In this document: positions 1 to 64,000 of the stretch, in pieces
How positions within the stretch are numbered: position 1 is the stretch's first letter
Layout of the letters: each line of letters opens with the position of its first letter
DNA from: an uncultured Lachnospiraceae bacterium
GTDB lineage: Bacteria; Bacillota; Clostridia; Lachnospirales; Lachnospiraceae
Direction of reading: 5' to 3'
Assembly (NCBI GenBank): GCA_947644545.1
Contig: CANRZW010000019.1
Coordinates: 1-64,000 of the forward strand
Length of the DNA: 64,000 nt
Notes under the pieces: model-generated
Told to the model about the DNA's origin: nothing
Seen by the model: the letters and a program-made list of their open reading frames with translations, nothing else
Database searches by the model: none
Position numbers and translations under genes: made by a program

Positions 1-140
1 TAAAATAGGAAAATGAAAACGTCGGAACTTTCCTAGTACTACGACGGAAAACGGGAATGCTGATGGAGGCACTGGCGGATAAGGATGCATGTCAGGCTTC
101 CAAGGAGATGAAGCTGGGCTATCATATTGTGGAAGCATGA
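1..140 (+). other. Unresolved 3' end of an upstream gene or non-coding leader
   Basis: A reading frame is open from base 9 to a TGA at 138-140, but it has an in-frame TAG at 6-8. It is therefore either a very short peptide (from ATG 57, 27 codons), the tail of a frameshifted gene, or non-coding. I recognise no family in the roughly 43 residues. It ends before the ptsH promoter, so it does not belong to the ptsHI transcript. Confidence 0.25.
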
Positions 141-180
141 TATAGCGTGAAAGAGGAGACATAATTAATATTTTTTGGAC

Positions 181-209
181 TTGTGAATATGTCGGATATA
201 TACTATAAT
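181..209 (+). promoter_or_regulatory. Sigma-A promoter of ptsH-ptsI
   Basis: A -35 TTGTGA (181-186) and a consensus -10 TATAAT (204-209) are separated by exactly 17 bases. The predicted transcript start near 216 leaves an 85-nt leader before ptsH. No clear operator palindrome is seen, so expression is probably largely constitutive. Confidence 0.75.
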
Positions 210-300
210 GGTGTAATATAATTATGCAAAACGACGAATCAGTCGAAAGCGGAAGTATTTGAAATGAATAAAATGACAAATTACAAGGAGGAAGCGCAAC

Positions 301-558
301 ATGAAGAAATTTGAGTATGTCATCAAGGACGAGGTAGGAATCCATGCAAGACCGGCAGGACTTCTGGTAAAGGAAGCGAAGAAGTATCAGAGTAAGGTTT
401 CCATCACCAAGGACGGCAAGTCGGCTGAGGCTACGAAACTGATGGCGCTTATGGGACTGGGCGTGAAGTGCGGCGAGAATGTAGAAGTGTCTGTGGAAGG
501 TGCGGATGAGGATGCTGCATTCGAGGGCATTAAGGCATTTTTTGAGGCTAATCTCTAA
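301..558 (+). CDS. ptsH: HPr family phosphocarrier protein
   Basis: HPr is the small cytoplasmic phosphocarrier of the phosphotransferase system; it takes phosphate from enzyme I on a histidine and passes it to sugar-specific EIIA domains. The 85-residue length is normal. The active-site motif GIHARPAG places the phosphorylated His at residue 15, with Arg17 intact. The start is fixed by AAGGAGG at 285-291. ptsI follows 37 nt downstream, so the two form one operon. Unusually, the regulatory-serine segment reads EATKLMALMG: with the alignment anchored at His15 and Gly39-Lys40, residue 46 is Lys rather than the Ser46 phosphorylated by HPr kinase in B. subtilis-type HPr. Thr45 is the nearest hydroxyl. 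The HPr identity is certain; a lack of Ser46-type CcpA signalling is inferred. Confidence 0.97.
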   Translation: MKKFEYVIKDEVGIHARPAGLLVKEAKKYQSKVSITKDGKSAEATKLMALMGLGVKCGENVEVSVEGADEDAAFEGIKAFFEANL

Positions 559-595
559 AGAACAGGGAGCGGATGATAGAGGAGGTGGGGAAACT

Positions 596-2218
596 ATGGT
601 GAAGTTATCCGGTAAAGCGGTTTATAAGGGGGTTATTATCGGCCCTGTGGCGGTTTTGAAGAAGGATGACCAACAGGTAAAGCGGACCAAGATCACGGAT
701 GTGGACGCCGAACTTGCGCGTCTGAAGCAGGCCGGGGAGCAGGCACAGGCGCAGCTGCAGACGCTGTATGACAAGGCGGTCAAGGAAGTGGGCGAGGCCA
801 GCGCGGCTATTTTTGAAGTGCATCAGATGATGCTGGAGGATGACGATTATCTGGATGCGATCCACAACATGATCCAGACGGAGATGGTAAATGCCGAGTA
901 TGCGGTTGCCGTTACAGGCGACAATTTCTCGGAGATGTTTGCCAATATGGATGATGACTATATGAAGGCGAGAGCGGCGGATGTGAAGGATATCTCCAAC
1001 CGTCTGGTCAGGAACCTGACAGGGCAGGAGGATGTGGACCTGGCATCCATGGAGCCGTCCATCATCGTGGCGGACGACTTAAGCCCCAGTGAGACCGTGC
1101 AGATGGATAAGTCGAAGATTCTGGCGTTTGTGACGGTGCACGGTTCCACGAATTCTCACACGGCGATCCTTGCCAGAATGATGAACATTCCGGCGCTGAT
1201 CGGTGTTCCCATGAATCTGGACGAGATTCACACGGGCATGAAAGCTGTGGTGGACGGCTTTAAGGGAGAAGTGATCTTCGAGCCTTCCGAGGAGATCTGT
1301 GCCGAAGTGGAAGAGAAGATTCGCGAGGAGCAGGAGAAGTTAAAGCTCTTACAGACCCTGAAAGGCAAGGAGAATATTACGCCTTCCGGACAGAAGATCA
1401 ATATATATGCCAATATCGGCAGTGTTTCCGATGTGGGTTATGTGCTGGAGAATGATGCGGGCGGTATCGGCCTGTTCCGCAGCGAATTTCTGTATCTGGG
1501 AAGAGATGATTTCCCCACCGAGGAAGAGCAGTTCCAGGCTTACAGGCAGGTTGTCCAGACCATGGCCGGTAAGAAGGTGATTATCCGTACGCTGGATATC
1601 GGTGCGGATAAGCAGGTGGATTATTTCAATCTGGGCAAGGAAGATAATCCGGCGCTTGGCTATCGGGCGATTCGTATCTGTCTGAAACAGCCGGATATTT
1701 TCAAGACGCAGTTACGGGCGCTTCTGCGGGCAGCCATGTACGGCAATCTTTCCATCATGTATCCGATGATCATTTCCGTGGACGAGGTGAAACGGATCTA
1801 CGAGATCGTGGATGAGGTGAAGGCAGAACTGGATGAGGCGCAGATTCCTTACAAGATTCCGGAGCAGGGGATTATGATCGAGACGCCGGCGGCGGTGATG
1901 GTCAGTGAGGAGCTGGCGCAGATCGTGGACTTTTTCAGTATCGGCACCAACGACCTGACGCAGTATACGCTGGCTCTTGACAGGCAGAATGCGAAGCTGG
2001 ATGATTTCTATGATCCGCACCATCCGGCAGTGCTGCGGATGATTAAGCTGGTGACGGACAACGCGCATAAGTACGGTAAGTGGTCCGGCATCTGCGGCGA
2101 GCTGGGAGCCGATCTGGAGCTGACGGAAGAGTTCCTGCGGATGGGACTGGATGAACTGTCGGTAGCGCCGTCCATGGTGCTGCGGGTGCGTAAGGCAGTC
2201 AGGGAAGCGAAGGTGTAA
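596..2218 (+). CDS. ptsI: PTS enzyme I (phosphoenolpyruvate-protein phosphotransferase)
   Basis: Enzyme I autophosphorylates from PEP and phosphorylates HPr, the first step of PTS sugar uptake. The protein is 540 residues, close to the usual 570. It has an N-terminal HPr-binding/phosphohistidine domain with the motif GSTNSHTAILAR, in which His188 is the phosphorylated residue. The C-terminal PEP-binding TIM barrel has DFFSIGTNDLTQYTLALDR and the catalytic Cys at about residue 500 in GICGELGAD. I chose ATG 596 over an in-frame start further upstream because GGAGGTG at 581-587 is well placed and the family N-terminus (KGVIIGPV) begins here. The gene is co-transcribed with ptsH. Confidence 0.96.
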   Translation: MVKLSGKAVYKGVIIGPVAVLKKDDQQVKRTKITDVDAELARLKQAGEQAQAQLQTLYDKAVKEVGEASAAIFEVHQMMLEDDDYLDAIHNMIQTEMVNAEYAVAVTGDNFSEMFANMDDDYMKARAADVKDISNRLVRNLTGQEDVDLASMEPSIIVADDLSPSETVQMDKSKILAFVTVHGSTNSHTAILARMMNIPALIGVPMNLDEIHTGMKAVVDGFKGEVIFEPSEEICAEVEEKIREEQEKLKLLQTLKGKENITPSGQKINIYANIGSVSDVGYVLENDAGGIGLFRSEFLYLGRDDFPTEEEQFQAYRQVVQTMAGKKVIIRTLDIGADKQVDYFNLGKEDNPALGYRAIRICLKQPDIFKTQLRALLRAAMYGNLSIMYPMIISVDEVKRIYEIVDEVKAELDEAQIPYKIPEQGIMIETPAAVMVSEELAQIVDFFSIGTNDLTQYTLALDRQNAKLDDFYDPHHPAVLRMIKLVTDNAHKYGKWSGICGELGADLELTEEFLRMGLDELSVAPSMVLRVRKAVREAKV

Positions 2219-2270
2219 CAGCCTGTCAATAAAGCAGATTTCTTATAATACAAGTTTATACAAGGAGAAG

Positions 2271-2314
2271 GGTGTAAAGTCTTGGTCTGGGAGCAGAGGG
2301 ACTTTACACCTTTT
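2271..2314 (+). terminator. Probable intrinsic terminator after ptsI
   Basis: An 11-bp perfect stem, GGTGTAAAGTC (2271-2281) with GACTTTACACC (2300-2310), encloses an 18-nt loop and is followed by TTTT. It lies 52 nt after the ptsI stop. The stem is AT-richer than a typical terminator, so readthrough is possible. A hairpin with a related stem occurs at 59251-59291. Confidence 0.6.
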
Positions 2315-2359
2315 GCCGGTTGTGGGATCTTTCACGTAAGTAATTGGAGGAAACAGAGA

Positions 2360-2827
2360 ATGTCGATCGAGAGAGTAAAGGCTTATTTTAAACAATATGA
2401 TATGGAAGAACGGATCCGGGAGTTTGACGTGTCAAGCGCGACGGTGGAACTGGCGGCTGCAGCGCTCGCCTGTGAACCGCAGCGGATCGCGAAGACGCTT
2501 TCCTTCCTGCAGGGGGATAAGGCGGCATTGGTCTGCACGGCAGGAGATGCCAAGGTGGACAATCACAAGTATAAGGAGCGGTTCGGCATGAAGGCGAAGA
2601 TGCTCTCTTTTGAGGAAGTGGAACAGATGACGGGACATGCGGTGGGCGGGGTCTGCCCTTTTGCGGTAAAGGAAGGGGCGTCTGTCTATCTGGATGTGTC
2701 CCTGAAACGGTTTGAAACGGTCTACCCAGCCTGCGGGAGCGCCAACAGTGCGATCGAGCTGACGATCCCGGAACTGGAGAAGTATTCCGGGTATGAGGAA
2801 TGGGTGGATGTCTGCAAAGGATATTAG
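2360..2827 (+). CDS. YbaK/EbsC-family aminoacyl-tRNA deacylase
   Basis: A 155-residue free-standing member of the YbaK/ProRS-associated editing family, which hydrolyses mischarged aminoacyl-tRNAs (for example Cys- or Ala-tRNA-Pro) in the cytoplasm. Visible family features are the N-terminal RIREFDVSSATVELAA helix, a RIAKTLSF segment, GDAKVDNHKYKERFG and the conserved VGGVCPFAV loop, followed by YLDVSL. The start at ATG 2360 is set by TTGGAGG (2344-2350); a longer upstream extension would run through the terminator hairpin. It stands alone between the ptsI terminator and the next gene. The exact substrate cannot be told from sequence. Confidence 0.88.
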   Translation: MSIERVKAYFKQYDMEERIREFDVSSATVELAAAALACEPQRIAKTLSFLQGDKAALVCTAGDAKVDNHKYKERFGMKAKMLSFEEVEQMTGHAVGGVCPFAVKEGASVYLDVSLKRFETVYPACGSANSAIELTIPELEKYSGYEEWVDVCKGY

Positions 2828-2908
2828 GCAGTAAAGAATAGTAAGGCTGCAATGGATATTTGCTGCATGGACTGGAGATTTCGTTTGAGTGGAAGCGGGA
2901 GAGGCGGT

Positions 2909-3634
2909 ATGGCAAAGCAGGAGTATTTTAAGAGTGCATTGTCTGATTTTACATATGAGGCGGCCAGCGGCGGGGCGATCCGTCATCTGACGGACTTAGG
3001 GTATACGGTGAAGCAGATCAGTGATCAGCTTTCTTTTCCTACGCCGTATGCAAGAGTGCAGAAAACGGTCTGGCAGAGGCTGCTTGAAACGGGGGTTCTG
3101 CTTGCCGAGGAACCGGGCAGCGGGAAGAAGCAGGGCGGCGGTAAAGCCGAGTATGCCATGGAACGTGACAGATACGGCAGGACCAGTGTCCGTCTGGTGC
3201 CGGCAGAAGATGACGGGGAACGGGACGGCGTGATCTGCTGGAAAGACCGGCAGTTTAAGGCGGGCATCGAGGCTGTTGTCTGCCAACAGGGGCGTCGATT
3301 TGCCGCCAGAAGAAAGGCGGGCGTTCAGGATGTGGAACAAGGCAGGAGACTGGCCGCATATCTGGCACAGAAGTGTGAACAAAACCAGGGGGACGCGTAT
3401 ATTTCCTGTCGGTTTGCGGCAGCCTGCAGCAGGGAGCAGACAGCGTTTATGACGTTGTTGTCTGTCTTAAATGAACGTCAGCAGGAGTATATAGGCGGGC
3501 TTCCCTGGGAGGAGAAGGTCTGCTATCACAGGCTGGATCAGCGGATGCAGGAGATCGTGGTCAGGCTTTACAATGCCGGACGGCTGCAGGAAACGTGTTA
3601 CTTTATGAAGACGGGGGAGAGGGTGGCGCTGTAA
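2909..3634 (+). CDS. Conserved hypothetical protein with a possible N-terminal winged-helix
   Basis: A 241-residue soluble protein without signal peptide or membrane segment. Residues about 20-65 (GGAIRHLTDLGYTVKQISDQL, then VQKTVWQRLLETGVLL) have the spacing of a helix-turn-helix or winged-helix. A basic Gly/Lys-rich linker follows, and the C-terminal half is charged and helical (ERQQEYIGGLPWEEK). I recognise no named domain; the sequence resembles conserved unannotated proteins of Lachnospiraceae. ATG 2909 is preferred (GGGAGAGG at 2898-2905). Its last 32 bases overlap the 3' end of the convergent GntR gene, so no terminator fits between them. A DNA-binding role is speculative. Confidence 0.7.
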   Translation: MAKQEYFKSALSDFTYEAASGGAIRHLTDLGYTVKQISDQLSFPTPYARVQKTVWQRLLETGVLLAEEPGSGKKQGGGKAEYAMERDRYGRTSVRLVPAEDDGERDGVICWKDRQFKAGIEAVVCQQGRRFAARRKAGVQDVEQGRRLAAYLAQKCEQNQGDAYISCRFAAACSREQTAFMTLLSVLNERQQEYIGGLPWEEKVCYHRLDQRMQEIVVRLYNAGRLQETCYFMKTGERVAL

Positions 3635-4322
3635 ATTCCTCTGCCTTATATTCTTCGGCCATTTCCCGCATATGTTGTTCCATGGCGGCACGCGCTCCCT
3701 GTGCGTCATGTGCCTTCGCGGCATCCAGGATTGCCTTATGGTATTTTAAGCCCGAAGCCTTGCCGCGCCTGTGGACGATATCCTGCATCACCCGGGATAG
3801 ATTCGTGCAGATCATCCGGTAGGCAGATTGCAGGATCTGATTGCCGCAGCAGGAAGCCAGCGTGGTGTGGAAAGACACATCGGCGGCGGCAAAGGCTTCT
3901 TCGTCCTGGCTGGAAGCAGCCATGATATCATAGCTTTGGCACAGCCTGTTCAGGTCTTCGGCTGTCATGCGCCGGACTGCCAGTTCACACAGAGGCCCCT
4001 CCATGACACAGCGGAATTCCAGAAGCTCCAGAAATTCCTGTTCTGTCAGACTGCCCGGAATATTCATGCGGGCCATGGCGTCGCTGAGAGAATATCTGCG
4101 CACATAGCTTCCGTCGCCGACCCGCGTTTCGATCAGGCCTTCTCCGGACAGCTTCTGCAGGGCATTGCGTACGGTCACGCGGCTGGTGCCGAAGATCTCA
4201 CACAGCTGCAGTTCTCCCGGCAGACGTTCCTCCGGTTTCCAGATTCCGTTTTCAATATTTTCTTTCATCTGTGCGATCACCTGATCGCTCACGCTGTTTC
4301 GTGTTACCGGACGTAATCCCAT
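3603..4322 (-). CDS. FadR-subfamily GntR transcriptional regulator
   Basis: A 239-residue regulator. The N-terminal GntR winged helix (residues about 10-75) contains ERLPGELQLCEIFGTSRVTVRNAL and the wing LIETRVGDGSYV; the C-terminal FCD all-helical effector domain includes LLEFRCVMEG and SFHTTLASCCGN. FCD regulators usually bind a sugar acid or organic acid and repress catabolic genes. It is the last gene behind the dehydratase and aldolase on the minus strand (134 nt after the aldolase stop), so it most likely controls that operon through the palindrome at 7231-7257. The ATG at 4322 is preceded by AGGGAG. Its 3' end overlaps the opposite-strand gene by 32 bp. Confidence 0.9.
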   Translation of the reverse strand: MGLRPVTRNSVSDQVIAQMKENIENGIWKPEERLPGELQLCEIFGTSRVTVRNALQKLSGEGLIETRVGDGSYVRRYSLSDAMARMNIPGSLTEQEFLELLEFRCVMEGPLCELAVRRMTAEDLNRLCQSYDIMAASSQDEEAFAAADVSFHTTLASCCGNQILQSAYRMICTNLSRVMQDIVHRRGKASGLKYHKAILDAAKAHDAQGARAAMEQHMREMAEEYKAEEFTAPPSPPSS

Positions 4323-4376
4323 ACCTGTGGTTCTCCCTGTTTCCTGGTAAATGATTTGCGATATTACTGTTTTGGG

Positions 4377-4412
4377 CTCCCGCCAGGGCCATGTGTGAAG
4401 CCCCGACGGGAG
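4377..4412 (-). terminator. GC-rich hairpin between the aldolase and gntR
   Basis: CTCCCG (4377-4382) pairs with CGGGAG (4407-4412) and an inner GGGC (4386-4389) pairs with GCCC (4400-4403). There is no U-tract on the minus strand, so it is more likely an attenuator or a stabilising hairpin that lowers gntR expression than a full terminator. Confidence 0.45.
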
Positions 4413-4423
4413 TGAAGACATAA

Positions 4424-4447
4424 GATTGAAAATTAAAATTTTCAATC
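4424..4447 (-). terminator. AT-rich perfect palindrome just after the aldolase gene
   Basis: GATTGAAAAT (4424-4433) and ATTTTCAATC (4438-4447) are perfect 10-bp arms around TAAA, ending 9 nt beyond the aldolase stop. It could be a weak terminator or a regulator operator; position favours a 3'-end hairpin. Confidence 0.5.
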
Positions 4448-4456
4448 GCGAGAAAA

Positions 4457-5356
4457 CTATGCAGGAAGCAGGCCTTCTTTTACAAGAAATGCGTGTACCT
4501 TTTCCTGCTCGCTTTCTTGCAGAACCGGCATCGGGAAAGTGCATTTCGCACAGTCGATGATGCCTAACTGGCGGACTGCCTCTTTGACATAGGGAACGAA
4601 CGGCGCACCGATGGCGTAGATGTCCATGCAGCGGTTTATTTTCTGCTGCAGCAGGGCAATCTGACCTACATCTTCGGCGTTCACCGCTTTTACCCAGTCG
4701 GAGCAAAGTCTCGGCGCCACATTGGAGATACCGCAGATGGAGCCGTTTCCGCCGGAAAGCACGTTGTGGGCGAAGTTGTCGTCGAAGCCGGAATAGATCT
4801 CGAAATCCGGACGGATCGGTTTCACGGCCTTGATCAGTTCCCGGGTATGATCCATACCGGCGATCGTATCCTTGATGCCGATGATGTTGTCATATTCTTC
4901 CGCCAGACGTCGTACAACGGAAGGGCTGATGGTGTAACCGGTCCGATCCGGGAAGTTATAGATGTAGACGGGGCCGTGTATTTCTTTTGCCATACGGCTG
5001 TAGAAATCATACATTTCCGCATCGCCGAAAGGGAAATAGAAAGGCGGTACGATCATGACCGCGTCCGCGCCTGCATCCAGACAGGCGTTGGAGAGGGGCG
5101 CGATCTGTTCTGCGATCATATTCGCCGTGCCGATGATGACTTTCATGCGGCCAGCGATCTGTTTAACGGCAAACCGCGCGATCTCCTCGCGCTGTGTAAG
5201 CGTCTGTCCAAAGAATTCTCCCAGGCTTCCGCCGATCAGAACGCCGTCTATTTCATTGGCGATCAGGTGCTCGTAAAAGCGCGCCGCGCTTTCATAGTCT
5301 ATTGTGCCATCCGCACAAAACGGCGTGATTGCCGGGCAGATCCATTTTGCATTCAT
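4457..5356 (-). CDS. DHDPS/NAL-family 2-keto-3-deoxy sugar-acid aldolase
   Basis: A 299-residue class I aldolase of the dihydrodipicolinate synthase superfamily. The catalytic Schiff-base Lys is Lys162 (IIGIKDT) and the general-base Tyr is Tyr133 (YIYNFP). The substrate loop reads GGSLGEFF rather than the GTTGE of true DapA. Pairing with an IlvD/Edd-type dehydratase recalls E. coli YjhG-YjhH / YagF-YagE, where a sugar acid is dehydrated to a 2-keto-3-deoxy acid and then cleaved to pyruvate plus an aldehyde. ATG 5356 is preceded by AAGGAGG; the gene starts 41 nt after the dehydratase stop, so they are co-transcribed. The substrate (pentonate or hexonate) is inferred; a lysine-pathway role is unlikely here. 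Confidence 0.85.
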   Translation of the reverse strand: MNAKWICPAITPFCADGTIDYESAARFYEHLIANEIDGVLIGGSLGEFFGQTLTQREEIARFAVKQIAGRMKVIIGTANMIAEQIAPLSNACLDAGADAVMIVPPFYFPFGDAEMYDFYSRMAKEIHGPVYIYNFPDRTGYTISPSVVRRLAEEYDNIIGIKDTIAGMDHTRELIKAVKPIRPDFEIYSGFDDNFAHNVLSGGNGSICGISNVAPRLCSDWVKAVNAEDVGQIALLQQKINRCMDIYAIGAPFVPYVKEAVRQLGIIDCAKCTFPMPVLQESEQEKVHAFLVKEGLLPA

Positions 5357-5397
5357 ATAAGTTTCCTCCTTTTTTGTATAAATCATCCAATATTGTC

Positions 5398-7116
5398 TTA
5401 ATCGAGGCCGGCGCCCTGCATAGCGCTCAGGGCATGTTCCGTATATCGCTTGTAGAAGCCTTTTCTGGCCGGTCTCGGAAGGACGCCCTTCTTGCTTCTC
5501 AGTGCGAGAAGATCTGCGGCTTCCCCGGCCGTCAGCTCTTTACCGTCTGCGCCTACCAGATCCAGGCGGCGGGCTTCGATATCGTAATGAATGAGATCGC
5601 CCTCCTCGATAAAAGCGATTGGGCCTCCGGCAGCGGCCTCCGGGCTGATATGACCGATCGCGGCCCCGCGGGTAGCGCCGGAGAAACGGCCGTCGGTAAT
5701 CAGGGCCACATGGCCGTTCAAGGATTCGTCACAGACGATGGCTTCCGTCGTCATAAGCATTTCCGGCATACCGCAGCCCCGCGGTCCCTCATACCGGATC
5801 ACGATCACGTCTCCCGGCTTGATCTTCTTGTCAACAACGGCCTGGTAAGCGTCTTCTTCTTCATCGAATACGCGGGCCGGACCGGTGAAGCTGTGCTGTG
5901 AGAGTGCGACGGCGGAATATTTGATGACGCTGCCTTCCGGAGCGATATTTCCTTTCAGGATGGCAACGCTGCCCTTTTCAACAGCCTTCTCTACCGGGAA
6001 GATGACTTCGTCCCGGGTCAGATGGTAGTTTTCAAGATAACCCAGGTTGCGCTCGAAGAAGTTATCCCGCTGCAGATCCTCCAGATTTTCACCGAGGGTC
6101 TTTCCGGTGACTGTCATGACATCCAGATCCAGCATGTCTTTCAGCAGAAGCTGCACATAAGGCACACCGCCGGCAAACCAGAAGCTCTCCGTCAGATGCT
6201 TGCCGCTGGGGTTCAGATTGCCCAGATGGGGCACCTGATGATTGACTTCGTCAAAAAGTTCAATCGGCATCTCGTACCCCAGTTCACGGGCAATACTCGG
6301 CAGATGCAGCGTGGCGTTGGTGCTGCCGCCGATGGCGCTGTGAATGATCAGCGCGTTGCGGAAAGCGGCAGGCGTCATGATATCGGAAACCTTTATATCT
6401 TTTTCCACAAGGGTCATGATGACGCGGCCGGCCTGACGGGCGTAGCGGAGGATGTCGGTCATGGTGGCGGGCGCGAGTGCGGCGCCCGGCAGTGTCATAC
6501 CGAGGGCTTCTGCCATGCACTGCATGGTGCTGGCCGTGCCGAGAAAAGTGCAGGCGCCCACGGAAGGACAGCCGGTCAGGTAATAGTCCCGGATTTCCTG
6601 CTCGGAGATGGCATCCTTACGTTTCTGCCGCAGAGAGATGTCGCCTGCCACCAGGCTGGTGGTCTGTCTCGGACCCGGGCGCATACTGCCGCCGGGAATA
6701 AAGATGGTCGGAATATCCATGCGGGCGGCGGCCTTCAGATGGGCCGGGATGGATTTGTCACAGCTGCTGGAGAGGATCAAACCGTCCCAGGGTACGGCGC
6801 TGGCATGTACCTCTACCATGTCGGCAATGGCTTCGCGGGATGCGAGCACGAGATTCATGCCGTCATGTCCCTGCGCGCAGCCGTCGCAGACATCGGTGGT
6901 GTGATAGTGGGCCGGGAATCCGCCCTGTTCAAAGACGCCGATCTCGGCCTGCTTTGCGAGCTGATGAAGATGTACGCTGCCCGGATGGGAATCACCGTAT
7001 ACGTCTTCAATCATAATCTGGGGCTTGTTGATATCGGTGTCGTCCCAGCCGCTGCCCATCTCAAGGGCGTTAAACTGAGCCCACCACAGACGTTCTTTTG
7101 CACTTTTCTGTTTCAT
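5398..7116 (-). CDS. IlvD/Edd-family sugar-acid dehydratase
   Basis: A 572-residue Fe-S dehydratase. The cluster ligands expected in the family are visible: Cys77/Cys80 in [10 protein letters not shown], Cys119 in SSSCDKS and Cys189 in [12 protein letters not shown]. The family removes water from dihydroxy acids or aldonic acids. The neighbouring 2-keto-3-deoxy aldolase and GntR regulator point to an aldonate (xylonate- or gluconate-like) rather than to branched-chain amino-acid synthesis, since no ilv gene is near. ATG 7116 has AAGGAGGT upstream. The promoter at 7258-7286 and its operator suggest induction by the substrate or by the 2-keto-3-deoxy product. Confidence 0.88.
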
Positions 7117-7230
7117 GAGGACCTCCTTGGAATTGTGATTTGAATTGTGGCTTCTTTGCTTCGCGGCCTCGTAGATCCGGGGCCGGTTCCTTACGTTATT
7201 AAGTTATTAAGTTATGAAATTATGAAAGTT

Positions 7231-7257
7231 GAATCTGTATACTTGTAATACAGATTC
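7231..7257. promoter_or_regulatory. Palindromic operator at the dehydratase promoter
   Basis: GAATCTGTAT (7231-7240) and ATACAGATTC (7248-7257) are perfect 10-bp arms around a 7-nt centre. The inner GTATAC resembles the GTNTANAC core of GntR/FadR operators. It lies directly downstream of the minus-strand -10, where a bound repressor would block initiation. Confidence 0.7.
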
Positions 7258-7286
7258 AGCATATAAAAAAAGAGAAGAAAAGTCAA
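7258..7286 (-). promoter_or_regulatory. Promoter of the dehydratase-aldolase-gntR operon
   Basis: On the minus strand, -35 TTGACT (7286-7281) and -10 TATGCT (7263-7258) are 17 bases apart; the palindromic operator begins at the next base. The 114-nt region between the operator and the dehydratase start holds tandem TTATTAAG and TTATGAAA repeats of unknown role. Confidence 0.65.
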
Positions 7287-7365
7287 GGCTTTATCGGGGA
7301 AGATTTGCGGCACAAGGCTTCATGTTACTGTAGTCCTGTGAGGGCATCAAGAAGAGAAAACAGTG

Positions 7366-7405
7366 GAATTTGTCGTTGACAAACAAATTCTGTTCATGTT
7401 ATACA
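7366..7405 (+). promoter_or_regulatory. Promoter with nested palindrome before the acyltransferase gene
   Basis: A perfect -35 TTGACA (7376-7381) and TATACA (7400-7405) lie 18 bases apart. The -35 sits inside nested palindromes: outer GAATTTGT (7366-7373) with ACAAATTC (7383-7390), inner TTTGTC with GACAAA. This layout fits a repressor site. The rest of 7287-7365 and 7406-7492 shows nothing else I can support. Confidence 0.6.
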
Positions 7406-7492
7406 GGTCTAAAGCTTTTTCAGAGGGTTTTTACAAGGAAAAGAAAGAGAAAGCGGAAAAAAGCGGAAAAGAAGGAGCAAGAGGTAAAGAGA

Positions 7493-8305
7493 ATGGAGAG
7501 GGAGACATTATATCGGTTGATCGAGTTACCGGCAGAAGTTATCAATCGCCTGCAGGCGGTTTGCAAGGAAGTGGATATTGAACAGACAGAGCCTTATCTG
7601 GAGAGGCTGACGGAGCGGAGTACGGCGGCAGAGGCTTATAAGGAGCTGGGAGCGTTTCTGGAAGAAGACAAGGATCATATGAGAATGTTGTATTGTCAGC
7701 TGGAGTGCGTAAGGCGTATCTATGACCGGTATCGGCAGAAGGGGATCGCAGAGACCGTGTATGTGGACACCATGAAGTGTTTTTCGAGGTTTCTGCGAGA
7801 GTGTGAACAGAAAAACGGCCGGATGTTTTTTGACAGGGGATGGTGGACTTACCGACAGGCCAGTATGGGGCTTTTTCGGATCGGAGCCCTGGAGTATGAG
7901 TTTGACGAGCACGAGGGGCAAAGCGTCATCGCGGTACATATCCCGTCGGATGCGGATCTGTCGCCGGAAGCGGTGGAACAATCCCTGCAGGAGGCAGGGG
8001 CGTTTTTTGGTACTTATTATCCCGAATTTGCATATGGCAGGTACACGTGTGAGTCATGGCTGATGTCACCGGTGCTGAAACAGCTGCTGCAGGAACAATC
8101 CAACATTGTGGCTTTCCAGGAGCGGTTTACGATACTATCGGAGGATCGGGAGGACAGGGAATTTATAGAATGGCTGTTTCAGGTTCCGGCAGGTACGGCG
8201 TATGACCGGCTGCCGGAGCGGACAACGCTGCAGCGCAAGGCTAAGGAATTGCTTCTTGCCGGTGGCACGGTAGGCTGTGCATTCGGGATGATAGAACTCT
8301 CTTAG
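7493..8305 (+). CDS. Putative acyltransferase (DUF5596/GNAT_C-like)
   Basis: A 270-residue soluble protein. Its middle (RGWWTYRQASMGLFRIGALEYEF) and the following IAVHIPSDADLSPEAVEQSL resemble the two-domain acyltransferase family annotated as N-acyltransferase N-terminal plus GNAT C-terminal (DUF5596/DUF5597) in Clostridia. The N-terminal half is helical, consistent with that arrangement. Start ATG 7493 is preferred over longer in-frame options because GAGGT lies 7 nt upstream and the family sequence begins here. It has its own promoter and ends 58 nt from the convergent GH30 gene. The substrate is unknown and the family assignment is from memory of motifs, not a search. Confidence 0.65.
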   Translation: MERETLYRLIELPAEVINRLQAVCKEVDIEQTEPYLERLTERSTAAEAYKELGAFLEEDKDHMRMLYCQLECVRRIYDRYRQKGIAETVYVDTMKCFSRFLRECEQKNGRMFFDRGWWTYRQASMGLFRIGALEYEFDEHEGQSVIAVHIPSDADLSPEAVEQSLQEAGAFFGTYYPEFAYGRYTCESWLMSPVLKQLLQEQSNIVAFQERFTILSEDREDREFIEWLFQVPAGTAYDRLPERTTLQRKAKELLLAGGTVGCAFGMIELS

Positions 8306-8363
8306 CATTTGCTGGCAGTTGTCCGCTTATAGCAGATTAAAGTACAGAGTTAACGATACGAAG

Positions 8364-9845
8364 TCAGGCGATACAGATCGTACTGATCGTCTTCGCCGGC
8401 AATGTGATCCGGATGATCCGGCCGTTCATGCGGATGGCATAGGAAGCGTCTGCATGGCCGCGATTTAGCAACACGACAGCCAGGGAGCCGTCCGGATTTG
8501 CCGCGGCGGTCACCTCCACTTTATCGTCACAGCGTGAGAGACCGATCCTCTTTGCACCGGGCAGGATATAGCGGGAGAAATGACCGATATAGTGATAAGT
8601 CAAAAGCTTTCTGTAGGTGCCGTCTTCATTGGCACATATGGGTGCGCCGAAACCGGAAGAGACATGGCGGGGGCCGCCGTCTTTATCTACGCAGAGATTC
8701 CAGTCGATCCAGCGGTTCATGCCGTTGTTGAGATTGCCGATGATGTCATGCCCATAGGCGGCGGCATCTTCGTATTCCACTTCCGCGATGCTCTGTCCTC
8801 CCATGCCAAGCAGTGCGGCAAACATGCTGGTCTGTCCGGGCGGGTGAAGGGCACAGCATTCGCTGCTCATCAGTTTCATATCCGGGAAAAGATCATGGGC
8901 CATTCCAAGAGATTCAAAGTGATCTCCGGAATACCAGTGGAACGCGATGCCTTCGATCATGCCGGCGGTCTCCTCATCGATCACTTCCCGGGAGAATTCA
9001 ACGACCCGTTCCTTATTGTGATCCCAGATGTAAAGACCTATGATATCGGCCAGACCGGTCTCTTTCAATACCGGGTACAGGTGATTCTTTAAGAAGTCCT
9101 TCTGTTCCCCGGCAGTCCAGACGCAGCTGTCCCAGTTGGTTGCCGCAATGGTCTCGTTCTGCAGGCTCATCATTGTGACAGGAATGCCTTCCTCCAGATA
9201 AGCCTGTACATATTTGGCGAGATAGAGCGCCCAGCTTCTGTAATATTCCTTTTTCAGGCTGCCGCCATGGCATCTGGAAGGGGTGTCATAATCCACCTGA
9301 GGCGCTAAAGCGGCCATCACGGATCCGGCGCCGTAGACGGAGGCGTCGTTTTTCGGTTTCGCGGGCGGTGTCTTCCACTGTTTCGGCGGAGACCAGGGGC
9401 TTAACAGGACGTGGAACGGTTCCACGGTCATAGCCATGGCATCCTTTAACATCGGGATCATATAGGCGCGGTCCCGCTCGATGGAGAAGGTTGCAAATTC
9501 CGGATCGGCGACGGGATCTGCCACTGCCTGGTATTCCTCCAGCGAATAGTCACAGCTGTCCATATGCATACGGATGAAACGATAATGCTGCCCGTCTTTT
9601 CCGAAATGGTCTTCCAGAAATTGCTTTTTGTCGGCCTCGTTCATTTTGGAATAGAGATAACCCACTGTGTCCGTCAGTGCGCCGCCAAATCCTTCGATTT
9701 CCTGAAACGTCAGGTCCGGATAAAGATTGATAACCCCTGATTCCAGATGTTTTGGCTCATCCGCTTCGAATGTGACAGGCAGTATAAGTTCTTCCACAAT
9801 GGCTTTACTGCCGGCCGTATAAGTAGTGATCTGTCTGGCTTTCAT
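8364..9845 (-). CDS. Glycoside hydrolase family 30 beta-glycosidase
   Basis: A 493-residue GH30 enzyme (glucosylceramidase-like (beta/alpha)8 barrel plus C-terminal beta domain). The family fingerprint EGFGGALTDT is near residue 55. The acid/base Glu is predicted at 231 in SLQNETIAA and the nucleophile Glu at 329 in LMSSECCALHP, the spacing expected in this family. There is no signal peptide, so it likely acts on imported oligosaccharides or glycosides in the cytoplasm. ATG 9845 is preceded by AGGAGG. A divergent AraC regulator lies 244 bp upstream and is the obvious candidate controller. Exact specificity (glucosyl, xylosyl or fucosyl) cannot be read from sequence. Confidence 0.9.
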   Translation of the reverse strand: MKARQITTYTAGSKAIVEELILPVTFEADEPKHLESGVINLYPDLTFQEIEGFGGALTDTVGYLYSKMNEADKKQFLEDHFGKDGQHYRFIRMHMDSCDYSLEEYQAVADPVADPEFATFSIERDRAYMIPMLKDAMAMTVEPFHVLLSPWSPPKQWKTPPAKPKNDASVYGAGSVMAALAPQVDYDTPSRCHGGSLKKEYYRSWALYLAKYVQAYLEEGIPVTMMSLQNETIAATNWDSCVWTAGEQKDFLKNHLYPVLKETGLADIIGLYIWDHNKERVVEFSREVIDEETAGMIEGIAFHWYSGDHFESLGMAHDLFPDMKLMSSECCALHPPGQTSMFAALLGMGGQSIAEVEYEDAAAYGHDIIGNLNNGMNRWIDWNLCVDKDGGPRHVSSGFGAPICANEDGTYRKLLTYHYIGHFSRYILPGAKRIGLSRCDDKVEVTAAANPDGSLAVVLLNRGHADASYAIRMNGRIIRITLPAKTISTICIA

Positions 9846-9980
9846 AGTATCCTCCTTTGCTTGTCTGCGATTACATTTTTCTTTCTTCCAGAATACAATA
9901 ATTCCTCGCATAAAGCTTATGAAATTGATGCAAGAACTTCCAATATTCTGTCAAAAACAGTTGATTTGAGCAAAGAAACA

Positions 9981-10009
9981 TTTAAAATCCGGTCAATATG
10001 CTTTATAAT
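9981..10009 (+). promoter_or_regulatory. Promoter of the AraC-family regulator
   Basis: A consensus -10 TATAAT (10004-10009) lies 17 bases after a weak -35 TTTAAA (9981-9986) in the 244-bp divergent interval between GH30 and the regulator. A weak -35 next to a divergent AraC target is compatible with activation, but no operator is clear to me. Confidence 0.5.
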
Positions 10010-10089
10010 AGGACCAGATGCGAAGACGGCGGCAGAGAAGATTTCACAGGGCAGAGCACACTTCTATGGAGGAGGACAGAGAGCAGATC

Positions 10090-11061
10090 ATGAGGGGATA
10101 TTATGAAATACACAGGGCGGCGGACAGGCTGGGAGTCCCTGTCTCTGTGATGGTGATCAACGTGATGATGAATGGCGTCCACTGGCATGATCACGTGGAA
10201 ATCCTATATTGCGTCAGAGGCGAAATGCATGTGCGGATAGACGGCCTTGCGCACAGGCTGCGGGAGAGGGACTTTGTGACGGTAGACGGCGGCGTCAGTC
10301 ATGAGATCTATGATGGCGAACCGGGCAATTTGCAGATCATCTGCTCCATTGACCGGAAAATGCTGGGGGATATGGAAGGGCAAAGTATCTGCTGTTCGAC
10401 GCTTGGAGGCGGTATCGCGAAAGAGGATGCGGCATTGATCCGTCAGGCATTGTCTGAAATGGCATATCTGTGTATAGCGGATCCGGAGCCGGCAGAGCAG
10501 GCGGATCTAAGGAAAGATCCCCTGCAGAACGAAGAACACTGGAACCGCTATCATATGTATATGTATCAGCTGTTGATGGCGCTGGTTAAATACAAGAGGA
10601 CGGGGAAGAGGGAAGGACAAAGGAAGCATGAGCTGATCGACAGCTGTACCGCCTATATCAACGGGCATATCGGGGAGGAGCTGAGTGCCGGCGTTCTTGC
10701 CCGGGCGATGCATGTGAGTGAATCGACGATCTACCGGCTGTTTTCGGAGCAGGTGGGGATTGGGCTAAGTCACTATATTACAACGGTACGGCTAAATGCA
10801 GCATGCCGGTGCCTGGAGGAGACGACGGAGAAGGTCTCGGCCATCGCCTATGCCTGTGGATTTACGGGACTGAGCAATTTCTACAGGGTATTTCAAAAGT
10901 ACGTGAAAACGACGCCGAAAGATTACCGCAGCGCCAGAAAGCGTGCCGGATCGCAGCTGTTATTCCAGGAGCCGGATATCATGAAACTGAACCGTTTTCA
11001 GGAGTTTCGGGAATTGGGGATCAGGAAGGAGGATTTTGCACAAATGTGTCAGATACGTTGA
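10090..11061 (+). CDS. AraC-family transcriptional regulator with cupin sensor
   Basis: A 323-residue regulator. The N-terminal cupin-type ligand domain (residues about 1-130) includes HWHDHVEILYCVRGEMHVRIDG and RERDFVTVDGG. The C-terminal AraC double helix-turn-helix includes LSAGVLARAMHVSESTIYRLF and the signature AIAYACGFTGLSNFYRVFQKY...TPKDYR. Such proteins usually activate sugar-utilisation genes; the divergent GH30 glycosidase is the likely target. ATG 10090 was chosen because the family N-terminus begins near it, although GGAGGAGG (10069-10076) is a little far; ATG 10066 is the alternative and would add eight residues. The C-terminal 40 residues extend beyond the HTH domain. Confidence 0.9.
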   Translation: MRGYYEIHRAADRLGVPVSVMVINVMMNGVHWHDHVEILYCVRGEMHVRIDGLAHRLRERDFVTVDGGVSHEIYDGEPGNLQIICSIDRKMLGDMEGQSICCSTLGGGIAKEDAALIRQALSEMAYLCIADPEPAEQADLRKDPLQNEEHWNRYHMYMYQLLMALVKYKRTGKREGQRKHELIDSCTAYINGHIGEELSAGVLARAMHVSESTIYRLFSEQVGIGLSHYITTVRLNAACRCLEETTEKVSAIAYACGFTGLSNFYRVFQKYVKTTPKDYRSARKRAGSQLLFQEPDIMKLNRFQEFRELGIRKEDFAQMCQIR

Positions 11062-11184
11062 CATAACTGCTCCTATTTGTGCGAAAAAATCAAGAATTTA
11101 GCTTGCTTTTTCATCAGGAGTGGTGTACTATAAGTTTACATAATCTGAAATTGAAACAGAAGATATTTTTAACGGAGGTACGTT

Positions 11185-12273
11185 ATGAAAAAGCATATAA
11201 TGACGAAGCTTGGTTCCATGCTTTGTCTGGTACTGGGAATCGTGTTTGTTCTGCCGGCACAGATGAGGGTGCAGGCGGTGGAGGCCTATGCAACGGTACA
11301 GGGAAGCGTTATGACAGGAACGACGAGTAATCTGCTGAAGCTTTCCACCCAGGAAGGCATGATGGAGATTAAGATCGACAGCGGAACGGATGCCAGCGGA
11401 TGTAAGATCCTGCTGCCCGGACGCAGTGTCGGCGTTTCGGTGAACCATGGCACGGACGGATATTTGCACGCGGTTACGATTACGGCCGGAACACAGGTGC
11501 AGTCGATCACCCTGGATTCTTCCACCAATGTTACGGTCACAGGGACGATCAACAATAAGTCCGGTGACAGTATTTTGTATGTCGATACGGCACAGGGAGA
11601 GATGCAGATCAAACTGGATCAGGCTACGGATATGAGCGGATGTTCCATGCTGGTCGTTGACAGAACGTATGCCATCACCTGTGCGCGCGGCTCCGACGCC
11701 TATCTGCATGCGGTCAGCATTGCGGACAGCCTGCAGGAGAATGTGGCCGGTGCATCTTCGGGTGCATCCTCGCTGACGGATTCCTCTCAGTCCCCCTCTC
11801 CGGAGACGGTCGTGACTGCCGAAAGGTCCACGGTCACCGGAACGGTGGATAGTAAGACAAGGGAGGATCTTATGTATTTGTCGACTGCCTACGGGGAGAT
11901 GCAGATCGTCATTGATAATAATACAGATTCCAGAAACGGTATGTTTATCATGCCGGGCAGAACGATGATCGTTTCCGTCTATCATGGTTCGGACGCCTAC
12001 ATGCACGCGGCGGTCATTATGGGATCGAAGGAGACAGTCCAGCCGGCATCGGTGGATACCTCTGCTGCGTCAACCGTCACCGGAACCGTTAATGCCAGAT
12101 CCAATGAGAACATGCTGTATCTGCAGACGCAGTATGGCGAGATGGAGCTTAAGCTGGATACGGTGAGAAGCATGACGGGGTATAAGGTGCTGACTGCAGA
12201 CAGGAAAGTGACGGTGACCTGCGCCCGGGGTTCGGATGCCTATATGCATGTGCTGGATATCGTTGGGAATTAG
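11185..12273 (+). CDS. Secreted protein of four 63-residue repeats
   Basis: A 362-residue exported protein of unknown function. Residues 1-31 form a Sec signal peptide ending near VQA. The mature part is almost entirely four repeats of exactly 63 residues, at 37-99, 117-179, 216-278 and 297-359. Each runs from T-V-x-G-[ST]-[VI] through L-x-[LV]-x-T...GEM-[EQ]-x-[KV]-[ILV]-D to G-[ST]-D-[AG]-Y-[LM]-H-x-x-x-I. A Ser-rich linker follows repeat 2 (residues 189-207). Repeats 1 and 3 share PGR...VSVxHG; repeats 2 and 4 share a DR...TCARGSDAY end, implying an A-B pair that was duplicated. The pattern suggests small beta-barrel (OB- or DUF5666-like) domains. The RBS is ACGGAGGT, and the gene is monocistronic with its own terminator. 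Confidence 0.85.
   Translation: MKKHIMTKLGSMLCLVLGIVFVLPAQMRVQAVEAYATVQGSVMTGTTSNLLKLSTQEGMMEIKIDSGTDASGCKILLPGRSVGVSVNHGTDGYLHAVTITAGTQVQSITLDSSTNVTVTGTINNKSGDSILYVDTAQGEMQIKLDQATDMSGCSMLVVDRTYAITCARGSDAYLHAVSIADSLQENVAGASSGASSLTDSSQSPSPETVVTAERSTVTGTVDSKTREDLMYLSTAYGEMQIVIDNNTDSRNGMFIMPGRTMIVSVYHGSDAYMHAAVIMGSKETVQPASVDTSAASTVTGTVNARSNENMLYLQTQYGEMELKLDTVRSMTGYKVLTADRKVTVTCARGSDAYMHVLDIVGN
11293..12261 (+). repeat. Four tandem 189-bp coding repeats
   Basis: The four 63-codon repeats lie at about 11293-11481, 11533-11721, 11830-12018 and 12073-12261. They are diverged at the DNA level but all four have identical length without indels. The linker between units is longest between the second and third, in line with an A-B dimer duplication. 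Confidence 0.85.
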
Positions 12274-12304
12274 GAAGTAACAGGTTCATAACAATTCCAT
12301 GGTG

Positions 12305-12357
12305 AATACCGTAGAACGAATGTAGACAAGACATTCATTTTGCGGTATTTTTATTTT
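12305..12357 (+). terminator. Intrinsic terminator of the repeat protein gene
   Basis: The outer stem is AATACCG (12305-12311) with CGGTATT (12343-12349), and the inner stem is GAATGT with ACATTC; a TTTTTATTTT tract follows. It separates this gene from the MoxR operon that starts 32 nt later. Confidence 0.8.
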
Positions 12358-12388
12358 AAGGAAAGAAGAGGAAGCGGGGGAAGCGCGG

Positions 12389-13327
12389 ATGGAGCAGGGA
12401 ATCTTTGGCATCATAGAAAAACTGAGGGAGAGCATGAACCGTGTCTTTATCGGGAAAGAGGACGTGGTGGAGGATCTGCTTGTCTGTCTGCTGGCGGGCG
12501 GTCATGTGCTGCTGGAGGATGTGCCGGGCGTGGGAAAGACGACGCTGGCGGGGGTGCTGGCCAGGACCACGTCATGCAGTTTCGGGCGCATACAGTTTAC
12601 GCCCGATACGCTGCCGGGAGATGTGTCCGGCGTCTCGATCTACAATATGAAAACAGGAGAGTTTACCTATCGGGCAGGTGCGGTTATGAGTCAGATTCTG
12701 CTGGCGGATGAGATCAACAGAACTTCTCCCAAGACCCAGGCAAGCCTGTTGGAGGCCATGGCAGAGGGGCAGGTGACGGTGGACGGTGTGGTACATGAGC
12801 TGCCGGAGCCGTTCATGGTGATTGCCACCCAGAATCCGGTGGAATTTCTGGGGACGTATCCTTTGCCGGAGGCGCAGATGGACCGCTTTATGATGCGGCT
12901 TTCCATCGGTTATCCGGACAGGGAACAGGAGATTCGGATGGCGGAGGCTTTCCTGAGAGGGGAGACGCCGGAAACTGCCCGGGTGGTATGCAGCGCAGAT
13001 GAAGTGCTGGAGATGAAGGCGGCGGCGGCCGGGGTTGGCGTGAGCAGGGCGCTGCTTGGATATATGAAGGATATCGTGGATCTGACCAGGCAGGAGGAGC
13101 GGTTCGTTTTGGGAGCGAGTCCCAGGGCGCTGCTTTCTCTGGTGCGGGCATCCCAGAGTAAGGCGTTTTTGCTGGGCCGGGATTATGTAAAGCCGGACGA
13201 TGTGAAGGCGGTGGCGATGCAGGTGCTTTTGCATCGGCTGGCGCTGTCTACGGATGCGAGACTGAGGAAGGAAGACGCGGGAAGTATTTTAAAAAGTCTT
13301 ATTTTGAAAGCGAAGATACCGGTATGA
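12389..13327 (+). CDS. MoxR-family AAA+ ATPase
   Basis: A 312-residue AAA+ chaperone-like ATPase of the MoxR family. Walker A is DVPGVGKTT, Walker B LLADEINRTSPK and sensor 1 VIATQNP, followed by GTYPLPEAQMDRFMM and ASPRALLSLVRASQ, all characteristic of MoxR. It is the first gene of a three-gene operon. The DUF58 gene starts in its stop region (ATGA, 4-bp overlap), indicating translational coupling. MoxR/DUF58/transglutaminase operons are widespread and are thought to mature or activate secreted or membrane proteins; the client here is unknown. The preceding secreted repeat protein is separated by a terminator. Confidence 0.93.
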   Translation: MEQGIFGIIEKLRESMNRVFIGKEDVVEDLLVCLLAGGHVLLEDVPGVGKTTLAGVLARTTSCSFGRIQFTPDTLPGDVSGVSIYNMKTGEFTYRAGAVMSQILLADEINRTSPKTQASLLEAMAEGQVTVDGVVHELPEPFMVIATQNPVEFLGTYPLPEAQMDRFMMRLSIGYPDREQEIRMAEAFLRGETPETARVVCSADEVLEMKAAAAGVGVSRALLGYMKDIVDLTRQEERFVLGASPRALLSLVRASQSKAFLLGRDYVKPDDVKAVAMQVLLHRLALSTDARLRKEDAGSILKSLILKAKIPV

Positions 13328-14490
13328 GGATGCGAAGATGGATCTTACTTGTTTTGTGGCTTTTGTCTCTGGTGGCGATCAGCTTCTATGGGGGAGCGGT
13401 CAGTTACGGCTTCTTTTTCGGGGTGACGTTTGTGCCGGTGGTGGCGGTTGTTTATCTGCTGTGCGTCTATTTCCGGTTTAAGATCTATCAGAAGCTGGAG
13501 AGCAGAAATGTGGTGTGCGGGCAGCCGGTGCCCTACTTTTTTGTACTGCAGAATGATGATCATTTTGCATTTACGAGTGTGGGCGTGCGGCTGTTTTCTT
13601 CTTTTTCCTTTGTGGAAAAGCTGCCGGACGGGATGTCCTATGAACTGCTGCCCGGGGATAATTATACGTTCGAGACGAAACTCGTCTGTAAATATCGGGG
13701 AGAATATGAGGTCGGGGTCAAGGAGATCGTGATCACGGATTTCCTGCGTCTGTTTCAGGTAAGCTACCGGGTGCCGGAGACGATCAGGGCGTTGGTTCTG
13801 CCGAAGGTCGTGCGGCTAAGCGAGCTGTACTGCATCGCGGACGTCCAGGCGCTTCTGCAGCGGGAGACATACCGGGCGCAGACGGAGCCGGATGTGGTGG
13901 TGCGGGAATATGTGCCGGGAGACGCCTTAAAGCAGATTCACTGGAAAGTTACCGCCAGGGAGCGGAAATTAAAGGTAAGGAACCGTACCGGGGAGGAAAA
14001 GGCGGGTATCGCGATCCTGTGTGATACGAAGCGGTATGCCGATGACAACAGAGAGTATCTTCCGTTGGAAAATAAGATGCTGGAGACGCTTCTGGCGCTT
14101 ACTGTTTATTTTGCACAGCGGAATATGGCCTGTGACATCAGCTATGGGCAGCGGGGCATGGTGCGTCGTCACGTGGAGGATCTGAAAGATTTTGACGTCT
14201 TTTACAGGCAGGTGTCCGGGATTGATTTTGCGAAAGAGGAATCGGTGGAGATGACGGGCCGGCAGGCGATGACAGGCGGTGTCTGGCAGGATTGCAGGAT
14301 TCTCTTTTTCGTGCTGCATGTGTGGTCGGACGCCCTCTGGGAGATGGCGGAACAGATTGCGGCATCCGGCGGCATCGCAGTGTTGTGCCTGGTGACGGAC
14401 GAGAACATGGATGCGTATCTGAAACTTGGCAGTATGAGGAAACGGGTCGTGGCGCTTCCCGTGGAAGCGGAACTGGAGGGGAAGTTGTGA
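13324..14490 (+). CDS. DUF58 domain membrane protein
   Basis: A 388-residue protein. Two N-terminal transmembrane helices (residues about 5-22 and 25-46) are followed by a beta-rich extracytoplasmic part and the DUF58 core, with the typical VREYVPGDALKQIHWKVTARERKLKVR motif near residue 190. DUF58 is a vWA-like domain found next to MoxR ATPases. ATG 13324 overlaps the moxR stop by 4 bp and its own TGA overlaps the GTG of the transglutaminase gene, so the three proteins are made in coupled amounts and probably form a complex. Confidence 0.9.
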   Translation: MRMRRWILLVLWLLSLVAISFYGGAVSYGFFFGVTFVPVVAVVYLLCVYFRFKIYQKLESRNVVCGQPVPYFFVLQNDDHFAFTSVGVRLFSSFSFVEKLPDGMSYELLPGDNYTFETKLVCKYRGEYEVGVKEIVITDFLRLFQVSYRVPETIRALVLPKVVRLSELYCIADVQALLQRETYRAQTEPDVVVREYVPGDALKQIHWKVTARERKLKVRNRTGEEKAGIAILCDTKRYADDNREYLPLENKMLETLLALTVYFAQRNMACDISYGQRGMVRRHVEDLKDFDVFYRQVSGIDFAKEESVEMTGRQAMTGGVWQDCRILFFVLHVWSDALWEMAEQIAASGGIAVLCLVTDENMDAYLKLGSMRKRVVALPVEAELEGKL

Positions 14491-16883
14491 TAGACGGATA
14501 TCATCTGTTGTATACGGGTATGCTGCTTGGCATCGTACTGACCGGAGCGGGGCGGTTTCTGGGAATCGGGACGCTTTCTTTCCTGCATATCCTGACTGCG
14601 GCCGCGGTTCTGGCGTTCTGTGCGGTATTACAGCGCTTTACGGCCAAGGGGCGGGCGTTGTGCGCACTTTTGGCGGCCGTGTTTCTGGGGGTCTTATCGC
14701 TGACGCTGGGGGCAGCGCGCAGCGGTTTGTTTATCCGCTCCTGGCTGTACTGGCTGGCAGGGCGGGATGGATGGGTCGTGGAATGGCGCGTGGGGTATGA
14801 GCTGTTGCAGGTGGTGGCAGCAGTCTTTATCTGTTACGGCCTGCAGTTTATCCTGGAACGGTTTCTTGTGGCCAGGGTGCTGACGGCAGATCTGGTGGTT
14901 TCCTTCCTGTTGTTCTGTCTGCTGACGGAGTGGGAAGTCTCCCATACGGCGGCGGTCTTTGCGTTTTGCTATATCCTGATGGTCTATGCGGAGTGGGTAC
15001 AGCGGGCATGGAATAAGGTAAAAGGAGAAGACCGGAAACGGTACATGCTGTGGATTATGCCATTTATGGCGTTGTACTTCGTCCTGCTGCTGTGTGTGCC
15101 GATGCCCGGAGAGCCTTATGAGTGGAGGTTTGTGAAGAATACCTGGTCCCGGCTCGGCGAGTCTTTGGTCGGGCTGACCCAGAATTTCCTGCGGGGCGGC
15201 GGAGATGATTTCGATACGGCGTTGAGCGGGTTTTCCGGGGACGGGACGCTGCAGGACGAACTGCAGGAGAATGAGCGGGAGATGATGACGGTACAGGGAA
15301 CGGACAGTCTGGTGACCAATGTGTATCTGACGGGGAAGATCTATGATACCTTCGATGGACAAGGATGGCGGCAGAACTATCACGGGACGGATGCTCTGAT
15401 GGTGCAGGACGGTATCGGAGGTCTTTGGGATGCGGTGCAGACACAGGAGGCGGCGAGACTGTATGAGGCGGCTTTGATGCAGGATCAGATTGCTACGGCC
15501 ACGCTGCAGATCCGGTATCGGTATTTCCGTACCTCCTGCCTGTTTGCCCCCTTGAAGACGAAGGATATCAGGATGGCCAGGGAGCAGGACTTCTATATGT
15601 GGGACGGGGATAATCTTCTGTTTCGGGAAAAGAGAGGATATGGCACGGCATATGAGGTAAAGTATTATCAGATCAATGCGGGAGCGGAAAGTTTTGACCG
15701 TTTCCTGCGGGCGGCGATGATGGGCGCCGGCACGGCGGATGCGGCAGAAGAACGGGAGGCAGCGGATCGGACAGGGAAGGATGCGGCAGAGGCGAACAGG
15801 GCAGGTGCGGCCGTGTCGGCGGATGCTGTGAGAAGACGGCAGCAGATTGACCGGGTGTATATGGAGGATGTGGAGCTTACGGATGAGACGCGGCGGTATG
15901 TTGAGGCATTGACGGCAGGGGCAGAAGATCCGCTGGAGAGCCTGCGGCGGATAGAGGAGGAGCTTACTTCCTTTACCTATACGAAGAAACCCCGCAGGAT
16001 GCCGGAGAAGATAGCGGATGGAGAAACCTTTCTGGAGTATTTTCTGCTGGAGGGCAGGGAGGGGTACTGTACTCATTTTGCCACGGCTTTCGTGCTGCTG
16101 GCGAGAGCGCAGGGATTGCCGGCCCGGTACGTACAGGGATTCTGCGTGCCGATGAAGGGGAAGGGCGAGGCGTCCGTGTACGGCGATATGGCTCATGCCT
16201 GGCCGGAGGTTTATTTCGACGGGGTCGGATGGATTCCTTTCGAGCCGACGCCGGGGTACGCCGGTCTTCGCTATACACCCTGGGCAACAGAGGAAGGGGA
16301 CGGCAGCATAGAGGTTTCCTATGGGAAAGCGGCGGGGAAGAGGGCCGGGGATGCGGAAGCATCCGTGGTTTTGGGAGAGGAACCGGCGGTCGCAGAGGAA
16401 ACGGCAGAAACCGGAGCCGGGAGGGGAATCTACCGGTTTCTGACCGTGTTCGGGTATGCTCTGTCGGCCGTCTGTGTGACAGGATGCGGTATACTGGTAT
16501 TACAGCAGGCGATGCGGAGAAGACGTTACCGGCGGATGGATGTGACGGGCAAGTTTCGGATGGAGATTGCCGTTAGTTTGCGGGTGCTCGGATTTCTCGG
16601 ACTGCGCAGGCAAGAGACGGAGACACTGCAGGAGTTTCGGGAGCGTGCCCTGGCAGGAGAGATGCTGCGGACCACACGGGAAGCCGGCAGACCTGCAGCA
16701 AAAGGCAGGGAGTGTGAAGAAAGCCTGTGTGCCCTGCAGTGCATTATCGATTATGAGAAGATCCTGTACGGGGAAAAAGCGGCGGGATGGGAGATGCTGC
16801 AGACGGCCGTCAGGGAGAGAAAGGAATTGCTGGCGGTGCTGCGGGAGCGGAAGAGGTGGCGGTATATGCTGTTTTGGTGGTAA
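14487..16883 (+). CDS. TgpA-like membrane transglutaminase
   Basis: A 798-residue membrane protein. The N-terminal 5-6 transmembrane helices (residues about 5-215) precede a large extracellular region with an Ala-rich linker (residues about 410-450) and a transglutaminase-like fold. The catalytic Cys528 is in EGYCTHFATAF, His570 in MAHAWPEV, and the third acidic site is the Glu of GWIPFEPTPGY. One more helix follows near residue 655, then a cytoplasmic C-terminal region like DUF4129. The GTG start at 14487 overlaps the DUF58 stop (GTGA) and has GGAGGGG upstream. The domain order matches TgpA/YebA proteins partnered with MoxR and DUF58. The role of the peptidase or cross-linking activity is unknown. 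Confidence 0.88.
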   Translation: MIDGYHLLYTGMLLGIVLTGAGRFLGIGTLSFLHILTAAAVLAFCAVLQRFTAKGRALCALLAAVFLGVLSLTLGAARSGLFIRSWLYWLAGRDGWVVEWRVGYELLQVVAAVFICYGLQFILERFLVARVLTADLVVSFLLFCLLTEWEVSHTAAVFAFCYILMVYAEWVQRAWNKVKGEDRKRYMLWIMPFMALYFVLLLCVPMPGEPYEWRFVKNTWSRLGESLVGLTQNFLRGGGDDFDTALSGFSGDGTLQDELQENEREMMTVQGTDSLVTNVYLTGKIYDTFDGQGWRQNYHGTDALMVQDGIGGLWDAVQTQEAARLYEAALMQDQIATATLQIRYRYFRTSCLFAPLKTKDIRMAREQDFYMWDGDNLLFREKRGYGTAYEVKYYQINAGAESFDRFLRAAMMGAGTADAAEEREAADRTGKDAAEANRAGAAVSADAVRRRQQIDRVYMEDVELTDETRRYVEALTAGAEDPLESLRRIEEELTSFTYTKKPRRMPEKIADGETFLEYFLLEGREGYCTHFATAFVLLARAQGLPARYVQGFCVPMKGKGEASVYGDMAHAWPEVYFDGVGWIPFEPTPGYAGLRYTPWATEEGDGSIEVSYGKAAGKRAGDAEASVVLGEEPAVAEETAETGAGRGIYRFLTVFGYALSAVCVTGCGILVLQQAMRRRRYRRMDVTGKFRMEIAVSLRVLGFLGLRRQETETLQEFRERALAGEMLRTTREAGRPAAKGRECEESLCALQCIIDYEKILYGEKAAGWEMLQTAVRERKELLAVLRERKRWRYMLFWW

Positions 16884-16948
16884 GGATCTATTTTCCGGGA
16901 GCAGGGAGCCTTCCGCTTACGAATCCGCTGAAAGAACAGGAATGATGA

Positions 16949-16978
16949 TTGCGGAAGTAATTAACGGTCTGCTATAAT
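16949..16978 (+). promoter_or_regulatory. Promoter of the amidohydrolase-glp operon
   Basis: TTGCGG (16949-16954), an 18-base spacer and TATAAT (16973-16978). The promoter is flanked by inverted copies AATGATGAT (16941-16949) and ATCATCATT (16982-16990), a possible operator pair, though simple enough to be chance. Confidence 0.6.
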
Positions 16979-17043
16979 AAGATCATCATTGCCATAAGGC
17001 TGTGCAGACAGCCGGACGGCAGACAGATCAGGAGGGTAAGACT

Positions 17044-18186
17044 ATGTTGTGTGTGAAAAATGGATTGATCCATGATGCTGTCCACGAGGAGGCCTATGTA
17101 GGAGATATTCTGGTGGAAAACGGTAAGATCAAGGCGATCGGTGAACATCTGCAGACAGAGGAAGGCGTATCGGTTGTGGACGCGGAAGGTCTGCAGGTGT
17201 ATCCCGGCTTCGTGGAGGCGCACGGGCACATCGGCCTTGACGGCTATGGAATCGGCTACGAAGGAATGGACTATAATGAGCTGAATGATATCGTCAGTCC
17301 GCAGCTGCGGGGGATCGACGGCGTAAAGCCTATGGATGCTGCGTTTCCCAAGGCGGCGGAGGCCGGCGTGACCTGCGTGTGTGTAGGACCGGGCAGCGCC
17401 AACGTGCTGGGCGGCACTTTTGTCACCATCAAGACGGTGGGCAGGAGAGTGGAAGATATGTTGTTGCGGGATAATGTGGCCATGAAATGCGCCTTCGGAG
17501 AGAATCCGAAGCGGGTATACCGGGAGAAAAAGGATTCCAGCCGCATGAGTACCGCGGCCCTGCTTCGGGAGATGCTTTTTAAGACGAGAGAGTACCTGGA
17601 GAAGAAAGAGGCGGCAGGAGATGACCCGTCCAAGAGACCGGCCTTTGACATGAAGCTGGAAGCGCTGATCCCCGTGATAAAAGGGGAGATGCCCTTAAAG
17701 GCCCATGCGCATGCGGCGGAGGATCTTTTCACGGCGCTTCGCATCGCCAGAGAGTTTAATGTGAAGATTACGCTGGAGCATGTGACGGAAGGCCATCTGA
17801 TCGTGGAGGAACTGGCGAAGGAAAATGTGCCGCTGGCGGTAGGGCCTACACTTACGAGTGCTTCCAAGTACGAGCTGCGCAACAAGAGCTGGACCACGCC
17901 TGGTCTGCTTTCCGCTGCGGGCTGTCAGGTATCCATCATCACGGATTCGCCGGTGATTCCGCAGGAATATCTGCCGCTGTGCGCGGGACTGGCGGTACAG
18001 GCCGGCATGGATCCCTTTGCGGCGCTGCAGGCCATAACCATCAACCCGGCAAGGCACGCGGGGATCGCGGACCGGGTAGGCTCGCTTGAAGTGGGTAAGG
18101 ATGCGGATTTCGTCATTACGGACGGCTGCCCTTTTGAGGTGTCGACGAAGGTGAAGCATGTGTTCATTGACGGGAAGGAAGTATAA
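17044..18186 (+). CDS. Imidazolonepropionase-like amidohydrolase
   Basis: A 380-residue metal-dependent hydrolase of the amidohydrolase superfamily. The HxH metal motif is His60-x-His62 (EAHGHIGL), with further ligand candidates His221/His223 (KAHAHAAED), His246 (LEHVTEGH) and Asp301 (ITDSPVIP). The C-terminal segment NPARHAGIADRVGSLEVGKDADFVI is typical of the family. ATG 17044 has GGAGGG upstream. It is the first gene of an apparent operon with glycerol kinase (33 nt gap). Its substrate and the reason for the pairing with glycerol genes are unknown; it could hydrolyse a cyclic amide or an isoaspartyl-type compound. Confidence 0.88.
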   Translation: MLCVKNGLIHDAVHEEAYVGDILVENGKIKAIGEHLQTEEGVSVVDAEGLQVYPGFVEAHGHIGLDGYGIGYEGMDYNELNDIVSPQLRGIDGVKPMDAAFPKAAEAGVTCVCVGPGSANVLGGTFVTIKTVGRRVEDMLLRDNVAMKCAFGENPKRVYREKKDSSRMSTAALLREMLFKTREYLEKKEAAGDDPSKRPAFDMKLEALIPVIKGEMPLKAHAHAAEDLFTALRIAREFNVKITLEHVTEGHLIVEELAKENVPLAVGPTLTSASKYELRNKSWTTPGLLSAAGCQVSIITDSPVIPQEYLPLCAGLAVQAGMDPFAALQAITINPARHAGIADRVGSLEVGKDADFVITDGCPFEVSTKVKHVFIDGKEV

Positions 18187-18219
18187 GAGAAGAAGTGTAA
18201 TTCCATAAGGAGGGGCAGT

Positions 18220-19716
18220 ATGGCAAAATACATAATGGCACTGGATGCCGGGACCACCAGTAACCGCTGTATCTTGTTTAACGAGCAGGGGGATATGTGC
18301 AGCGTGGCGCAGAAGGAGTTTACCCAGTATTTTCCGAAACCGGGCTGGGTAGAGCATGATGCGGACGAGATCTGGTCTACGCAGTACGAGGTGGCACATC
18401 AGGCAATGGCGAATATCAATGCCACAGCAGCGGAGATTGCCGCGATCGGAATCACGAACCAGCGGGAGACGGTGGTAGTCTGGGATAAGAAGACCGGAAG
18501 TCCGATCCACAATGCGATCGTATGGCAGTGCCGCCGCACGTCAGAGTATGCGGACAGCCTGAAAGCAAAGGGGTTAACAGATAAATTCAGGGAAAAGACG
18601 GGACTTGTCATCGATGCTTACTTCTCGGCGACGAAGATCAAATGGATCCTGGACAATGTGGAGGGAGCAAGGCAGAAGGCGGAAAACGGAGAGCTGCTGT
18701 TTGGTACGGTGGAGACATGGCTGATCTGGAAGCTGACCAAGGGCGGCGTGCATGTGACGGATTATTCCAACGCTTCCCGCACCATGCTCTTTAATATCAA
18801 TACGTTAATGTGGGATGATGAGATCCTGCAGGAATTGCAGATTCCGAAGTGTATGCTGCCGGAGGTGAAGCCGTCAAGCTGTATTTACGGAGAGGCGGAT
18901 CCCGGGTTCTTCGGCGGGCCGATTCCGATCGGCGGCGCGGCCGGCGACCAGCAGGCGGCGTTGTTTGGCCAGACCTGTTTTCAGCCGGGCGAGGCGAAGA
19001 ATACTTATGGAACGGGCTGCTTTTTGCTGATGAATACGGGAGATACGCCGGTCTTTTCGCGGAACGGACTGGTGACGACGATCGCCTGGGGACTGGACGG
19101 CAAGGTCACGTACGCGCTGGAAGGTTCCATCTTCGTGGCGGGAGCGGCGATCCAGTGGCTGCGGGATGAGATGCGACTGATCGATTCTGCGCAGGATTCG
19201 GAGTATATGGCGAGAAAGGTGGCGGATACGAACGGCTGTTACGTGGTGCCTGCCTTTACGGGGCTGGGAGCGCCCCATTGGGATCAGTACGCAAGAGGAA
19301 CGATCGTCGGGATTACCCGCGGCGTCAATAAATATCATATCATCAGGGCTACGCTGGATTCGCTGGCCTATCAGGTCAATGACGTGCTGGAGGCGATGGA
19401 AGCAGATTCTTCCATCAAACTGTCTGCGCTTAAAGTGGACGGCGGCGCCAGCGCCAACAATTTCCTGATGCAGCAGCAGGCAAATATCAGTGGCGCACCG
19501 GTTAACCGTCCGAGGTGTGTGGAGACGACGGCCATGGGCGCGGCTTATCTGGCCGGACTGGCGGTTGGCTATTGGGCGAGCAAGGAAGATGTGGTGAAGA
19601 ACTGGGCCATCGACCGGGAGTTCGTGCCGGAGATCCCGGAAGAAGAGCGGCTTGCGATGGTAAGAGGCTGGAGCAGAGCGGTCAGATGCGCGTATGGCTG
19701 GGAGAAAGAAGACTAA
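18220..19716 (+). CDS. glpK: Glycerol kinase
   Basis: A 498-residue FGGY-family kinase making sn-glycerol-3-phosphate from glycerol and ATP. Family marks are [14 protein letters not shown] (phosphate 1), [35 protein letters not shown] (phosphate 2) and the adenosine motif [13 protein letters not shown]. The RBS is AAGGAGG. In HPr-regulated glycerol kinases of Bacillota a His before the IAGxAGDQQ motif is phosphorylated (YHFYG); here that place reads PGFFGG, so the His is absent. The next gene is a glycerol-3-phosphate dehydrogenase 41 nt downstream, giving a complete glycerol-to-DHAP route. Confidence 0.96.
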
Positions 19717-19757
19717 GAAACTATAAATAAGTGAGACAGATTGGAGCAAAGAAAACT

Positions 19758-21194
19758 ATGTATGACGTAATCATTATCGGCGCAGGTGTGTCCGGCTGTG
19801 CCTCGGCGCGGGAGCTTTCCAGATATCAGGCCAGGATATGTGTATTGGAGAAAGCAGAGGATGTATGCTGCGGTACGTCGAAGGCAAACAGTGCGATCGC
19901 TCATGCCGGTTACGACGCTCCCACCGGTTCCCTGATGGCGAAACTGAACGTGCAGGGCAATCGGATGATGGAGCGGTTATCGAAGGAGCTGGATTTTGCG
20001 TTTCAAAGGATCGGTTCTCTGGTAGTCTGCCGGGACGAGGAGGAGATGCCGAATCTGCAGGCGCTTTATGACAGGGGTGTGGCCAACGGCGTAGAAGGAT
20101 TGCGGATCGTGGGAAAAGAAGAACTGCGCCGGATGGAGCCTCATATTTCGGAAGATGCGGTGGCGGCATTGTATGCGCCGTCGGCCGGAATCGTCTGTCC
20201 CTTCGGCATGAATATTGCCTTCGCGGAGAACGCGGCGGTTAACGGCGTAGAGTTTCGATTTGACACCAGCGTGCAGGGAATCCGGAAGACGGAGCGAGGC
20301 TGGCTGATCGAGACGGACAAGGGACAGTACGAGACAAGATGTGTGGTCAACGCGGCAGGCGTTTATGCCGATACGATCCATAATATGGTCAGCGGACATA
20401 AGATCAGGATTACGCCCAGAAGAGGGGACTACTGTCTGCTGGATAAATCGGCGGGAAAGCATGTGTCGAGCGTCATCTTTGCACTGCCCGGCAAGTATGG
20501 CAAAGGCATTCTGGTAACGCCTACGGTACACGGCAATCTGTTGGTTGGCCCTACGGCTATCGATACCGAAGATAAGGAGGGCGTTAACACGACGAGAGAG
20601 GGGCTCGACCAGGTGCTCAGGAAGGCCGGGGAGAATGTGAAGGATCTGCCCATGCGGTCCGTGATCACTTCTTTTGCGGGACTGCGCGCCCATGAGGAGC
20701 ATCATGAATTTGTGATCGGGGAAGTCGAGGACGCCGCCGGATTTGTGGACTGTGCGGGTATCGAATCGCCGGGGCTGACGGCCAGTCCGGCAATCGGTGT
20801 GATGGTGGCCGGGATTGTGAGGGAACTTCTGCATCTGGAAGAAAACCAGGCATTTGTCGGGACAAGAAGGGGAATCCTTAATCCACAGGAACTGCCTGTG
20901 GAGGAGCGTAAGCAGTTGATCAGAGACAATCCTGCTTATGGAAACATCATCTGCCGCTGTGAGATGGTGACGGAGGGTGAGATCATAGATGCCATAAGAA
21001 GGCCTCTCGGAGCGAAATCCTTAGACGGCGTAAAGCGCAGGACGAGAGCCGGGATGGGACGCTGCCAGGCCGGGTTCTGTTCCCCAAGAGTCATGGAGAT
21101 CCTTGCCAGGGAGCGGGGGAAGAACATCAGTGAGATCACGAAGGCGGGCGGCGGGTCCAGACTCGTAGTCGGTGTGAATAAGGATGCGCTGTAG
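19758..21194 (+). CDS. FAD-dependent glycerol-3-phosphate dehydrogenase with BFD-type [2Fe-2S] domain
   Basis: A 478-residue flavoprotein. The N-terminal Rossmann motif YDVIIIGAGVSGCASA and a DAO-type fold (residues about 1-375) resemble GlpA/GlpO. The C-terminal 90 residues carry a BFD-like iron-sulfur domain, IICRCEMVTEGEI followed by GMGRCQAGFC, as in anaerobic GlpA. It would oxidise sn-glycerol-3-phosphate to dihydroxyacetone phosphate. ATG 19758 is chosen because the flavin motif starts there; TTGGAG lies 11 nt upstream. It forms an operon with glpK and with the following oxidoreductase and DUF1667 protein, which probably carry the electrons onward in place of GlpB/GlpC. Confidence 0.9.
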   Translation: MYDVIIIGAGVSGCASARELSRYQARICVLEKAEDVCCGTSKANSAIAHAGYDAPTGSLMAKLNVQGNRMMERLSKELDFAFQRIGSLVVCRDEEEMPNLQALYDRGVANGVEGLRIVGKEELRRMEPHISEDAVAALYAPSAGIVCPFGMNIAFAENAAVNGVEFRFDTSVQGIRKTERGWLIETDKGQYETRCVVNAAGVYADTIHNMVSGHKIRITPRRGDYCLLDKSAGKHVSSVIFALPGKYGKGILVTPTVHGNLLVGPTAIDTEDKEGVNTTREGLDQVLRKAGENVKDLPMRSVITSFAGLRAHEEHHEFVIGEVEDAAGFVDCAGIESPGLTASPAIGVMVAGIVRELLHLEENQAFVGTRRGILNPQELPVEERKQLIRDNPAYGNIICRCEMVTEGEIIDAIRRPLGAKSLDGVKRRTRAGMGRCQAGFCSPRVMEILARERGKNISEITKAGGGSRLVVGVNKDAL

Positions 21195-21216
21195 GGCGCT
21201 TTGTCGTTGAGAGACG

Positions 21217-21255
21217 GCCGTATGAAGCAGCGGGAATCCGACTGTTTCATACGGC
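21217..21255 (+). other. Intergenic hairpin in the glp operon
   Basis: GCCGTATGAA (21217-21226) pairs perfectly with TTCATACGGC (21246-21255) across an 18-nt loop; no T-tract follows. It lies in the only long gap of the operon (92 nt) and could be a processing or attenuation element that sets the ratio of dehydrogenase to its partner. Confidence 0.5.
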
Positions 21256-21286
21256 AGAATGATGATAGAAAATGAGGAAACAGCAC

Positions 21287-22558
21287 GTGAAAACATATGA
21301 TATTGTAATTATCGGCGGCGGACCGGCCGGCTTGGCGGCGGCGGTCTCTGCGAAGAGGAGCGGAACGGACAGTATCCTGATCCTGGAGCGGGATAAGGAG
21401 CTGGGCGGTATTTTGAACCAGTGTATTCATAACGGATTCGGTCTGCATACGTTTCGGGAAGAGCTGACGGGGCCGGAGTATGCGGGGCGGTTTATCGAGC
21501 AGGTGGAAGAACTGCAGATCGAATATAAACTGCATACGATGGTCATGGATATCAGCAGCGACAAGATTGTGACGGCGATGAACAGTACGGATGGGCTGTT
21601 CGAGATCAAGGCCGGGGCGGTTATTCTGGCGATGGGATGCAGGGAGCGTTCCCGGGGGGCACTGAATATTCCGGGATATCGTCCGGCCGGCATTTTTTCT
21701 GCGGGAACGGCGCAGAGGCTTGTCAATATGGAGGGCTGTCTGCCGGGGCGTAAGGTAGTTATCTTAGGATCCGGGGACATCGGCCTGATCATGGCCAGGC
21801 GCATGACGCTGGAGGGCGCGCAGGTGCAGGTGGTGGCGGAATTGATGCCCTATTCCGGCGGTTTGAAGCGCAACATTGTACAGTGCCTGGACGATTACGC
21901 AATTCCCTTGAAACTGAGCCATACTGTGGTGGAGATCCGTGGAAAAGAACGGGTGGAAGGCATCACGCTGGCGCAGGTGGATGAGACGGGCAGACCGATT
22001 CCGGGGACGGAGGAGGAATACGAGTGTGATACGCTGTTACTGTCGGTAGGACTGATCCCGGAGAATGAGTTATCAAGCGGTATGGGCGTTGCGCTTAGCA
22101 GAGTGACTTCCGGACCGGTGGTCAATGAGAGTCTGGAGACGAATATCGAGGGGGTGTTTGCCTGCGGCAATGTGCTGCATGTGCATGATCTGGTGGATTT
22201 TGTCTCGGAGGAGGCTGCCGCGGCCGGGAGAAACGCGGCACGCTATGTGCAGTCAACGGACGATGCTTCAAGGGGAGGCGGCCCTTTAGTAGAAATCCGT
22301 GCGGTGGACGGCGTGCGTTATACGGTGCCCTCCGGAATCAATGTGGAGCGTATGGAAGATATGCAGACCGTTCGGTTCAGAGTCGGCGGCGTGTACAAAA
22401 ACTGCTTTGTGAGCGTCTATCTGGATGAAGAGCGGATTCAGCATCGGAAGCGTCCGGTGATGGCGCCGGGAGAGATGGAGAGTATTAAGCTTAAGAAAGA
22501 AGAGCTGTTAAAATATCCGGATCTTAAGGTGATCACGGTGAAGCTGGAGGAGGGATAA
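21287..22558 (+). CDS. NAD(P)/FAD-dependent oxidoreductase, electron partner of the G3P dehydrogenase
   Basis: A 423-residue pyridine-nucleotide/flavin oxidoreductase. The FAD motif YDIVIIGGGPAGLAAAV opens the protein; the second Rossmann motif VVILGSGDIGLIMARRM is near residue 160 and the second FAD contact GVFACGNVLHVHDLVDFV near residue 295. A C-terminal 90-residue extension follows. GTG 21287 is preferred since GAGG at 21274-21277 sits 9 nt upstream and family members start at this point; ATG 21272 has no good RBS. Position between a GlpA-like protein and a DUF1667 protein suggests transfer of electrons from glycerol-3-phosphate to NAD or to an iron-sulfur carrier. Confidence 0.87.
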   Translation: MKTYDIVIIGGGPAGLAAAVSAKRSGTDSILILERDKELGGILNQCIHNGFGLHTFREELTGPEYAGRFIEQVEELQIEYKLHTMVMDISSDKIVTAMNSTDGLFEIKAGAVILAMGCRERSRGALNIPGYRPAGIFSAGTAQRLVNMEGCLPGRKVVILGSGDIGLIMARRMTLEGAQVQVVAELMPYSGGLKRNIVQCLDDYAIPLKLSHTVVEIRGKERVEGITLAQVDETGRPIPGTEEEYECDTLLLSVGLIPENELSSGMGVALSRVTSGPVVNESLETNIEGVFACGNVLHVHDLVDFVSEEAAAAGRNAARYVQSTDDASRGGGPLVEIRAVDGVRYTVPSGINVERMEDMQTVRFRVGGVYKNCFVSVYLDEERIQHRKRPVMAPGEMESIKLKKEELLKYPDLKVITVKLEEG

Positions 22559-22563
22559 AGACG

Positions 22564-22971
22564 ATGGGAAAAAGAGAACTGATCTGTATCGGCTGTCCCA
22601 TGGGCTGTCCGGTCACGGTGGAGATGAACGGTGATGAGATTGTGAGCGTGTCCGGCAATACCTGTCCGCGGGGAGATGCCTATGCCAGAAAAGAGGTCAC
22701 GAATCCGACCAGGATCGTCACCTCCACCGTGAAGGTGGAAGGCAGCTGCGTGGAGATGGTCTCCGTGAAGACGAAGGAGGACATTCCGAAAGATAAGATT
22801 TTTGATTGTGTACGGGCGCTGAAAGGGCTTACCGTGAAAGCGCCCGTGCGGATCGGAGACGTGATCCTGGCTGATGCAGCGGGAACCGGCGTGGATGTGG
22901 TGGCGACGAGGAATGCCTGGCCTTCCTGTCATAAGGAAGCAGAATGTCAGCAGGCCGTTGACGGATCATGA
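22564..22971 (+). CDS. DUF1667 cysteine-rich protein
   Basis: A 135-residue protein with an N-terminal cluster-type motif CIGCPMGC and CPRGDAYA, conserved in DUF1667, then VTNPTRIVTSTVKV and a beta-rich remainder. DUF1667 proteins resemble the N-terminal Fe-S or molybdopterin-oxidoreductase-like fold and are regularly encoded after GlpA- and FAD-oxidoreductase-like genes. It starts 5 nt after the preceding stop, so it is tightly coupled. An iron-sulfur electron-transfer or maturation role in glycerol-3-phosphate oxidation is inferred. Its 3' end overlaps the convergent acetyltransferase gene by 6 bp. Confidence 0.88.
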   Translation: MGKRELICIGCPMGCPVTVEMNGDEIVSVSGNTCPRGDAYARKEVTNPTRIVTSTVKVEGSCVEMVSVKTKEDIPKDKIFDCVRALKGLTVKAPVRIGDVILADAAGTGVDVVATRNAWPSCHKEAECQQAVDGS

Positions 22972-23541
22972 GTCGATCTCCGGAAAAGGGATGACGGCAG
23001 GCGGATTGTCCGTATGTTCGCCCAGATGCTTTTCCATCCAGACCATGTGATACCAGCGGCCGAATTTGAAGCCGCATTGGTGGAAAGTGCCGACCAGATG
23101 ATAGCCGAGATGTTCATGGAACTGTACGCTGTTCAGAGTCAGGTATTCGTCTTCTGTCTCCGGATAACCGATACAGGCATTGGCAGTGAGAATGTTTTGA
23201 AGCGTAAGCGTCTTTTCCAGCGCTTCATACAGGGCTCTGCCGATGCCTGTTCTTTTTTTATCTTTGTGCAGGTAGATGGTAGTCTCCACGTTCCAGCTAT
23301 AGGCCGCTCGGGTGCTAAAGGGGCCGGCATAGGTGTAGCCGACGATCCTGCCGTCCTGTTCGGCGACAAGATAGGGGTATTTCTGCAGTGTGTTCGTGAT
23401 CCTTTTCCGGAATTCCGCTACGGATGGCACCGTGTATTCAAAGCTGATCGCGGTGTCGGTGACGTAGGGCGCATAAATCTGCAGCAGCTGTTCGGCGTCC
23501 TGTGGGGTGGCGGTTCTGATACTTGGTCTGTTCATGCTCAT
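22966..23541 (-). CDS. GNAT acetyltransferase, phosphinothricin/methionine-sulfone type
   Basis: A 191-residue GCN5-related N-acetyltransferase. RPSIRTATPQDAEQLLQIYAPYV, AISFEYTVPS and YAGPFSTRAAYSWNVETTIYL are typical of the PAT/YncA subgroup. The acetyl-CoA loop reads KRTGIGRALYEALE, and the end has FHEHLGYHLVGTFHQCGFKFGRW with YHMVWME. Such enzymes acetylate the amino group of phosphinothricin or methionine sulfoximine-like compounds. Start 23541 is preferred because GAGGAA then sits 8 nt away; the ATG at 23547 would be only 2 nt from it. It is a single gene, convergent with the glp operon. Confidence 0.88.
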   Translation of the reverse strand: MSMNRPSIRTATPQDAEQLLQIYAPYVTDTAISFEYTVPSVAEFRKRITNTLQKYPYLVAEQDGRIVGYTYAGPFSTRAAYSWNVETTIYLHKDKKRTGIGRALYEALEKTLTLQNILTANACIGYPETEDEYLTLNSVQFHEHLGYHLVGTFHQCGFKFGRWYHMVWMEKHLGEHTDNPPAVIPFPEIDS

Positions 23542-23655
23542 ATCCATAATTCCTCGCTTCTGTACTTCATCAATGTCGTGTGGTCATTTTATCGTCTGCC
23601 GTTTGTTTTGTCAATTTGTATGGATCATGTTGTCGGGAATTGTTAAGAATTAAAT

Positions 23656-23676
23656 TTGAAGCTTTCTTGAGATTTA
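23656..23676 (+). promoter_or_regulatory. Direct-repeat box upstream of the response regulator gene
   Basis: TTGAAG (23656-23661) and TTGAGA (23667-23672) are repeated with an 11-bp period, within a 21-bp segment that recurs at 25534-25554 with only two differences. OmpR-family regulators bind direct repeats of this spacing. A TATAGC element lies 10 bp after it (23687-23692). Confidence 0.65.
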
Positions 23677-23719
23677 CCGTGTACACTATAGCCAGGAAAA
23701 GGACAGGAGGAAAGAATTC

Positions 23720-24397
23720 ATGAAGCCAAAACTGCTGATCGTAGATGACGAACAGGGAATCGTGGAGATGATGAAGCGTTACTTTGAGGCACGGTATGAG
23801 GTACTTACGGCTTACAGTGGAGAGGAGGCGCTGCGTAAAGTGGCGGCCATGCCGAACCTGATTCTGTTAGATATCAACATGCCGGGACTGGATGGACTGG
23901 CGGTCTGCCAGAAGATCCGGTCATATATCACCTGTCCCATTCTGTTTCTTACAGCCCGCGTGGAGGCGGCTGATAAGATCAGGGGATTTGGCGCCGGGGC
24001 GGATGATTATATCGTAAAGCCGTTTGATCTGGACGAACTGGGAGCGCGGGTGGAAGCTCATCTGCGGCGGGAACAGCGCAGGCACGAAAGCGCGGCGGTG
24101 CGGTTTTTTGGGGAAGGCGAACTTTGTGTGGATTATTCTGCAAGGACGGCGGCGGTCTGTGGGCAGGAGATCGCTTTTTCCAGACGGGAATTTGACATTG
24201 TGGAGCTGCTGTCGCTCTACACGGGGCAGGTCTTTGACCGGGAGCGCATCTATGAGGCGGTCTGGGGACTGGAGGGGGACGGCAGCAGCGATGTGGTGAT
24301 GGAACATGTACGGAAGATCCGGGCGAAGCTGGCCGCCCACACAGGGCACAGCTATATAGAGACGGTCTGGGGGTGCGGGTATAAATGGAACGGTTGA
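23720..24397 (+). CDS. OmpR-family response regulator
   Basis: A 225-residue receiver plus winged-helix regulator. The acidic pair Asp9/Asp10 is in LLIVDDEQG, the phosphorylated Asp is 51 (LILLDINMPGLDG), the conserved Thr is in LFLTAR and Lys in YIVKPFD. The C-terminal OmpR/PhoB-type DNA-binding domain has FSRREFDIVELL and IETVWGCGYKW. The RBS is GGAGGAAAG. It overlaps the histidine kinase gene by 13 bp and stands before an ABC exporter operon whose promoter carries the same box as its own, so it probably regulates both itself and the exporter. Confidence 0.93.
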   Translation: MKPKLLIVDDEQGIVEMMKRYFEARYEVLTAYSGEEALRKVAAMPNLILLDINMPGLDGLAVCQKIRSYITCPILFLTARVEAADKIRGFGAGADDYIVKPFDLDELGARVEAHLRREQRRHESAAVRFFGEGELCVDYSARTAAVCGQEIAFSRREFDIVELLSLYTGQVFDRERIYEAVWGLEGDGSSDVVMEHVRKIRAKLAAHTGHSYIETVWGCGYKWNG

Positions 24398-25548
24398 GGA
24401 ATATGGGATTGCGGCAAAGCTATTTCCTGTTGTCGGTGGTGTGTCTTTCCGCGGCGCTGTTACTGACGGCAGCGATCTATGCTGCCTGTGAAAAGATAGG
24501 GGAAGGGATTCCCAGAGGAGGCGTTGCGATCAGTTATGACGGGGTGATAACAAAGTTGGAGGAGCCGTCGCCACAGCAGGAGAGGAGCTTAAAGTGGCTG
24601 TCCAGGATCTCTCTTCTGGCGGTGCTGACGTTTCCGGTGGGCGGCCTGGGAATGGCCGGGGCGCTCTTTTACCGATGGAAGCTGAAGGAGCCGATACGTA
24701 TCCTGGAAGAGGGAACGGAGCGGATTAGAAGACAGGATCTGGATTTTACGATTCCGGCGGTCTCGGAGGACGAATTGGGGAGGATCTGCGCAGCCTTCGA
24801 GACGATGCGGGAAGAGCTGTTAAAGACCAATCAGGAGCTGTGGCGCCAGGCGGAGGAGCGCAGACGGCTGAATGCTGCCTTTGCTCATGACCTGCGCAAT
24901 CCGGTCACGGTGTTAAAGGGAACGGTGAAGCTGCTGCGTCAGGAGAGCGAAGACGAGGCAGGCCGGGAACAGGCGCTCTGGCGGCTGGAGACCTATACGC
25001 TGCGGATAGAACGGTATGTGGAGGCTATGAGCAGCATACAGAGATTGGAGCAAATACCGGTCTGCAGGAAGTGCGTGAGCGGGGCAGTGCTGCGGCAGGA
25101 ACTGGAAGAGACGGCGGCACTGCTTGCGACAATGCATAAATCGCCGGCGCACCTGTCTGTTTCGATGCAGGGGGTGATGGAGGTGAATGTGGATCATGGG
25201 ATCTTTCTCACGGTGGCGGAGAATCTGATCGGCAATGCGGTGCGCTTTGCTGAGAAGGAAGTGAGGATCTGCTTGCGGCAGGAGGGCAGCCTGCTGACGC
25301 TTACGGTGTGGGATGATGGGACGGGATATCCGGTTTGGCTTGTAAAAGAGGGGCCGAAGCCTTTCGGAAAGACAGCGGAGGATGCGGTACGTTTTGGAAA
25401 AACGCCGGAGGATACGGCGCATTTCGGGATGGGGCTTTATAGCAGCCAGATACTGTGCGGGAAGCATGGCGGGACGCTCCGACTGGCAAACGAAAGGGAA
25501 GAGGAAGGCGGAGGCGCTTTGGCGACGGCCGTGTTGAGACTTTCTTGA
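24385..25548 (+). CDS. Sensor histidine kinase with a repeated insert in the ATP lid
   Basis: A 387-residue membrane kinase. Transmembrane segments at about 12-34 and 72-98 flank a short external loop; a HAMP-like linker precedes the phosphoacceptor motif FAHDLRNPVTVL. ATP-binding boxes are NLIGNAVRFAEKE (N), VWDDGTGYP (G1) and FGMGLYSSQIL (G2). Between G1 and G2 the lid carries a 10-residue unit in tandem, FGKTAEDAVR then FGKTPEDTAH, just before the similar FGMG. ATG 24385 overlaps the regulator gene; ATG 24403 is an alternative. Its last codons contain the box that precedes the ABC operon. Confidence 0.9.
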   Translation: MERLRNMGLRQSYFLLSVVCLSAALLLTAAIYAACEKIGEGIPRGGVAISYDGVITKLEEPSPQQERSLKWLSRISLLAVLTFPVGGLGMAGALFYRWKLKEPIRILEEGTERIRRQDLDFTIPAVSEDELGRICAAFETMREELLKTNQELWRQAEERRRLNAAFAHDLRNPVTVLKGTVKLLRQESEDEAGREQALWRLETYTLRIERYVEAMSSIQRLEQIPVCRKCVSGAVLRQELEETAALLATMHKSPAHLSVSMQGVMEVNVDHGIFLTVAENLIGNAVRFAEKEVRICLRQEGSLLTLTVWDDGTGYPVWLVKEGPKPFGKTAEDAVRFGKTPEDTAHFGMGLYSSQILCGKHGGTLRLANEREEEGGGALATAVLRLS

Positions 25549-25554
25549 GATTTA
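25534..25554 (+). promoter_or_regulatory. Direct-repeat box before the ABC exporter operon
   Basis: The same 21-bp element as at 23656-23676, differing at two bases; the 15-base core CTTTCTTGAGATTTA is identical (25540-25554). It overlaps the stop codon of the kinase gene and is followed 5 bp later by TATAGT (25560-25565). Confidence 0.65.
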
Positions 25555-25638
25555 TTCTTTATAGTCTCCTTTAGGAGCCGCGAGAGGGGTGGTTGGTGAT
25601 CAGCGGCATCCGAATCTGACGAAAAGGAGAAGTTCTAT

Positions 25639-26310
25639 ATGTTAATTGAAGCAAAAAAAGTAAGCAGGATATACGGCAGCGGTGAAAACCGTGTCACTGC
25701 ACTGCAGGAGGTCAGTCTGGAAATAAAGCCCGGTGACTTCCTGTCGATTATGGGACCATCCGGCAGTGGCAAGAGCACCCTGCTGCATCTGTTGTCGGGA
25801 TTAGACCGGCCCACTGCGGGCAGCCTGCTCTATGACGGACAGGATATCTACGGCCTGAGTGACAAGGAGTTGTCGGCCTTTCGCCGCAGACGGATCGGCT
25901 TTATCTTTCAGCAGTTTCATCTGCTGCCGGTATTAACGGCGCAGGAGAATATTCTGATGCCGCTTCTGTTGGACGGGAGGAAGGGAACGGAGGGTTCTTC
26001 GACATCTTATTTTGAACAGCTGACGGAGATGCTGGGGCTGGGCGATCGGCTGAATCATCTGCCTTGTGAGCTGTCCGGCGGACAGCAGCAGCGGGTGGCG
26101 ATTGCCCGCGCGCTGATCGCCGGGCCGGAAGTCATCTTTGCCGACGAACCTACCGGGAATCTTGACAGCAGAAGCGGCGGGGAAGTGATGCGGATGCTGG
26201 AGGAGATTCATCAGAAGTTCCAAAAGACATTGGTGGTGATCACGCATGACAGCCGGATTGCAGAACGGGCGAAGCGGCAGTTTGTGATTGAGGATGGGAG
26301 GTTGGCATGA
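25639..26310 (+). CDS. ABC exporter ATP-binding protein (MacB/LolD/BceA type)
   Basis: A 223-residue ATPase with Walker [14 protein letters not shown]-loop [10 protein letters not shown], signature [15 protein letters not shown], Walker [14 protein letters not shown] and the H-loop VITHDS. The LDS after Walker B is typical of the antimicrobial-peptide and lipoprotein exporter family. The RBS is AAGGAG. Its stop overlaps the permease start (ATGA). It is encoded directly behind an OmpR-type two-component system with a shared promoter box, suggesting a detoxification or envelope-stress exporter. Confidence 0.93.
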
Positions 26311-28820
26311 AATCTTATCATACATTGGCATGGAAAGAGATTCTGGAACAGAAAGTGGTGTCGTTTCTGATTCTGACGGCAATCATCCTCTCGACATTGA
26401 TGACAACGGCGGTGGGACAGTCTGCGGGAGTGCTTTCGGCCATGCGCAGACAGCAGGCAGTCATGATCGGGGGAGATTACCACGCCACTTTTGTACAGCT
26501 TGACGAGGAAAAAGCGCGGGTGCTGGAGGCGGATGACAGGTTTTCCTATACGGGGCGCTCAATTCCGATCGGCAGTATGGAATTGAACGACTTGCTGCGT
26601 CTTAGCCTGACGGAATATCGTGGGAAAAGCATCGAGACGATCCCGGCGCATACAAGACTGGTAGAAGGGCGGCTGCCAAAGGCGCCGATGGAGATCGCCT
26701 TACCGGAGGATGCATTACAGTTTCTCGGGTTTACCGGTAAAGTCGGGGACCGGATATCCCTGTCCTTATCAAAGGCGCTGCGGCATGGCATTGTCATGGA
26801 GGCCTACGACTATCAGGCGGATTTTATCCTTACCGGGATCACAGAGAGTAATTATCTGGGGTATACAGCCGGATCGATCGTGGGGCTGGCGGGAGAGGAC
26901 ACGGCAAAGACGGTTCTGCCTCCTGCGTACTTATATTATAATATGAATGTGCGGGTGAAAGATCCGCATGGGTTTCAGGCCTGCATGGACGAGATCGGTG
27001 AGAAGCTTGCGCTGCATGAACTGGATACGATCTATAACCAGCCTTATCTGAATGCGCTGGGCATTCGCTTCCGGGAAGAGCAGGACAGCGCAATGGTGGC
27101 AGACGGCATCGATGATACCGGTTTTTCGTATATGATGCTGGCAGGCATTCTGACAGCGGGCCTTCTCCTGACAGCGGCCGGGCTGGTGATCTATAATATC
27201 TTGAAGATCGCCGTGGCGGGACGAACAGGGCAGTATGGTATCCTGCGGGCAATCGGTGCACAGAAAGGGCAATTATACGGTATCGTAGCTGAGGAACTGT
27301 TGTTGCTGTGCGCCATAGGCATTCCGGTGGGAATGCTGATGGGAATGTTGTCTGCAAAAGGGATTTTAAGCGCGGCGCTTGGACTGCTTTCACCGGAGCT
27401 GTTCCTGGCGCAGGACGCGGGACAGCTGCAGGAGATGATAAGCGCCAATGATTCCGGCAAATGGGACTGTCTGGCAGTGAGTGCGTTGATCACCCTTGCG
27501 GCAGCGTTTCTGGCGGCGGCCCCGGCGGCCCGGTATGCGGCCAGGGTATTTCCGGTGACGGCCATACGTGGAACGGGTGGCAGAGCGCTTAAGCATAAGA
27601 AGCGTAAGGTGCGGAACATACGAAACTTTGAGCGGTATTATGCAAGACTTAATCTATGGCGCAATAAAAGCCGTACGATGATCACGGTGCTGTCGTTGGT
27701 CATGAGCATTACCGTTTATATTACGCTGCAGGGTTTCCTTTCGCTGCTGGACGTTTCGAGAACCGTGTCGGAGCATCTGGGGGATTATTCGGTGGTCAAT
27801 GAGTATGTCGGATTTGCGCCCGGTGAGCTGGAGGAGATGGAGGCGGACCGGCAGACGGCGTCCGTGGGCGCACAGCAGTTTGCGCTTTATGAATTGGATG
27901 CAGGCTGCCGGCCGGTGGGAATAGAGACGGATTTAACACTGGGGGTCGGGGAGACTTTCCAGGTATTCGGAATCAATGACAGGTGGATGGAGTATGCTTT
28001 TGCAGACCGGCTGCCGGAAGAGACATTGGATGCGCTGAGAGCCGGAGAAGGATGTGTGGTGCGGAATCCCCTGCAGATCGAATTCGATGGACAGACGATC
28101 GGAACGACTTGTATCGAAGAAGGGAGGACCATTACCGTGGCCGGAAAGAAACTGCCGGTGCTGTTATCCATGAGCGGTTATGACGGCTATTTCAGCGTGG
28201 GCAGCAGCGGTTTTATCAATGGTGTGCAGGTGATCGTGAGTGACCGGATCTATGCGGAACTGACCGGAACGGATGTCTATGCGGAACTGCGGCCGATGTT
28301 GGCAGAAGGTGCCGACGCTGAGGCTTTCGAGCAGAAGCTGAAGGCGCTTGGCGGACGAAGGCCCGGGACGACCTGGGTATCTTATGGGGAGACGGACAGA
28401 CAGCTTGCGGAGAGCGCTGCGCAGGTCAACCTGCTGGCCTGGGGGCTGATCCTGCTGATCGGCATGATCGGGATCCTAAATATTATCAATACGGTTTACA
28501 CCAATATTCACACAAGAGTGAAGGAGATCGGAACCCAGAGAGCGATCGGCATGAGTATGGGAAGCCTGTACAGGACTTTCCTGTGGGAAGGCGCCTACTA
28601 TGGCATGAGTGCGGCGGTGATCGGCAGCGTCAGTGGGTATCTGTGCACCGTGTTCACGGAGGCTGCCACCTCGAATATGCTTACACTGGTGCCGATACCG
28701 ATAGTGCCGATTCTGACAGTGTCAGCAGTCTCTGTGGCGGCATGTCTGACAGCGACGGCGGTGCCATTGCGGAGAATATCACGGATGCGTATTGTGGAGG
28801 CCATCGGGGCGGTGGAGTGA
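26307..28820 (+). CDS. FtsX/MacB-type ABC permease
   Basis: An 837-residue permease with the duplicated FtsX arrangement. An N-terminal helix (residues about 20-40) and a roughly 230-residue external domain are followed by helices near 275-300, 325-355 and 390-415. A second half has a helix near 455-475, an external domain, and final helices near 710-735, 755-785 and 795-820. The cytoplasmic coupling segments read YGILRAIGAQKGQL and EIGTQRAIGMSMGSLYR. It pairs with the ATPase upstream, with which it overlaps by 4 bp. Such permeases expel peptides or transmit force to the envelope rather than import solutes. Confidence 0.9.
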   Translation: MKSYHTLAWKEILEQKVVSFLILTAIILSTLMTTAVGQSAGVLSAMRRQQAVMIGGDYHATFVQLDEEKARVLEADDRFSYTGRSIPIGSMELNDLLRLSLTEYRGKSIETIPAHTRLVEGRLPKAPMEIALPEDALQFLGFTGKVGDRISLSLSKALRHGIVMEAYDYQADFILTGITESNYLGYTAGSIVGLAGEDTAKTVLPPAYLYYNMNVRVKDPHGFQACMDEIGEKLALHELDTIYNQPYLNALGIRFREEQDSAMVADGIDDTGFSYMMLAGILTAGLLLTAAGLVIYNILKIAVAGRTGQYGILRAIGAQKGQLYGIVAEELLLLCAIGIPVGMLMGMLSAKGILSAALGLLSPELFLAQDAGQLQEMISANDSGKWDCLAVSALITLAAAFLAAAPAARYAARVFPVTAIRGTGGRALKHKKRKVRNIRNFERYYARLNLWRNKSRTMITVLSLVMSITVYITLQGFLSLLDVSRTVSEHLGDYSVVNEYVGFAPGELEEMEADRQTASVGAQQFALYELDAGCRPVGIETDLTLGVGETFQVFGINDRWMEYAFADRLPEETLDALRAGEGCVVRNPLQIEFDGQTIGTTCIEEGRTITVAGKKLPVLLSMSGYDGYFSVGSSGFINGVQVIVSDRIYAELTGTDVYAELRPMLAEGADAEAFEQKLKALGGRRPGTTWVSYGETDRQLAESAAQVNLLAWGLILLIGMIGILNIINTVYTNIHTRVKEIGTQRAIGMSMGSLYRTFLWEGAYYGMSAAVIGSVSGYLCTVFTEAATSNMLTLVPIPIVPILTVSAVSVAACLTATAVPLRRISRMRIVEAIGAVE

Positions 28821-28949
28821 CATGGTTTTAAGCGTGGGACAGTGCTTTTTATTGCAGTCCGTGATATAATCAGAATCATACAGCATAAGTCAGCATAGGA
28901 TGACGCTGCACGGGAACAGGAGAAAGGATAAGAGGGGGTATATAATACC

Positions 28950-29660
28950 ATGAGCCAATATAAGATCCTGCTGGTCGAGGATGACAGGGAGATCAGTGAA
29001 ATGCTAAGCAATTATCTGATGACGGAAAACTATGATGTTGCCTGTGCCTTTGACGGGCAGGAGGCCTGCAGGCTGTTTGAACAGGGCGGTTTCAGCCTCG
29101 TGCTGCTGGATCTGATGATACCGAAGGTGAGCGGGATGGAGGTCATGCAGAGGATCCGGCAGGGCAGTTATGTGCCGATCATCATCCTGTCCGCGAAGGA
29201 CACGGAGACGGACAAGACACTGGGGCTGGCGCTGGGGGCGGATGATTATATCACGAAGCCCTTTTCCGTGGTGGAAGTGCTGGCGCGGATCAAGGCGAAT
29301 ATCCGCAGGGCCACGCAGTATGACAGTGGGAAGGCCGACGATAAAACGGACCGGGAGCTGCTTACAGCCGGAGAACTGTCGATGAATCTTGCCGATTATA
29401 CGGTGACGAAGAGAGGCAGCAGGGTGGAGCTGACGGCGAAGGAGTTCGAGATCCTGAAACTGCTTCTGCAGAATCCGAGGAAGGTATACACGAAGGAACA
29501 ACTCTATTCCCTCGTCTGGAACGACGCCTATTTCGGGGATGAGAACGCGGTGAACGTACATATCAGCAGACTGCGGAACAAGATCGAGGATGATTCCCGT
29601 AACCCGCGCTATGTGGTCACGGTCTGGGGAATCGGTTACAAACTGGGGGAGATGTCATGA
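28950..29660 (+). CDS. OmpR-family response regulator
   Basis: A 236-residue regulator with acidic residues Asp11/Asp12, phospho-Asp54 in LVLLDLMIPKVSG, Lys in YITKPFS and a C-terminal winged helix (LTAKEFEILKLLLQNPRKVYTKEQLY, ending VVTVWGIGYKL). A TATAAT -10 sits at 28865-28870 with no good -35, which fits activated autoregulation. The RBS is AGGGGG. It is coupled to the next gene by an ATGA overlap. Systems of this subtype are commonly followed directly by a BcrA-type ABC transporter; here that transporter begins only at 34864. Confidence 0.93.
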   Translation: MSQYKILLVEDDREISEMLSNYLMTENYDVACAFDGQEACRLFEQGGFSLVLLDLMIPKVSGMEVMQRIRQGSYVPIIILSAKDTETDKTLGLALGADDYITKPFSVVEVLARIKANIRRATQYDSGKADDKTDRELLTAGELSMNLADYTVTKRGSRVELTAKEFEILKLLLQNPRKVYTKEQLYSLVWNDAYFGDENAVNVHISRLRNKIEDDSRNPRYVVTVWGIGYKLGEMS

Positions 29661-30595
29661 GCAGTATGATCATTATCGTTTTCCTGTCAATTGTGACAGG
29701 ATTTCTTTTGCTCGTCGTTTTATACCAGCGGTTTTGCCTGCAGGCGGGGATACGCAGGAATCTGCGCGAGATCAGCGGCAAACTGCAGGAGATCATGGAG
29801 TCCGACAGTGACGAGAGAGTCTATGTTTTCACGGAGGAAAAGGAACTGCAGGAGCTGGCGGCACAGTTAAACAATCTGTTGGATAAGCACCTGAAAGTGA
29901 AGGCGGATTACCGGCGTTCCGAAATCTCTTCTAAGAAGATGCTCTCCAATATTTCTCACGATATCAAGACGCCTATGACCGTGATCCTCGGTTATCTGGA
30001 GATCCTGCGGTTAAAAGGTGAGACACCTGACGAGATGCTTCTAAAGGCGGAGTGTAAGGCGAAGGAAGTGATGGAACTGATCAATGAATTCTTCACGTTA
30101 GCGAAGCTGGAATCGGGGGATATGGCGCCCAAGCTGTCACCCATCGATCTCTGCGAGCTGTGTCGCAAGAGTATTCTGGATTATTATGAACTGCTGACCA
30201 GACAGGCGTTTCAGGTAGAAGTCGATCTGCCGGAGGAACCGGTCCGGGTGCAGGGCAATCAGGAGTCCCTGTCACGCATTCTGAATAATCTGATTTCCAA
30301 TGCGATCCGCTACGGATCCGACGGGCGGTATTTGGGGCTGACGCTGCGGGTGGAGGAGAAGGCGGCGTATGTGGATGTGACGGATCGGGGTAAAGGGATC
30401 GAGGCTTCCTTTGCGGACAGTGTGTTTGAGCGCCTCTTTACAATGGAGGATTCCAGAAACCGGGAGATACAGGGTAACGGGTTGGGGCTGACGATCGCCA
30501 GGGATCTGGCAAGGCAGCTCGGGGGAGAGATTACGCTGATGAGTGAACCCCATGTCAGGACGGTGTTTACGGTCAGGCTTCTAAGATGCTCGTAG
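29657..30595 (+). CDS. Sensor histidine kinase with a single N-terminal membrane helix
   Basis: A 312-residue kinase. One clear N-terminal membrane helix (residues about 4-26) with almost no external part means it probably senses within the membrane or through a partner. The H box is NISHDIKTPMTVILGYLEIL, the N box RILNNLISNAIRYGSDG, G1 VTDRGKGIE and G2 GNGLGLTIARDLA. It overlaps the regulator gene by 4 bp. Immediately after its stop the sequence becomes a recombinase remnant, so its natural downstream partner is missing here. Confidence 0.92.
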   Translation: MSSMIIIVFLSIVTGFLLLVVLYQRFCLQAGIRRNLREISGKLQEIMESDSDERVYVFTEEKELQELAAQLNNLLDKHLKVKADYRRSEISSKKMLSNISHDIKTPMTVILGYLEILRLKGETPDEMLLKAECKAKEVMELINEFFTLAKLESGDMAPKLSPIDLCELCRKSILDYYELLTRQAFQVEVDLPEEPVRVQGNQESLSRILNNLISNAIRYGSDGRYLGLTLRVEEKAAYVDVTDRGKGIEASFADSVFERLFTMEDSRNREIQGNGLGLTIARDLARQLGGEITLMSEPHVRTVFTVRLLRCS

Positions 30596-30599
30596 AACT

Positions 30600-30731
30600 G
30601 TCCGGAAAATCCGGGTGTGGCAGTGTAGGCAACGCTACAGGCAGAAAGGCGTGGCGGGCTGTAAGGACTGCAATCTTTTTGAAAAGGACCTGGAGCAGGC
30701 ATTCCTTACGGCATGGAACGGCATCGTGTAG
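30600..30731 (+). pseudogene. Remnant of a large serine recombinase (zinc-ribbon C-terminus)
   Basis: A short open stretch ending at TAG 30729-30731 reads VWQCRQRYRQKGVAGCKDC followed by LFEKDLEQAFLTAWNGIV. This matches the layout of the recombinase zinc beta-ribbon: paired cysteines, a GVxGC turn, then a helix such as xxDLxxAFxxAWN. No catalytic domain is present. It starts right after the histidine kinase stop and marks the left edge of the AT-rich accessory segment. The family call rests on motif recognition. Confidence 0.6.
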
Positions 30732-30820
30732 AACAGACACTTAATGAAAATGTGATAGAAATATGGGCGTGATTATGGTAATATCTTAATTGAATAAATC
30801 GTAGCTTATGGAGGTACATT

Positions 30821-31279
30821 ATGAAAATAAAAAGAATGCTTGCTACAGGAATGCTTGTTGTTTGTTTAATGACAGGTTGTGCAAATCCTATGGCTGCCAT
30901 ATATGACAACGATATCAAAATAGCAAGTAATATAAATTCATATAACCGTAATAATTATAAACAAACAACAGAGGACGGACATTTTACGGCAAGTGTTGAA
31001 AAAATGGAGGGTATGGACACCATATGGGTTTTTGACGCAGAGGAAGATAAATCTTTAGAGATAACATACATAATAAATGTTTCCTCTGGAAAGATGAAAC
31101 TGGTATTGATAAATCCCAAGGGAGATGTTTCAATCATTGCTGAATGTGACACCGAAATGTCAGAGCCTATTCAAAGCACTTTGAATGTGGAAAGTGGAAA
31201 CAATAGAATTAAGATAGTTGCGGGCGAGAACACAAAATTTGATATTGAATTTTCTATTCAGGAGGGAGAATTAGGTTAA
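30821..31279 (+). CDS. Small lipoprotein of unknown function
   Basis: A 152-residue protein with a lipoprotein signal peptide; lipobox LMTGC puts the lipidated Cys at residue 20. The mature part is polar, with a predicted beta-rich domain (LEITYIINVSSGKMKLVLINPKGD, then ESGNNRIKIVAGENTKFDIEFSI). That pattern resembles small jelly-roll-like or adhesin-like folds, but I recognise no family. The RBS is GGAGGT. Composition is clearly more AT-rich than the genes to the left, consistent with acquisition together with the recombinase remnant. A strong hairpin terminator follows at 31338. Confidence 0.8.
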   Translation: MKIKRMLATGMLVVCLMTGCANPMAAIYDNDIKIASNINSYNRNNYKQTTEDGHFTASVEKMEGMDTIWVFDAEEDKSLEITYIINVSSGKMKLVLINPKGDVSIIAECDTEMSEPIQSTLNVESGNNRIKIVAGENTKFDIEFSIQEGELG

Positions 31280-31337
31280 AGATTAGAATAACTGTCAACT
31301 ACTACCGCAATTACAATAGAATAAGTAACACAGCGTC

Positions 31338-31372
31338 AGAGCGTATAGAAAACAATCTATGCGCTCTATTTT
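31338..31372 (+). terminator. Hairpin terminator after the lipoprotein gene
   Basis: AGAGCGTATAGA (31338-31349) pairs with TCTATGCGCTCT (31356-31367), 12 bp with one G-T pair and a 6-nt loop, followed by ATTTTG. The surrounding layout (CAGCGT, hairpin, then AAAGGAGCAG and ATGAGC) recurs at 34550-34630. Confidence 0.75.
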
Positions 31373-31596
31373 GTAAAGGAGCAGAATTTTATGAGCAAAG
31401 ACAGCAAGACAGGACAAAGAGCTACCCGACAGCGCACCCACTCACTAAAATTATCGTGGAAAGGCACTATGTAGGCACTGAAAAATGGAAACGGTATTCA
31501 AGCGGATAGGCGAGGAACAGATAACAAAAAAGGTTAAGGAAACAGGTTGTTTTTCAGAGTATAAGAGAAGCCAGTCCGCAGATTGTTTTAGCATCA

Positions 31597-31827
31597 TAAA
31601 GGGCATCTCAATATGCCTGACATGGATGGGCTCGAAGTGTGCAGAAAAATCAGGGCTCATGTGTCATGCCTTATTATTTTTTAACTGCAAAAGTAGAAGA
31701 AATGGATGCAATTATCAGGTTCCAGTCAGGTGGCGATGATTATGTGGTAAAGCCCTTCCAGGCAGGAGGAATCGCTACAGAAGATAAGAGAAATGGAACT
31801 TTTTTGAGGGCTGGTTCGTATTATTAG
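31597..31827 (+). pseudogene. Frameshifted response-regulator receiver fragment
   Basis: One frame reads LNMPDMDGLEVCRKIRAHVSC up to about 31676, where it hits a stop. The next frame continues with FLTAKVEEMDAIIRF and GGDDYVVKPFQ, then degenerates to a stop at 31825-31827. Together these are the receiver beta3-to-beta5 region of an OmpR-type regulator (MPxMDG, FLTA, GGDDYxxKPF). The phospho-Asp position is changed (HLNMP instead of DINMP), and there is no start, N-terminus or output domain. It is clearly a broken gene. Confidence 0.75.
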
Positions 31828-31914
31828 TGGAGGGCAGAGAAAGAGGCGAAGAGCAGGGGTGGTTCTGACCGACAGAGGAGCCGCAATATTAAAAATAATG
31901 GAGGATGAAAGGAA

Positions 31915-32484
31915 ATGAATGTTAATGGAATAGGAGCAGCAGGATACCCGGCAGCAGGGTATGAGACAAGAAGGGCAAGAAGGAATTACGCTGACCAGAT
32001 GTGCAACATGGTTCCGGCAGCACAGTCATCCGGTGGCACATTTGAGTTACATATTTCAAACGATAAGGACGGAAAGGCAATCGGCTCAATGTGCGGGGCG
32101 GATTATTCCCTTACGGTCTATCAGCCGAAGGACTTTGACCCTGCGAACCCGGTATATAAAGTGAAGGTATGGGATAAAGACGGAAATGTGACAGAACGTA
32201 TGGTGGATGTGTCGAAAGTTGATACAACGGGCAGTGACTATATTGATATGTTTGCATATTCCAGCCATTTATCGGCAAGTGGAAAATGTTCGGGCGCACA
32301 GTCTGCTTTTATAAGGGCAGGTGCAAATCAGCATGGCGCTGACAATAGGACACATGATGAACTGTTTGGGATGAATGACTGGATCAGCGTTTTAAAGGAC
32401 GCTATGCAGACGCAGTATGATGCCGGGAATTTGAAAGGCTATCTGGATTATAAACAGTTTTGGGATTTCCTGGATAATAAGTAA
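31915..32484 (+). CDS. Hypothetical protein, Lachnospiraceae multicopy type
   Basis: A 189-residue protein starting MNVNGIGAAGYPAAGYETRR, with central FELHISNDKDGKAIGSMCGADYSLTVYQPKDFDPANPVYKVKVWDKDGNVTERMVDVSKVD and a C-terminal DLFxMNDW-like helix. There is no signal peptide or membrane segment. From memory, similar proteins with the same Asn-rich N-terminus and the PKDFDPANPVYKVKVWDKDG core occur in several copies in Lachnospiraceae genomes and have no assigned function. The RBS region is GGAGGATGAAAGGAA. Two hairpins follow the stop. Function not inferred. Confidence 0.75.
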   Translation: MNVNGIGAAGYPAAGYETRRARRNYADQMCNMVPAAQSSGGTFELHISNDKDGKAIGSMCGADYSLTVYQPKDFDPANPVYKVKVWDKDGNVTERMVDVSKVDTTGSDYIDMFAYSSHLSASGKCSGAQSAFIRAGANQHGADNRTHDELFGMNDWISVLKDAMQTQYDAGNLKGYLDYKQFWDFLDNK

Positions 32485-32538
32485 GCTATTCCTCGTCCTT
32501 ATATCCCCAATAAATCATAGCCTGACAGGGCAGGGTGG

Positions 32539-32613
32539 CTTCCCCTGTTTTCGGGGAAGTAGGGAGCCTGCGGGAAACCGATTTCACACCAAAATGATGG
32601 GGAAACGGTTTTT
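32539..32613 (+). terminator. Tandem hairpins downstream of the hypothetical gene
   Basis: First hairpin: CTTCCCC (32539-32545) with GGGGAAG (32553-32559) and a 7-nt loop. Second: AAACCG (32575-32580) with CGGTTT (32606-32611), followed by TTTG. The second with its T-run is the likelier terminator. Confidence 0.55.
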
Positions 32614-32635
32614 GTATTGGATGGGGTGAATTTAG

Positions 32636-32664
32636 TTGTCTTAAGGAAAAAGCTAAGATATAAT
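32636..32664 (+). promoter_or_regulatory. Sigma-A promoter of the Rpn-type gene
   Basis: TTGTCT (32636-32641), a 17-base spacer and TATAAT (32659-32664). It lies 62 nt before the GTG start. Confidence 0.75.
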
Positions 32665-32725
32665 ATAAATGTGGTCGGATACCTTTTTGTTGATGACTAT
32701 ATTCTGTACAAAAAGGAGGAAGACC

Positions 32726-33670
32726 GTGGATACAGAATTGAAAAATGCGGTAAAAGCGGCAGATAAGAAAGCACAGTATGATGAGAGTGCTAAACGTCTG
32801 TTAGGACAAAAAGGTATACTGGCACATATACTGGTAAAAACGGTGGATGAGTTTAAGGGAATGAATCCTAAAGAGGTGGTTTCTTATATCGAGGGACAGC
32901 CTTATATCAGTACAGTACCGGTAGAGCCGGGACTTACTAATACCAGCAGCGAAAAAGACGGCCAGAGGATTATAGGTTTCAATTCCGAAAGTGGTGAAAT
33001 AAATGAAGGGCTGGTAAGGTTTGATATTGTTTTTTATGTTCAGATGAAAGACGGATTGTCACAGATCATTATTAATGTAGAGGCACAGAAGGATGAACCG
33101 AAGGGATATGAAATACTGAACAGAGCAATCTTTTATGTGAGCCGGCTGATTTCTTCCCAGAAGGAGAGAGATTTTGAAAATTCCGGTTATGATGACATAA
33201 AACGTGTTTATTCAATATGGGTATGTATGAATATGGACGAAAACTGCATGAACCATATCCACCTTACGAATGACAATGTGCTTGGTTCCTATGAGTGGAA
33301 AGGGAAAATGGATCTGCTGAACATTGTGATGATCGGGTTAGCGGAGGAACTTCCGGGGCATGATGAAAGATATGAACTGCATCGTCTGTTAGGAGCTTTG
33401 TTGTCACGAGAACTTACTATAGACGAAAAGTTGAATATAATAGGAAATGAGTATGATATTCCTATTGAGGAGAGTTTCAGAAAGGATGTAAGCGTTATGT
33501 GTAATCTGAGTCAAGGAATAGAGGATAAAGGAATTGCGATTGGCGAAGCAAGAATTATTATAAGTATGCATAATAATGGATTTACAGCAGAGCAGATAGC
33601 AGCGGCTACTGATAAGGATATAAAAGACATAGAAATCATTATTGGTGGGAAAGAACTAGTAACAAAATAA
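32726..33670 (+). CDS. Rpn-family recombination-promoting nuclease / PD-(D/E)XK transposase-like protein
   Basis: A 314-residue member of the Rpn family (PF12784-like). The nuclease core is visible as VRFDIVFYV...QIIINVEAQKDE, giving the D-x(n)-E-x-Q pattern of PD-(D/E)XK enzymes. The flanks are equally typical: YDESAKRLLGQKGILAHILVKTVDEFKG at the start and a C-terminal repeat-like helical segment (GFTAEQIAAATDKDIKDIE). The true start is GTG 32726, with AGGAGG 6 nt upstream. Such genes are multicopy and mobile-element associated in Clostridia. Nuclease or recombination activity is inferred from family knowledge only. Confidence 0.88.
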   Translation: MDTELKNAVKAADKKAQYDESAKRLLGQKGILAHILVKTVDEFKGMNPKEVVSYIEGQPYISTVPVEPGLTNTSSEKDGQRIIGFNSESGEINEGLVRFDIVFYVQMKDGLSQIIINVEAQKDEPKGYEILNRAIFYVSRLISSQKERDFENSGYDDIKRVYSIWVCMNMDENCMNHIHLTNDNVLGSYEWKGKMDLLNIVMIGLAEELPGHDERYELHRLLGALLSRELTIDEKLNIIGNEYDIPIEESFRKDVSVMCNLSQGIEDKGIAIGEARIIISMHNNGFTAEQIAAATDKDIKDIEIIIGGKELVTK

Positions 33671-33805
33671 TTGGAGCAAGCATGGTTAGAAAACTTCCAA
33701 CATACAAAGAATTTTGGAGGTTTTCTTTATCAAATTTTTTGAAAAGTGATATTAGAAATACAAAGCGTAGCAAAAATCAGTGACAATCACATATTGGGAG
33801 GGAAA

Positions 33806-34405
33806 ATGAAAAAAATTTTATCATTGACGGGTATTATATGTTTGTGTGTCACTCTTTTTGGGTGTAGAAATAATCATGACACGATAGATTCAAATGATGA
33901 CACACCAATCCAAAACAGTATTTCCAGTACAGAAGAAAGCACCTTGATTGACAATGTCCCTAATGCTGAAAGTGAGAACCAGACAGATAATTCAAATAGA
34001 ATCAATGCCCAAGAATTAGCAGAGACATTTGGTATTTTGATTTTATTACCCGAAAATTCAACCTGGATTGCAGACGAGGAATATTATTTAGTGGACGAAA
34101 ACAATTTAAGAATAACATACCATGATTTCATTGCAGATACAGATTGTACTTTATTGGTATCTAAAAATAATAATCTGAACCTACCGCAAAATGAGTATGA
34201 CGAAACACTGGATGAGTCTTGGGAAGGTAAAACCATTAGCAGTCAGAACATTGTGGTAAAAGTACAGCATGAAAGTAATGATGAAAAAACGGTACTTGCA
34301 ACTTGGGAATATAACGAATACCAATTTGCAATCATTGGAGAAGATGGAGAGGATTCTAAATCTGTCCCCAAAACTGCATTGCATATTATCTATAATTTGG
34401 ATTAA
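33806..34405 (+). CDS. Lipoprotein of unknown function
   Basis: A 199-residue lipoprotein. A 20-residue signal peptide ends in the lipobox LFGC, followed by a long Ser/Asn/Asp-rich linker (residues about 21-70). The C-terminal globular part is LAETFGILILLPENSTWIADEEYYLVDENNLRITYHD through a KTALHIIYNLD end, which has the look of DUF4367-type lipoprotein domains, though I would not insist. The RBS is GGGAGGG directly before ATG 33806. AT-rich composition matches the other accessory genes of this segment. Confidence 0.8.
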   Translation: MKKILSLTGIICLCVTLFGCRNNHDTIDSNDDTPIQNSISSTEESTLIDNVPNAESENQTDNSNRINAQELAETFGILILLPENSTWIADEEYYLVDENNLRITYHDFIADTDCTLLVSKNNNLNLPQNEYDETLDESWEGKTISSQNIVVKVQHESNDEKTVLATWEYNEYQFAIIGEDGEDSKSVPKTALHIIYNLD

Positions 34406-34863
34406 TACTGAATTGATTTTCAATCCGAATAAGTCAAACAGCATTGAAAACAGTGAAAGAAAGTTGTTTTTTGCGTACAGCAGCGCGGACACACAGGCAG
34501 GATTTAGAACGCCCGAAACCACTCCGATATATAGATGATTTAGCATCAATAAACAGCGTAAAGGCGCATAGAATAGTAAGTTGTAAGCCATGCGCCTTTT
34601 TTTGTGTCCAAAAGGAGGAGCATGAGCGACAATATCAAACCATGCGCCCCTGCCGGAGGATACCTGTACACTCGGCAGCAATGACACTTACCGCAGGCAG
34701 CAAGCATCACAGACGGAAAAGTGCATATTGAAATAAGTACTGTTTTAAAAAGAAAGAAATTCGTAAGATTTGCGCAACAGTTTTGAAAATCCGTGTCGTT
34801 ACAATAGTATTCAGAAGCGACGGATCGCTGTTACCGGATGCTTTCAGAAAGGGGGCAGAACAA
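34406..34863. other. Right edge of the accessory segment, no gene
   Basis: This 458-bp stretch contains the terminator at 34561 and a 20-codon frame at 34622-34684 (starting MSDNIKPCAPAGG) that follows AAGGAGGAG but resembles nothing I know. From about 34690 onward it becomes the leader of the ABC gene. The 9-mer GAAAATCCG at 34785-34793 also occurs at 30605-30613, inside the recombinase remnant. Confidence 0.5.
34561..34603 (+). terminator. Strong intrinsic terminator
   Basis: AAGGCGCAT (34561-34569) pairs perfectly with ATGCGCCTT (34590-34598) and runs into seven T residues. It could end transcripts from the lipoprotein gene and insulate the ABC genes from the accessory segment. Confidence 0.85.
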
Positions 34864-35796
34864 ATGCCATATATGATACAGACAAATCATCTCACCAAAA
34901 CGATCGGTGGGAAAGAACTTGTAACGGATGTGAATCTGCATGTGAAGAAGGGAGAGATCTACGGATTTCTGGGGCCTAACGGCGCGGGCAAGACTACGGT
35001 GATGAAGATGCTGACCAATCTCTGGAAGCCTACGCTTGGCAGTGTGGAGCTGTTCGGGGAGACGCTTACACCGAAGTCCTATGAGGTGCTGCGGCGAATG
35101 GGGAGCATCATAGAATTTCCGATCTTCTATGAGCATATGAGCGGTTATGATAATCTGAAGATGCACTGTGAGTACATGGGATATTATCAACACGACAGCG
35201 TTGAGAATGTGCTGGCTATGCTGGAGCTTACGGAGGCGGCAAAGAAACCGGTGGGGAAATATTCGCTGGGTATGAAAGAACGTCTGGGGATCGCCAGAGC
35301 GATTCTGTGCAGACCGGAGCTGCTGATCCTGGATGAACCGACAAACGGCCTGGATCCGGCGGGGATGAAGCAGATCCGCAGCCTTTTGAAGATGCTCTGT
35401 GCGGAGTACGGTATGACGATTATGGTTTCCACCCATATTCTGTCGGAGATCGAGTCTATTGCGGATACCATCGGCGTGATCCATCACGGCAGGCTGGTGC
35501 AGGAGATCGGTATGCGCGAGATTGAGCAGATGAGCCTGGCTTATATCGAGTTGTCGACAACAGATCCGAAGCGGGCGGCATATGTATTGAGCGATAAGCT
35601 GGGACTGACGAATTTCAAGATTCTGGAAGAGGGCGTGATCCGGATCTATGACGGGACGGTTGCGGTACAGGAACTGTCGAAGACGCTGGCGCTGAACGAT
35701 GTGGCGGTAATGGCGCTGGGACGTAAGACGGAGAATCTGGAGAATTATTTCCTGAAAATGACTGCAGAGGGAGGAAGAACGGCATGTGGAAACTGA
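34864..35796 (+). CDS. BcrA-type ABC transporter ATP-binding protein
   Basis: A 310-residue ATPase of the bacitracin/lantibiotic-immunity (BcrA/LanF) class. Walker A is GPNGAGKTTVMKML, signature YSLGMKERLGIARAL-like, Walker B LLILDEPTNGLDP, H-loop VSTHILSE; the C-terminal roughly 90-residue extension is typical of this group. ATG 34864 has AAGGGGG upstream. The permease gene begins inside its last codons. In related genomes such pairs sit directly behind an RR/HK pair of the 28950-30595 type; here about 4.3 kb of accessory DNA lies between, and no clear promoter is visible. Confidence 0.92.
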   Translation: MPYMIQTNHLTKTIGGKELVTDVNLHVKKGEIYGFLGPNGAGKTTVMKMLTNLWKPTLGSVELFGETLTPKSYEVLRRMGSIIEFPIFYEHMSGYDNLKMHCEYMGYYQHDSVENVLAMLELTEAAKKPVGKYSLGMKERLGIARAILCRPELLILDEPTNGLDPAGMKQIRSLLKMLCAEYGMTIMVSTHILSEIESIADTIGVIHHGRLVQEIGMREIEQMSLAYIELSTTDPKRAAYVLSDKLGLTNFKILEEGVIRIYDGTVAVQELSKTLALNDVAVMALGRKTENLENYFLKMTAEGGRTACGN

Positions 35797-36473
35797 TTAA
35801 AATGGAATGGAAGAAAAATAGTTTGGGGAAGATGATCCGCCATGCGGCGATTATGACAGCGGGGATATTGTTCTTTGTTCTGATGACGGCGGGTGTGGCC
35901 GGGGCGGATGTGGCGACACAGGGATTTTTTGATAAGAGTTTCATCCATGCATCGGTGGAGCTATATGCCCATATGTCCTACATGATCTTTACAGGAGTGC
36001 TGCTGGCCGGATTTGTGGTGGATGACTATAAGAAAGGCACGATCCGCCTGTTGTTTTCCTATCCTGTCAAAAGGAAGAAACTTATACTGGCAAAGGTATT
36101 TGCCGTGTGGATTTTCAGTTTTACGGCGTTGATCGTAAGTAAGCTGCTGATGTATGCTGCAGCGCTGGCGACAAGGAACCTGACCCATATTTCTGCATCG
36201 GATATCCCGTATGGCTATTGGCTGTTCTGGGTAGAATTAATCTTAAGCGCGGCGGCTATGGTCAGCATCTCTTTTATCGCGCTGCCGGTGGGCATGAAGA
36301 TGCATTCCTCCAAGGCAACGGTGGTGACATCCATCCTTATTGTCTGCTTTACCCAGGGAAACATCGGGGAGTTTACACTGGTTAACAACGTGCCCTTTTA
36401 TCTGCTGTTGTTTGCGCTGTCGGTCGTGTCGGTGGCGTTGGCGATCTATCATGTAGAGACAAAGGATGTGTGA
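35784..36473 (+). CDS. ABC-2 type permease
   Basis: A 229-residue membrane protein with six predicted helices (about residues 20-40, 60-80, 100-125, 145-170, 175-195 and 200-222). It has the YKKGTIRLLFSYPVKRKKLILAKV motif in the first cytoplasmic loop that is common in BcrB/LanEG-type permeases. It overlaps the ATPase gene by 13 bp, so both subunits are co-translated. The likely role is export of, or immunity to, a membrane-active peptide such as a lantibiotic or bacitracin; the specific substrate is unknown. Confidence 0.9.
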   Translation: MWKLIKMEWKKNSLGKMIRHAAIMTAGILFFVLMTAGVAGADVATQGFFDKSFIHASVELYAHMSYMIFTGVLLAGFVVDDYKKGTIRLLFSYPVKRKKLILAKVFAVWIFSFTALIVSKLLMYAAALATRNLTHISASDIPYGYWLFWVELILSAAAMVSISFIALPVGMKMHSSKATVVTSILIVCFTQGNIGEFTLVNNVPFYLLLFALSVVSVALAIYHVETKDV

Positions 36474-36497
36474 AGAAACTAAGAAGGGAGAATTTCG

Positions 36498-37031
36498 ATG
36501 CAGTATACGACGAAATACGAGACGCCGCTTGGCAGTGTTCTTCTGGCGGCGGACGAGGAGGGACTTACGGGATTGTGGTTTGACGGGGCGAGGTATTATG
36601 CGGCAGGGCTTTTCTTAGAGCATGAAGAGAAGGAAACACCGGTGTTTGAGACGGCGCGGGCATGGCTGGATCTTTATTTCTCCGGAAAGAAACCGGATTT
36701 TCTGCCGCCGCTGCATATGATCGGCTCCCCGTTCCGGATCCGGGTCTGGGAGATCATGCTGCAGATTCCTTACGGGGAGACAATGACTTACAAAGAATTG
36801 GCGAAACAGATCGCAAAGGAGAAAGGAATAGAACGCATGTCAGCCCAGGCTGTGGGCGGTGCGGTGGCTCATAACCCGATTTCCGTTATCATTCCCTGCC
36901 ACCGGATGGTGGGGACGAACGGTAGCCTGACAGGGTACGCCGGAGGGATACCGCGCAAGACAGCATTGTTGAAGATGGAAGGCGCCAGGATGGATAGACT
37001 GTTCGTGCCGACGAAGGGAACGGCGTTATGA
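36498..37031 (+). CDS. ogt: Methylated-DNA--[protein]-cysteine S-methyltransferase
   Basis: A 177-residue suicide repair protein that transfers methyl groups from O6-methylguanine or O4-methylthymine to its own cysteine. The active-site motif is IIPCHRMVGTNG with acceptor Cys134. The helix-turn-helix part reads GETMTYKELAKQIAKEKG, with the arginine finger in the RMSAQAVGGAVAHNP segment. The length is normal. The N-terminal ribonuclease-like domain (TKYETPLGSVLLAADEEGLTGLWF) is intact. It starts 24 nt after the permease gene and may be read from the same transcript. Confidence 0.95.
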   Translation: MQYTTKYETPLGSVLLAADEEGLTGLWFDGARYYAAGLFLEHEEKETPVFETARAWLDLYFSGKKPDFLPPLHMIGSPFRIRVWEIMLQIPYGETMTYKELAKQIAKEKGIERMSAQAVGGAVAHNPISVIIPCHRMVGTNGSLTGYAGGIPRKTALLKMEGARMDRLFVPTKGTAL

Positions 37032-37089
37032 TTTATGAAAAGCTTTCGGATTTCGATCCGGGAGTTTTTTTAATCCGGGATTCTTTTTT

Positions 37090-37105
37090 CTTACAGTTTT
37101 GTAAG
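37090..37105. promoter_or_regulatory. 16-bp palindrome upstream of a response regulator gene
   Basis: CTTACAGTTTTGTAAG is a perfect inverted repeat (CTTACA-N4-TGTAAG). A TATAGT -10 (37133-37138) lies 27 nt downstream. Related palindromes stand before three ABC operons in this window (39160, 46202 and 55916), pointing to binding by the BceR-like regulators. Confidence 0.7.
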
Positions 37106-37183
37106 CTGATGCAATTTGATTCCCGTCTGTGGTATAGTAGCAGTAGCTTGTCAGTTTGTGATAAGAACCGGAGGGATGTGCGG

Positions 37184-37888
37184 GTGCAGAGAATATTGTT
37201 GTTGGAGGATGATAGCAGTCTGATCGACGGGCTGACTTATTCGCTTAAGAAGAACGGATTTGAGATAACGGTAGTAAGATCGGTGCGGGAGGCCGGGGCG
37301 CTGCTTACGGGAACAGACAGGACATTTGACCTGCTTCTTTTTGACGTGACGCTGCCGGACGGGAATGGATTTGACTTGTGTGAGCGGCTGCGGACAGCGG
37401 GGAATGAGACGCCGATCATATTTCTGACGGCCTCGGACGAGGAAACCAGTGTGATCAGAGGATTAGACTGCGGCGGGGATGATTATATCACGAAGCCTTT
37501 TAAGCTGGGGGAATTGTGCTCGCGGATCAGAGCGCTGCTGCGGCGCAGCACAGGACGCAGAAACGAGAACGGAATGCTCAGGTCCGGCGATCTTGTCGTG
37601 AATCTGACGGAGGGCAGGGTGACACTGCGGGGAGAGTATCTGGAGTTTACGGGGGCGGAGTATCGACTGTTGTGCCTGTTTCTTCTAAACAGCGGGAAGG
37701 TTCTCACCCGCGCGGTGATCCTTGATAAGCTGTGGGACGGCGCCGGGAACTTCGTGGACGATAATACGCTGTCTGTGTATGTGCGCAGGCTGCGGGAGAA
37801 ACTGGAACGGGATCCTTCGGCGCCGGAACATTTGAAAACGGTCAGGGGATTAGGATATCGATGGACGGAAGCAGGAGGAATGGAGTGA
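37184..37888 (+). CDS. BceR/VanR-like OmpR-family response regulator
   Basis: A 234-residue regulator. ILLLEDDSSLIDGL gives the acidic pair (Asp9/Asp10); phospho-Asp54 is in LLLFDVTLPDGNGFDLC, Lys in YITKPFKLGEL. The winged helix ends HLKTVRGLGYRW. The GTG at 37184 is chosen since GGAGGG at 37170-37175 sits 8 nt away; GTG 37178 would be only 2 nt from it. It is a close paralogue of the regulator at 54159 (shared LEDDxSLxxGLxxxLKK and SLPDG/TLPDG segments). It heads a four-gene module: RR, HK, ABC ATPase, permease. Confidence 0.93.
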   Translation: MQRILLLEDDSSLIDGLTYSLKKNGFEITVVRSVREAGALLTGTDRTFDLLLFDVTLPDGNGFDLCERLRTAGNETPIIFLTASDEETSVIRGLDCGGDDYITKPFKLGELCSRIRALLRRSTGRRNENGMLRSGDLVVNLTEGRVTLRGEYLEFTGAEYRLLCLFLLNSGKVLTRAVILDKLWDGAGNFVDDNTLSVYVRRLREKLERDPSAPEHLKTVRGLGYRWTEAGGME

Positions 37889-39132
37889 GAAGAATGGACG
37901 GCCTGTGTTTTTTACAGGAGAGACAGACCCGGCAGATGTACGGGTTTCTATGTACAGTCTGCGTTTTGCAGGCTTTCTTTTTGGGGATCTGCGGTGTGTG
38001 GCATGTGGTTGATGTCCGGCATGTGCTGGTGGAGCGGGAGCTGGCGGCGGCCTCTTATCTGCTGGAGCAGGAGATTGCGCCTGCTATGGTCGCGGCGGCC
38101 TGGAACCACACGGAAGTGACGGAGGCGGGCAGAAACCTGCTTTCACAGATCGGGCATACGGAGCAGACGCGCAGTTATCTGGTGCTGCTTGCCGGGCAGA
38201 CGTCAGTGCCCTTACTGCTGACATTGCTTGCAGGAGGCGTTCTTTTTGGGGCAGCGCTGTTGATCAGTACGGCGCTTTTTTTACAGAAAAGAGAGCAGGT
38301 CTACAGGGAAGCAGAAAGGATCGTTACCGGATATGTGTGTGAACGGTTTGTGAAGCAGCTGCCAGTGGGAGAGCCGGGCGCTCTCTATCAGCTGTTTGGC
38401 AGAGTGGAGCAGCTGTCGCTGTCGCTGCAGGCCAAAAGCGAGACAGAGCGTCGGGCGAAGGAGTTCCTGCGGGATATGATCTCGGATATTTCCCATCAGC
38501 TGAAAACGCCGTTGGCGGCGCTTACCATGTATATGGAGATCATGGCGGAGGAGGCCTGGCGGGAAGAAACCGTGCGCAGGTTTACGAAGAAGTCCATGCA
38601 GTCGCTGGAGCGGATGGAGCAGCTGATCCTGTCACTCCTGAAAATGGCGCGGCTGGATACGGGGAATATCGTCTTCGAGAAACGGCAGTGTTATGTGGAA
38701 GAGGTGGTGTCTGAGGCAGTGGGGGAATTGTCGGAAAGGGCGGCACGGGAAGGAAAGAGGATCCTGCGGGAGGGACAGCCGGAGGAGAAGATCTGCTGTG
38801 ACCTGGTCTGGACGAAGGAGGTACTGGCCAATCTTGTCAAAAATGCACTGGATCATACGGAAGCCGGCGGCACAATTCGGATCCTGTGGCGTCGGTCTCC
38901 TGCGCTGCTGCAGATTTCCGTGGCGGACGACGGGTGCGGCATCCTGCCGGAAGATATCCATCACATCTTCAAACGCTTCTACCAGAGCAGGCAGGCGTCT
39001 GACAGGCAGGGTGTGGGGCTGGGGCTTTTCCTGGCGAAGAAGATCGTGGAAGAGCAGGGAGGCAGTCTGTCTGTGGAGAGCCGTCCGGGAGAGGGCAGCG
39101 TGTTTCGGATCTCGTTTCCCCTTTCAAGCTGA
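37885..39132 (+). CDS. Sensor histidine kinase
   Basis: A 415-residue kinase with two transmembrane helices (residues about 18-40 and 110-135) bracketing a roughly 70-residue external sensor. A HAMP-like linker precedes the phosphoacceptor motif DISHQLKTPLAALTMYMEIM. The ATP-binding boxes are NLVKNALDHTEAGG, VADDGCGILPED, FKRFYQSRQ and GVGLGLFLAKKI. The GTG at 37885 overlaps the regulator stop (GTGA) and has AGGAGG 6 nt upstream; the ATG at 37894 is an alternative. It is paralogous to the kinase at 54873, which has a shorter external loop, so ligand recognition may differ. Confidence 0.9.
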   Translation: MRRMDGLCFLQERQTRQMYGFLCTVCVLQAFFLGICGVWHVVDVRHVLVERELAAASYLLEQEIAPAMVAAAWNHTEVTEAGRNLLSQIGHTEQTRSYLVLLAGQTSVPLLLTLLAGGVLFGAALLISTALFLQKREQVYREAERIVTGYVCERFVKQLPVGEPGALYQLFGRVEQLSLSLQAKSETERRAKEFLRDMISDISHQLKTPLAALTMYMEIMAEEAWREETVRRFTKKSMQSLERMEQLILSLLKMARLDTGNIVFEKRQCYVEEVVSEAVGELSERAAREGKRILREGQPEEKICCDLVWTKEVLANLVKNALDHTEAGGTIRILWRRSPALLQISVADDGCGILPEDIHHIFKRFYQSRQASDRQGVGLGLFLAKKIVEEQGGSLSVESRPGEGSVFRISFPLSS

Positions 39133-39159
39133 GCGGAAGGGAAAGGAATCTGTCTGCAG

Positions 39160-39213
39160 CTTACGATTCTGTAAGATGAGATTCACCGGGGAGTAAGATT
39201 CGGGTGATATGCT
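39160..39213 (+). promoter_or_regulatory. Activated promoter with palindromic operator for the ABC exporter
   Basis: CTTACGATTCTGTAAG (39160-39175) differs by one base from a perfect CTTACA-N4-TGTAAG. A second GTAAG half-site begins exactly 22 bp after the first (39193). The -10 TATGCT (39208-39213) starts 32 nt past the palindrome, and there is no -35 consensus, as expected for response-regulator activation. Confidence 0.7.
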
Positions 39214-39285
39214 TTTCCGGTAAGGAACAGGAGACAACATAGATGTTACTGGCCGCAGGGCGTAACGGAAAGGCAGGTTACAGCA

Positions 39286-39969
39286 TTGGAGATCGTAAGA
39301 GTAGAGAATCTGAGCAAGACATACGGAAAGGGAGAGGGCCAGGTGGCGGCTTTGAAGAACGTTTCCTTTTCCATGGAAAGAGGACAGTTTGGGGCTGTGG
39401 TGGGTGTATCCGGATCAGGTAAGAGCACGCTGCTCAACTGTGTGGGCGGACTGGACCGGGCGGATGCCGGTAAGGTCTTTATAGGCGGCAGAGACCTGTT
39501 TGGTATGGACGAGAACGAGCGGACTATCTTCCGCCGGCAGAACATCGGCTTTATCTTCCAGTCGTTTCATCTGATCCAGGAACTGAATGTGGAGCAGAAT
39601 ATCATCTTCCCGCTGCTTCTGGACTACCGGAAACCGGAGCAGGAACGGGTGGAGGAGATGCTGGAAGTGCTGGGGCTGGAGAACAGGCGCAGGCATCTGC
39701 CGGGACAGCTTTCCGGAGGGCAGCAGCAGAGAGTGGCCATCGGGAGGGCGCTGATCACGCGGCCGGCACTGGTTTTGGCTGACGAGCCGACCGGCAATCT
39801 GGATTCCCGAAACAGTCAGGACGTATTGGATCTGCTTTGCAAGGCGTCCAGGCGTTATCAGCAGACCGTTCTGATGATCACCCATAACCGGGATCTGACG
39901 GCATCGGCGGACCGGGTATTCCAGGTGGATGACGGTGTGCTTGACGAGCTGGGAGGTGAGAGGCGATGA
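39286..39969 (+). CDS. BceA/MacB-type ABC ATP-binding protein
   Basis: A 227-residue exporter ATPase with Walker [13 protein letters not shown]-loop [12 protein letters not shown], signature [15 protein letters not shown] and Walker [16 protein letters not shown]. Translation appears to start at TTG 39286 (family N-terminus [13 protein letters not shown]); its RBS is weak. The permease gene overlaps its stop by 4 bp. It is a close paralogue of the ATPase at 56002. Function: powers an FtsX-type exporter probably removing or sensing antimicrobial peptides. Confidence 0.92.
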
Positions 39970-42338
39970 AACATTATCTGGATCTGATCGGAATTTCCGA
40001 AAGACAACACAGGAAACAGGCGCGTATGACCAGACTCTGTATCGCACTGGCGGTCTTTCTGGTGACGGTGATCTTCGGCATGGCAGAGATGGAAATGCGT
40101 TCGCAGATGATACAGGCAGTAAAGAGTGACGGCAGCTGGCACGCGGGTTTTGCAGCGGACACACAGCAGGGGGCCCTGCTCGGTGAGCGGCCGGAGGTGG
40201 AACAGATTGCCCGATACGGCGTGGTGAACTACAGGCTGAAGGACGGTTACCGGATCGAGGGTGTGGAGACTTGCATCTGTGGTCTGGATTGGAATCTGTT
40301 GGAGATGTTTCCGGAGGTGACGATCATAGAGGGAACCTTTCCCAGCCGGCCGGAAGAAGCCGTGTTGAATGAGACGGTCAAAAACCGTCTGGGCCTGCAG
40401 GTGGGCGACAAGATCAGTCTGACGATGCCGCAGGGCGGGAACAGACAGTATGAGATCACCGGGATCACGAAGAATACGATTCTGACAGCGGAGCATGACG
40501 CCTTCGCGATGCTGCTTACCGTGGAGGGATATGATGCGCTGCATACAGGGGAGACGGAGGCGGAAGCGGAGATGCTCTATTTTGTGAAATTCAGAAACTT
40601 CTGTAATATCCAGAGGGCCATCAGTGATATTACGGCGCAGTTCGGCTTCGGGCCGGGGCAGGTGCGGCAGAATGCCAAGGTGCTGGCGCTTATGTTTCAG
40701 AGCAAGGATCCCTACCTGATGCAGTTCTATTTCGTGGCGGCGGTACTGGCAGTGCTGGTGGCGGCTGCTGGCATCTTTATGATCGCGGCAAGCATGAACA
40801 GCAGCATTGCGCGCCGGACGGAGTTTTTTGGGATGCTGCGCTGTCTGGGTGCGACGAAGAAGCAGGTGATTCGATTTGTAAAGAAGGAGGCTCTTGGATG
40901 GTGCCGGCTGTCAGTTCCGGCAGGGCTGCTTGCCGGTGTAGTGGTGGTATGGCTTCTGTGCGGAATGCTGCGGTTCTTAAGTCCGGGGCTTTTCGAGGGA
41001 ATGCCCGTGTTTGGCGTGAGTGTATTAAGCCTTGCGGCGGGCGTCGTACTGGGGGTTACCACGGTACTGCTGGCGGCAGGAGCGCCGGCCAGAAAGGCGG
41101 CAGGGGTATCGCCGCTTACCGCCGTGTCCGGCAACGCGGGAACGGTGCCGGCAGTAAAGCGGGCAGCCGGCACGAGATTCCTTAAGGTGGATGTGGCGCT
41201 GGGAATGCATCATGCCGCGGGCAGTAAGAAGAACTATTTCCTGGTCACAAGCTCCTTTGCGCTGAGCATTATTTTGTTTCTGGCATTCAGCACGGAGATC
41301 GATTTCATGCACCGGGCTATCACGCCGCTGCAGCCCCAGGCGCCGGATCTCTACGTTTACGCCGATGATGATCGGAATCGGATTCCGGCACGGCTTGCCG
41401 GGAAACTGCAGGAGCAGACAACAGGCGTCAGGAGGGCGTTTGGCAGAAGTTATGCCCAGACCACGGGGCTCTTAGACGGGCAGGAGACGCTGTTTACGAT
41501 CCTTTCTTATGACGGGCAGCAGTTCAGGTGGGCGAAACGGGATCTGTTGGAGGGGAGTTTCACGGATGCGGCAGAGGGAAAAGGCGTGCTGCTGGCATGG
41601 CGGGAGAAGGGGCAGATTCCTGCGGGCAGCAAGATCAGGCTGCATCTGGGCGGAGCGGAGAAGGAGGTTTCGGTGGTCGGCATTCTGGGAGGTGTGTCGT
41701 TTCGTTCCGGAAGAAATGCAAATACCGGCAGCGGTGAGATGACGCTGGTCTGTTCCGAAGAACTGTTCCGCGAACTGACCGGAGAAAGCGGATATGCAGT
41801 GTTGGATCTGCAGGTGCAGCCGGATATCACGGATGCAGAGGTGCAGCAGATCAGGAGGCAGATCGAGCAGGCCTGCGGCGCTTCTATCTCTTTTTCGGAT
41901 AAAAGGATGAGCAATCGGGAGGTGAAGGGGGCGGGTTATTCGCTGGCGGTCTTTCTCTATGGGTTCCTGATCATCATTGCGCTGCTGGCCTTTTTCAACA
42001 TCATCAACTGTATCGCCATGAGTGTGTCGGCGAGAATGCGGGAATATGGGTTCATGCGGGCTGTCGGCATGAGCAGTCGTCAGCTTCTGCGGATGATCGT
42101 GGGGGAGACCTTGTCCTATATGGTGTCCAGTCTTGTCGTCGGGTGTCTGATCGGCCTGCCGCTCAATCGGATGCTGTTTCAGTCACTGGTTACCTCCCGC
42201 TGGGGTGAGGCCTGGGAAGTTCCGGTATGGGAACTTATCATGATTGTGTCAGTGATGGCGGTGGCGGTCTGTATGGCGGTGATGGGGCCGGCGAAACGAA
42301 TCAGGCGGGAGGGCACAGAGTTCGGTTTATCAGCGTGA
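39966..42338 (+). CDS. FtsX-type ABC permease
   Basis: A 790-residue permease. An N-terminal helix (about 22-42), a roughly 200-residue external domain, helices near 253-283, 313-340 and 355-378, then a helix near 427-447, a second external domain of about 200 residues and final helices near 660-690, 710-740 and 757-780. The coupling segments read FFGMLRCLGATKKQVIRFVKKEAL and EYGFMRAVGMSSRQLLRMI. It is paralogous to the permease at 56682, sharing the N-terminal ISERQHRKQARMT / [13 protein letters not shown]-type entry. It forms the exporter with the preceding ATPase. Confidence 0.9.
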   Translation: MKHYLDLIGISERQHRKQARMTRLCIALAVFLVTVIFGMAEMEMRSQMIQAVKSDGSWHAGFAADTQQGALLGERPEVEQIARYGVVNYRLKDGYRIEGVETCICGLDWNLLEMFPEVTIIEGTFPSRPEEAVLNETVKNRLGLQVGDKISLTMPQGGNRQYEITGITKNTILTAEHDAFAMLLTVEGYDALHTGETEAEAEMLYFVKFRNFCNIQRAISDITAQFGFGPGQVRQNAKVLALMFQSKDPYLMQFYFVAAVLAVLVAAAGIFMIAASMNSSIARRTEFFGMLRCLGATKKQVIRFVKKEALGWCRLSVPAGLLAGVVVVWLLCGMLRFLSPGLFEGMPVFGVSVLSLAAGVVLGVTTVLLAAGAPARKAAGVSPLTAVSGNAGTVPAVKRAAGTRFLKVDVALGMHHAAGSKKNYFLVTSSFALSIILFLAFSTEIDFMHRAITPLQPQAPDLYVYADDDRNRIPARLAGKLQEQTTGVRRAFGRSYAQTTGLLDGQETLFTILSYDGQQFRWAKRDLLEGSFTDAAEGKGVLLAWREKGQIPAGSKIRLHLGGAEKEVSVVGILGGVSFRSGRNANTGSGEMTLVCSEELFRELTGESGYAVLDLQVQPDITDAEVQQIRRQIEQACGASISFSDKRMSNREVKGAGYSLAVFLYGFLIIIALLAFFNIINCIAMSVSARMREYGFMRAVGMSSRQLLRMIVGETLSYMVSSLVVGCLIGLPLNRMLFQSLVTSRWGEAWEVPVWELIMIVSVMAVAVCMAVMGPAKRIRREGTEFGLSA

Positions 42339-42355
42339 AGAGCGTGAGAATGCGG

Positions 42356-42384
42356 TTTACACTTTCTGAGCGCTTTGCTATAAT
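42356..42384 (+). promoter_or_regulatory. Sigma-A promoter of the MgtC-family gene
   Basis: TTTACA (42356-42361), 17 bases, TATAAT (42379-42384), beginning 18 nt after the permease stop. This separates the gene from the ABC operon. Confidence 0.8.
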
Positions 42385-42430
42385 TATCTTGTAGCATTTG
42401 ATCGGTCGAGAATCCGCAGGGGGAATCATT

Positions 42431-43123
42431 ATGGGAAATGCAGCGGCGGAAATAGCCTCCGAAATATCATTGTTGTCAGTCATCCTGCGCCTGGCGTTTG
42501 CCACGTTTATCGGTGCCCTGGTGGGCGTGGAGCGCAGCAGCAGAGGGCGGGGTGCGGGTGTGAAGACCCATGCACTGGTGTGTATGGGGGCGGCGCTTGT
42601 GATGCTGACCAGCGAATATATGCGGATTAGTTTACATAATGCTGGTGATATGGCCCGTATGGGCGCGCAGATTATTAGCGGTATCGGTTTTCTGGGTGCG
42701 GGGACGATTATCGTCACCGGACGCAACCACGTGAGAGGGCTGACCACGGCTGCCGGACTCTGGGTATGTGCCTGCGAGGGAATGGCAGTGGGAATCGGCT
42801 TCTGGAAGGGCGCGGTGGTGGCGTTACTGTTTATTATGCTGACGCTGCGTGTGTTAGTGAAGCTGGATCAGAACCTGCACAGTCATGCGAAATCCTTTGA
42901 GCTGTATGTGGAGTTCGACGAGGGCGCGGATATCCGTCAGTTTATGAAGGAAGTGAATATGCGCAATGCAGTGCTTAAGGGCATGGAGATGGCGAGGGGG
43001 AAGATCGATCCGAATGACAAGTCGGTGATCGCCAGTTTTGAGATGTACAGGGGCAAGGACCGGCCGGATCTGGTACAGTGGATCCGCAGCCAGAAGTACA
43101 TATTGTTTGTAGAAGAGCTGTAG
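42431..43123 (+). CDS. MgtC/SapB-family inner-membrane protein
   Basis: A 230-residue protein. The N-terminal MgtC domain has four to five helices with FATFIGALVGVERSSRGRGAGVKTHALVCMGAALVML and the conserved GIGFLGAGTIIV motif. The C-terminal roughly 80-residue cytoplasmic domain (KSFELYVEFDEGADIRQFMKEV) resembles an ACT-like fold. MgtC proteins help growth at low magnesium and interact with the ATP synthase or with envelope systems in pathogens; the role in commensals is unclear. ATG 42431 has AGGGGGAA upstream. Its stop codon lies within the stem of a terminator shared with the convergent permease gene. Confidence 0.9.
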   Translation: MGNAAAEIASEISLLSVILRLAFATFIGALVGVERSSRGRGAGVKTHALVCMGAALVMLTSEYMRISLHNAGDMARMGAQIISGIGFLGAGTIIVTGRNHVRGLTTAAGLWVCACEGMAVGIGFWKGAVVALLFIMLTLRVLVKLDQNLHSHAKSFELYVEFDEGADIRQFMKEVNMRNAVLKGMEMARGKIDPNDKSVIASFEMYRGKDRPDLVQWIRSQKYILFVEEL

Positions 43124-43149
43124 GGAATTTACTCCCCTACAGCTCTTTT
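43114..43149 (+). terminator. Terminator embedded in two convergent 3' ends
   Basis: AGAGCTGTAGGG (43114-43125) and CCCTACAGCTCT (43135-43146) form a perfect 12-bp stem with a 9-nt loop and a TTTT tail on the plus strand. The left arm holds the mgtC stop codon; the loop and right arm hold the last codons and stop of the minus-strand permease. Confidence 0.85.
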
Positions 43150-45375
43150 AAACAGGATCCAGGTGCTGAGGAAATAGCACACCAGCAGGATCGACAGAAT
43201 CAGTGCCGTGACGGCAATCTGCGCGGCCAGAGTCCGGAAACCGATATAGGCGGTGATCTGGTCTCGAATGGTCGTGAAGAAGTAGGCAGCCAGGACGGCA
43301 GCCGTCAGCACGGCAGCGGTCACGGGCAGGCCGAACCAGATGCGCAGCTGCTTTACGATCAGCTTCTCGATATCACGTTCCTCCACGCCCAGTTTCCGCA
43401 GTACGCCGAAGCGGCAGCGGTATTGTGAGGCGTCTGACAGCTGCTGCAGGGAGAGGATCGTCAGACAGATCACCATCAGGATGACGCCGCTGTAGGCCAT
43501 CATGGCATGGGTGGTGAAAATAGCCGCTTTCGAGCTGTTTACCTGCATGGTTCTGGTGCGGAGATAGTAATTGACACCCTCGTGGCCGGCGGGTTCTTCC
43601 GGATATCGTTCCATAAAGGTTTCCTGTAGCTGCAGGGCATCCTGATAGGCGATCGGCTCTTTCGTCTGCAGATAACGGTTTTGCATGACGGGAAGCAGCT
43701 GTTTGCAGACGGCGTCCGGGAAAATATAGATGACATCCGTGTAGCGGTTGTAGAGGGTTTCGCCCAGCACTTCCGTGTAATAGACGGGACTGCCGGTCAG
43801 TACGCCTGCATCGGTCTTTACCGTGCCATGTTCCGCCAGAAATTTCTCCCGGTAATCGGCAGTGGCGATCGGATGCCACTGGGTGGCAAATTCCTTTTCC
43901 CCAAGCGTTACAGGCGCGTAGCCCAGCATGGTCCGCAGAGTGTTGTAATCGGAGAGGGCGATGGCCGCCACCGGAAAATCTAATTTCACCCGGTTGCGAA
44001 ATTCTTCTCTGCGGGGCAGGTACAGGTGGAAGGTGCAGTCCATGTCAGGTTCTATCCCGTGTTCTTCCAGAAAATCGCTCACCGGTTCATAGCCCTTTGT
44101 GGGCAGGTCTTTTTCATCATAAACATTGTTATAAGCAGTGCTGATCTGTACATCATACAGGGCACGGATCTCAAGATAACCGGAAGCCCATTCGGTCAGC
44201 GCAGGTGCGACCAGGAAGAGGAAGAGCGACAGCACAAGCGTCAGGCAGATTAACGTCATGGTCTTGGCCGTGGTGGTCAGCCGGGAGATGATCTGTCCGA
44301 AGAAGAAAAGGTTCTGGCCGCTGTAGGTGTGGGCCGGCCTCTTCTCTTTCCAGAGACAGATGACTTCGCCTGCCAGGTAAAAAATGCCGCAGATCAGATA
44401 GATCAGGTCTGACAGCAGAAACATCAGATACGTGTTGGCGCCCGTGTCGAAACCCAGAGCGGAAGTGCCGAAAGAAATATGATAGCGGGCACAGACAGGG
44501 GGGACGCTGGCAGAGAAACAGATATTAAGTATGGTAAGGATCAGTTCCGGCACAAGAAGCCGGCGGAAGTTCCACGTGTTCTTCCGGACGGCTTTGGCGG
44601 CTAGCCAGATAAAGTGCCATGTAAAAGCCAGCAGAGGGGACAGGAGATTTCCCCAGAACATTACCCGTGCCGGCAGCGGGAAACGGGGATCGTAATATAA
44701 ATGCAGTTTGGAGATTCCCGAAAGCGTCATGGTAAGCAGAACGATGCCGTGCAGTACGGTGGCTGCCGGCATATAGCGGCTGTCGGCAAGCTGCGGGTCA
44801 TTTTGTCTGTCGGCGTAGAGCATGTCGATGACCTTGATCCGGCGCAGCGTGCGGACATTGAACAGACCGACCGCAAGCAGGCTTAGGGCAAAGAAGCACA
44901 CGGTAAAAAAGACCGTATCCGGAAACAACATAAAGGACAGCCGGAATGTCAGACCGTACTGGGACAGCAGCATGGCTGTGATCAGCTGGGAACAGAGCAT
45001 TCCGAGCACGATGCCTGCCAGAACACATACGGCGCCAAGTATGAAGGTTTCCGCAAAGAAAAGCCAGGCGATGGTCCGCTGTTCCATACCGAGTACGGAC
45101 TGTATTGCGAATTCTTTCTGTCGGCGTCTTAGCATGTAATTGTTCACATAGCGGATCAGGAACAGGAGCAGCAGCGTGATGCAGACGACAGCCAGCTTTA
45201 TGTTACTGCCCAGTATGGTAAAGTCGTATTCCGCACCCACCTCCGGCCTGTAATAGCGGCTGGTGATGGAAAGGAACGCATAAAAAAGCATGGAGCAGAT
45301 CGTCAGCGTGACGATATAGATCAAATAGTCTTTGGCGGAACGCTTCATATTCCGCAGGATTAGTTTAGCATACAT
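43129..45375 (-). CDS. BceB-type ABC permease
   Basis: A 748-residue permease with the BceB/VraG architecture: MYAKLILRNMKRSAKDYLIYIVTLT at the start, about ten helices, and one large external domain (about residues 420-620) between helices 7 and 8, the part that binds peptide antibiotics in studied systems. Coupling segment: KEFAIQSVLGMEQRTIAW. ATG 45375 is chosen because AGGAGGTGG lies 9 nt upstream; it overlaps the ATPase gene by 11 bp. Together with the ATPase, kinase and regulator on the same strand it makes a complete Bce-type detoxification module. Confidence 0.92.
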   Translation of the reverse strand: MYAKLILRNMKRSAKDYLIYIVTLTICSMLFYAFLSITSRYYRPEVGAEYDFTILGSNIKLAVVCITLLLLFLIRYVNNYMLRRRQKEFAIQSVLGMEQRTIAWLFFAETFILGAVCVLAGIVLGMLCSQLITAMLLSQYGLTFRLSFMLFPDTVFFTVCFFALSLLAVGLFNVRTLRRIKVIDMLYADRQNDPQLADSRYMPAATVLHGIVLLTMTLSGISKLHLYYDPRFPLPARVMFWGNLLSPLLAFTWHFIWLAAKAVRKNTWNFRRLLVPELILTILNICFSASVPPVCARYHISFGTSALGFDTGANTYLMFLLSDLIYLICGIFYLAGEVICLWKEKRPAHTYSGQNLFFFGQIISRLTTTAKTMTLICLTLVLSLFLFLVAPALTEWASGYLEIRALYDVQISTAYNNVYDEKDLPTKGYEPVSDFLEEHGIEPDMDCTFHLYLPRREEFRNRVKLDFPVAAIALSDYNTLRTMLGYAPVTLGEKEFATQWHPIATADYREKFLAEHGTVKTDAGVLTGSPVYYTEVLGETLYNRYTDVIYIFPDAVCKQLLPVMQNRYLQTKEPIAYQDALQLQETFMERYPEEPAGHEGVNYYLRTRTMQVNSSKAAIFTTHAMMAYSGVILMVICLTILSLQQLSDASQYRCRFGVLRKLGVEERDIEKLIVKQLRIWFGLPVTAAVLTAAVLAAYFFTTIRDQITAYIGFRTLAAQIAVTALILSILLVCYFLSTWILFKRAVGE

Positions 45376-46132
45376 TAGTCTGTCCACCTCCTGACATTGT
45401 AAGGACACTTAAGATCTTCTCATAGAAGACTTTGCGGGAATCGCAGCCCTTGTTCAGTTCCGTGAGAACACGGCCGTCCTTTAAGAACAGGATCCGGCTG
45501 GCATAGCTGGCGGAAAAGGCGTCATGGGTCACCAGCAGGATGGTGGCATTCAGCGTCTCGTTGATGCCAAGAAGGGTGGAGAGCAGCATCTGGGCAGCAT
45601 GGCTGTCCAGGGCGCCGGTAGGTTCGTCCGCCAGCAGTAATTTCGGGTTTCCGATTAACGCGCGGGCACAGGCGCAGCGCTGTTTCTGGCCGCCGGACAC
45701 CTGATAAGGATATTTGTGTAGAAATTCGGCGATGTTCAGTCTGACAGCCATTTCCTGTACGCGGGGGCCGATCTCGTGAAGAGGCGTTTGATTGATGGTC
45801 AGCGCCAGGGAGATGTTTTCTTCCAGGGTCAGGGTGTCAAGCAGATTGAAATCCTGGAAAATAAATCCCAGATTCTCCCGGCGGAAGCGTGCCAGCTGTT
45901 TGGGTTTTAAGTCTGTCACATCGGTCTGTTCCAGATAGATACGGCCGGCGCTTACGGTGTCGATGGTGGAGATGCAGTTAAGAAGGGTGGTCTTGCCGGA
46001 TCCGGAAGCGCCCATGATTGCCAGGAATTCACCCTTTTCCACGCAGAAGCTGATGTCCTGGATGGCCTGGGTGAGATTGCCTTCGTTTCCATAGTATTTT
46101 TGGATATGCTCCAGTTTCAGGACTGGTTTCAT
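45365..46132 (-). CDS. BceA-type ABC ATP-binding protein
   Basis: A 255-residue ATPase with Walker A MGASGSGKTTLLN, Q-loop FIFQDFNLLDTL, signature VSGGQKQRCACARAL, Walker B LLLADEPTGALDS and H-loop VTHDAF; the GALDS sequence is typical of BceA proteins. ATG 46132 has AAAGGAGGT upstream. Its promoter carries a CTTACAA...TTGTAAG operator. It energises the BceB-like permease and is needed for both removal and flux-sensing of peptide antibiotics in the family. Confidence 0.94.
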   Translation of the reverse strand: MKPVLKLEHIQKYYGNEGNLTQAIQDISFCVEKGEFLAIMGASGSGKTTLLNCISTIDTVSAGRIYLEQTDVTDLKPKQLARFRRENLGFIFQDFNLLDTLTLEENISLALTINQTPLHEIGPRVQEMAVRLNIAEFLHKYPYQVSGGQKQRCACARALIGNPKLLLADEPTGALDSHAAQMLLSTLLGINETLNATILLVTHDAFSASYASRILFLKDGRVLTELNKGCDSRKVFYEKILSVLTMSGGGQTNVC

Positions 46133-46163
46133 AATTAGTTTACCTCCTTTTTTGTATGGTTCC

Positions 46164-46228
46164 ATTGTAGCGTGAGAAGGGTGCGCGCCGTATGTCTTTT
46201 TCTTACAAAGTTCTAACAAAATTGTAAG
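46164..46228 (-). promoter_or_regulatory. BceR-type operator and -10 of the bceAB-like operon
   Basis: On the minus strand CTTACAATTTTGTTAG (46228-46213) is a one-mismatch copy of the CTTACA-N4-TGTAAG palindrome, and a further GTAAG ends at 46202; the outer arms CTTACAA/TTGTAAG are perfect. The -10 TACAAT (46169-46164) starts 32 nt beyond 46202, the same spacing as at 39160 and 55916. Confidence 0.7.
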
Positions 46229-46274
46229 ATATTGGCGGCGGGCAGCAAAGAATAACGAAGTGCAGGAATGGATG

Positions 46275-47321
46275 TCACCCCTGCACCTGATCGATTAAAT
46301 CATTGATATAGAAAGAGAGTACGATGGTGGTTTCGGCAGAAGAGTGGACTTGCAGACCAATCTCGAGCTTGTCGCACAATCGTTTGCACAGATACAGGCC
46401 AAGACCGGTGGAACCCTGTCTGAGCCGTCCGTTACGGCCGGTGAACCCTTTATCGAAGACATACGGCAGGTCGCTTTCCGGTATGCCGATGCCGTTGTCC
46501 AAGATATACAGGAACACGGTACCGCCCTGGCGTGCCGTGCAAAATTGTATTGCGGGCGTTACAGAATCTTCGGAAGCGGATTGTGCCGCAGAATCCATTC
46601 GGCGGTATTTTACGGCGTTGGCAATGAACTGGTTTAAGATAAAACGCAGCCACTTTTCGTCGGAGAAGACGGTCTGGCTGCTTTGTGCCACATCGACGGC
46701 CACATGTTCCTGCTGCAGCAGATATTTGTTGTCCGAGACAGCCTGGTGGATGACGTCGGTGAGGATAATCTCGCGGATGGAGAAGTCTTTCTCCGTGTGT
46801 TCGCTGCGGGCGTAGTAGAGCGCCTGCTCCGTGTAGGCATTGGTCTTTTCTAACTGGGCTAACAGCTCTCTTGTATAAGGCGTGCGGTTGTTCTCGCAAA
46901 GCAGTCTCATGGCGGTGATGGGCGTCTTGATCTCGTGGATCCATTGTTCGATATAGTCCCGGTAGGCTGTCCGATCACGCGTTACGGCGCCAATCTCCTC
47001 CAACATGGATTTCCCGGCCAGCTTCAAAAGCCGGTGGAAGACCTGATCCTCCGCGCGCCAGGGGGAGTTCATGACCTCGAAGATCAGATAACGCTGGTCC
47101 AGCTGTTCCGCCGTCTGCAGCAGCCTGTCCAATTCCCTCTTGCGCTGTCTGCAGCCGGTAAAGGTGCACAGGAGCAGGAGGAGGATCCAGAAGAGCAGGA
47201 TCAGCAGGATGGTATCCCGGCTGCTGCCGGTGGCCGTCAGGAAAATGGAGAGCAGCAGCATACACAGAACATGCAGGATAAAATAGGGAATGCGGTTTTT
47301 CCAGTAAAGTCTTGTATTCAT
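46275..47321 (-). CDS. BceS-type intramembrane-sensing histidine kinase
   Basis: A 348-residue kinase. Two N-terminal helices (residues about 12-32 and 36-56) are joined by a turn of only a few residues, so there is no external sensor; such kinases read the activity of their BceAB transporter. The phosphoacceptor motif is IEQWIHEIKTPITAMRL, the N box FILNQFIANAVKYRR, G1 ILDNGIGIPESDL and G2 STGLGLYLCKRLCDKL. It is coupled to the regulator gene by an ATGA overlap. Confidence 0.93.
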   Translation of the reverse strand: MNTRLYWKNRIPYFILHVLCMLLLSIFLTATGSSRDTILLILLFWILLLLLCTFTGCRQRKRELDRLLQTAEQLDQRYLIFEVMNSPWRAEDQVFHRLLKLAGKSMLEEIGAVTRDRTAYRDYIEQWIHEIKTPITAMRLLCENNRTPYTRELLAQLEKTNAYTEQALYYARSEHTEKDFSIREIILTDVIHQAVSDNKYLLQQEHVAVDVAQSSQTVFSDEKWLRFILNQFIANAVKYRRMDSAAQSASEDSVTPAIQFCTARQGGTVFLYILDNGIGIPESDLPYVFDKGFTGRNGRLRQGSTGLGLYLCKRLCDKLEIGLQVHSSAETTIVLSFYINDLIDQVQG

Positions 47322-47989
47322 AAAGTATACCCCTGCCGGTGCCTGGTCTTGATAAAGTCGGTGAGGCCGATTGCTGCAAGCTTCTCCCGGATTCGATTGA
47401 TATTGACGCTTAGGGCGTTATCATCCACATAGAGGCGATTGTCCCAGAGATAATCGATCAGGTCATTGCGGGAACAGATCTTCCCGGCGTGTCGAAACAG
47501 GAAAACAAGGATTTTCAGTTCGTTTTTCGTCAGTTCAATCTGACTGCCCTGATATGCGAGAGTGCTGCTTTCCGGATGGAGCGTGGCGCCCTGCCAGCGT
47601 AAAGTCTCTTCCCGGCCATGTTCATAGGCCCGTTTCAGAAGAGCGGAGATCTTTGCGAGCAGGATGGCGGTATTGTAAGGTTTGGTGATAAACGCATCGC
47701 CACCAAGGAGGATACTGTTCAGCTCGTCCATATCCGTATTGCAGCTTGTGACGAAGATGATTGGCAGGTCGGAGAAGGTCCGTATCTTGGAACAGACAGA
47801 CAGGCCGCTTTCTCCGGGGAGCTTGATATCTAACAGGAGCAGATGAGGATGTTTGTTTCCTGCGATGTCGATGATCTCGTCGGGCCGGTCGGCAGTTATG
47901 GTGTCATAACCGTTTCCGCGCAGAAGTGTCTGTAACTGGGAGCGGATGACGGGGTCATCTTCGGCGATCAATATTTGATAGGGTGACAT
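47318..47989 (-). CDS. BceR-type response regulator
   Basis: A 223-residue OmpR-family regulator with Asp11/Asp12 in ILIAEDDPVI, phospho-Asp54 in LLLLDIKLPGESG, Lys in FITKPYNTAIL and a C-terminal winged helix (ELTKNELKILVFLFRHAGKI, DFIKTRHRQGYTL). The divergent neighbour is glutamine synthetase, 210 bp away. It would activate the transporter promoter at 46164-46228. ATG 47989 has AGGAAAG upstream. Confidence 0.93.
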   Translation of the reverse strand: MSPYQILIAEDDPVIRSQLQTLLRGNGYDTITADRPDEIIDIAGNKHPHLLLLDIKLPGESGLSVCSKIRTFSDLPIIFVTSCNTDMDELNSILLGGDAFITKPYNTAILLAKISALLKRAYEHGREETLRWQGATLHPESSTLAYQGSQIELTKNELKILVFLFRHAGKICSRNDLIDYLWDNRLYVDDNALSVNINRIREKLAAIGLTDFIKTRHRQGYTL

Positions 47990-48047
47990 GGCAATCTTTC
48001 CTTTCCGGATCCTTTTCCTGTTTGCGATCATTCATCATATCATATTC

Positions 48048-48085
48048 ATCATGTCATGATAATCCAATGAATTGTGATAATTCAT
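48048..48085. promoter_or_regulatory. Palindromes in the bceR-glnA divergent interval
   Basis: ATCATG-T-CATGAT (48048-48060) and ATGAATT-GTGAT-AATTCAT (48067-48085) are perfect inverted repeats just upstream of the glnA promoter. The second is a good candidate for a nitrogen or glutamine regulator site. The preceding 48030-48060 is a run of ATCAT-like repeats. Confidence 0.5.
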
Positions 48086-48099
48086 TGCAGAAGAATCGC

Positions 48100-48128
48100 T
48101 TTACACCTTTCGCAAAATCCACTACAAT
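48100..48128 (+). promoter_or_regulatory. Sigma-A promoter of glnA
   Basis: TTTACA (48100-48105), 17 bases, TACAAT (48123-48128). It starts 14 nt downstream of the ATGAATT palindrome. Confidence 0.75.
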
Positions 48129-48199
48129 AAGTATACAGGTAATCCTACGATGTGGCAAGGAAGAGAAGACTAAGAAATGATAACGAGGAGGACGGGGTT

Positions 48200-49636
48200 A
48201 TGGACAGAAGTAAGGCAATCAGGCAGCTGTGCGAAGAGCAGAATATCCGTATGATCGATTTCAAGATGACGGATATCGACGGAAGATGGCGGCACATCAC
48301 CATTCCGGTGGAGCGGTTTGGCGAGGACACGTTTACATACGGGATCGGGTTCGACGGTTCCAATTACGGGTATGCGCCGATCGAGAAGAGCGATATGGTG
48401 TTTTTGCCGGATCCGGATACCGCTTATGTGGATCCCTTTGCGACAGTGCCCACATTGACGATGTGCGGTAACGTGTGTACGATCGGCCAGGGGGAGAATA
48501 AGCCTTTCGATCAGTATCCGAAGAACGTGAGCCTGCGGGCGGTGGAATATATGAAAGAGAGCGGCATCGCGGACCGCATGATCATCGGACCGGAATTCGA
48601 GTTTTATCTGTTGGACAGTGCGCGGTTTGAGGTAAATCCGCAGCAGTGCGGATACCAGATCAATACCAGACAGGCGGAGTGGAACTGCAGTATGGATATA
48701 TACAGGCAGGGGAACAACGGCTACGAGGTGCCCTACAAGGGCGGTTATCATGTGGCAGCGCCGCAGGATGTGGGTTATGACCTTAGAAGCCGTATGTGTA
48801 TGATGATGGAGGACTGGGGTATCCGTGTGAAGTACCATCATCATGAGGTAGGCGGCCCGGGGCAGATGGAGATCGAAGTGGAGCTGGCGGATATGCCGGC
48901 CATGGCGGATAACACTATGATCATCAAATATATCATCAAGAACCTGGCGGCCAGAGAGGGCAAGACGGCTACCTTTATGCCCAAACCCATCTACCAGGAG
49001 GCGGGCAGCGGACTGCATGTGCATATGCTGTTGTTAAAAGACGGAAAACCGTTGTTCTACGACGCGGAAGGGTATTCGGGGTTAAGCCGCACGGCTCATT
49101 ATTTTATCGGTGGTCTGTTAAAGCATATCGCTTCCCTGTGCGCTTTTACCAATCCTTCCACCAATTCCTTCAAGCGTCTGGTGCCGGGGTTTGAAGCGCC
49201 GGTGACGGTGGGGTATGCCACCTCCAACCGCAGTGCGGTCATTCGTATTCCGGCCTATGCCAAGTCGCCCGAGGCGAAGCGCTTCGAGCTGCGCAATCCC
49301 GATGCGACGGCCAATCCGTATTATGCCTATGCGGCGATCCTGATGGCGGGGCTGGACGGCATCGAGAACCGGATCGATCCGGAAGCAAACGGCTGGGGAC
49401 CTTATGATTTCAATCTTTATACCTTGTCTGAGGAAGAGCAGAAGAAGATCAAGGGCCTGCCGAAATCTTTGGGCGAGGCGTTGGACGCGCTGGAAGCGGA
49501 TCATGATTATCTGACGAAGGGCGGCGTCTTCCCGCAGAGGCTGATCGATATCTGGGTAGCACGTAAGCGCGGCGAACTTAAGAAGCTGGAGCAGATCCCG
49601 AATCCGGCAGAGTTTAAGATGTATTATGATCTGTAG
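48200..49636 (+). CDS. glnA: Type I glutamine synthetase
   Basis: A 478-residue glutamate-ammonia ligase that assimilates ammonium in the cytoplasm. Signature segments are the N-terminal GFDGSNYGYAPIEKSDM, the metal site GPEFEFYL, ATP-site KPIYQEAGSGLHVHML and PGFEAPVTVGYATSNRSA, then KRFELRNPDATANPYYAYAAIL. Length, and the NLYTLSEEEQ segment at the place of the adenylylation motif NLYxLPPEE, are closer to GSI-beta than to the usual Bacillota GSI-alpha. The GSI-alpha feedback Arg (RIEESDM) is replaced (PIEKSDM). ATG 48200 is fixed by AGGAGG. It has its own promoter, with a palindromic site upstream. Confidence 0.94.
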   Translation: MDRSKAIRQLCEEQNIRMIDFKMTDIDGRWRHITIPVERFGEDTFTYGIGFDGSNYGYAPIEKSDMVFLPDPDTAYVDPFATVPTLTMCGNVCTIGQGENKPFDQYPKNVSLRAVEYMKESGIADRMIIGPEFEFYLLDSARFEVNPQQCGYQINTRQAEWNCSMDIYRQGNNGYEVPYKGGYHVAAPQDVGYDLRSRMCMMMEDWGIRVKYHHHEVGGPGQMEIEVELADMPAMADNTMIIKYIIKNLAAREGKTATFMPKPIYQEAGSGLHVHMLLLKDGKPLFYDAEGYSGLSRTAHYFIGGLLKHIASLCAFTNPSTNSFKRLVPGFEAPVTVGYATSNRSAVIRIPAYAKSPEAKRFELRNPDATANPYYAYAAILMAGLDGIENRIDPEANGWGPYDFNLYTLSEEEQKKIKGLPKSLGEALDALEADHDYLTKGGVFPQRLIDIWVARKRGELKKLEQIPNPAEFKMYYDL

Positions 49637-49647
49637 AAAGACAGGAA

Positions 49648-49686
49648 GTTACCCTGAGATGTCAAAGAGTGGCGTCTTAGGGTAAC
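49648..49686 (+). terminator. Hairpin after glnA
   Basis: GTTACCCT (49648-49655) pairs with AGGGTAAC (49679-49686), extended by AGA/TCT after one mismatch. No T-tract follows, so it may be a 3'-end stabilising structure more than an efficient terminator. Confidence 0.5.
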
Positions 49687-49727
49687 AAAGCAAGATATTT
49701 ATTAAAGAGAGTGATATTTTAGGAATC

Positions 49728-51056
49728 ATGAACTATGATCTGACAGAAGGAAAAATCGTACATAAGCTGCTGAGGTTTGCATTCCCCATCATGGTGGGGA
49801 ATCTGCTCCAGCAGCTGTATAATGTTGTGGACACTTTGATCGTTGGGAGGTATCTGGGAGAAAATGCGCTGGCGGCGGTGGGATCTTCGTATACGCTGAT
49901 GGTGTTTATTACGTCTATCATCATCGGGCTGTGCATGGGCAGCAGCGCCTTTTTCTCCATACAGTTTGGCAGCAGGGATCAGGACAGGCTGGAAAAAGGA
50001 ATCTATATTGCGTTTTTGTCTATCGGACTGGTAGCGGTGGTATTGAATGTGGCAGTGTATCTTGGTATGAGCGGGATTCTCGTCTTTCTGCGCGTGCCGG
50101 GTGAGGTGACGGCGCTGATGCGGGAGTATCTGGTATGGATCTTTGCCGGGATCATGGCGGTGTTCTTCTATAATTTTGTGGCCAATCTGCTGCGGGCGGT
50201 AGGTAATTCGGTAGTGCCGCTTCTGTTTCTGGCGGTGTCGGCGCTGGCTAATATCGTGCTGGATCTGCTTTTTATCAGAGGCTTTGGCTGGGGTGTGGGC
50301 GGCGCTGCGTCGGCTACGGTCATCTCCCAGTATCTGGCGGGCATCGGCATCGCAGTATATTATTTGAGGAAATATCCAAAGCTTCGGGTCTCCGGGAAGA
50401 ATTGTCGGTTTGACTTGCAAATCCTGAAAGAGCTGGCGGGACTTTCGTCTCTGACCTGTCTGCAGCAGTCTATCATGAATTTCGGTATTCTGATGGTACA
50501 GGGGCTGGTCAACAGCTTTGGCCCGGTGGTGATGGCGGCCTTTGCGGCGGCGGTGAAGATCGACTCCTTTGCGTATGCGCCGGTGCAGGATTTCGGCAAT
50601 GCCTTTTCCACCTATGTGGCGCAGAATTACGGTGCAGGTAAGACGGAGCGGATCCGCAGGGGCATGAAAGATGCAGTCTTAAGCGCTTTTGTCTTCTGCC
50701 TTGTTATCTCTGTGTTGGTGGTGGTATTTGCGAAACCGCTGATGGGGTTATTCTTAAAGGCGGAGAGTGCCAGGGCAATTGCAGTCGGCGTGGGATATCT
50801 GCGTATCGAGGGAGCCTTCTATTTCGGCATCGGTCTGCTGTTTTTGTTCTACGGTTATTATCGCGCCGTGCATAAGCCGGGTATTTCCGTGGTTCTTACG
50901 GTGGTCTCTCTGGGCACAAGAGTGGCGCTGGCCTATGCACTGTCGTCGATTGAGGCGGTGGGTGTGACCGGTATCTGGATGTCCGTGCCCATCGGATGGA
51001 TTCTGGCGGATCTGGCGGGAGCGTGGTATTACTTCCGTGGCCGCAGGAAAGAGTAG
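49728..51056 (+). CDS. MATE-family multidrug/cation exporter
   Basis: A 442-residue membrane protein with 12 predicted helices in two homologous halves. The MATE start is typical: LLRFAFPIMVGNLLQQLYNVVDTLIVGRYLG, followed by AAVGSSYTLMVF; the second half begins ELAGLSSLTCLQQSIMNFGILMVQGLVNSFG. MATE proteins export cationic drugs or metabolites using a Na+ or H+ gradient. The short distance from glnA (91 nt with a hairpin) leaves open whether it has a separate promoter. The substrate is unknown. Confidence 0.93.
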   Translation: MNYDLTEGKIVHKLLRFAFPIMVGNLLQQLYNVVDTLIVGRYLGENALAAVGSSYTLMVFITSIIIGLCMGSSAFFSIQFGSRDQDRLEKGIYIAFLSIGLVAVVLNVAVYLGMSGILVFLRVPGEVTALMREYLVWIFAGIMAVFFYNFVANLLRAVGNSVVPLLFLAVSALANIVLDLLFIRGFGWGVGGAASATVISQYLAGIGIAVYYLRKYPKLRVSGKNCRFDLQILKELAGLSSLTCLQQSIMNFGILMVQGLVNSFGPVVMAAFAAAVKIDSFAYAPVQDFGNAFSTYVAQNYGAGKTERIRRGMKDAVLSAFVFCLVISVLVVVFAKPLMGLFLKAESARAIAVGVGYLRIEGAFYFGIGLLFLFYGYYRAVHKPGISVVLTVVSLGTRVALAYALSSIEAVGVTGIWMSVPIGWILADLAGAWYYFRGRRKE

Positions 51057-51149
51057 GGCGGCGTTGGTTTTTGTATCATATAAATGAGTAAATTCCATAT
51101 GTTTTGTCATATAATAAGGCAGGCCTACAAGATATAAGGAGGTAATGAT

Positions 51150-52124
51150 ATGTGTACGGCAGCAACTTATATGACGAAAGACTTCTACTTCGGACGGACA
51201 TTGGATTATGATTTTTCTTATGGCGATGAGATCGCGGTAACGCCTCGCAGGTATCCCCTGCGGTTTCGGAGTATGGGAATTTTGGATGAGCACTATGCGA
51301 TCATCGGCATGGCGCATGTGGTGGACGATTATCCGCTGTATTATGACGCGGTGAATGAAAAGGGGCTGGGGATGGCCGGCCTGAATTTCGTGGGAAACGC
51401 GAAGTATGGAAACTGGGTTCGGGATAAGGAGAATGTGGCTTCCTTTGAACTGATTCCCTGGCTTCTGGGACAGTGCGGCACGGTGAAAGAGGTGCGGACG
51501 CTGCTTGACAAGATCAATATTACCGATGAACCGTTCAACAAGGATCTGCCCGCCGCGCAGCTGCACTGGCTGATCGCGGACAGGGAGGAAGCGGTTACGG
51601 TGGAGGCGATGGCGGCCGGTCTGAAAGTGGAAGAGAACCCGGTAGGGATCCTGACCAACAATCCGCCCTTCGGTGAGCAGATGTTTTATCTGAACAACTA
51701 TATGGCCCTATCCCCGAAGGCACCCACCAATCATTTCTGCGATAAACTTAAACTGCAGACTTACAGCCGTGGCATGGGGGCCATCGGATTACCGGGGGAT
51801 CTGTCTTCCCAGTCCCGTTTCGTCAGAGCGGCTTTTGTGAAAATGAATTCTGTCTCCGGGGACACGGAGGCGGAGAGCGTAAGCCAGTTTTTTCATATCC
51901 TGGGGTCTGTGGATCAACCGCGGGGATGCTGCGTGCTGGAGGACGGGCAGTATGAGGTGACGATCTTTACATCCTGCTGCAATACGGATAAGGGGATTTA
52001 CTACTATACTACCTATGGGAATCATCAGATTACGGCGGTGGATATGCACAGAGAGAACCTGAACGGCACGGCGCTGATCCGGTACGAGCCGGTAGAGAGC
52101 GAACAGATCCGAATGCAGAATTAG
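51150..52124 (+). CDS. Choloylglycine hydrolase family protein (bile salt hydrolase-like)
   Basis: A 324-residue Ntn hydrolase. The nucleophile is Cys2, exposed after Met removal (MCTAATY). Other family active-site residues are visible: Arg16 (FGRTLDYD), Asp19/Asp21, an Asn in AGLNFVGNA, Asn in GILTNNPPF and Arg in SQSRFVRAAF. It has no signal peptide, so it acts in the cytoplasm. The likely reaction is release of glycine or taurine from conjugated bile acids; penicillin V acylases of the same family cannot be excluded, though the sequence looks like clostridial bile salt hydrolases. The RBS is AAGGAGG. It is a single gene with a TATAAT-like element about 40 nt upstream. Confidence 0.92.
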   Translation: MCTAATYMTKDFYFGRTLDYDFSYGDEIAVTPRRYPLRFRSMGILDEHYAIIGMAHVVDDYPLYYDAVNEKGLGMAGLNFVGNAKYGNWVRDKENVASFELIPWLLGQCGTVKEVRTLLDKINITDEPFNKDLPAAQLHWLIADREEAVTVEAMAAGLKVEENPVGILTNNPPFGEQMFYLNNYMALSPKAPTNHFCDKLKLQTYSRGMGAIGLPGDLSSQSRFVRAAFVKMNSVSGDTEAESVSQFFHILGSVDQPRGCCVLEDGQYEVTIFTSCCNTDKGIYYYTTYGNHQITAVDMHRENLNGTALIRYEPVESEQIRMQN

Positions 52125-52126
52125 GC

Positions 52127-52155
52127 TTGCTATGACAGGGAAAATTTGCTATACT
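52127..52155 (+). promoter_or_regulatory. Promoter of the tandem-receiver gene
   Basis: TTGCTA (52127-52132), 17 bases, TATACT (52150-52155), leaving a leader of about 90 nt. Confidence 0.65.
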
Positions 52156-52250
52156 CAACAATATGAAAAGCACACCTGCGGGCAGCGTTACAGGAAGGAT
52201 GCTGGTGCGCTATACAGAATATACAGTTGCTTGATTAGGAGAGGATAAAG

Positions 52251-53021
52251 ATGGGAAACGTGGTAATTGTCTCAGAGGTTCAGAGTTATCTGATATTATC
52301 ATTGAAGAGTTGGTTTGAGCAGGCGGAATATGATGTCACGATGGTGAAGGCAGACATTAACGCCATCAATAAGATAGAAGAGACGCCGTCTGTTATGGTG
52401 CTTTATGTGGACGAAAATATGCTGGAGGAATTGCAGGCGCTTAATTTCATTAAGGATAAAGCGGCAGAGGGAGATATTCCTCTTTTTGTTGTGGGCGATA
52501 TGGATGAGCTGAATTCGGTGGAGAAGATCATCACGAAGAACCTGATCCGGCAGAGATTTCAGCGGCCGATCAATGTGAATGAAGTGGTGGCTACGATCAG
52601 TCATTATGAGAGAAAGCATGGCAGACAGAATAAGAAGAAGATTCTGGTGGTGGATGATTCCGGTACGATGTTAAGGAACGTGAAGGGGTGGCTGGAAGAG
52701 TCGTATCAGGTCAATCTGGCTAATTCGGCGGCCATGGCGATCAAGGCGTTGTCAACGAACCGGCCGGACCTTGTTCTTCTGGACTATGAGATGCCTATCG
52801 TAGACGGGAAACAGGTATTGGAGATGATCCGCAGCGAGCATGATTTCGCGGATATTCCGGTTATATTCCTGACCAGCAGGGAAGATCAGGAGACCAGAGA
52901 CGGCGCTATGGCTCTGAAACCGGAAGGATATTTGTTAAAGAGTATGGAGCCGGGAGAGATCGTAAAGGCTATTGATGAGTTCTTCGGCGGTCTGAGAAGG
53001 AAGGAACTGGCCGGATTTTAG
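52251..53021 (+). CDS. Orphan tandem-receiver (REC-REC) protein
   Basis: A 256-residue protein with two receiver folds and no output domain. The C-terminal receiver (residues about 128-247) is complete: Asp135/Asp136 in ILVVDDSG, phospho-Asp178 in LVLLDYEMP, Thr208 in FLTSRED, Lys230 in YLLKSMEP. The N-terminal receiver (residues about 1-120) is degenerate: the acidic pair is lost (IVSEVQ), Asp54 may occupy the phosphorylation position, and the usual Lys-Pro is Arg105-Pro106 (FQRPINVNEV). No kinase is adjacent. It could act as a phosphate relay or sink or bind a partner such as a diguanylate or chemotaxis protein. It has its own promoter and a strong terminator. Confidence 0.87.
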   Translation: MGNVVIVSEVQSYLILSLKSWFEQAEYDVTMVKADINAINKIEETPSVMVLYVDENMLEELQALNFIKDKAAEGDIPLFVVGDMDELNSVEKIITKNLIRQRFQRPINVNEVVATISHYERKHGRQNKKKILVVDDSGTMLRNVKGWLEESYQVNLANSAAMAIKALSTNRPDLVLLDYEMPIVDGKQVLEMIRSEHDFADIPVIFLTSREDQETRDGAMALKPEGYLLKSMEPGEIVKAIDEFFGGLRRKELAGF

Positions 53022-53066
53022 GATACTTCCGGAGCCGGGATATAGGCAGACTTATAGAAAAGATAA

Positions 53067-53106
53067 GCACAGAACATGTCAGGTGATCGATGTTCTGTGC
53101 TTTTTG
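53067..53106 (+). terminator. Intrinsic terminator of the tandem-receiver gene
   Basis: GCACAGAACAT (53067-53077) and ATGTTCTGTGC (53090-53100) form a perfect 11-bp stem followed by TTTTTGT. Confidence 0.9.
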
Positions 53107-53193
53107 TATGGATTGCATTGTCAGCTGTCTGCGTCTGCAGAGATTCGTTACGGAAAAGAAATCTGCACAGGCGCTGTTTTACAGGGCGATTGC

Positions 53194-53913
53194 TCAGACC
53201 GTAAAGTCGAAACGTCCACCGGGGGTAGGAATAGCGGTCTCTTCCTGAATATCATCCCAGTTCACATGATTGATCTTATCTAACAGTTCGTCGGCAGTGG
53301 AAGCGTACAGGGTAGTACGTTTGCTGTGCGTATATTCGTACTTGCCGCGCGTGCCGGCATCTGTCTTTGAAGCGGTTTCCTTAGCGTTCTCTTTCTTTTC
53401 CTCGCGGATCTTGTCAATGAATTCCTTCTGGCGTTCTCCGGCTTTCTCTAACTCTGCAAAATAAGATACTTCACCGTTCTTTCCGATATGAACGCCCATG
53501 CGGACTACTTCGTCTTTCTTATCGCCCAGCTGTTTGGTCATTTCGTCCAATTTACCGACTGCGTCGTCAAGAAGAGAGAGATTCTGTTCCTTCACGTCGT
53601 CGTCAGAAGCCATACGTTCCAGTTCCTCAGGATCGATCAGGACGCTGTAATCTTTCGTTCCGCGGGAAAGATAAGAAGCGGCTTCCTCCTCGGATTCATA
53701 GTCGGCTACGATAAAGTCCATGTTGGAATAAGTCTTCTTCAATTCCTGCAGAAGCGCCTTGGCTTTGCTGCTCAGCTGCACGGGATTGCTGTTGGTCTTC
53801 CCTGCGCCGTCTGTTTTGGATGAAGTAGACTGTGACGTTCGGGAAGAGCTCTTTCTATTGACATTATTGTAAGAATTGGTCTGATACGGATGATACCCGT
53901 TTACTTTATTCAT
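53194..53913 (-). CDS. DUF6033-like protein
   Basis: A 239-residue hydrophilic protein. An Asn/Ser/Thr-rich N-terminus (residues 1-45) precedes the core LSSKAKALLQELKKTYSNMDFIVADYESEEEAASYLSRGTKDYSVLIDPEELERMA and a long Lys/Glu-rich helical segment (residues about 150-185, probable coiled coil). It has no signal peptide. The pattern matches proteins annotated as DUF6033 in Lachnospiraceae; function unknown. ATG 53913 is chosen because GGAGGG precedes it by 4-5 nt. It is transcribed toward the tandem-receiver gene, with that gene's terminator between them. Confidence 0.75.
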   Translation of the reverse strand: MNKVNGYHPYQTNSYNNVNRKSSSRTSQSTSSKTDGAGKTNSNPVQLSSKAKALLQELKKTYSNMDFIVADYESEEEAASYLSRGTKDYSVLIDPEELERMASDDDVKEQNLSLLDDAVGKLDEMTKQLGDKKDEVVRMGVHIGKNGEVSYFAELEKAGERQKEFIDKIREEKKENAKETASKTDAGTRGKYEYTHSKRTTLYASTADELLDKINHVNWDDIQEETAIPTPGGRFDFTV

Positions 53914-54158
53914 GTTTCCCTCCATTTTCTGCTTTCCTTAGCTTGAAATCGTAAATCCATTTACTTGTGACCGGCACATATGTGCAAAATTCTTATTATT
54001 TATATCGTAATCGTTCCTTATTTTCTTAACTATGTAAAATAATTTTCGCGGACATTGTGGTTTATGACAGACGATGTTATGATGGAAAACAGGGCTGCCG
54101 AAGGACATGATAAGAAGACCGCCGGCAGGACGAAACAGGGAAAGGGGCAGAATAACGA
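53914..54158. other. Divergent intergenic interval
   Basis: A 245-bp region between the DUF6033-like gene and the next response regulator. It holds a perfect 12-bp palindrome GCACATATGTGC (53974-53985) and, nearer the regulator, CTTAACTATGTAAA (54025-54038), a poor match to the shared operator. TATGAT (54078-54083) is a possible -10. This is where composition shifts to a more AT-rich style, so it may be the left boundary of acquired DNA. Confidence 0.45.
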
Positions 54159-54845
54159 ATGAAACGGTTATTTTTACTGGAAGATGATTTGAGCTTGCTC
54201 AACGGACTTTCCTTTGCCTTAAAGAAACAGGGATATGAAATAGAGGCTGCCCGTACCACACGGGAAGCCGATGCACTCTGGGTAAATGGGAAATATGATC
54301 TGGCTATTCTGGATGTATCGCTGCCTGACGGATCCGGCTTTGATTTTTGCAGGAAGATACGTCAAACGTCAAAAGTACCGATCATGTTTCTCACTGCCGC
54401 GGACGAAGAAACGGATATGATTATGGGACTTGATCTTGGTGGAGATGATTATATAACAAAACCTTTCAAGTTAGCGGTGTTCCTGTCGAGGCTTAACGCG
54501 CTGCTGCGCAGGAGTGAGAATTTCAATACGGCCGTTACGGCATTAAACTCTCATGACATAACGATTGAACTTTTGAAAGGCGAAGCATATAAACAAGGAA
54601 AGCCGCTGGAACTGACGGCGAGTGAGTATAAACTGTTATGCCTGTTCATGGAAAATCCCGACCGGATACTCTCCGCGGCGCAGATCTTAGGAAAGTTATG
54701 GGATTGTAACGAAAACTATATCGATAATAACTCTCTTACCGTATATATTCGCAGGCTTCGCACCAAGATTGAAGACGATCCGGGCAAACCGAGACGAATC
54801 GTTACCGTTCGCGGCATGGGTTATAAATGGAGTGCAACGGATTGA
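54159..54845 (+). CDS. BceR/VanR-like response regulator
   Basis: A 228-residue OmpR-family regulator with Asp9/Asp10 in FLLEDDLSLL, phospho-Asp52 in LAILDVSLPDGSGFDFC, Thr in MFLTAADEE, Lys in YITKPFKLAVF, and a winged helix ending RRIVTVRGMGYKW. It is paralogous to the regulator at 37184 and heads the same gene order: RR, HK, ABC ATPase, permease. Codon use is more AT-rich than in the 37-kb copy, which suggests separate acquisition rather than recent duplication. The RBS is AAAGGGG. Confidence 0.93.
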   Translation: MKRLFLLEDDLSLLNGLSFALKKQGYEIEAARTTREADALWVNGKYDLAILDVSLPDGSGFDFCRKIRQTSKVPIMFLTAADEETDMIMGLDLGGDDYITKPFKLAVFLSRLNALLRRSENFNTAVTALNSHDITIELLKGEAYKQGKPLELTASEYKLLCLFMENPDRILSAAQILGKLWDCNENYIDNNSLTVYIRRLRTKIEDDPGKPRRIVTVRGMGYKWSATD

Positions 54846-54872
54846 AGTGCGAAGTGGAAGCATGGGGGTAGA

Positions 54873-55904
54873 ATGAATATATTTGCGAACCGAAAAATCA
54901 AATTTCTTTTTGATGGCATCTTGCTGTGTACCCTGATTTTCATGTTGATCTCTGTATTATTAGCGGTCTTTGAAATCAGAAACGCAGTATATTACATTAT
55001 AATTTGCAGTTTGTGTATGGCAGTTGCCATTTGGCTTCTTTGCTATGAGTATTTCAGGGAGCAGCATAAAGTCATGGAAACAGCTATATCGCAGATTAGA
55101 GAATATATAGCCGGTAACAAAAATGTTTCCATTGAGTGTAACGACGAGGGTGAACTATACAGGCTGTTCCATGAAGTAAATTCTCTGGTTGCAATCTTAA
55201 ACGCCCACGCGGAAAATGAGAAAAACGCGAAGAAATTTCTGCGTGATACGATATCCGACATTTCGCACCAGTTAAAAACGCCGCTTGCCGCCCTGAATAT
55301 TTATAATGGGCTGATACAGGACGAAGCAAAAGAAAAAGAGCTTTCAACAATACAGGAGTTTAACTTACTTTCCGAGCAGGAGCTTGACCGTATAGAGACA
55401 CTGGTACAAAGCCTTTTGAAGATCACGAAACTGGATGCGGGTACGATTCTGTTGGAAAAGACTTTAGAAAATGTGTCCGAACTTGCGGAGGACATAAAAA
55501 AACAGTTCCTGTTCCGCGCCGGACAGGAGGGAAAAGAAATCTGCCTGTCGGGCAGGGAAGAAGTTACACTGTTATGTGACCGTAACTGGATCATGGAAGC
55601 TGTCGGTAACCTTGTGAAGAACGCCCTTGACCACACGGAAAAAGGCGGCATGATCTGTATCGAGTGGCGGGCGTTTCCTTCTATTGCTCAGATCACCGTC
55701 AAGGATAACGGTAGCGGCATACACCCGGAGGATCTGCACCATATCTTTAAGCGGTTTTATCGGAGCCGTTATTCCAAAGATACACAGGGGATTGGGCTTG
55801 GCCTGTCACTGACAAAGGCGATTGTGGAGGCCCATAACGGGACGATTGAAGTGGACAGCATGTTGGGAGCGGGCACCTCTTTCACGATCAATTTTCTGAT
55901 TTGA
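54873..55904 (+). CDS. Sensor histidine kinase, short-loop type
   Basis: A 343-residue kinase with two N-terminal helices (residues about 10-33 and 37-60) joined by a short loop, resembling intramembrane-sensing kinases. The phosphoacceptor motif is ISDISHQLKTPLAALNIYNGLI, N box AVGNLVKNALDHTEKGG, G1 VKDNGSGIHPED, F box FKRFYRSRYS and G2 GIGLGLSLTKAI. It lies 27 nt after its regulator. The near-identical H and N boxes with the kinase at 37885 raise the possibility of cross-talk between the two modules. Confidence 0.92.
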   Translation: MNIFANRKIKFLFDGILLCTLIFMLISVLLAVFEIRNAVYYIIICSLCMAVAIWLLCYEYFREQHKVMETAISQIREYIAGNKNVSIECNDEGELYRLFHEVNSLVAILNAHAENEKNAKKFLRDTISDISHQLKTPLAALNIYNGLIQDEAKEKELSTIQEFNLLSEQELDRIETLVQSLLKITKLDAGTILLEKTLENVSELAEDIKKQFLFRAGQEGKEICLSGREEVTLLCDRNWIMEAVGNLVKNALDHTEKGGMICIEWRAFPSIAQITVKDNGSGIHPEDLHHIFKRFYRSRYSKDTQGIGLGLSLTKAIVEAHNGTIEVDSMLGAGTSFTINFLI

Positions 55905-55915
55905 AAAATCATATC

Positions 55916-55969
55916 CCTACAAAATTGTAGGCTGGTTGTAATATTGATGTAGGATTGCGCTGTTATATT
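55916..55969 (+). promoter_or_regulatory. Activated promoter with palindromic operator for the second ABC exporter
   Basis: CCTACAAAATTGTAGG (55916-55931) is a perfect 16-bp palindrome of the same layout as those at 37090 and 39160. A second GTAGG half-site starts 22 bp after the first (55949), and the -10 TATATT (55964-55969) begins 32 nt after the palindrome. No -35 consensus is present. Confidence 0.75.
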
Positions 55970-56001
55970 GGGGCTATCAAAACAGAAAGAGGTGTTTACA
56001 C

Positions 56002-56685
56002 ATGAACTTATTGGAAGTCGACAATATCTGTAAAACTTACGGAAGCGGCGAAACCGCCGTACATGCTTTGAAACAGGTCAGCTTTTCTGTTCCAAAGGGC
56101 GAGTACGTGGCCATTGTTGGAGAATCCGGCTCCGGCAAAAGTACGCTGCTCAATATGATCGGCGCGCTTGATACGCCTGACTCCGGTAAAGTCACGATTG
56201 GCGGCAAAGACATTTTTGCCATGAACGACAGCAAACTTACCGTTTTCCGCCGCAGGAATATCGGATTTATTTTTCAGGCGTTCAATCTGGTGCCGGAGCT
56301 TACCGTGGAGCAGAATATTGTGTTCCCGGTGCTGCTTGACTATCAGAAGCCGGACAGAAAATATCTGGAAGAACTGCTTACCGTTCTTAATCTGCAGGAG
56401 CGGCGTAACCACTTGCCGACCCAGTTATCCGGCGGACAGCAGCAGCGTGTGGCGATCGGACGCGCCCTGATCACGCGCCCGTCGCTGATCCTGGCAGATG
56501 AGCCGACGGGTAATCTTGACACGCAGAACAGCAGCGAAGTGATTGCCCTGTTAAAAGAGGCGTCAAGAAAGTATGAGCAGACCATTATTATGATTACGCA
56601 TAACAGAAGCATTGCACAGAGCGCAGACCGGATCCTGCAGGTAGCGGACGGGGTGCTGACTGATTTGGGGAGGTGCCGCGAATGA
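56002..56685 (+). CDS. BceA/MacB-type ABC ATP-binding protein
   Basis: A 227-residue exporter ATPase with Walker [13 protein letters not shown]-loop [12 protein letters not shown], signature [15 protein letters not shown], Walker [16 protein letters not shown] and H-loop MITHNRS. It is highly similar along its length to the ATPase at 39286 (same [12 protein letters not shown] / [12 protein letters not shown] segment). The RBS is GAGGTG. The ATGA overlap with the permease indicates coupled translation. Confidence 0.94.
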
Positions 56686-59012
56686 AAAGTTTTTTAATCC
56701 TTATCCCGATTTCTGCCAGAGTGCGGAAGCGGCAAAACCGTATGACCATTTTGTGCATTGTCATTTCCGTATTGCTCGTGACAACGATTTTCAGTGTGGC
56801 GGACATGTTCATTCGGACAAAAAGCGAAGAATTACAGAAGAAACATGGTACGTATCATATACAGCTGGAAAATATCTCCCGGAGCATCGGAGAGGAAATT
56901 GGCAGTCGCTTAGATGTTACAGCCGTCGGTTGGTCGGAAGCCTTCAATACAGACGCAGATCAACCGTACTACATTGGAGAGAAAAGAGCTGCTTTATATG
57001 GAGCCGACAGTATCTATCTGCGTCAGCTTTCCAATACCCTTGCAGAGGGGGAGTTCCCGCAGCGCGATAACGAAGTCATGCTCAGCACCAACGCAAAACT
57101 CGCTTTGGAGGTGCAGATCGGCGACAGCGTAACGATCAGGACCCCGGCGGGAACTGCCGACTTTACCGTAACAGGTTTCGGCTCGGATAACCGGGAGGAT
57201 TATCAGGGACAGACTTATCTGGTTGCTGTCTCTATGACGCGGTCAGCGTATACTTCGCTTATGGAACAAAACGGTATTGCGCTTAATCCAACCTGTTATG
57301 TTCAGTTTAAAGATGCGTCAAAGGCTTCCGGTGCAATGACGGAAATAAAAGAGCAGTATGCTTTGTCAGAAGAAAACATTTCCGAAAATACCGCAATCAT
57401 GGGGATTGCAGGGCAGAGCAGTCATGAGTCTGTAAAAAATATTTACGGCCTGGCAGCAATTTTGTTTGTTCTGGTGCTGTTGGCCGGCGTGCTGATGATT
57501 TCCGGCAGCATGAACAGCAATGTGGCCCAGCGGACGAAATTCTTTGGTATGATGCGCTGTATCGGTGCAAGCCGCAGGCAGATTATCCGCTACGTGCGTT
57601 TGGAGGCATTAAACTGGTGTAAAACGGCAGTGCCTGTTGGATTGCTCTTTGGCATGGCGATCAGTTGGAGCGTTTGTGCAGTACTGCATTATGGGATCGG
57701 CGGTGAATTTCAGACAATACCTGTGCTGGCCCTCAGTCCGGTGGGCCTTGGCAGCGGCGCACTGGTTGGAATTGTTACGGTTCTTTTGGCGGCACAATCC
57801 CCGGCCAGACGTGCAGCTAAAGTTTCGCCGATGGCAGCCGTTTCCGGCAGCGCAGATACGACGCCCTCTGTACGGCATACCATGTGGCTGCATTTAGGAA
57901 AGGTTGAAAAGACTTTGGGAGTTCACCATGCAATCGCGTCTAAGAAAAACTGGTTTTTGATGACGGCCAGCTTTTCCCTTAGTATCATCCTGTTTCTCTG
58001 CTTTACGGTAGGGCTGGATTTTGCACATGCGTTGGTGCCGTCCCTGCGGTCATGGCAGCCGGATATTACCCTCACAGGCTATGCCAATGAACCTGTGTTG
58101 AGTCAGAGTTTAAGTGATACCATCAGCTCTGTTTCCGGGGTAGAGCATGTCTTTGGCAGCACATACAGGCAGAATGTTTCTGCGGCTTCCTCACGACAGG
58201 GGGTTGACCATGTGAACATAACATCATACAGTGATTATCTGCTGGATTGTGCAGAGGAGAGTCTTGTGCAGGGGGATTTATCGGAAATCTACGGAGACAG
58301 CAATCAGGTTATGACGGTTTCAAATAAGGATAATCCGTTACAGGTTGGCGATACCATTCAGATCGCGGGAGAGGAGGTTGTAATCGCCTGTGCCGTATCG
58401 GATGGATTGTATTCCAGTGAATACAGCGTAATCTGTTCGCAGGAAACGTTTGCCCGGCTTACAGGAGAGCGCAATTACAGCATGATTGGAGTGCAGTTAG
58501 GCAAAGATGCGTCGGATGATACGGTAAAACAGATCAGCAGCCTTGCCGAAAGCAATGTTATTTTTGAAGACCAGCGGGAAAACAACAGACAGGATCGTGC
58601 AACCTATCTGGCATCCGTTTTTATTGTATACAGCTTTCTGGTCATTATTGCCATGATTACGCTGTTTAATATGATTAACAGCATTTCCATGAGTGTAACA
58701 GCGCGGATGAAACAGTACGGCGCCATGCGGGCGGTTGGTATGGATGCAAAGCAGCTTACCCGGATGATTGCCGCAGAAGCCCTTACTTATTCCCTTTCCG
58801 GGCTTGTAATCGGCGGCAGCACAGGAATTGCGCTTAGCCGTTTCCTGCATATCAGGCTGCTTACACGGTATTTTGGAACTCCGTGGAGCCTGCCCGTAGA
58901 ACTGCTTGCTGTTGTTATTGTGTTTTCCATCGTTGCCGTTGTTGCTGCGGTTCATGCCCCGGCAAAGCATATCCGCCACATGGAAATCACAGCAACAATC
59001 AACGAATTATAG
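56682..59012 (+). CDS. FtsX-type ABC permease
   Basis: A 776-residue permease with an N-terminal helix (residues about 20-42), a roughly 190-residue external domain, helices near 250-275, 305-335 and 345-370, then a helix near 420-440, a second external domain and three final helices near 645-670, 700-725 and 745-765. The coupling motifs [19 protein letters not shown] and [19 protein letters not shown] are nearly the same as in the 39966 copy. ATG 56682 has GGGGAGGTG upstream. It ends the AT-richer four-gene module, and a strong terminator follows. Confidence 0.92.
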
Positions 59013-59085
59013 GAATCAGTGAATTGTTAGAAATGGAGAAAGATGTTATAATACCTGACTTTGAGAGTTGAACTGTAAAATATAG

Positions 59086-59126
59086 TGCTAAGCTACAGAT
59101 TAAAACCTATGGCTTAGCATTTTTTT
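59086..59126 (+). terminator. Intrinsic terminator of the exporter operon
   Basis: TGCTAAGC (59086-59093) pairs with GCTTAGCA (59112-59119) and runs into seven T residues (59120-59126). Confidence 0.88.
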
Positions 59127-59250
59127 GATTTCTCCCTCGCTCAAAAAATAGGATGTTAATGGAAGGTTACAAATAGTTGAAAACTCTTTTATGAATGTCG
59201 TACCTCTTGAAAGATTTATATATCTTCTGTCTGATATTCGGGCAGCCTTG

Positions 59251-59291
59251 AAAGTGTAAAGCCCTTGATAATTCAATAGACTTTACACTTT
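59251..59291. repeat. Hairpin with GTGTAAAG stem
   Basis: AAAGTGTAAAG (59251-59261) and CTTTACACTTT (59281-59291) are perfect 11-bp arms around a 19-nt loop. The stem resembles the hairpin at 2271-2310 (GGTGTAAAGTC / GACTTTACACC). No strong T-tract follows. Confidence 0.55.
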
Positions 59292-59301
59292 GGTTATGTG
59301 A

Positions 59302-59487
59302 TATATTTATGTAGGTTGCTGGTTTGTTAAGCGGTCTCTGACAACAACAAATAGTATTGTGGTTGCAGCGGTGGCAACTTTAAAAGATGGAGAATGCATT
59401 TCGTTGTTAAGTAAGTCATATCCATTTAGTTTAGATGGATATTTCCAGCAGATAGCTGGGAATGTTTGTACTATAGGACAACGATAG
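59302..59487 (+). pseudogene. Orphan C-terminal coding fragment (uncertain)
   Basis: The frame is open for 61 codons to TAG 59485-59487 but has no start codon or RBS. It reads like natural protein, with segments VVAAVATLKDGECISLL and FSLDGYFQQIAGNVCTIGQ. I do not recognise it. An overlapping frame on the other strand is also open, so the coding nature is unproven. It is probably the tail of a gene lost during rearrangement. Confidence 0.3.
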
Positions 59488-59497
59488 AAGAAAGATG

Positions 59498-59526
59498 TTG
59501 ACGTACGTAAAAACGTACGGTACAAT
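59498..59526 (+). promoter_or_regulatory. Autoregulated promoter of the toxin-antitoxin operon
   Basis: TTGACG (59498-59503), exactly 17 bases, TACAAT (59521-59526). The spacer is almost entirely filled by the palindrome CGTACGT-AAAA-ACGTACG (59502-59519), an ideal site for a YefM-type repressor to block RNA polymerase. Confidence 0.85.
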
Positions 59527-59548
59527 ATAGTGAAAAGGAGATGATGCT

Positions 59549-59803
59549 ATGACCGCAATTAGTGTAACAAAAGCAAGAGAAAATATATATCAAATACTGT
59601 CAGATGTCAATGAAAGCAGCCAGCCGATTACAATTACAAATAACCGTGGGAAAAATGGCGTCCTTATTTCGGAAGAAGATTGGAACGCCATTCAGGAAAC
59701 GTTATATTTGAATTCTATACAGGGTATGGCAGAAAGCATTATCGAGGCAGGAAGAGAGCCTTTAGAAGACTGCTCCATATATAATCCGGGTGAGGAATGG
59801 TAA
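59549..59803 (+). CDS. YefM/Phd-family antitoxin
   Basis: An 84-residue antitoxin. The N-terminal Phd/YefM DNA-binding fold reads TAISVTKARENIYQILSDVNESSQPITITNNRGKNGVLISEEDW; the C-terminal part (MAESIIEAGREPLEDCSIYNPGEEW) is the toxin-binding tail. It normally neutralises the toxin and represses the operon together with it. The RBS is AAGGAG. The toxin gene starts at the next base after the stop, so the two are strictly coupled. Confidence 0.92.
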   Translation: MTAISVTKARENIYQILSDVNESSQPITITNNRGKNGVLISEEDWNAIQETLYLNSIQGMAESIIEAGREPLEDCSIYNPGEEW

Positions 59804-60100
59804 ATGTATATAATTAGGTTTAGCAAACAAGCAGACAAAGATAAAAAGCTGTTAAAAGGGGCAGGGCTTGATTCAAAAGCAAAGAATCTATTAAATATTA
59901 TAGCGGAAAATCCTTTTTGGAATCCACCGCCATATGAGGGGTTGGTGGGAAACCTAAATGGCTACTATTCCAGAAGGATCAATATACAGCATAGGTTAGT
60001 TTATCAGGTATATAATGAACCAGTAGTCATTGGTGGTGTCGGATATGAGGGAACAATAAAAGTTGCCCGTATGTGGTCACATTATGATGCTGTGAGATAA
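59804..60100 (+). CDS. Txe/YoeB-family mRNA endoribonuclease toxin
   Basis: A 98-residue toxin of the RelE superfamily, Txe/YoeB branch, which cleaves ribosome-bound mRNA. The core GNLNGYYSRRINIQHRLVYQV corresponds to the GxLxGYWSRRIxxEHRLVY signature. Residues expected in catalysis (the Glu of the canonical EHR is Gln in IQHR here, the Arg is kept, and the C-terminal SHYDAV provides His-Tyr) are mostly present. The substitution at the Glu position could reduce activity. Placed on a presumed mobile element next to an integrase remnant, it may have helped stabilise that element. Confidence 0.88.
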   Translation: MYIIRFSKQADKDKKLLKGAGLDSKAKNLLNIIAENPFWNPPPYEGLVGNLNGYYSRRINIQHRLVYQVYNEPVVIGGVGYEGTIKVARMWSHYDAVR

Positions 60101-60117
60101 AAGTAAAGCACCAACAA

Positions 60118-60411
60118 GTGAGAGTCAAATTACAGAACCCATTCTGTGAATTCATATTCATGAAAGATGGGGAAAGAATCTTGACACAGGCAATGCGCAT
60201 GAGGTTTAAAAGAATATGTAAGAAGCTGGGAATTTTTCATAAATCCCCGCATAAGATCAGGAAAACATATGGGTCTATACTGCTTGATAATCAAATAGAT
60301 AACAAACTGATTATGGAACAGATGGGGCATACGGATATTCTGTGTACAGAAGAGCATTATCATAGAAATAGAAAAAACCCCGTAAAATTAAGGGTTTCAG
60401 CGAGCGGATAA
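60118..60411 (+). pseudogene. Truncated tyrosine recombinase (integrase C-terminus)
   Basis: Only the C-terminal catalytic portion remains: RFKRICKKLGIFHKSPHKIRKTYGSILLDN supplies the HxxR box, LIMEQMGHTDI the conserved Gly-His and EEHYHRNRK the nucleophilic Tyr. The N-terminal DNA-binding domain and the first catalytic Arg are missing and there is no clear RBS. The last dozen codons after HRNRK read through the tRNA-Gly terminator and into the tRNA 3' end, so they are host sequence. It marks the right end of a decayed integrative element inserted next to the tRNA gene. Confidence 0.85.
60371..60397 (-). terminator. Terminator of tRNA-Gly
   Basis: On the minus strand AAACCC (60397-60392) pairs with GGGTTT (60380-60375), followed by more T residues. 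It lies 6 nt past the tRNA 3' end. Confidence 0.7.
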
Positions 60412-60473
60412 CGGGAATCGAACCCGCCTCTCCAGCTTGGGAAGCTGGCGTTCTACCGATGAACTATATCCGC
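60403..60473 (-). tRNA. tRNA-Gly (anticodon CCC)
   Basis: A complete cloverleaf: acceptor GCGGATA/TATCCGC, D-arm GTTC...GAAC, anticodon stem CCAGC/GCTGG with loop TTCCCAA (anticodon CCC, reading GGG), T-arm with TTCGATT, discriminator U. CCA is not encoded. It lies opposite to its neighbours and directly abuts the truncated integrase, a common integration neighbourhood. Confidence 0.95.
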
Positions 60474-60535
60474 ATGAGATTATTATAACAGCAAATGATC
60501 AAAAAGAAAAGCAAAAGATTGGATAATTTATAAAA

Positions 60536-61420
60536 ATGTTGTGGGTACTGCTTGTTTTATTATATGGAATATTGAAAGGCGCCAGAGAAATCCTGAAAAA
60601 GAAAGCTTTGGAAAAAAATTCTACGATAGAAGTATTATTTATGTACACATTGCTTTCGTTTGTGATTGTGCTGCCGGATATGAAGAATGCGATGGGATTG
60701 GAAACAAAATTCTATCTCTATATAGCGTTAAAATCCTTTGTCATATTTCTGGCATGGATGTTCAGTTTTACGGCGATCAAAAAAATGCCGATCAGTCTGT
60801 ATGGAGTGCTGGATCTGTCCAGGGTGATGTTTGCCACATTGCTGGGGGTCATTGTGATGCATGAAGTGCTGACCGGATATCAGGTTGCAGGGCTTTTGTT
60901 TGTGTCAACGGGGCTATTTCTATTAAAGTACAGACCGCAGAAGCTTTGGGAGAAAGTGACGGGTAAAGGAACAGTAAACAGCGGGAGAGAACAGGGCGTG
61001 AGAGGCGTATATGTAATCATAGCATTTGCCTCCTGTATGCTCAACGCTTTGTCAGGCCTGCTGGATAAACTGCTTATGCGGGAGATTAACAGCTCCCAGC
61101 TGCAGTTCTGGTATATGCTTTTTCTGGTCTTATTCTATTTGCTGTACATTGTTTTCACACGGACACCGGTTCATATGGGCAGTGCCGTGCGCAACAAATG
61201 GGTGTGGATGCTGAGTGTTTTGTTCGTGATCGCGGACAGATCGCTCTTTATCGCCAATGGTATGCCGGACAGCCGGATCACGGTGATGACACTGCTTAAG
61301 CAGGCAGGCTGTGTGGTGACTATTCTGGCCGGTAGATATTTATTTAAGGAAAAGGATACCACGCATAAGATGGTATGTGCGGCGGTTATCATTGTGGGGA
61401 TTATGGTCGGAGTACAGTAG
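60536..61420 (+). CDS. EamA/DMT-family transporter
   Basis: A 294-residue membrane protein with ten predicted helices in two EamA-like halves (residues about 1-135 and 155-294). Half one contains SFTAIKKMPISLYGVLDLSRVMFATLLGVIVMHEVLTGYQ, the usual drug/metabolite-transporter signature; half two contains ITVMTLLKQAGCVVTILAGRYLFKEKD. The substrate is unknown. The start ATG 60536 lacks a strong RBS. The gene lies immediately right of the tRNA-Gly, where composition returns to the chromosomal style. Confidence 0.88.
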   Translation: MLWVLLVLLYGILKGAREILKKKALEKNSTIEVLFMYTLLSFVIVLPDMKNAMGLETKFYLYIALKSFVIFLAWMFSFTAIKKMPISLYGVLDLSRVMFATLLGVIVMHEVLTGYQVAGLLFVSTGLFLLKYRPQKLWEKVTGKGTVNSGREQGVRGVYVIIAFASCMLNALSGLLDKLLMREINSSQLQFWYMLFLVLFYLLYIVFTRTPVHMGSAVRNKWVWMLSVLFVIADRSLFIANGMPDSRITVMTLLKQAGCVVTILAGRYLFKEKDTTHKMVCAAVIIVGIMVGVQ

Positions 61421-61431
61421 GTTGAAAAATC

Positions 61432-61461
61432 TTGTGAAGATATGAAAATTTATGGTATACT
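61432..61461 (+). promoter_or_regulatory. Promoter of the SPFH-protein gene
   Basis: TTGTGA (61432-61437), 18 bases, TATACT (61456-61461). Confidence 0.6.
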
Positions 61462-61528
61462 GATTTTACGTTTGGCAGTTGCTTTATGACAGTAAAGTGA
61501 TTTTGGGAACAGGATAAGGAGGAGTACG

Positions 61529-62500
61529 ATGGGATTTTTGAAAAATCAGTTTTCCAATCTGGTGGAGTGGAACGAGAGCGAGGAAGGTGTTATTTTTTAT
61601 AAATGGCAGAGTCAGGAGATCAAGAAGGGGTCCAGGCTGATTATACGTCCGGGCCAGGATGCGGTCTTTCTATATAATGGCAGGGTGGAAGGTATTTTTG
61701 AGGAAGACGGTGATTATGATATCGAGTCAGATATTATCCCTTTTCTGACAACACTGAAAAGTTTTAGATTCGGGTTTAACACACCGCTTCGCGCGGAGGT
61801 TCTTTTTATCAATACAAAGGAACTGTTGGTGAAGTGGGGGACGAAAAATGCCATCAATCTGCAGGCTCAGGGGTTGCCGGGCGGTATGCCGATCCGGGCT
61901 TTCGGCACTTTTAACTGCCGGGTGGTGGAGCATGGCGTATTGATCGAGAGACTGGCGGGAGTTCAGCAGAAGTATACGGTGGCGGATGTAAAGGCGCGTA
62001 TCATTGCCAGTCTGGATCAGTTGTTGATGAGCTGGATCAGCAAGGAAGGCAGGGACATGTTCAACCTGCAGGCGGATGCACGCAATATAGCAAGAGGGAT
62101 CGAAGAGGATCTGGACCAGGATATGCGTAAGCTGGGAATCGGTATTTCAGATTTTACGATCGAAAGCTTCTCCTATCCGGAGGAGATCAAGCGGATGCAG
62201 GAGAAGGCGGCCGCGCAGTCCATGGTGGGCGATATGGGCAGATATACGCAGATGGCGGCCGCCGACAGTATGGCAAAGGGCGGGCATGGATCCGGAATGG
62301 CTTCGGACATGGTCGGCTTGCAGATGGGCATGGCGATCGGACAGCAGCTGGTGAATCAGATGAATCTGGGAGGAAGCACGGGTGCACAGCAGCCGGCAGC
62401 AAATGGGAACGGTACAGGACCGAAGTTCTGTCCTAACTGCGGCACGCCGACGAATGGATCCAAATTCTGCGGTAACTGTGGAAACAAACTGATTGAATAG
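61529..62500 (+). CDS. SPFH-domain protein with C-terminal zinc ribbon
   Basis: A 323-residue protein of the YdjI / virion core protein-like family. The N-terminal and central SPFH region includes WNESEEGVIFYKWQSQEIKKGSRLIIRPGQDAVFLYNGR and a helical part (ADVKARIIASLDQLLMSW). A Gly/Met-rich stretch (residues about 230-295) leads to a C-terminal zinc ribbon, KFCPNCGTPTNGSKFCGNCG. B. subtilis YdjI works with membrane phage-shock-like proteins; the role here is unknown. There is no signal peptide. The RBS is AAGGAGG. Confidence 0.88.
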   Translation: MGFLKNQFSNLVEWNESEEGVIFYKWQSQEIKKGSRLIIRPGQDAVFLYNGRVEGIFEEDGDYDIESDIIPFLTTLKSFRFGFNTPLRAEVLFINTKELLVKWGTKNAINLQAQGLPGGMPIRAFGTFNCRVVEHGVLIERLAGVQQKYTVADVKARIIASLDQLLMSWISKEGRDMFNLQADARNIARGIEEDLDQDMRKLGIGISDFTIESFSYPEEIKRMQEKAAAQSMVGDMGRYTQMAAADSMAKGGHGSGMASDMVGLQMGMAIGQQLVNQMNLGGSTGAQQPAANGNGTGPKFCPNCGTPTNGSKFCGNCGNKLIE

Positions 62501-62518
62501 TAAGGGATACGAAAAGAA

Positions 62519-64000
62519 ATGAGTATATATGATACCTTAAATGAAAGACAAAAACAGGCGGTCATGCAGACCCAGGGGCCTGTTTTGATCCTGGCAGGAG
62601 CAGGATCAGGAAAGACGAGGGTACTGACGCACCGGGTAGCTTATCTGATCGATCAGGAGGGCGTCAACCCTTATCATATCATGGCAATCACGTTTACCAA
62701 TAAGGCGGCGGGAGAGATGCGTGAGCGCGTGGATCGGATTGTTGGTTTTGGTGCGGAGCAGATCTGGGTTTCTACATTCCATTCCACCTGTGTGAGAATA
62801 CTGCGCAGGTATATTGACAGGATCGGTTATGATAATAATTTTACCATATATGATACGGACGATCAGAAGGGCGTGATGAAGGAGGTCTGTAAAAAGCTGC
62901 AGATCGATACGAAGATGCTGAAGGAGAGGACGATCATGAGCGCCATTTCCTCGGCGAAGGATGAATTGATCGGCCCATTACAGTATGAAATGCAGGCGGC
63001 CGGCAGCTATGACTATCATGCAGGTAAGATCGCGCAGGCCTACAAAGAGTATCAGGCAGTGCTGCACAAGAACAACGCGTTGGATTTTGACGATCTGATC
63101 ATGAAGACTGTGGAACTGTTTAAGGCGGATGCACAGGTGCTGAACAATTACCAGGAACGGTTCCGCTATATTATGGTAGATGAGTATCAGGACACCAATA
63201 CGGCCCAGTTTGAACTCATTCGGCTGCTTGCAGATAAATATCATAATCTGTGCGTGGTAGGTGACGACGATCAGTCCATCTATAAATTCCGTGGTGCGAA
63301 TATCCGCAATATCCTGGATTTTGAGAAAGTATATCCGGAGGCATGTGTGATCAAGCTGGAGCAGAACTACCGCTCCACACAGGTTGTTCTGGATGCGGCA
63401 AATGCCGTGATCAAGAATAATACAGGGCGCAAGGATAAGGCGCTTTGGACGGAGAAGAAGGAAGGAAACCGCATTCATTTCAGGCAGTTTGATACGGCCT
63501 ATGAGGAAGCGGAGTACATAGCCGGCGATGTGGCGGCGAAGACCAGGAATGGTATGGTGGAGTATGGTGAATGCGCAGTCTTATACCGTACCAATGCCCA
63601 GGCGCGTCTGTTGGAAGAGAAGTTTATTATGGAAGGGATTCCGTATGACGTGATCGGCGGCGTTAATTTCTATGCCAGACGGGAGATTAAGGATATTCTG
63701 GCTTATTTGAAGACTATCGATAACGGCCGGGACGATGTGGCTGTGAAGCGTATCATTAACATCCCGAAGCGTGGTATCGGTATGACTACTATTGTACGGG
63801 TACAGGAGTATGCGGACAGCAGGCAGATCAGCTTTTATGATGCGCTAAAAGAGGCGGATCAGATCATGACCATCGGCAGAAGCGCATCCAAACTGAAGCC
63901 TTTTGTCACGATGATACAGACTTTCCGCAGTAAACAGGAGTTTTACAGCCTGGAAGAACTGCTCAGGGATATTTTGGAAACGACAGGATATGTAAGAGAA
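62519..64000 (+). CDS. pcrA: PcrA/UvrD-type ATP-dependent DNA helicase (3' end beyond window)
   Basis: The first 494 codons of a superfamily 1A helicase; the frame is still open at the window end. Motifs: Q motif LNERQKQAVMQTQGP, Walker A LAGAGSGKTRVL, Ia AITFTNKAAGEMRERV, II YIMVDEYQDTN, III VVGDDDQSIYKFRGA, IV LEQNYRS, and the GIPYDVIGG segment of domain 2A. PcrA removes RecA and repairs nicked or blocked DNA, and supports rolling-circle plasmid replication. ATG 62519 follows an AAGGGA-type site, 19 nt after the SPFH gene, so they may be co-transcribed. Confidence 0.95.
   Translation, partial: MSIYDTLNERQKQAVMQTQGPVLILAGAGSGKTRVLTHRVAYLIDQEGVNPYHIMAITFTNKAAGEMRERVDRIVGFGAEQIWVSTFHSTCVRILRRYIDRIGYDNNFTIYDTDDQKGVMKEVCKKLQIDTKMLKERTIMSAISSAKDELIGPLQYEMQAAGSYDYHAGKIAQAYKEYQAVLHKNNALDFDDLIMKTVELFKADAQVLNNYQERFRYIMVDEYQDTNTAQFELIRLLADKYHNLCVVGDDDQSIYKFRGANIRNILDFEKVYPEACVIKLEQNYRSTQVVLDAANAVIKNNTGRKDKALWTEKKEGNRIHFRQFDTAYEEAEYIAGDVAAKTRNGMVEYGECAVLYRTNAQARLLEEKFIMEGIPYDVIGGVNFYARREIKDILAYLKTIDNGRDDVAVKRIINIPKRGIGMTTIVRVQEYADSRQISFYDALKEADQIMTIGRSASKLKPFVTMIQTFRSKQEFYSLEELLRDILETTGYVRE

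Follow-up and report, generated by a model that had tools for sequence, protein, structure and literature searches.

Conserved palindromes and predicted −10 elements at fixed distances ahead of three ABC exporter operons in a Lachnospiraceae bacterium

Introduction

A stretch of 64,000 nucleotides from an uncultured Lachnospiraceae bacterium (contig CANRZW010000019.1), here called the window, carries three modules in which genes for a response regulator and a kinase adjoin an ABC transporter operon. Similar palindromes stand ahead of all three operons, which raises the question whether they belong to promoters of a fixed design and whether the modules share one regulatory specificity. A first-pass annotation had proposed that one palindrome with a single promoter geometry controls several Bce-like modules, and had concluded that there is cross-talk between them.

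Genes of the three modules

Module M1 is located on the plus strand and consists of an OmpR-family response regulator (37184..37888), a histidine kinase with a HisKA domain and a loop of ~55 residues between two hydrophobic segments (37861..39132), an ABC ATPase (39286..39969, PF00005 match) and a permease with MacB_PCD and FtsX domains (39966..42338). Module M2 lies on the minus strand and comprises a response regulator (47318..47989), a BceS-like kinase (46275..47321), an ABC ATPase (45365..46132, PF00005 match) and a BceB-like permease (43129..45408). Module M3, again on the plus strand, is composed of a response regulator (54159..54845), a HisKA histidine kinase whose hydrophobic stretch 8-61 is interpreted as two segments joined by hardly any loop (54873..55904), an ABC ATPase named by its position and a blast match to related ATPase genes (56002..56685), and a MacB_PCD and FtsX permease 36% identical to that of M1 (56673..59012).

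The description as Bce-like holds for M2, whereas M1 and M3 possess canonical HisKA kinases and MacB_PCD/FtsX permeases. The best PDB match of the M2 kinase is BceS (8g3a_D, E 2.1e-29), and its two hydrophobic segments follow each other without a loop. Within roughly its first 200 residues the M2 permease matches PsdB (E 6.6e-12) and BceB (E 3.4e-9); furthermore, a hydropathy gap at ~410-629 suggests a large extracellular domain between later membrane segments, as in BceB. The M1 kinase, assessed by domain match and hydropathy, is unlike BceS in its HisKA domain and its loop, and the M1 permease has no PDB match at E 0.001. Among the 18 PDB matches of the M3 kinase at E <=1e-15 SrrB is the best and BceS is absent, and 5xu1 (E 7e-4) is the sole PDB match of the M3 permease. 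Judged by these comparisons only M2 is of the Bce type, and the picture of three Bce-type modules is corrected to one Bce-type and two MacB/FtsX-type modules. In being nearly loop-less the M3 kinase does show a likeness to BceS.

Architecture of the promoters

All four palindromes of the first-pass annotation were found again, those at 37090-37105 and 55916-55931 being exact and those at 39160-39175 and 46213-46228 having one mismatch to CYTACANNNNTGTARG. The M1 ABC promoter (plus strand) contains the inverted repeat CTTACG-ATTC-TGTAAG (39160..39175), a middle element ATTCAC at the +11 position (39181..39186), the half-site AGTAAG 22 bp past the right arm (39192..39197) and a predicted extended −10, TGA plus TATGCT (39205..39213), with 32 nt between 39175 and the −10 at 39208. 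In the M3 ABC promoter (plus strand) the inverted repeat CCTACAAAATTGTAGG (55916..55931) is followed by the direct half-sites TGTAAT (55937..55942) and TGTAGG (55948..55953), 11 and 22 bp past the right arm, and by a predicted extended −10, TGT plus TATATT (55961..55969), again 32 nt from 55931 to 55964. The second half-sites postulated 22 bp on are therefore present, with their GTAAG and GTAGG parts at 39193-39197 and 55949-55953. The M2 promoter (minus strand) consists of the inverted repeat CTTACAATTTTGTTAG (46213..46228), the direct half-site TGTAAG 11 bp past the right arm (46202..46207) and the predicted −10 TACAAT (46164..46169).

A distance of 32 nt to the −10 had been given for all three operons. 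The arithmetic is right in each case, but for M2 it starts from the end of the other half-site (46202 to 46169), and from the palindrome end at 46213 the distance is 43 nt. One geometry is thus common to M1 and M3, namely inverted repeat, half-site 22 bp on and −10 at exactly 32 nt, usually TGn-extended, whereas M2 is shifted by 11 bp and has another layout. By sequence, direct half-sites exist at both +11 and +22 in M3 and only at +22 in M1, where none is recognisable at +11. A sigma-70 two-hexamer scan of 36900-56100 lists none of the three ABC promoters, which agrees with the lack of a −35 consensus. The TGn ahead of the −10 in M1 and M3 and the M3 half-site at 55937-55942 are absent from the first-pass annotation.

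The remaining palindrome (37090..37105, plus strand) precedes the M1 regulator gene. It is without a +22 half-site and lies 27 nt from a −10-like TATAGT at 37133-37138, a spacing unlike that of the ABC promoters; neither point figures in the first-pass annotation. Its best score, 14.6 bits, is obtained with the M1 profile (see below); a similar palindrome exists in loci L102 and L103 and is absent in L104.

Motif counts and conservation

At up to two mismatches the window contains seven motif matches where 3.61 are expected; seven are also attained in 4 of 100 shuffles. Exact copies in the 4.07-Mb genome are confined to 37090 and 55916 (reversed control: one), while with one mismatch the motif is rarer than the reversed control (18 vs 39). 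Raw counts, being near chance in window and genome, were dropped as proof. That the pattern is real is settled, at the level of sequence, by conservation.

The first-pass annotation had made its idea depend on enrichment of the motif ahead of exporter genes in related genomes, and promoters of fixed geometry were indeed found there, located between the kinase and ATPase genes. Chosen by the palindrome alone, with the −10 playing no part in the choice, 24 M1-type, 29 M3-type and 19 M2-type promoters could be aligned free of gaps. TANNNT follows the palindrome in every one of them, at 32 nt in M1 (24/24) and M3 (29/29) and at 43 nt in M2 (19/19). The extended form TGnTAnnnT stands at exactly 32 nt in 22/24 M1-type and 24/29 M3-type promoters and in 49 of 52 distinct promoters of a wider set. 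In the M1 type, TTCA of the middle element and GTAAG of the downstream half-site are invariant (24/24 each). The mean GTAR fit at +11 is 0.83 (genus) or 0.92 (wider set) for M3 and 0.99 for M2, and at +22 it is 0.97-0.99 for M3. Altogether, half-sites and spacing show little or no variation while the intervening bases do vary, in loci with permeases down to 42-43% identity to the query.

The promoter is present in 25 of 30 M1-query loci, one of which (L044) is of the M3 type and coincides with L057, as well as in 29 of 30 M3-query loci. Five M1-query loci have no promoter within reach (L034, L036, L041, L042, L043); in their genomes the profile has matches ahead of the permease and on its contig, which in four of the five lie upstream of a tandem first permease. 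L075, likewise without a promoter, is a short locus whose permease match begins at residue 39. Of the M2-query loci 19/25 were aligned, and L088, L089, L093, L097, L099 and L100 were left out as partial or remote matches without a good site. The wider set comprises 80 loci, five of them without a palindrome at the threshold (L283, L295, L301, L304, L352) and five too short upstream. Seven wrong picks (L287, L288, L292, L296, L298, L314, L356) were dropped before the count of 49/52, and TANNNT is found at 32 nt in 63/63 undropped promoters. The M3 profile (R2) has matches, counted anywhere in the locus, in 76 of these 80 public-genome loci, some of which are training genomes. These include each of the seven dropped loci and four of the five palindrome-less ones, again with matches counted anywhere in the locus; the match in L352 lies far upstream. 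Four loci are unmatched: L283 is truly missed, with 4.5 kb of upstream sequence, and L336, L346 and L360 have <800 bases upstream each.

Comparison with known operators

As in the Bce-type operators (BceR/GraR/VirR/PsdR-ApsR), a palindromic core stands here ahead of an ABC exporter operon with regulator and kinase genes adjacent, and M2 joins that group by its kinase and permease. M1 and M3 differ from it in their non-BceS kinases, their MacB/FtsX permeases, the extra downstream half-sites at 11-/22-bp steps and the usually extended −10. BceR reportedly has a main site, b1, which is a strong palindrome, and behind it a weaker secondary one, b2. A strong palindrome with a further site behind it occurs here too, a likeness that leaves exact spacing aside. 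The pho box of PhoB in E. coli consists of 11-bp direct repeats ending about 10 nt ahead of the −10, in place of a −35. By sequence, half-sites of similar spacing are present in M3 at +11 and +22 and in M1 at +22 only; in both, the half-site sequence is another one and there is, in addition, an inverted upstream half-site.

For Lacticaseibacillus paracasei the operator consensus is AnnTTACnAnnnnGTnAG (PMC10858260). A comparison by eye of the TTACNANNNNGTNAG-like palindrome with it shows that M1 and M2 fit the TTAC and GTnAG parts, and that in M3 the first T is replaced by C and GTNAG by GTAGG. GraR control needs a Bce-type palindrome, which lies upstream of −35 sequences, unlike in the −35-less M1 and M3 (PMC3128592). 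The WalR box is given as TGTWAH-N5-TGTWAH (PMC4168254). M3 likewise has hexamer direct repeats with a 5-bp spacer (TGTAAT-N5-TGTAGG), but also an extra inverted half-site upstream, and in the window the last half-site of both M1 and M3 ends in G, outside H (A/T/C); in some M3 relatives this sixth base is T. None of the present tests points to WalR as the regulator. Within the literature searched, in its accessible parts, neither a description of the BceR site structure nor a paper on this operator or these modules was found, a statement confined to that literature. The promoters would represent a variant of known OmpR-family operators.

Proposed mode of activation

Conserved layout and gene order make it very probable that the ABC promoters are activated by response regulators and work without a −35. 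In each case a phosphorylated OmpR-family regulator encoded just upstream would switch on the operon. The M1 and M3 operators would be composite, beginning with a single inverted half-site (CTTACA/CCTACA), behind which direct half-sites (TGTAAG/TGTARN) follow in 11-bp steps, ATTCAC being the putative middle half-site of M1. As the last half-site would end 10 nt ahead of the mostly TGn-extended −10, the 32 nt from palindrome to −10 would be explained as 22 + 10. Bound regulators would sit on and beside the −35 position and could recruit RNA polymerase, and the extended −10 may compensate for the missing −35. M2 would represent a promoter of the Bce type; its half-sites are related, its layout is another one, and the palindrome lies 11 bp, one helical turn, further upstream. 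We infer binding by the cognate regulators, activation instead of repression, and the −10 elements with their transcription starts. By analogy, the stimulus of the modules is most likely cell-wall-active peptides. Against this reading, other regulators could bind as well: at E <=1e-20 the M3 regulator finds 30 matches in the own genome, itself among them.

Specificity and alternative explanations

Cross-talk in the strict sense would mean that each regulator also binds the promoters of the other modules, the three modules forming one network. The half-sites are nearly identical between the modules (TGTAAG, TGTAGG), the M1 and M3 regulators are 51% identical, and cross-regulation via similar operators is known for PsdR and ApsR of L. 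paracasei (PMC10858260). Against this stand the profile scores: R1 (M1) gives 49.5 bits for M1, 8.8 for M3 and 9.1 for M2, R2 gives 62.7 for M3, 22.4 for M1 and 12.5 for M2, and R3 (M2) gives 58.2 for M2 and 6.9 for M1 with M3 unmatched, where own scores are flattered by the window promoters among the training rows and bits do not equal binding affinities. Recognition-helix residues and operator bases also differ between the paralogues. At position 15 of the operator, helix residue D pairs with A in 19/19 distinct combinations and N/S/G/H with G in 44/51, both confounded by descent; 18 loci without a usable regulator or ATPase match were left out of this table, and 10 of 106 M1/M3-type rows were dropped, nine because the site chosen had no −10 at 32 nt and one because of an unmatched helix. 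The cross-talk deduced in the first-pass annotation is possible but not indicated, and we regard such a network as rather unlikely; the three promoters are separable, and the evidence leans towards separate rather than shared specificity. The natural pairs of regulator and putative operator, which number in the dozens and share a fixed geometry, provide material for testing how paralogous response regulators are kept separate on similar DNA.

Repression from these sites, or their use by a transcription factor of another family, seems improbable. A palindrome near a promoter is compatible with repression, the one ahead of the M1 regulator gene with its 27-nt spacing could act in this way, and extra sites precede other genes without an adjoining regulator gene; but the promoters are devoid of a −35, each operator is placed upstream of its −10 with constant spacing, and those at the ABC modules come together with a gene for an OmpR-family regulator. 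Least credible, to the point of being scarcely tenable, is chance or mere inheritance, with AT-rich palindromes kept along with the region, or a small terminator hairpin. The near-chance motif counts would suit it, and so would the appearance of 55931-55916 in the scan as a minus-strand stem resembling a terminator. Yet half-sites and spacing are held while the bases between vary at the permease divergence given above, and the profile recovers the arrangement in other families; the gap-free alignments, the fixed TGnTAnnnT spacing and the class-wide matches beside module genes in our view refute this reading.

Distribution in the class

Run on 291 class-wide genomes, R2 yielded 22 matches outside the own genome, all of which adjoin homologous M1/M3-type regulator, kinase or ATPase genes. 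The same arrangement is thereby recovered in other families. R3 matched one other genome of the 291, so that at the threshold used the M2 frame does not extend over the class. Two observations speak against activation by the adjoining OmpR-family regulators: R2 had no match in any of the nine same-family genomes of other genera within the sample, and some similar sites precede genes without a neighbouring regulator gene.

Tentatively, a Clostridia-wide promoter class may be proposed in which OmpR-family regulators of MacB-type exporter modules would act on a composite operator made up of one inverted and two or three direct half-sites, spaced in steps of 11 bp, which takes the place of the −35 and serves an extended −10. 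Paralogues would have kept the frame while bases changed in step with helix residues, and the regulon may reach polytopic membrane, possibly envelope-glycosylation, proteins outside the modules. With this signature, sensor modules of the exporter type can be located in gut Clostridia, along with further targets. In the own genome, a fourth site was found ahead of a membrane-protein gene.

Organization of the three modules

All three modules of the window (M1, M2 and M3) share the gene order regulator, kinase, promoter, ATPase and permease. In M1 (37184-42338) the kinase carries HisKA plus an extracytoplasmic loop, and the permease (790 residues) contains MacB_PCD and FtsX domains; M3 (54159-59012) encodes a HisKA kinase in which this loop is almost absent and a permease 36% identical to that of M1. 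M2, located on the minus strand (47989-43129), possesses a BceS-like kinase and a BceB/PsdB-like permease. According to these kinase and permease types only M2 is Bce-type and both M1 and M3 are MacB-type, so that the designation of the modules as Bce-like in the first-pass annotation is not supported as it stands. An MgtC-family gene with a strong sigma-70-like promoter (TTTACA-17-TATAAT at 42356) is found between M1 and M2 (42398-43123).

Architecture and conservation of the putative operators

The four palindromes (37090-37105, 39160-39175, 55916-55931 and, on the minus strand, 46228-46213), the three predicted -10 elements (39208, 46169 and 55964) and the two second half-sites described previously are all present. 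When up to two mismatches are allowed, the window contains 7 motif matches against 3.61 expected, a number reached in 4 of 100 shuffles. The own genome (4.07 Mb) has just two exact copies, at 37090 and 55916 (one match in the reversed control), and one-mismatch matches are rarer than in the control (18 versus 39). Motif counts by themselves are unremarkable, and the argument rests on conservation.

In a genus sample of 60 genomes, drawn evenly from a larger group, the permease queries matched in 42 (M1, E 1e-60), 37 (M3, E 1e-150) and 19 genomes (M2, E 1e-40), the thresholds differing between the queries. Up to 30 loci per query, all oriented beforehand, were searched for promoters, which were picked by the palindrome alone, the -10 playing no part in selection. 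A promoter was present in 25/30 M1-query and 29/30 M3-query loci; for M2, the alignment took in 19 of the 25 query loci. All alignments (24 M1, 29 M3 and 19 M2 promoters) are free of gaps. The consensus is CTTACA-N4-TGTAAG-N5-ATTCAC-N5-TGTAAG-N7-TG-N-TATNNT for M1, CCTACAAAATTGTAGG-N5-TGTAAT-N5-TGTAGG-N7-TG-N-TATATT for the main subtype within the M3 set, and CTGCACTT-CTTACATTTTTGTWAG-AACTT-YGTAAG-AAAA-N2-TGATACAAA-N17-TACAAT for M2; a second M3 subtype carries A/T at the outer bases and a GGAAGC-like middle element. Among the M2 promoters (L076-L098), CTGCACTT stands immediately 5' of the palindrome in 16/19 and TGATACAAA 3' of it in 13/19, and the window M2 promoter is devoid of the former and keeps only ATAC of the latter.

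A TANNNT hexamer follows the palindrome after 32 nt in every aligned M1 (24/24) and M3 promoter (29/29), and after 43 nt in all 19 M2 promoters. The uniform distance of 32 nt proposed in the first-pass annotation thus holds from the palindrome in M1 and M3 but not in M2, where 32 was obtained because the measurement started from the half-site at +11 (bp after the right arm). Mean fit to GTAR was calculated per offset after the right arm and listed from 0.55 upwards: M1 reaches 1.00 at +22 with +11 below this threshold, M3 0.83 at +11 and 0.97 at +22, a wider promoter set 0.92 and 0.99, respectively, and M2 0.99 at +11 with +22 below the threshold. The 32 nt in M1 and M3 are therefore made up of 22 and 10, their final half-site stopping 10 nt short of the -10; the element at +11 overlaps the 5' edge of the position expected for a -35. 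The M2 layout is distinct, its palindrome lying one helical turn further upstream.

The palindrome at 37090, in front of the M1 regulator gene, lacks a half-site at +22 and is followed after 27 nt by a -10-like TATAGT. Of the profiles, that for M1 gives it the highest score (14.6 bits), and a similar palindrome precedes the regulator gene in two further loci (L102 and L103) and is absent in a third (L104). Feedback by the M1 regulator, whether activating or repressing, is likely here.

The operator geometry of PhoB and the b1/b2 sites of BceR are known cases for comparison. Bce-type palindromes and cross-regulation (PMC10858260, PMC3128592) as well as direct TGTWAH repeats with N5 spacing for WalR/VicR (PMC4168254) are already described. 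A literature search at the level of titles yielded no combination of palindrome and direct repeat before MacB-type modules, and the putative operator is classed here as a variant within the OmpR-family type.

Specificity of the paralogues

Typical recognition helices are DDNTLSVYVRRLREK in M1, DN[NK][ST]LTVYIRRLR[TM]K in M3 and DDNALSVNINRIRDK in M2 regulators. In a set of 70 distinct M1/M3-type regulator-operator combinations, operator position 15 is A in all 19 with D as second helix residue and G in 44 of the 51 with any other residue. L137, an M3-clade regulator with D, has a partly M1-like operator; L326, L350 and L361 show an M1-like middle element, yet no D at this helix position. For the most part, these associations reflect common descent and are not independent. 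The window promoters score 27 (M1), 54 (M3) and 46 bits (M2) higher with their own profile than with the best other one, each being itself among the training rows. Tandem permeases, two each on the same strand, exist in four genomes (G005, G010, G012 and G019); in G010 (L067/L137) they stand under a regulator whose helix residue is of the M1 type, and the operator there is a hybrid.

Distribution of the promoters

The profiles R1 (M1-type), R2 (M3-type) and R3 (M2-type) matched in 37, 46 and 22 of the 60 genus genomes at E 0.01, training promoters, which match by construction, included. The best 80 loci found with permease alignment A4 in named genomes are by title mostly Lachnospiraceae, with a few records titled otherwise, and comprise Acetatifactor, Blautia, Mediterraneibacter, Roseburia hominis, Robinsoniella, Kineothrix and many MAGs. 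R2, trained solely on the 29 promoters from the genus sample, has a match at some position in 76 of these 80 loci, some of which are training genomes under public names. In a class-wide sample (291 genomes, 181 genera) R2 at E <=1e-6 gave 24 matches, two of them own-genome, in 22 genomes and 15/181 genera. All 22 non-own matches adjoin homologous regulator, kinase or ATPase genes, and 16/22 have TGnTAnnnT at exactly 32. In this sample R2 had no match in same-family genomes of other genera (0/9) or in same-order genomes (0/3), which argues against a family-wide reading. R3 matched one other genome class-wide.

Sites outside the modules

With R1 and R2 at E 0.01, the own genome contains, besides M1 and M3, only G000:C30:27754-27807, an inverted repeat with half-sites at +11 and +22 (ATTACAAAACTGTAAT, GTAAT, TGTAAG, then TGTTATTCT). 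It precedes a gene for a 556-residue LIC_10190-family membrane protein (L216:3990-5660), upstream of which NlpC/P60 (PcsB-like) hydrolase, class II tRNA synthetase and trigger-factor-like genes are located. Of the other genomes in the sample of 60, five (L217, L220, L225, L230 and L231) also carry the gene (70-82% identical) with such a promoter; G056 has this site and no M1/M3 permease match at E 1e-60 and 1e-150, respectively.

Fourteen of the 20 extra regions examined remain besides these six. L219 is a further M3 module; L229, L235 and, by similarity, L234 encode an adaptor and a MacB-type exporter behind promoters with weak E-values in L234 (3.3e-4) and L235 (1.4e-3). L218 contains a family-2 glycosyltransferase, and L227 and L228 encode, behind such promoters, polytopic proteins (676 and 701 residues, mutually 77% identical) without Pfam or NCBIfam family match, which from hydropathy and sequence give the impression of membrane glycosyltransferases. 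L232 has a weak DUF308 match and its promoter recurs in L226, there without a close gene; L224 carries no gene assignment and L233 lies at a contig end. FtsX permeases without adjoining regulator genes are found in L221, L222 and L223. In L221 and L222, from two genomes and lacking an M1/M3-like regulator gene within the region covered, an identical promoter precedes an identical M3-like permease of 606 residues whose first extracellular domain is seemingly absent.
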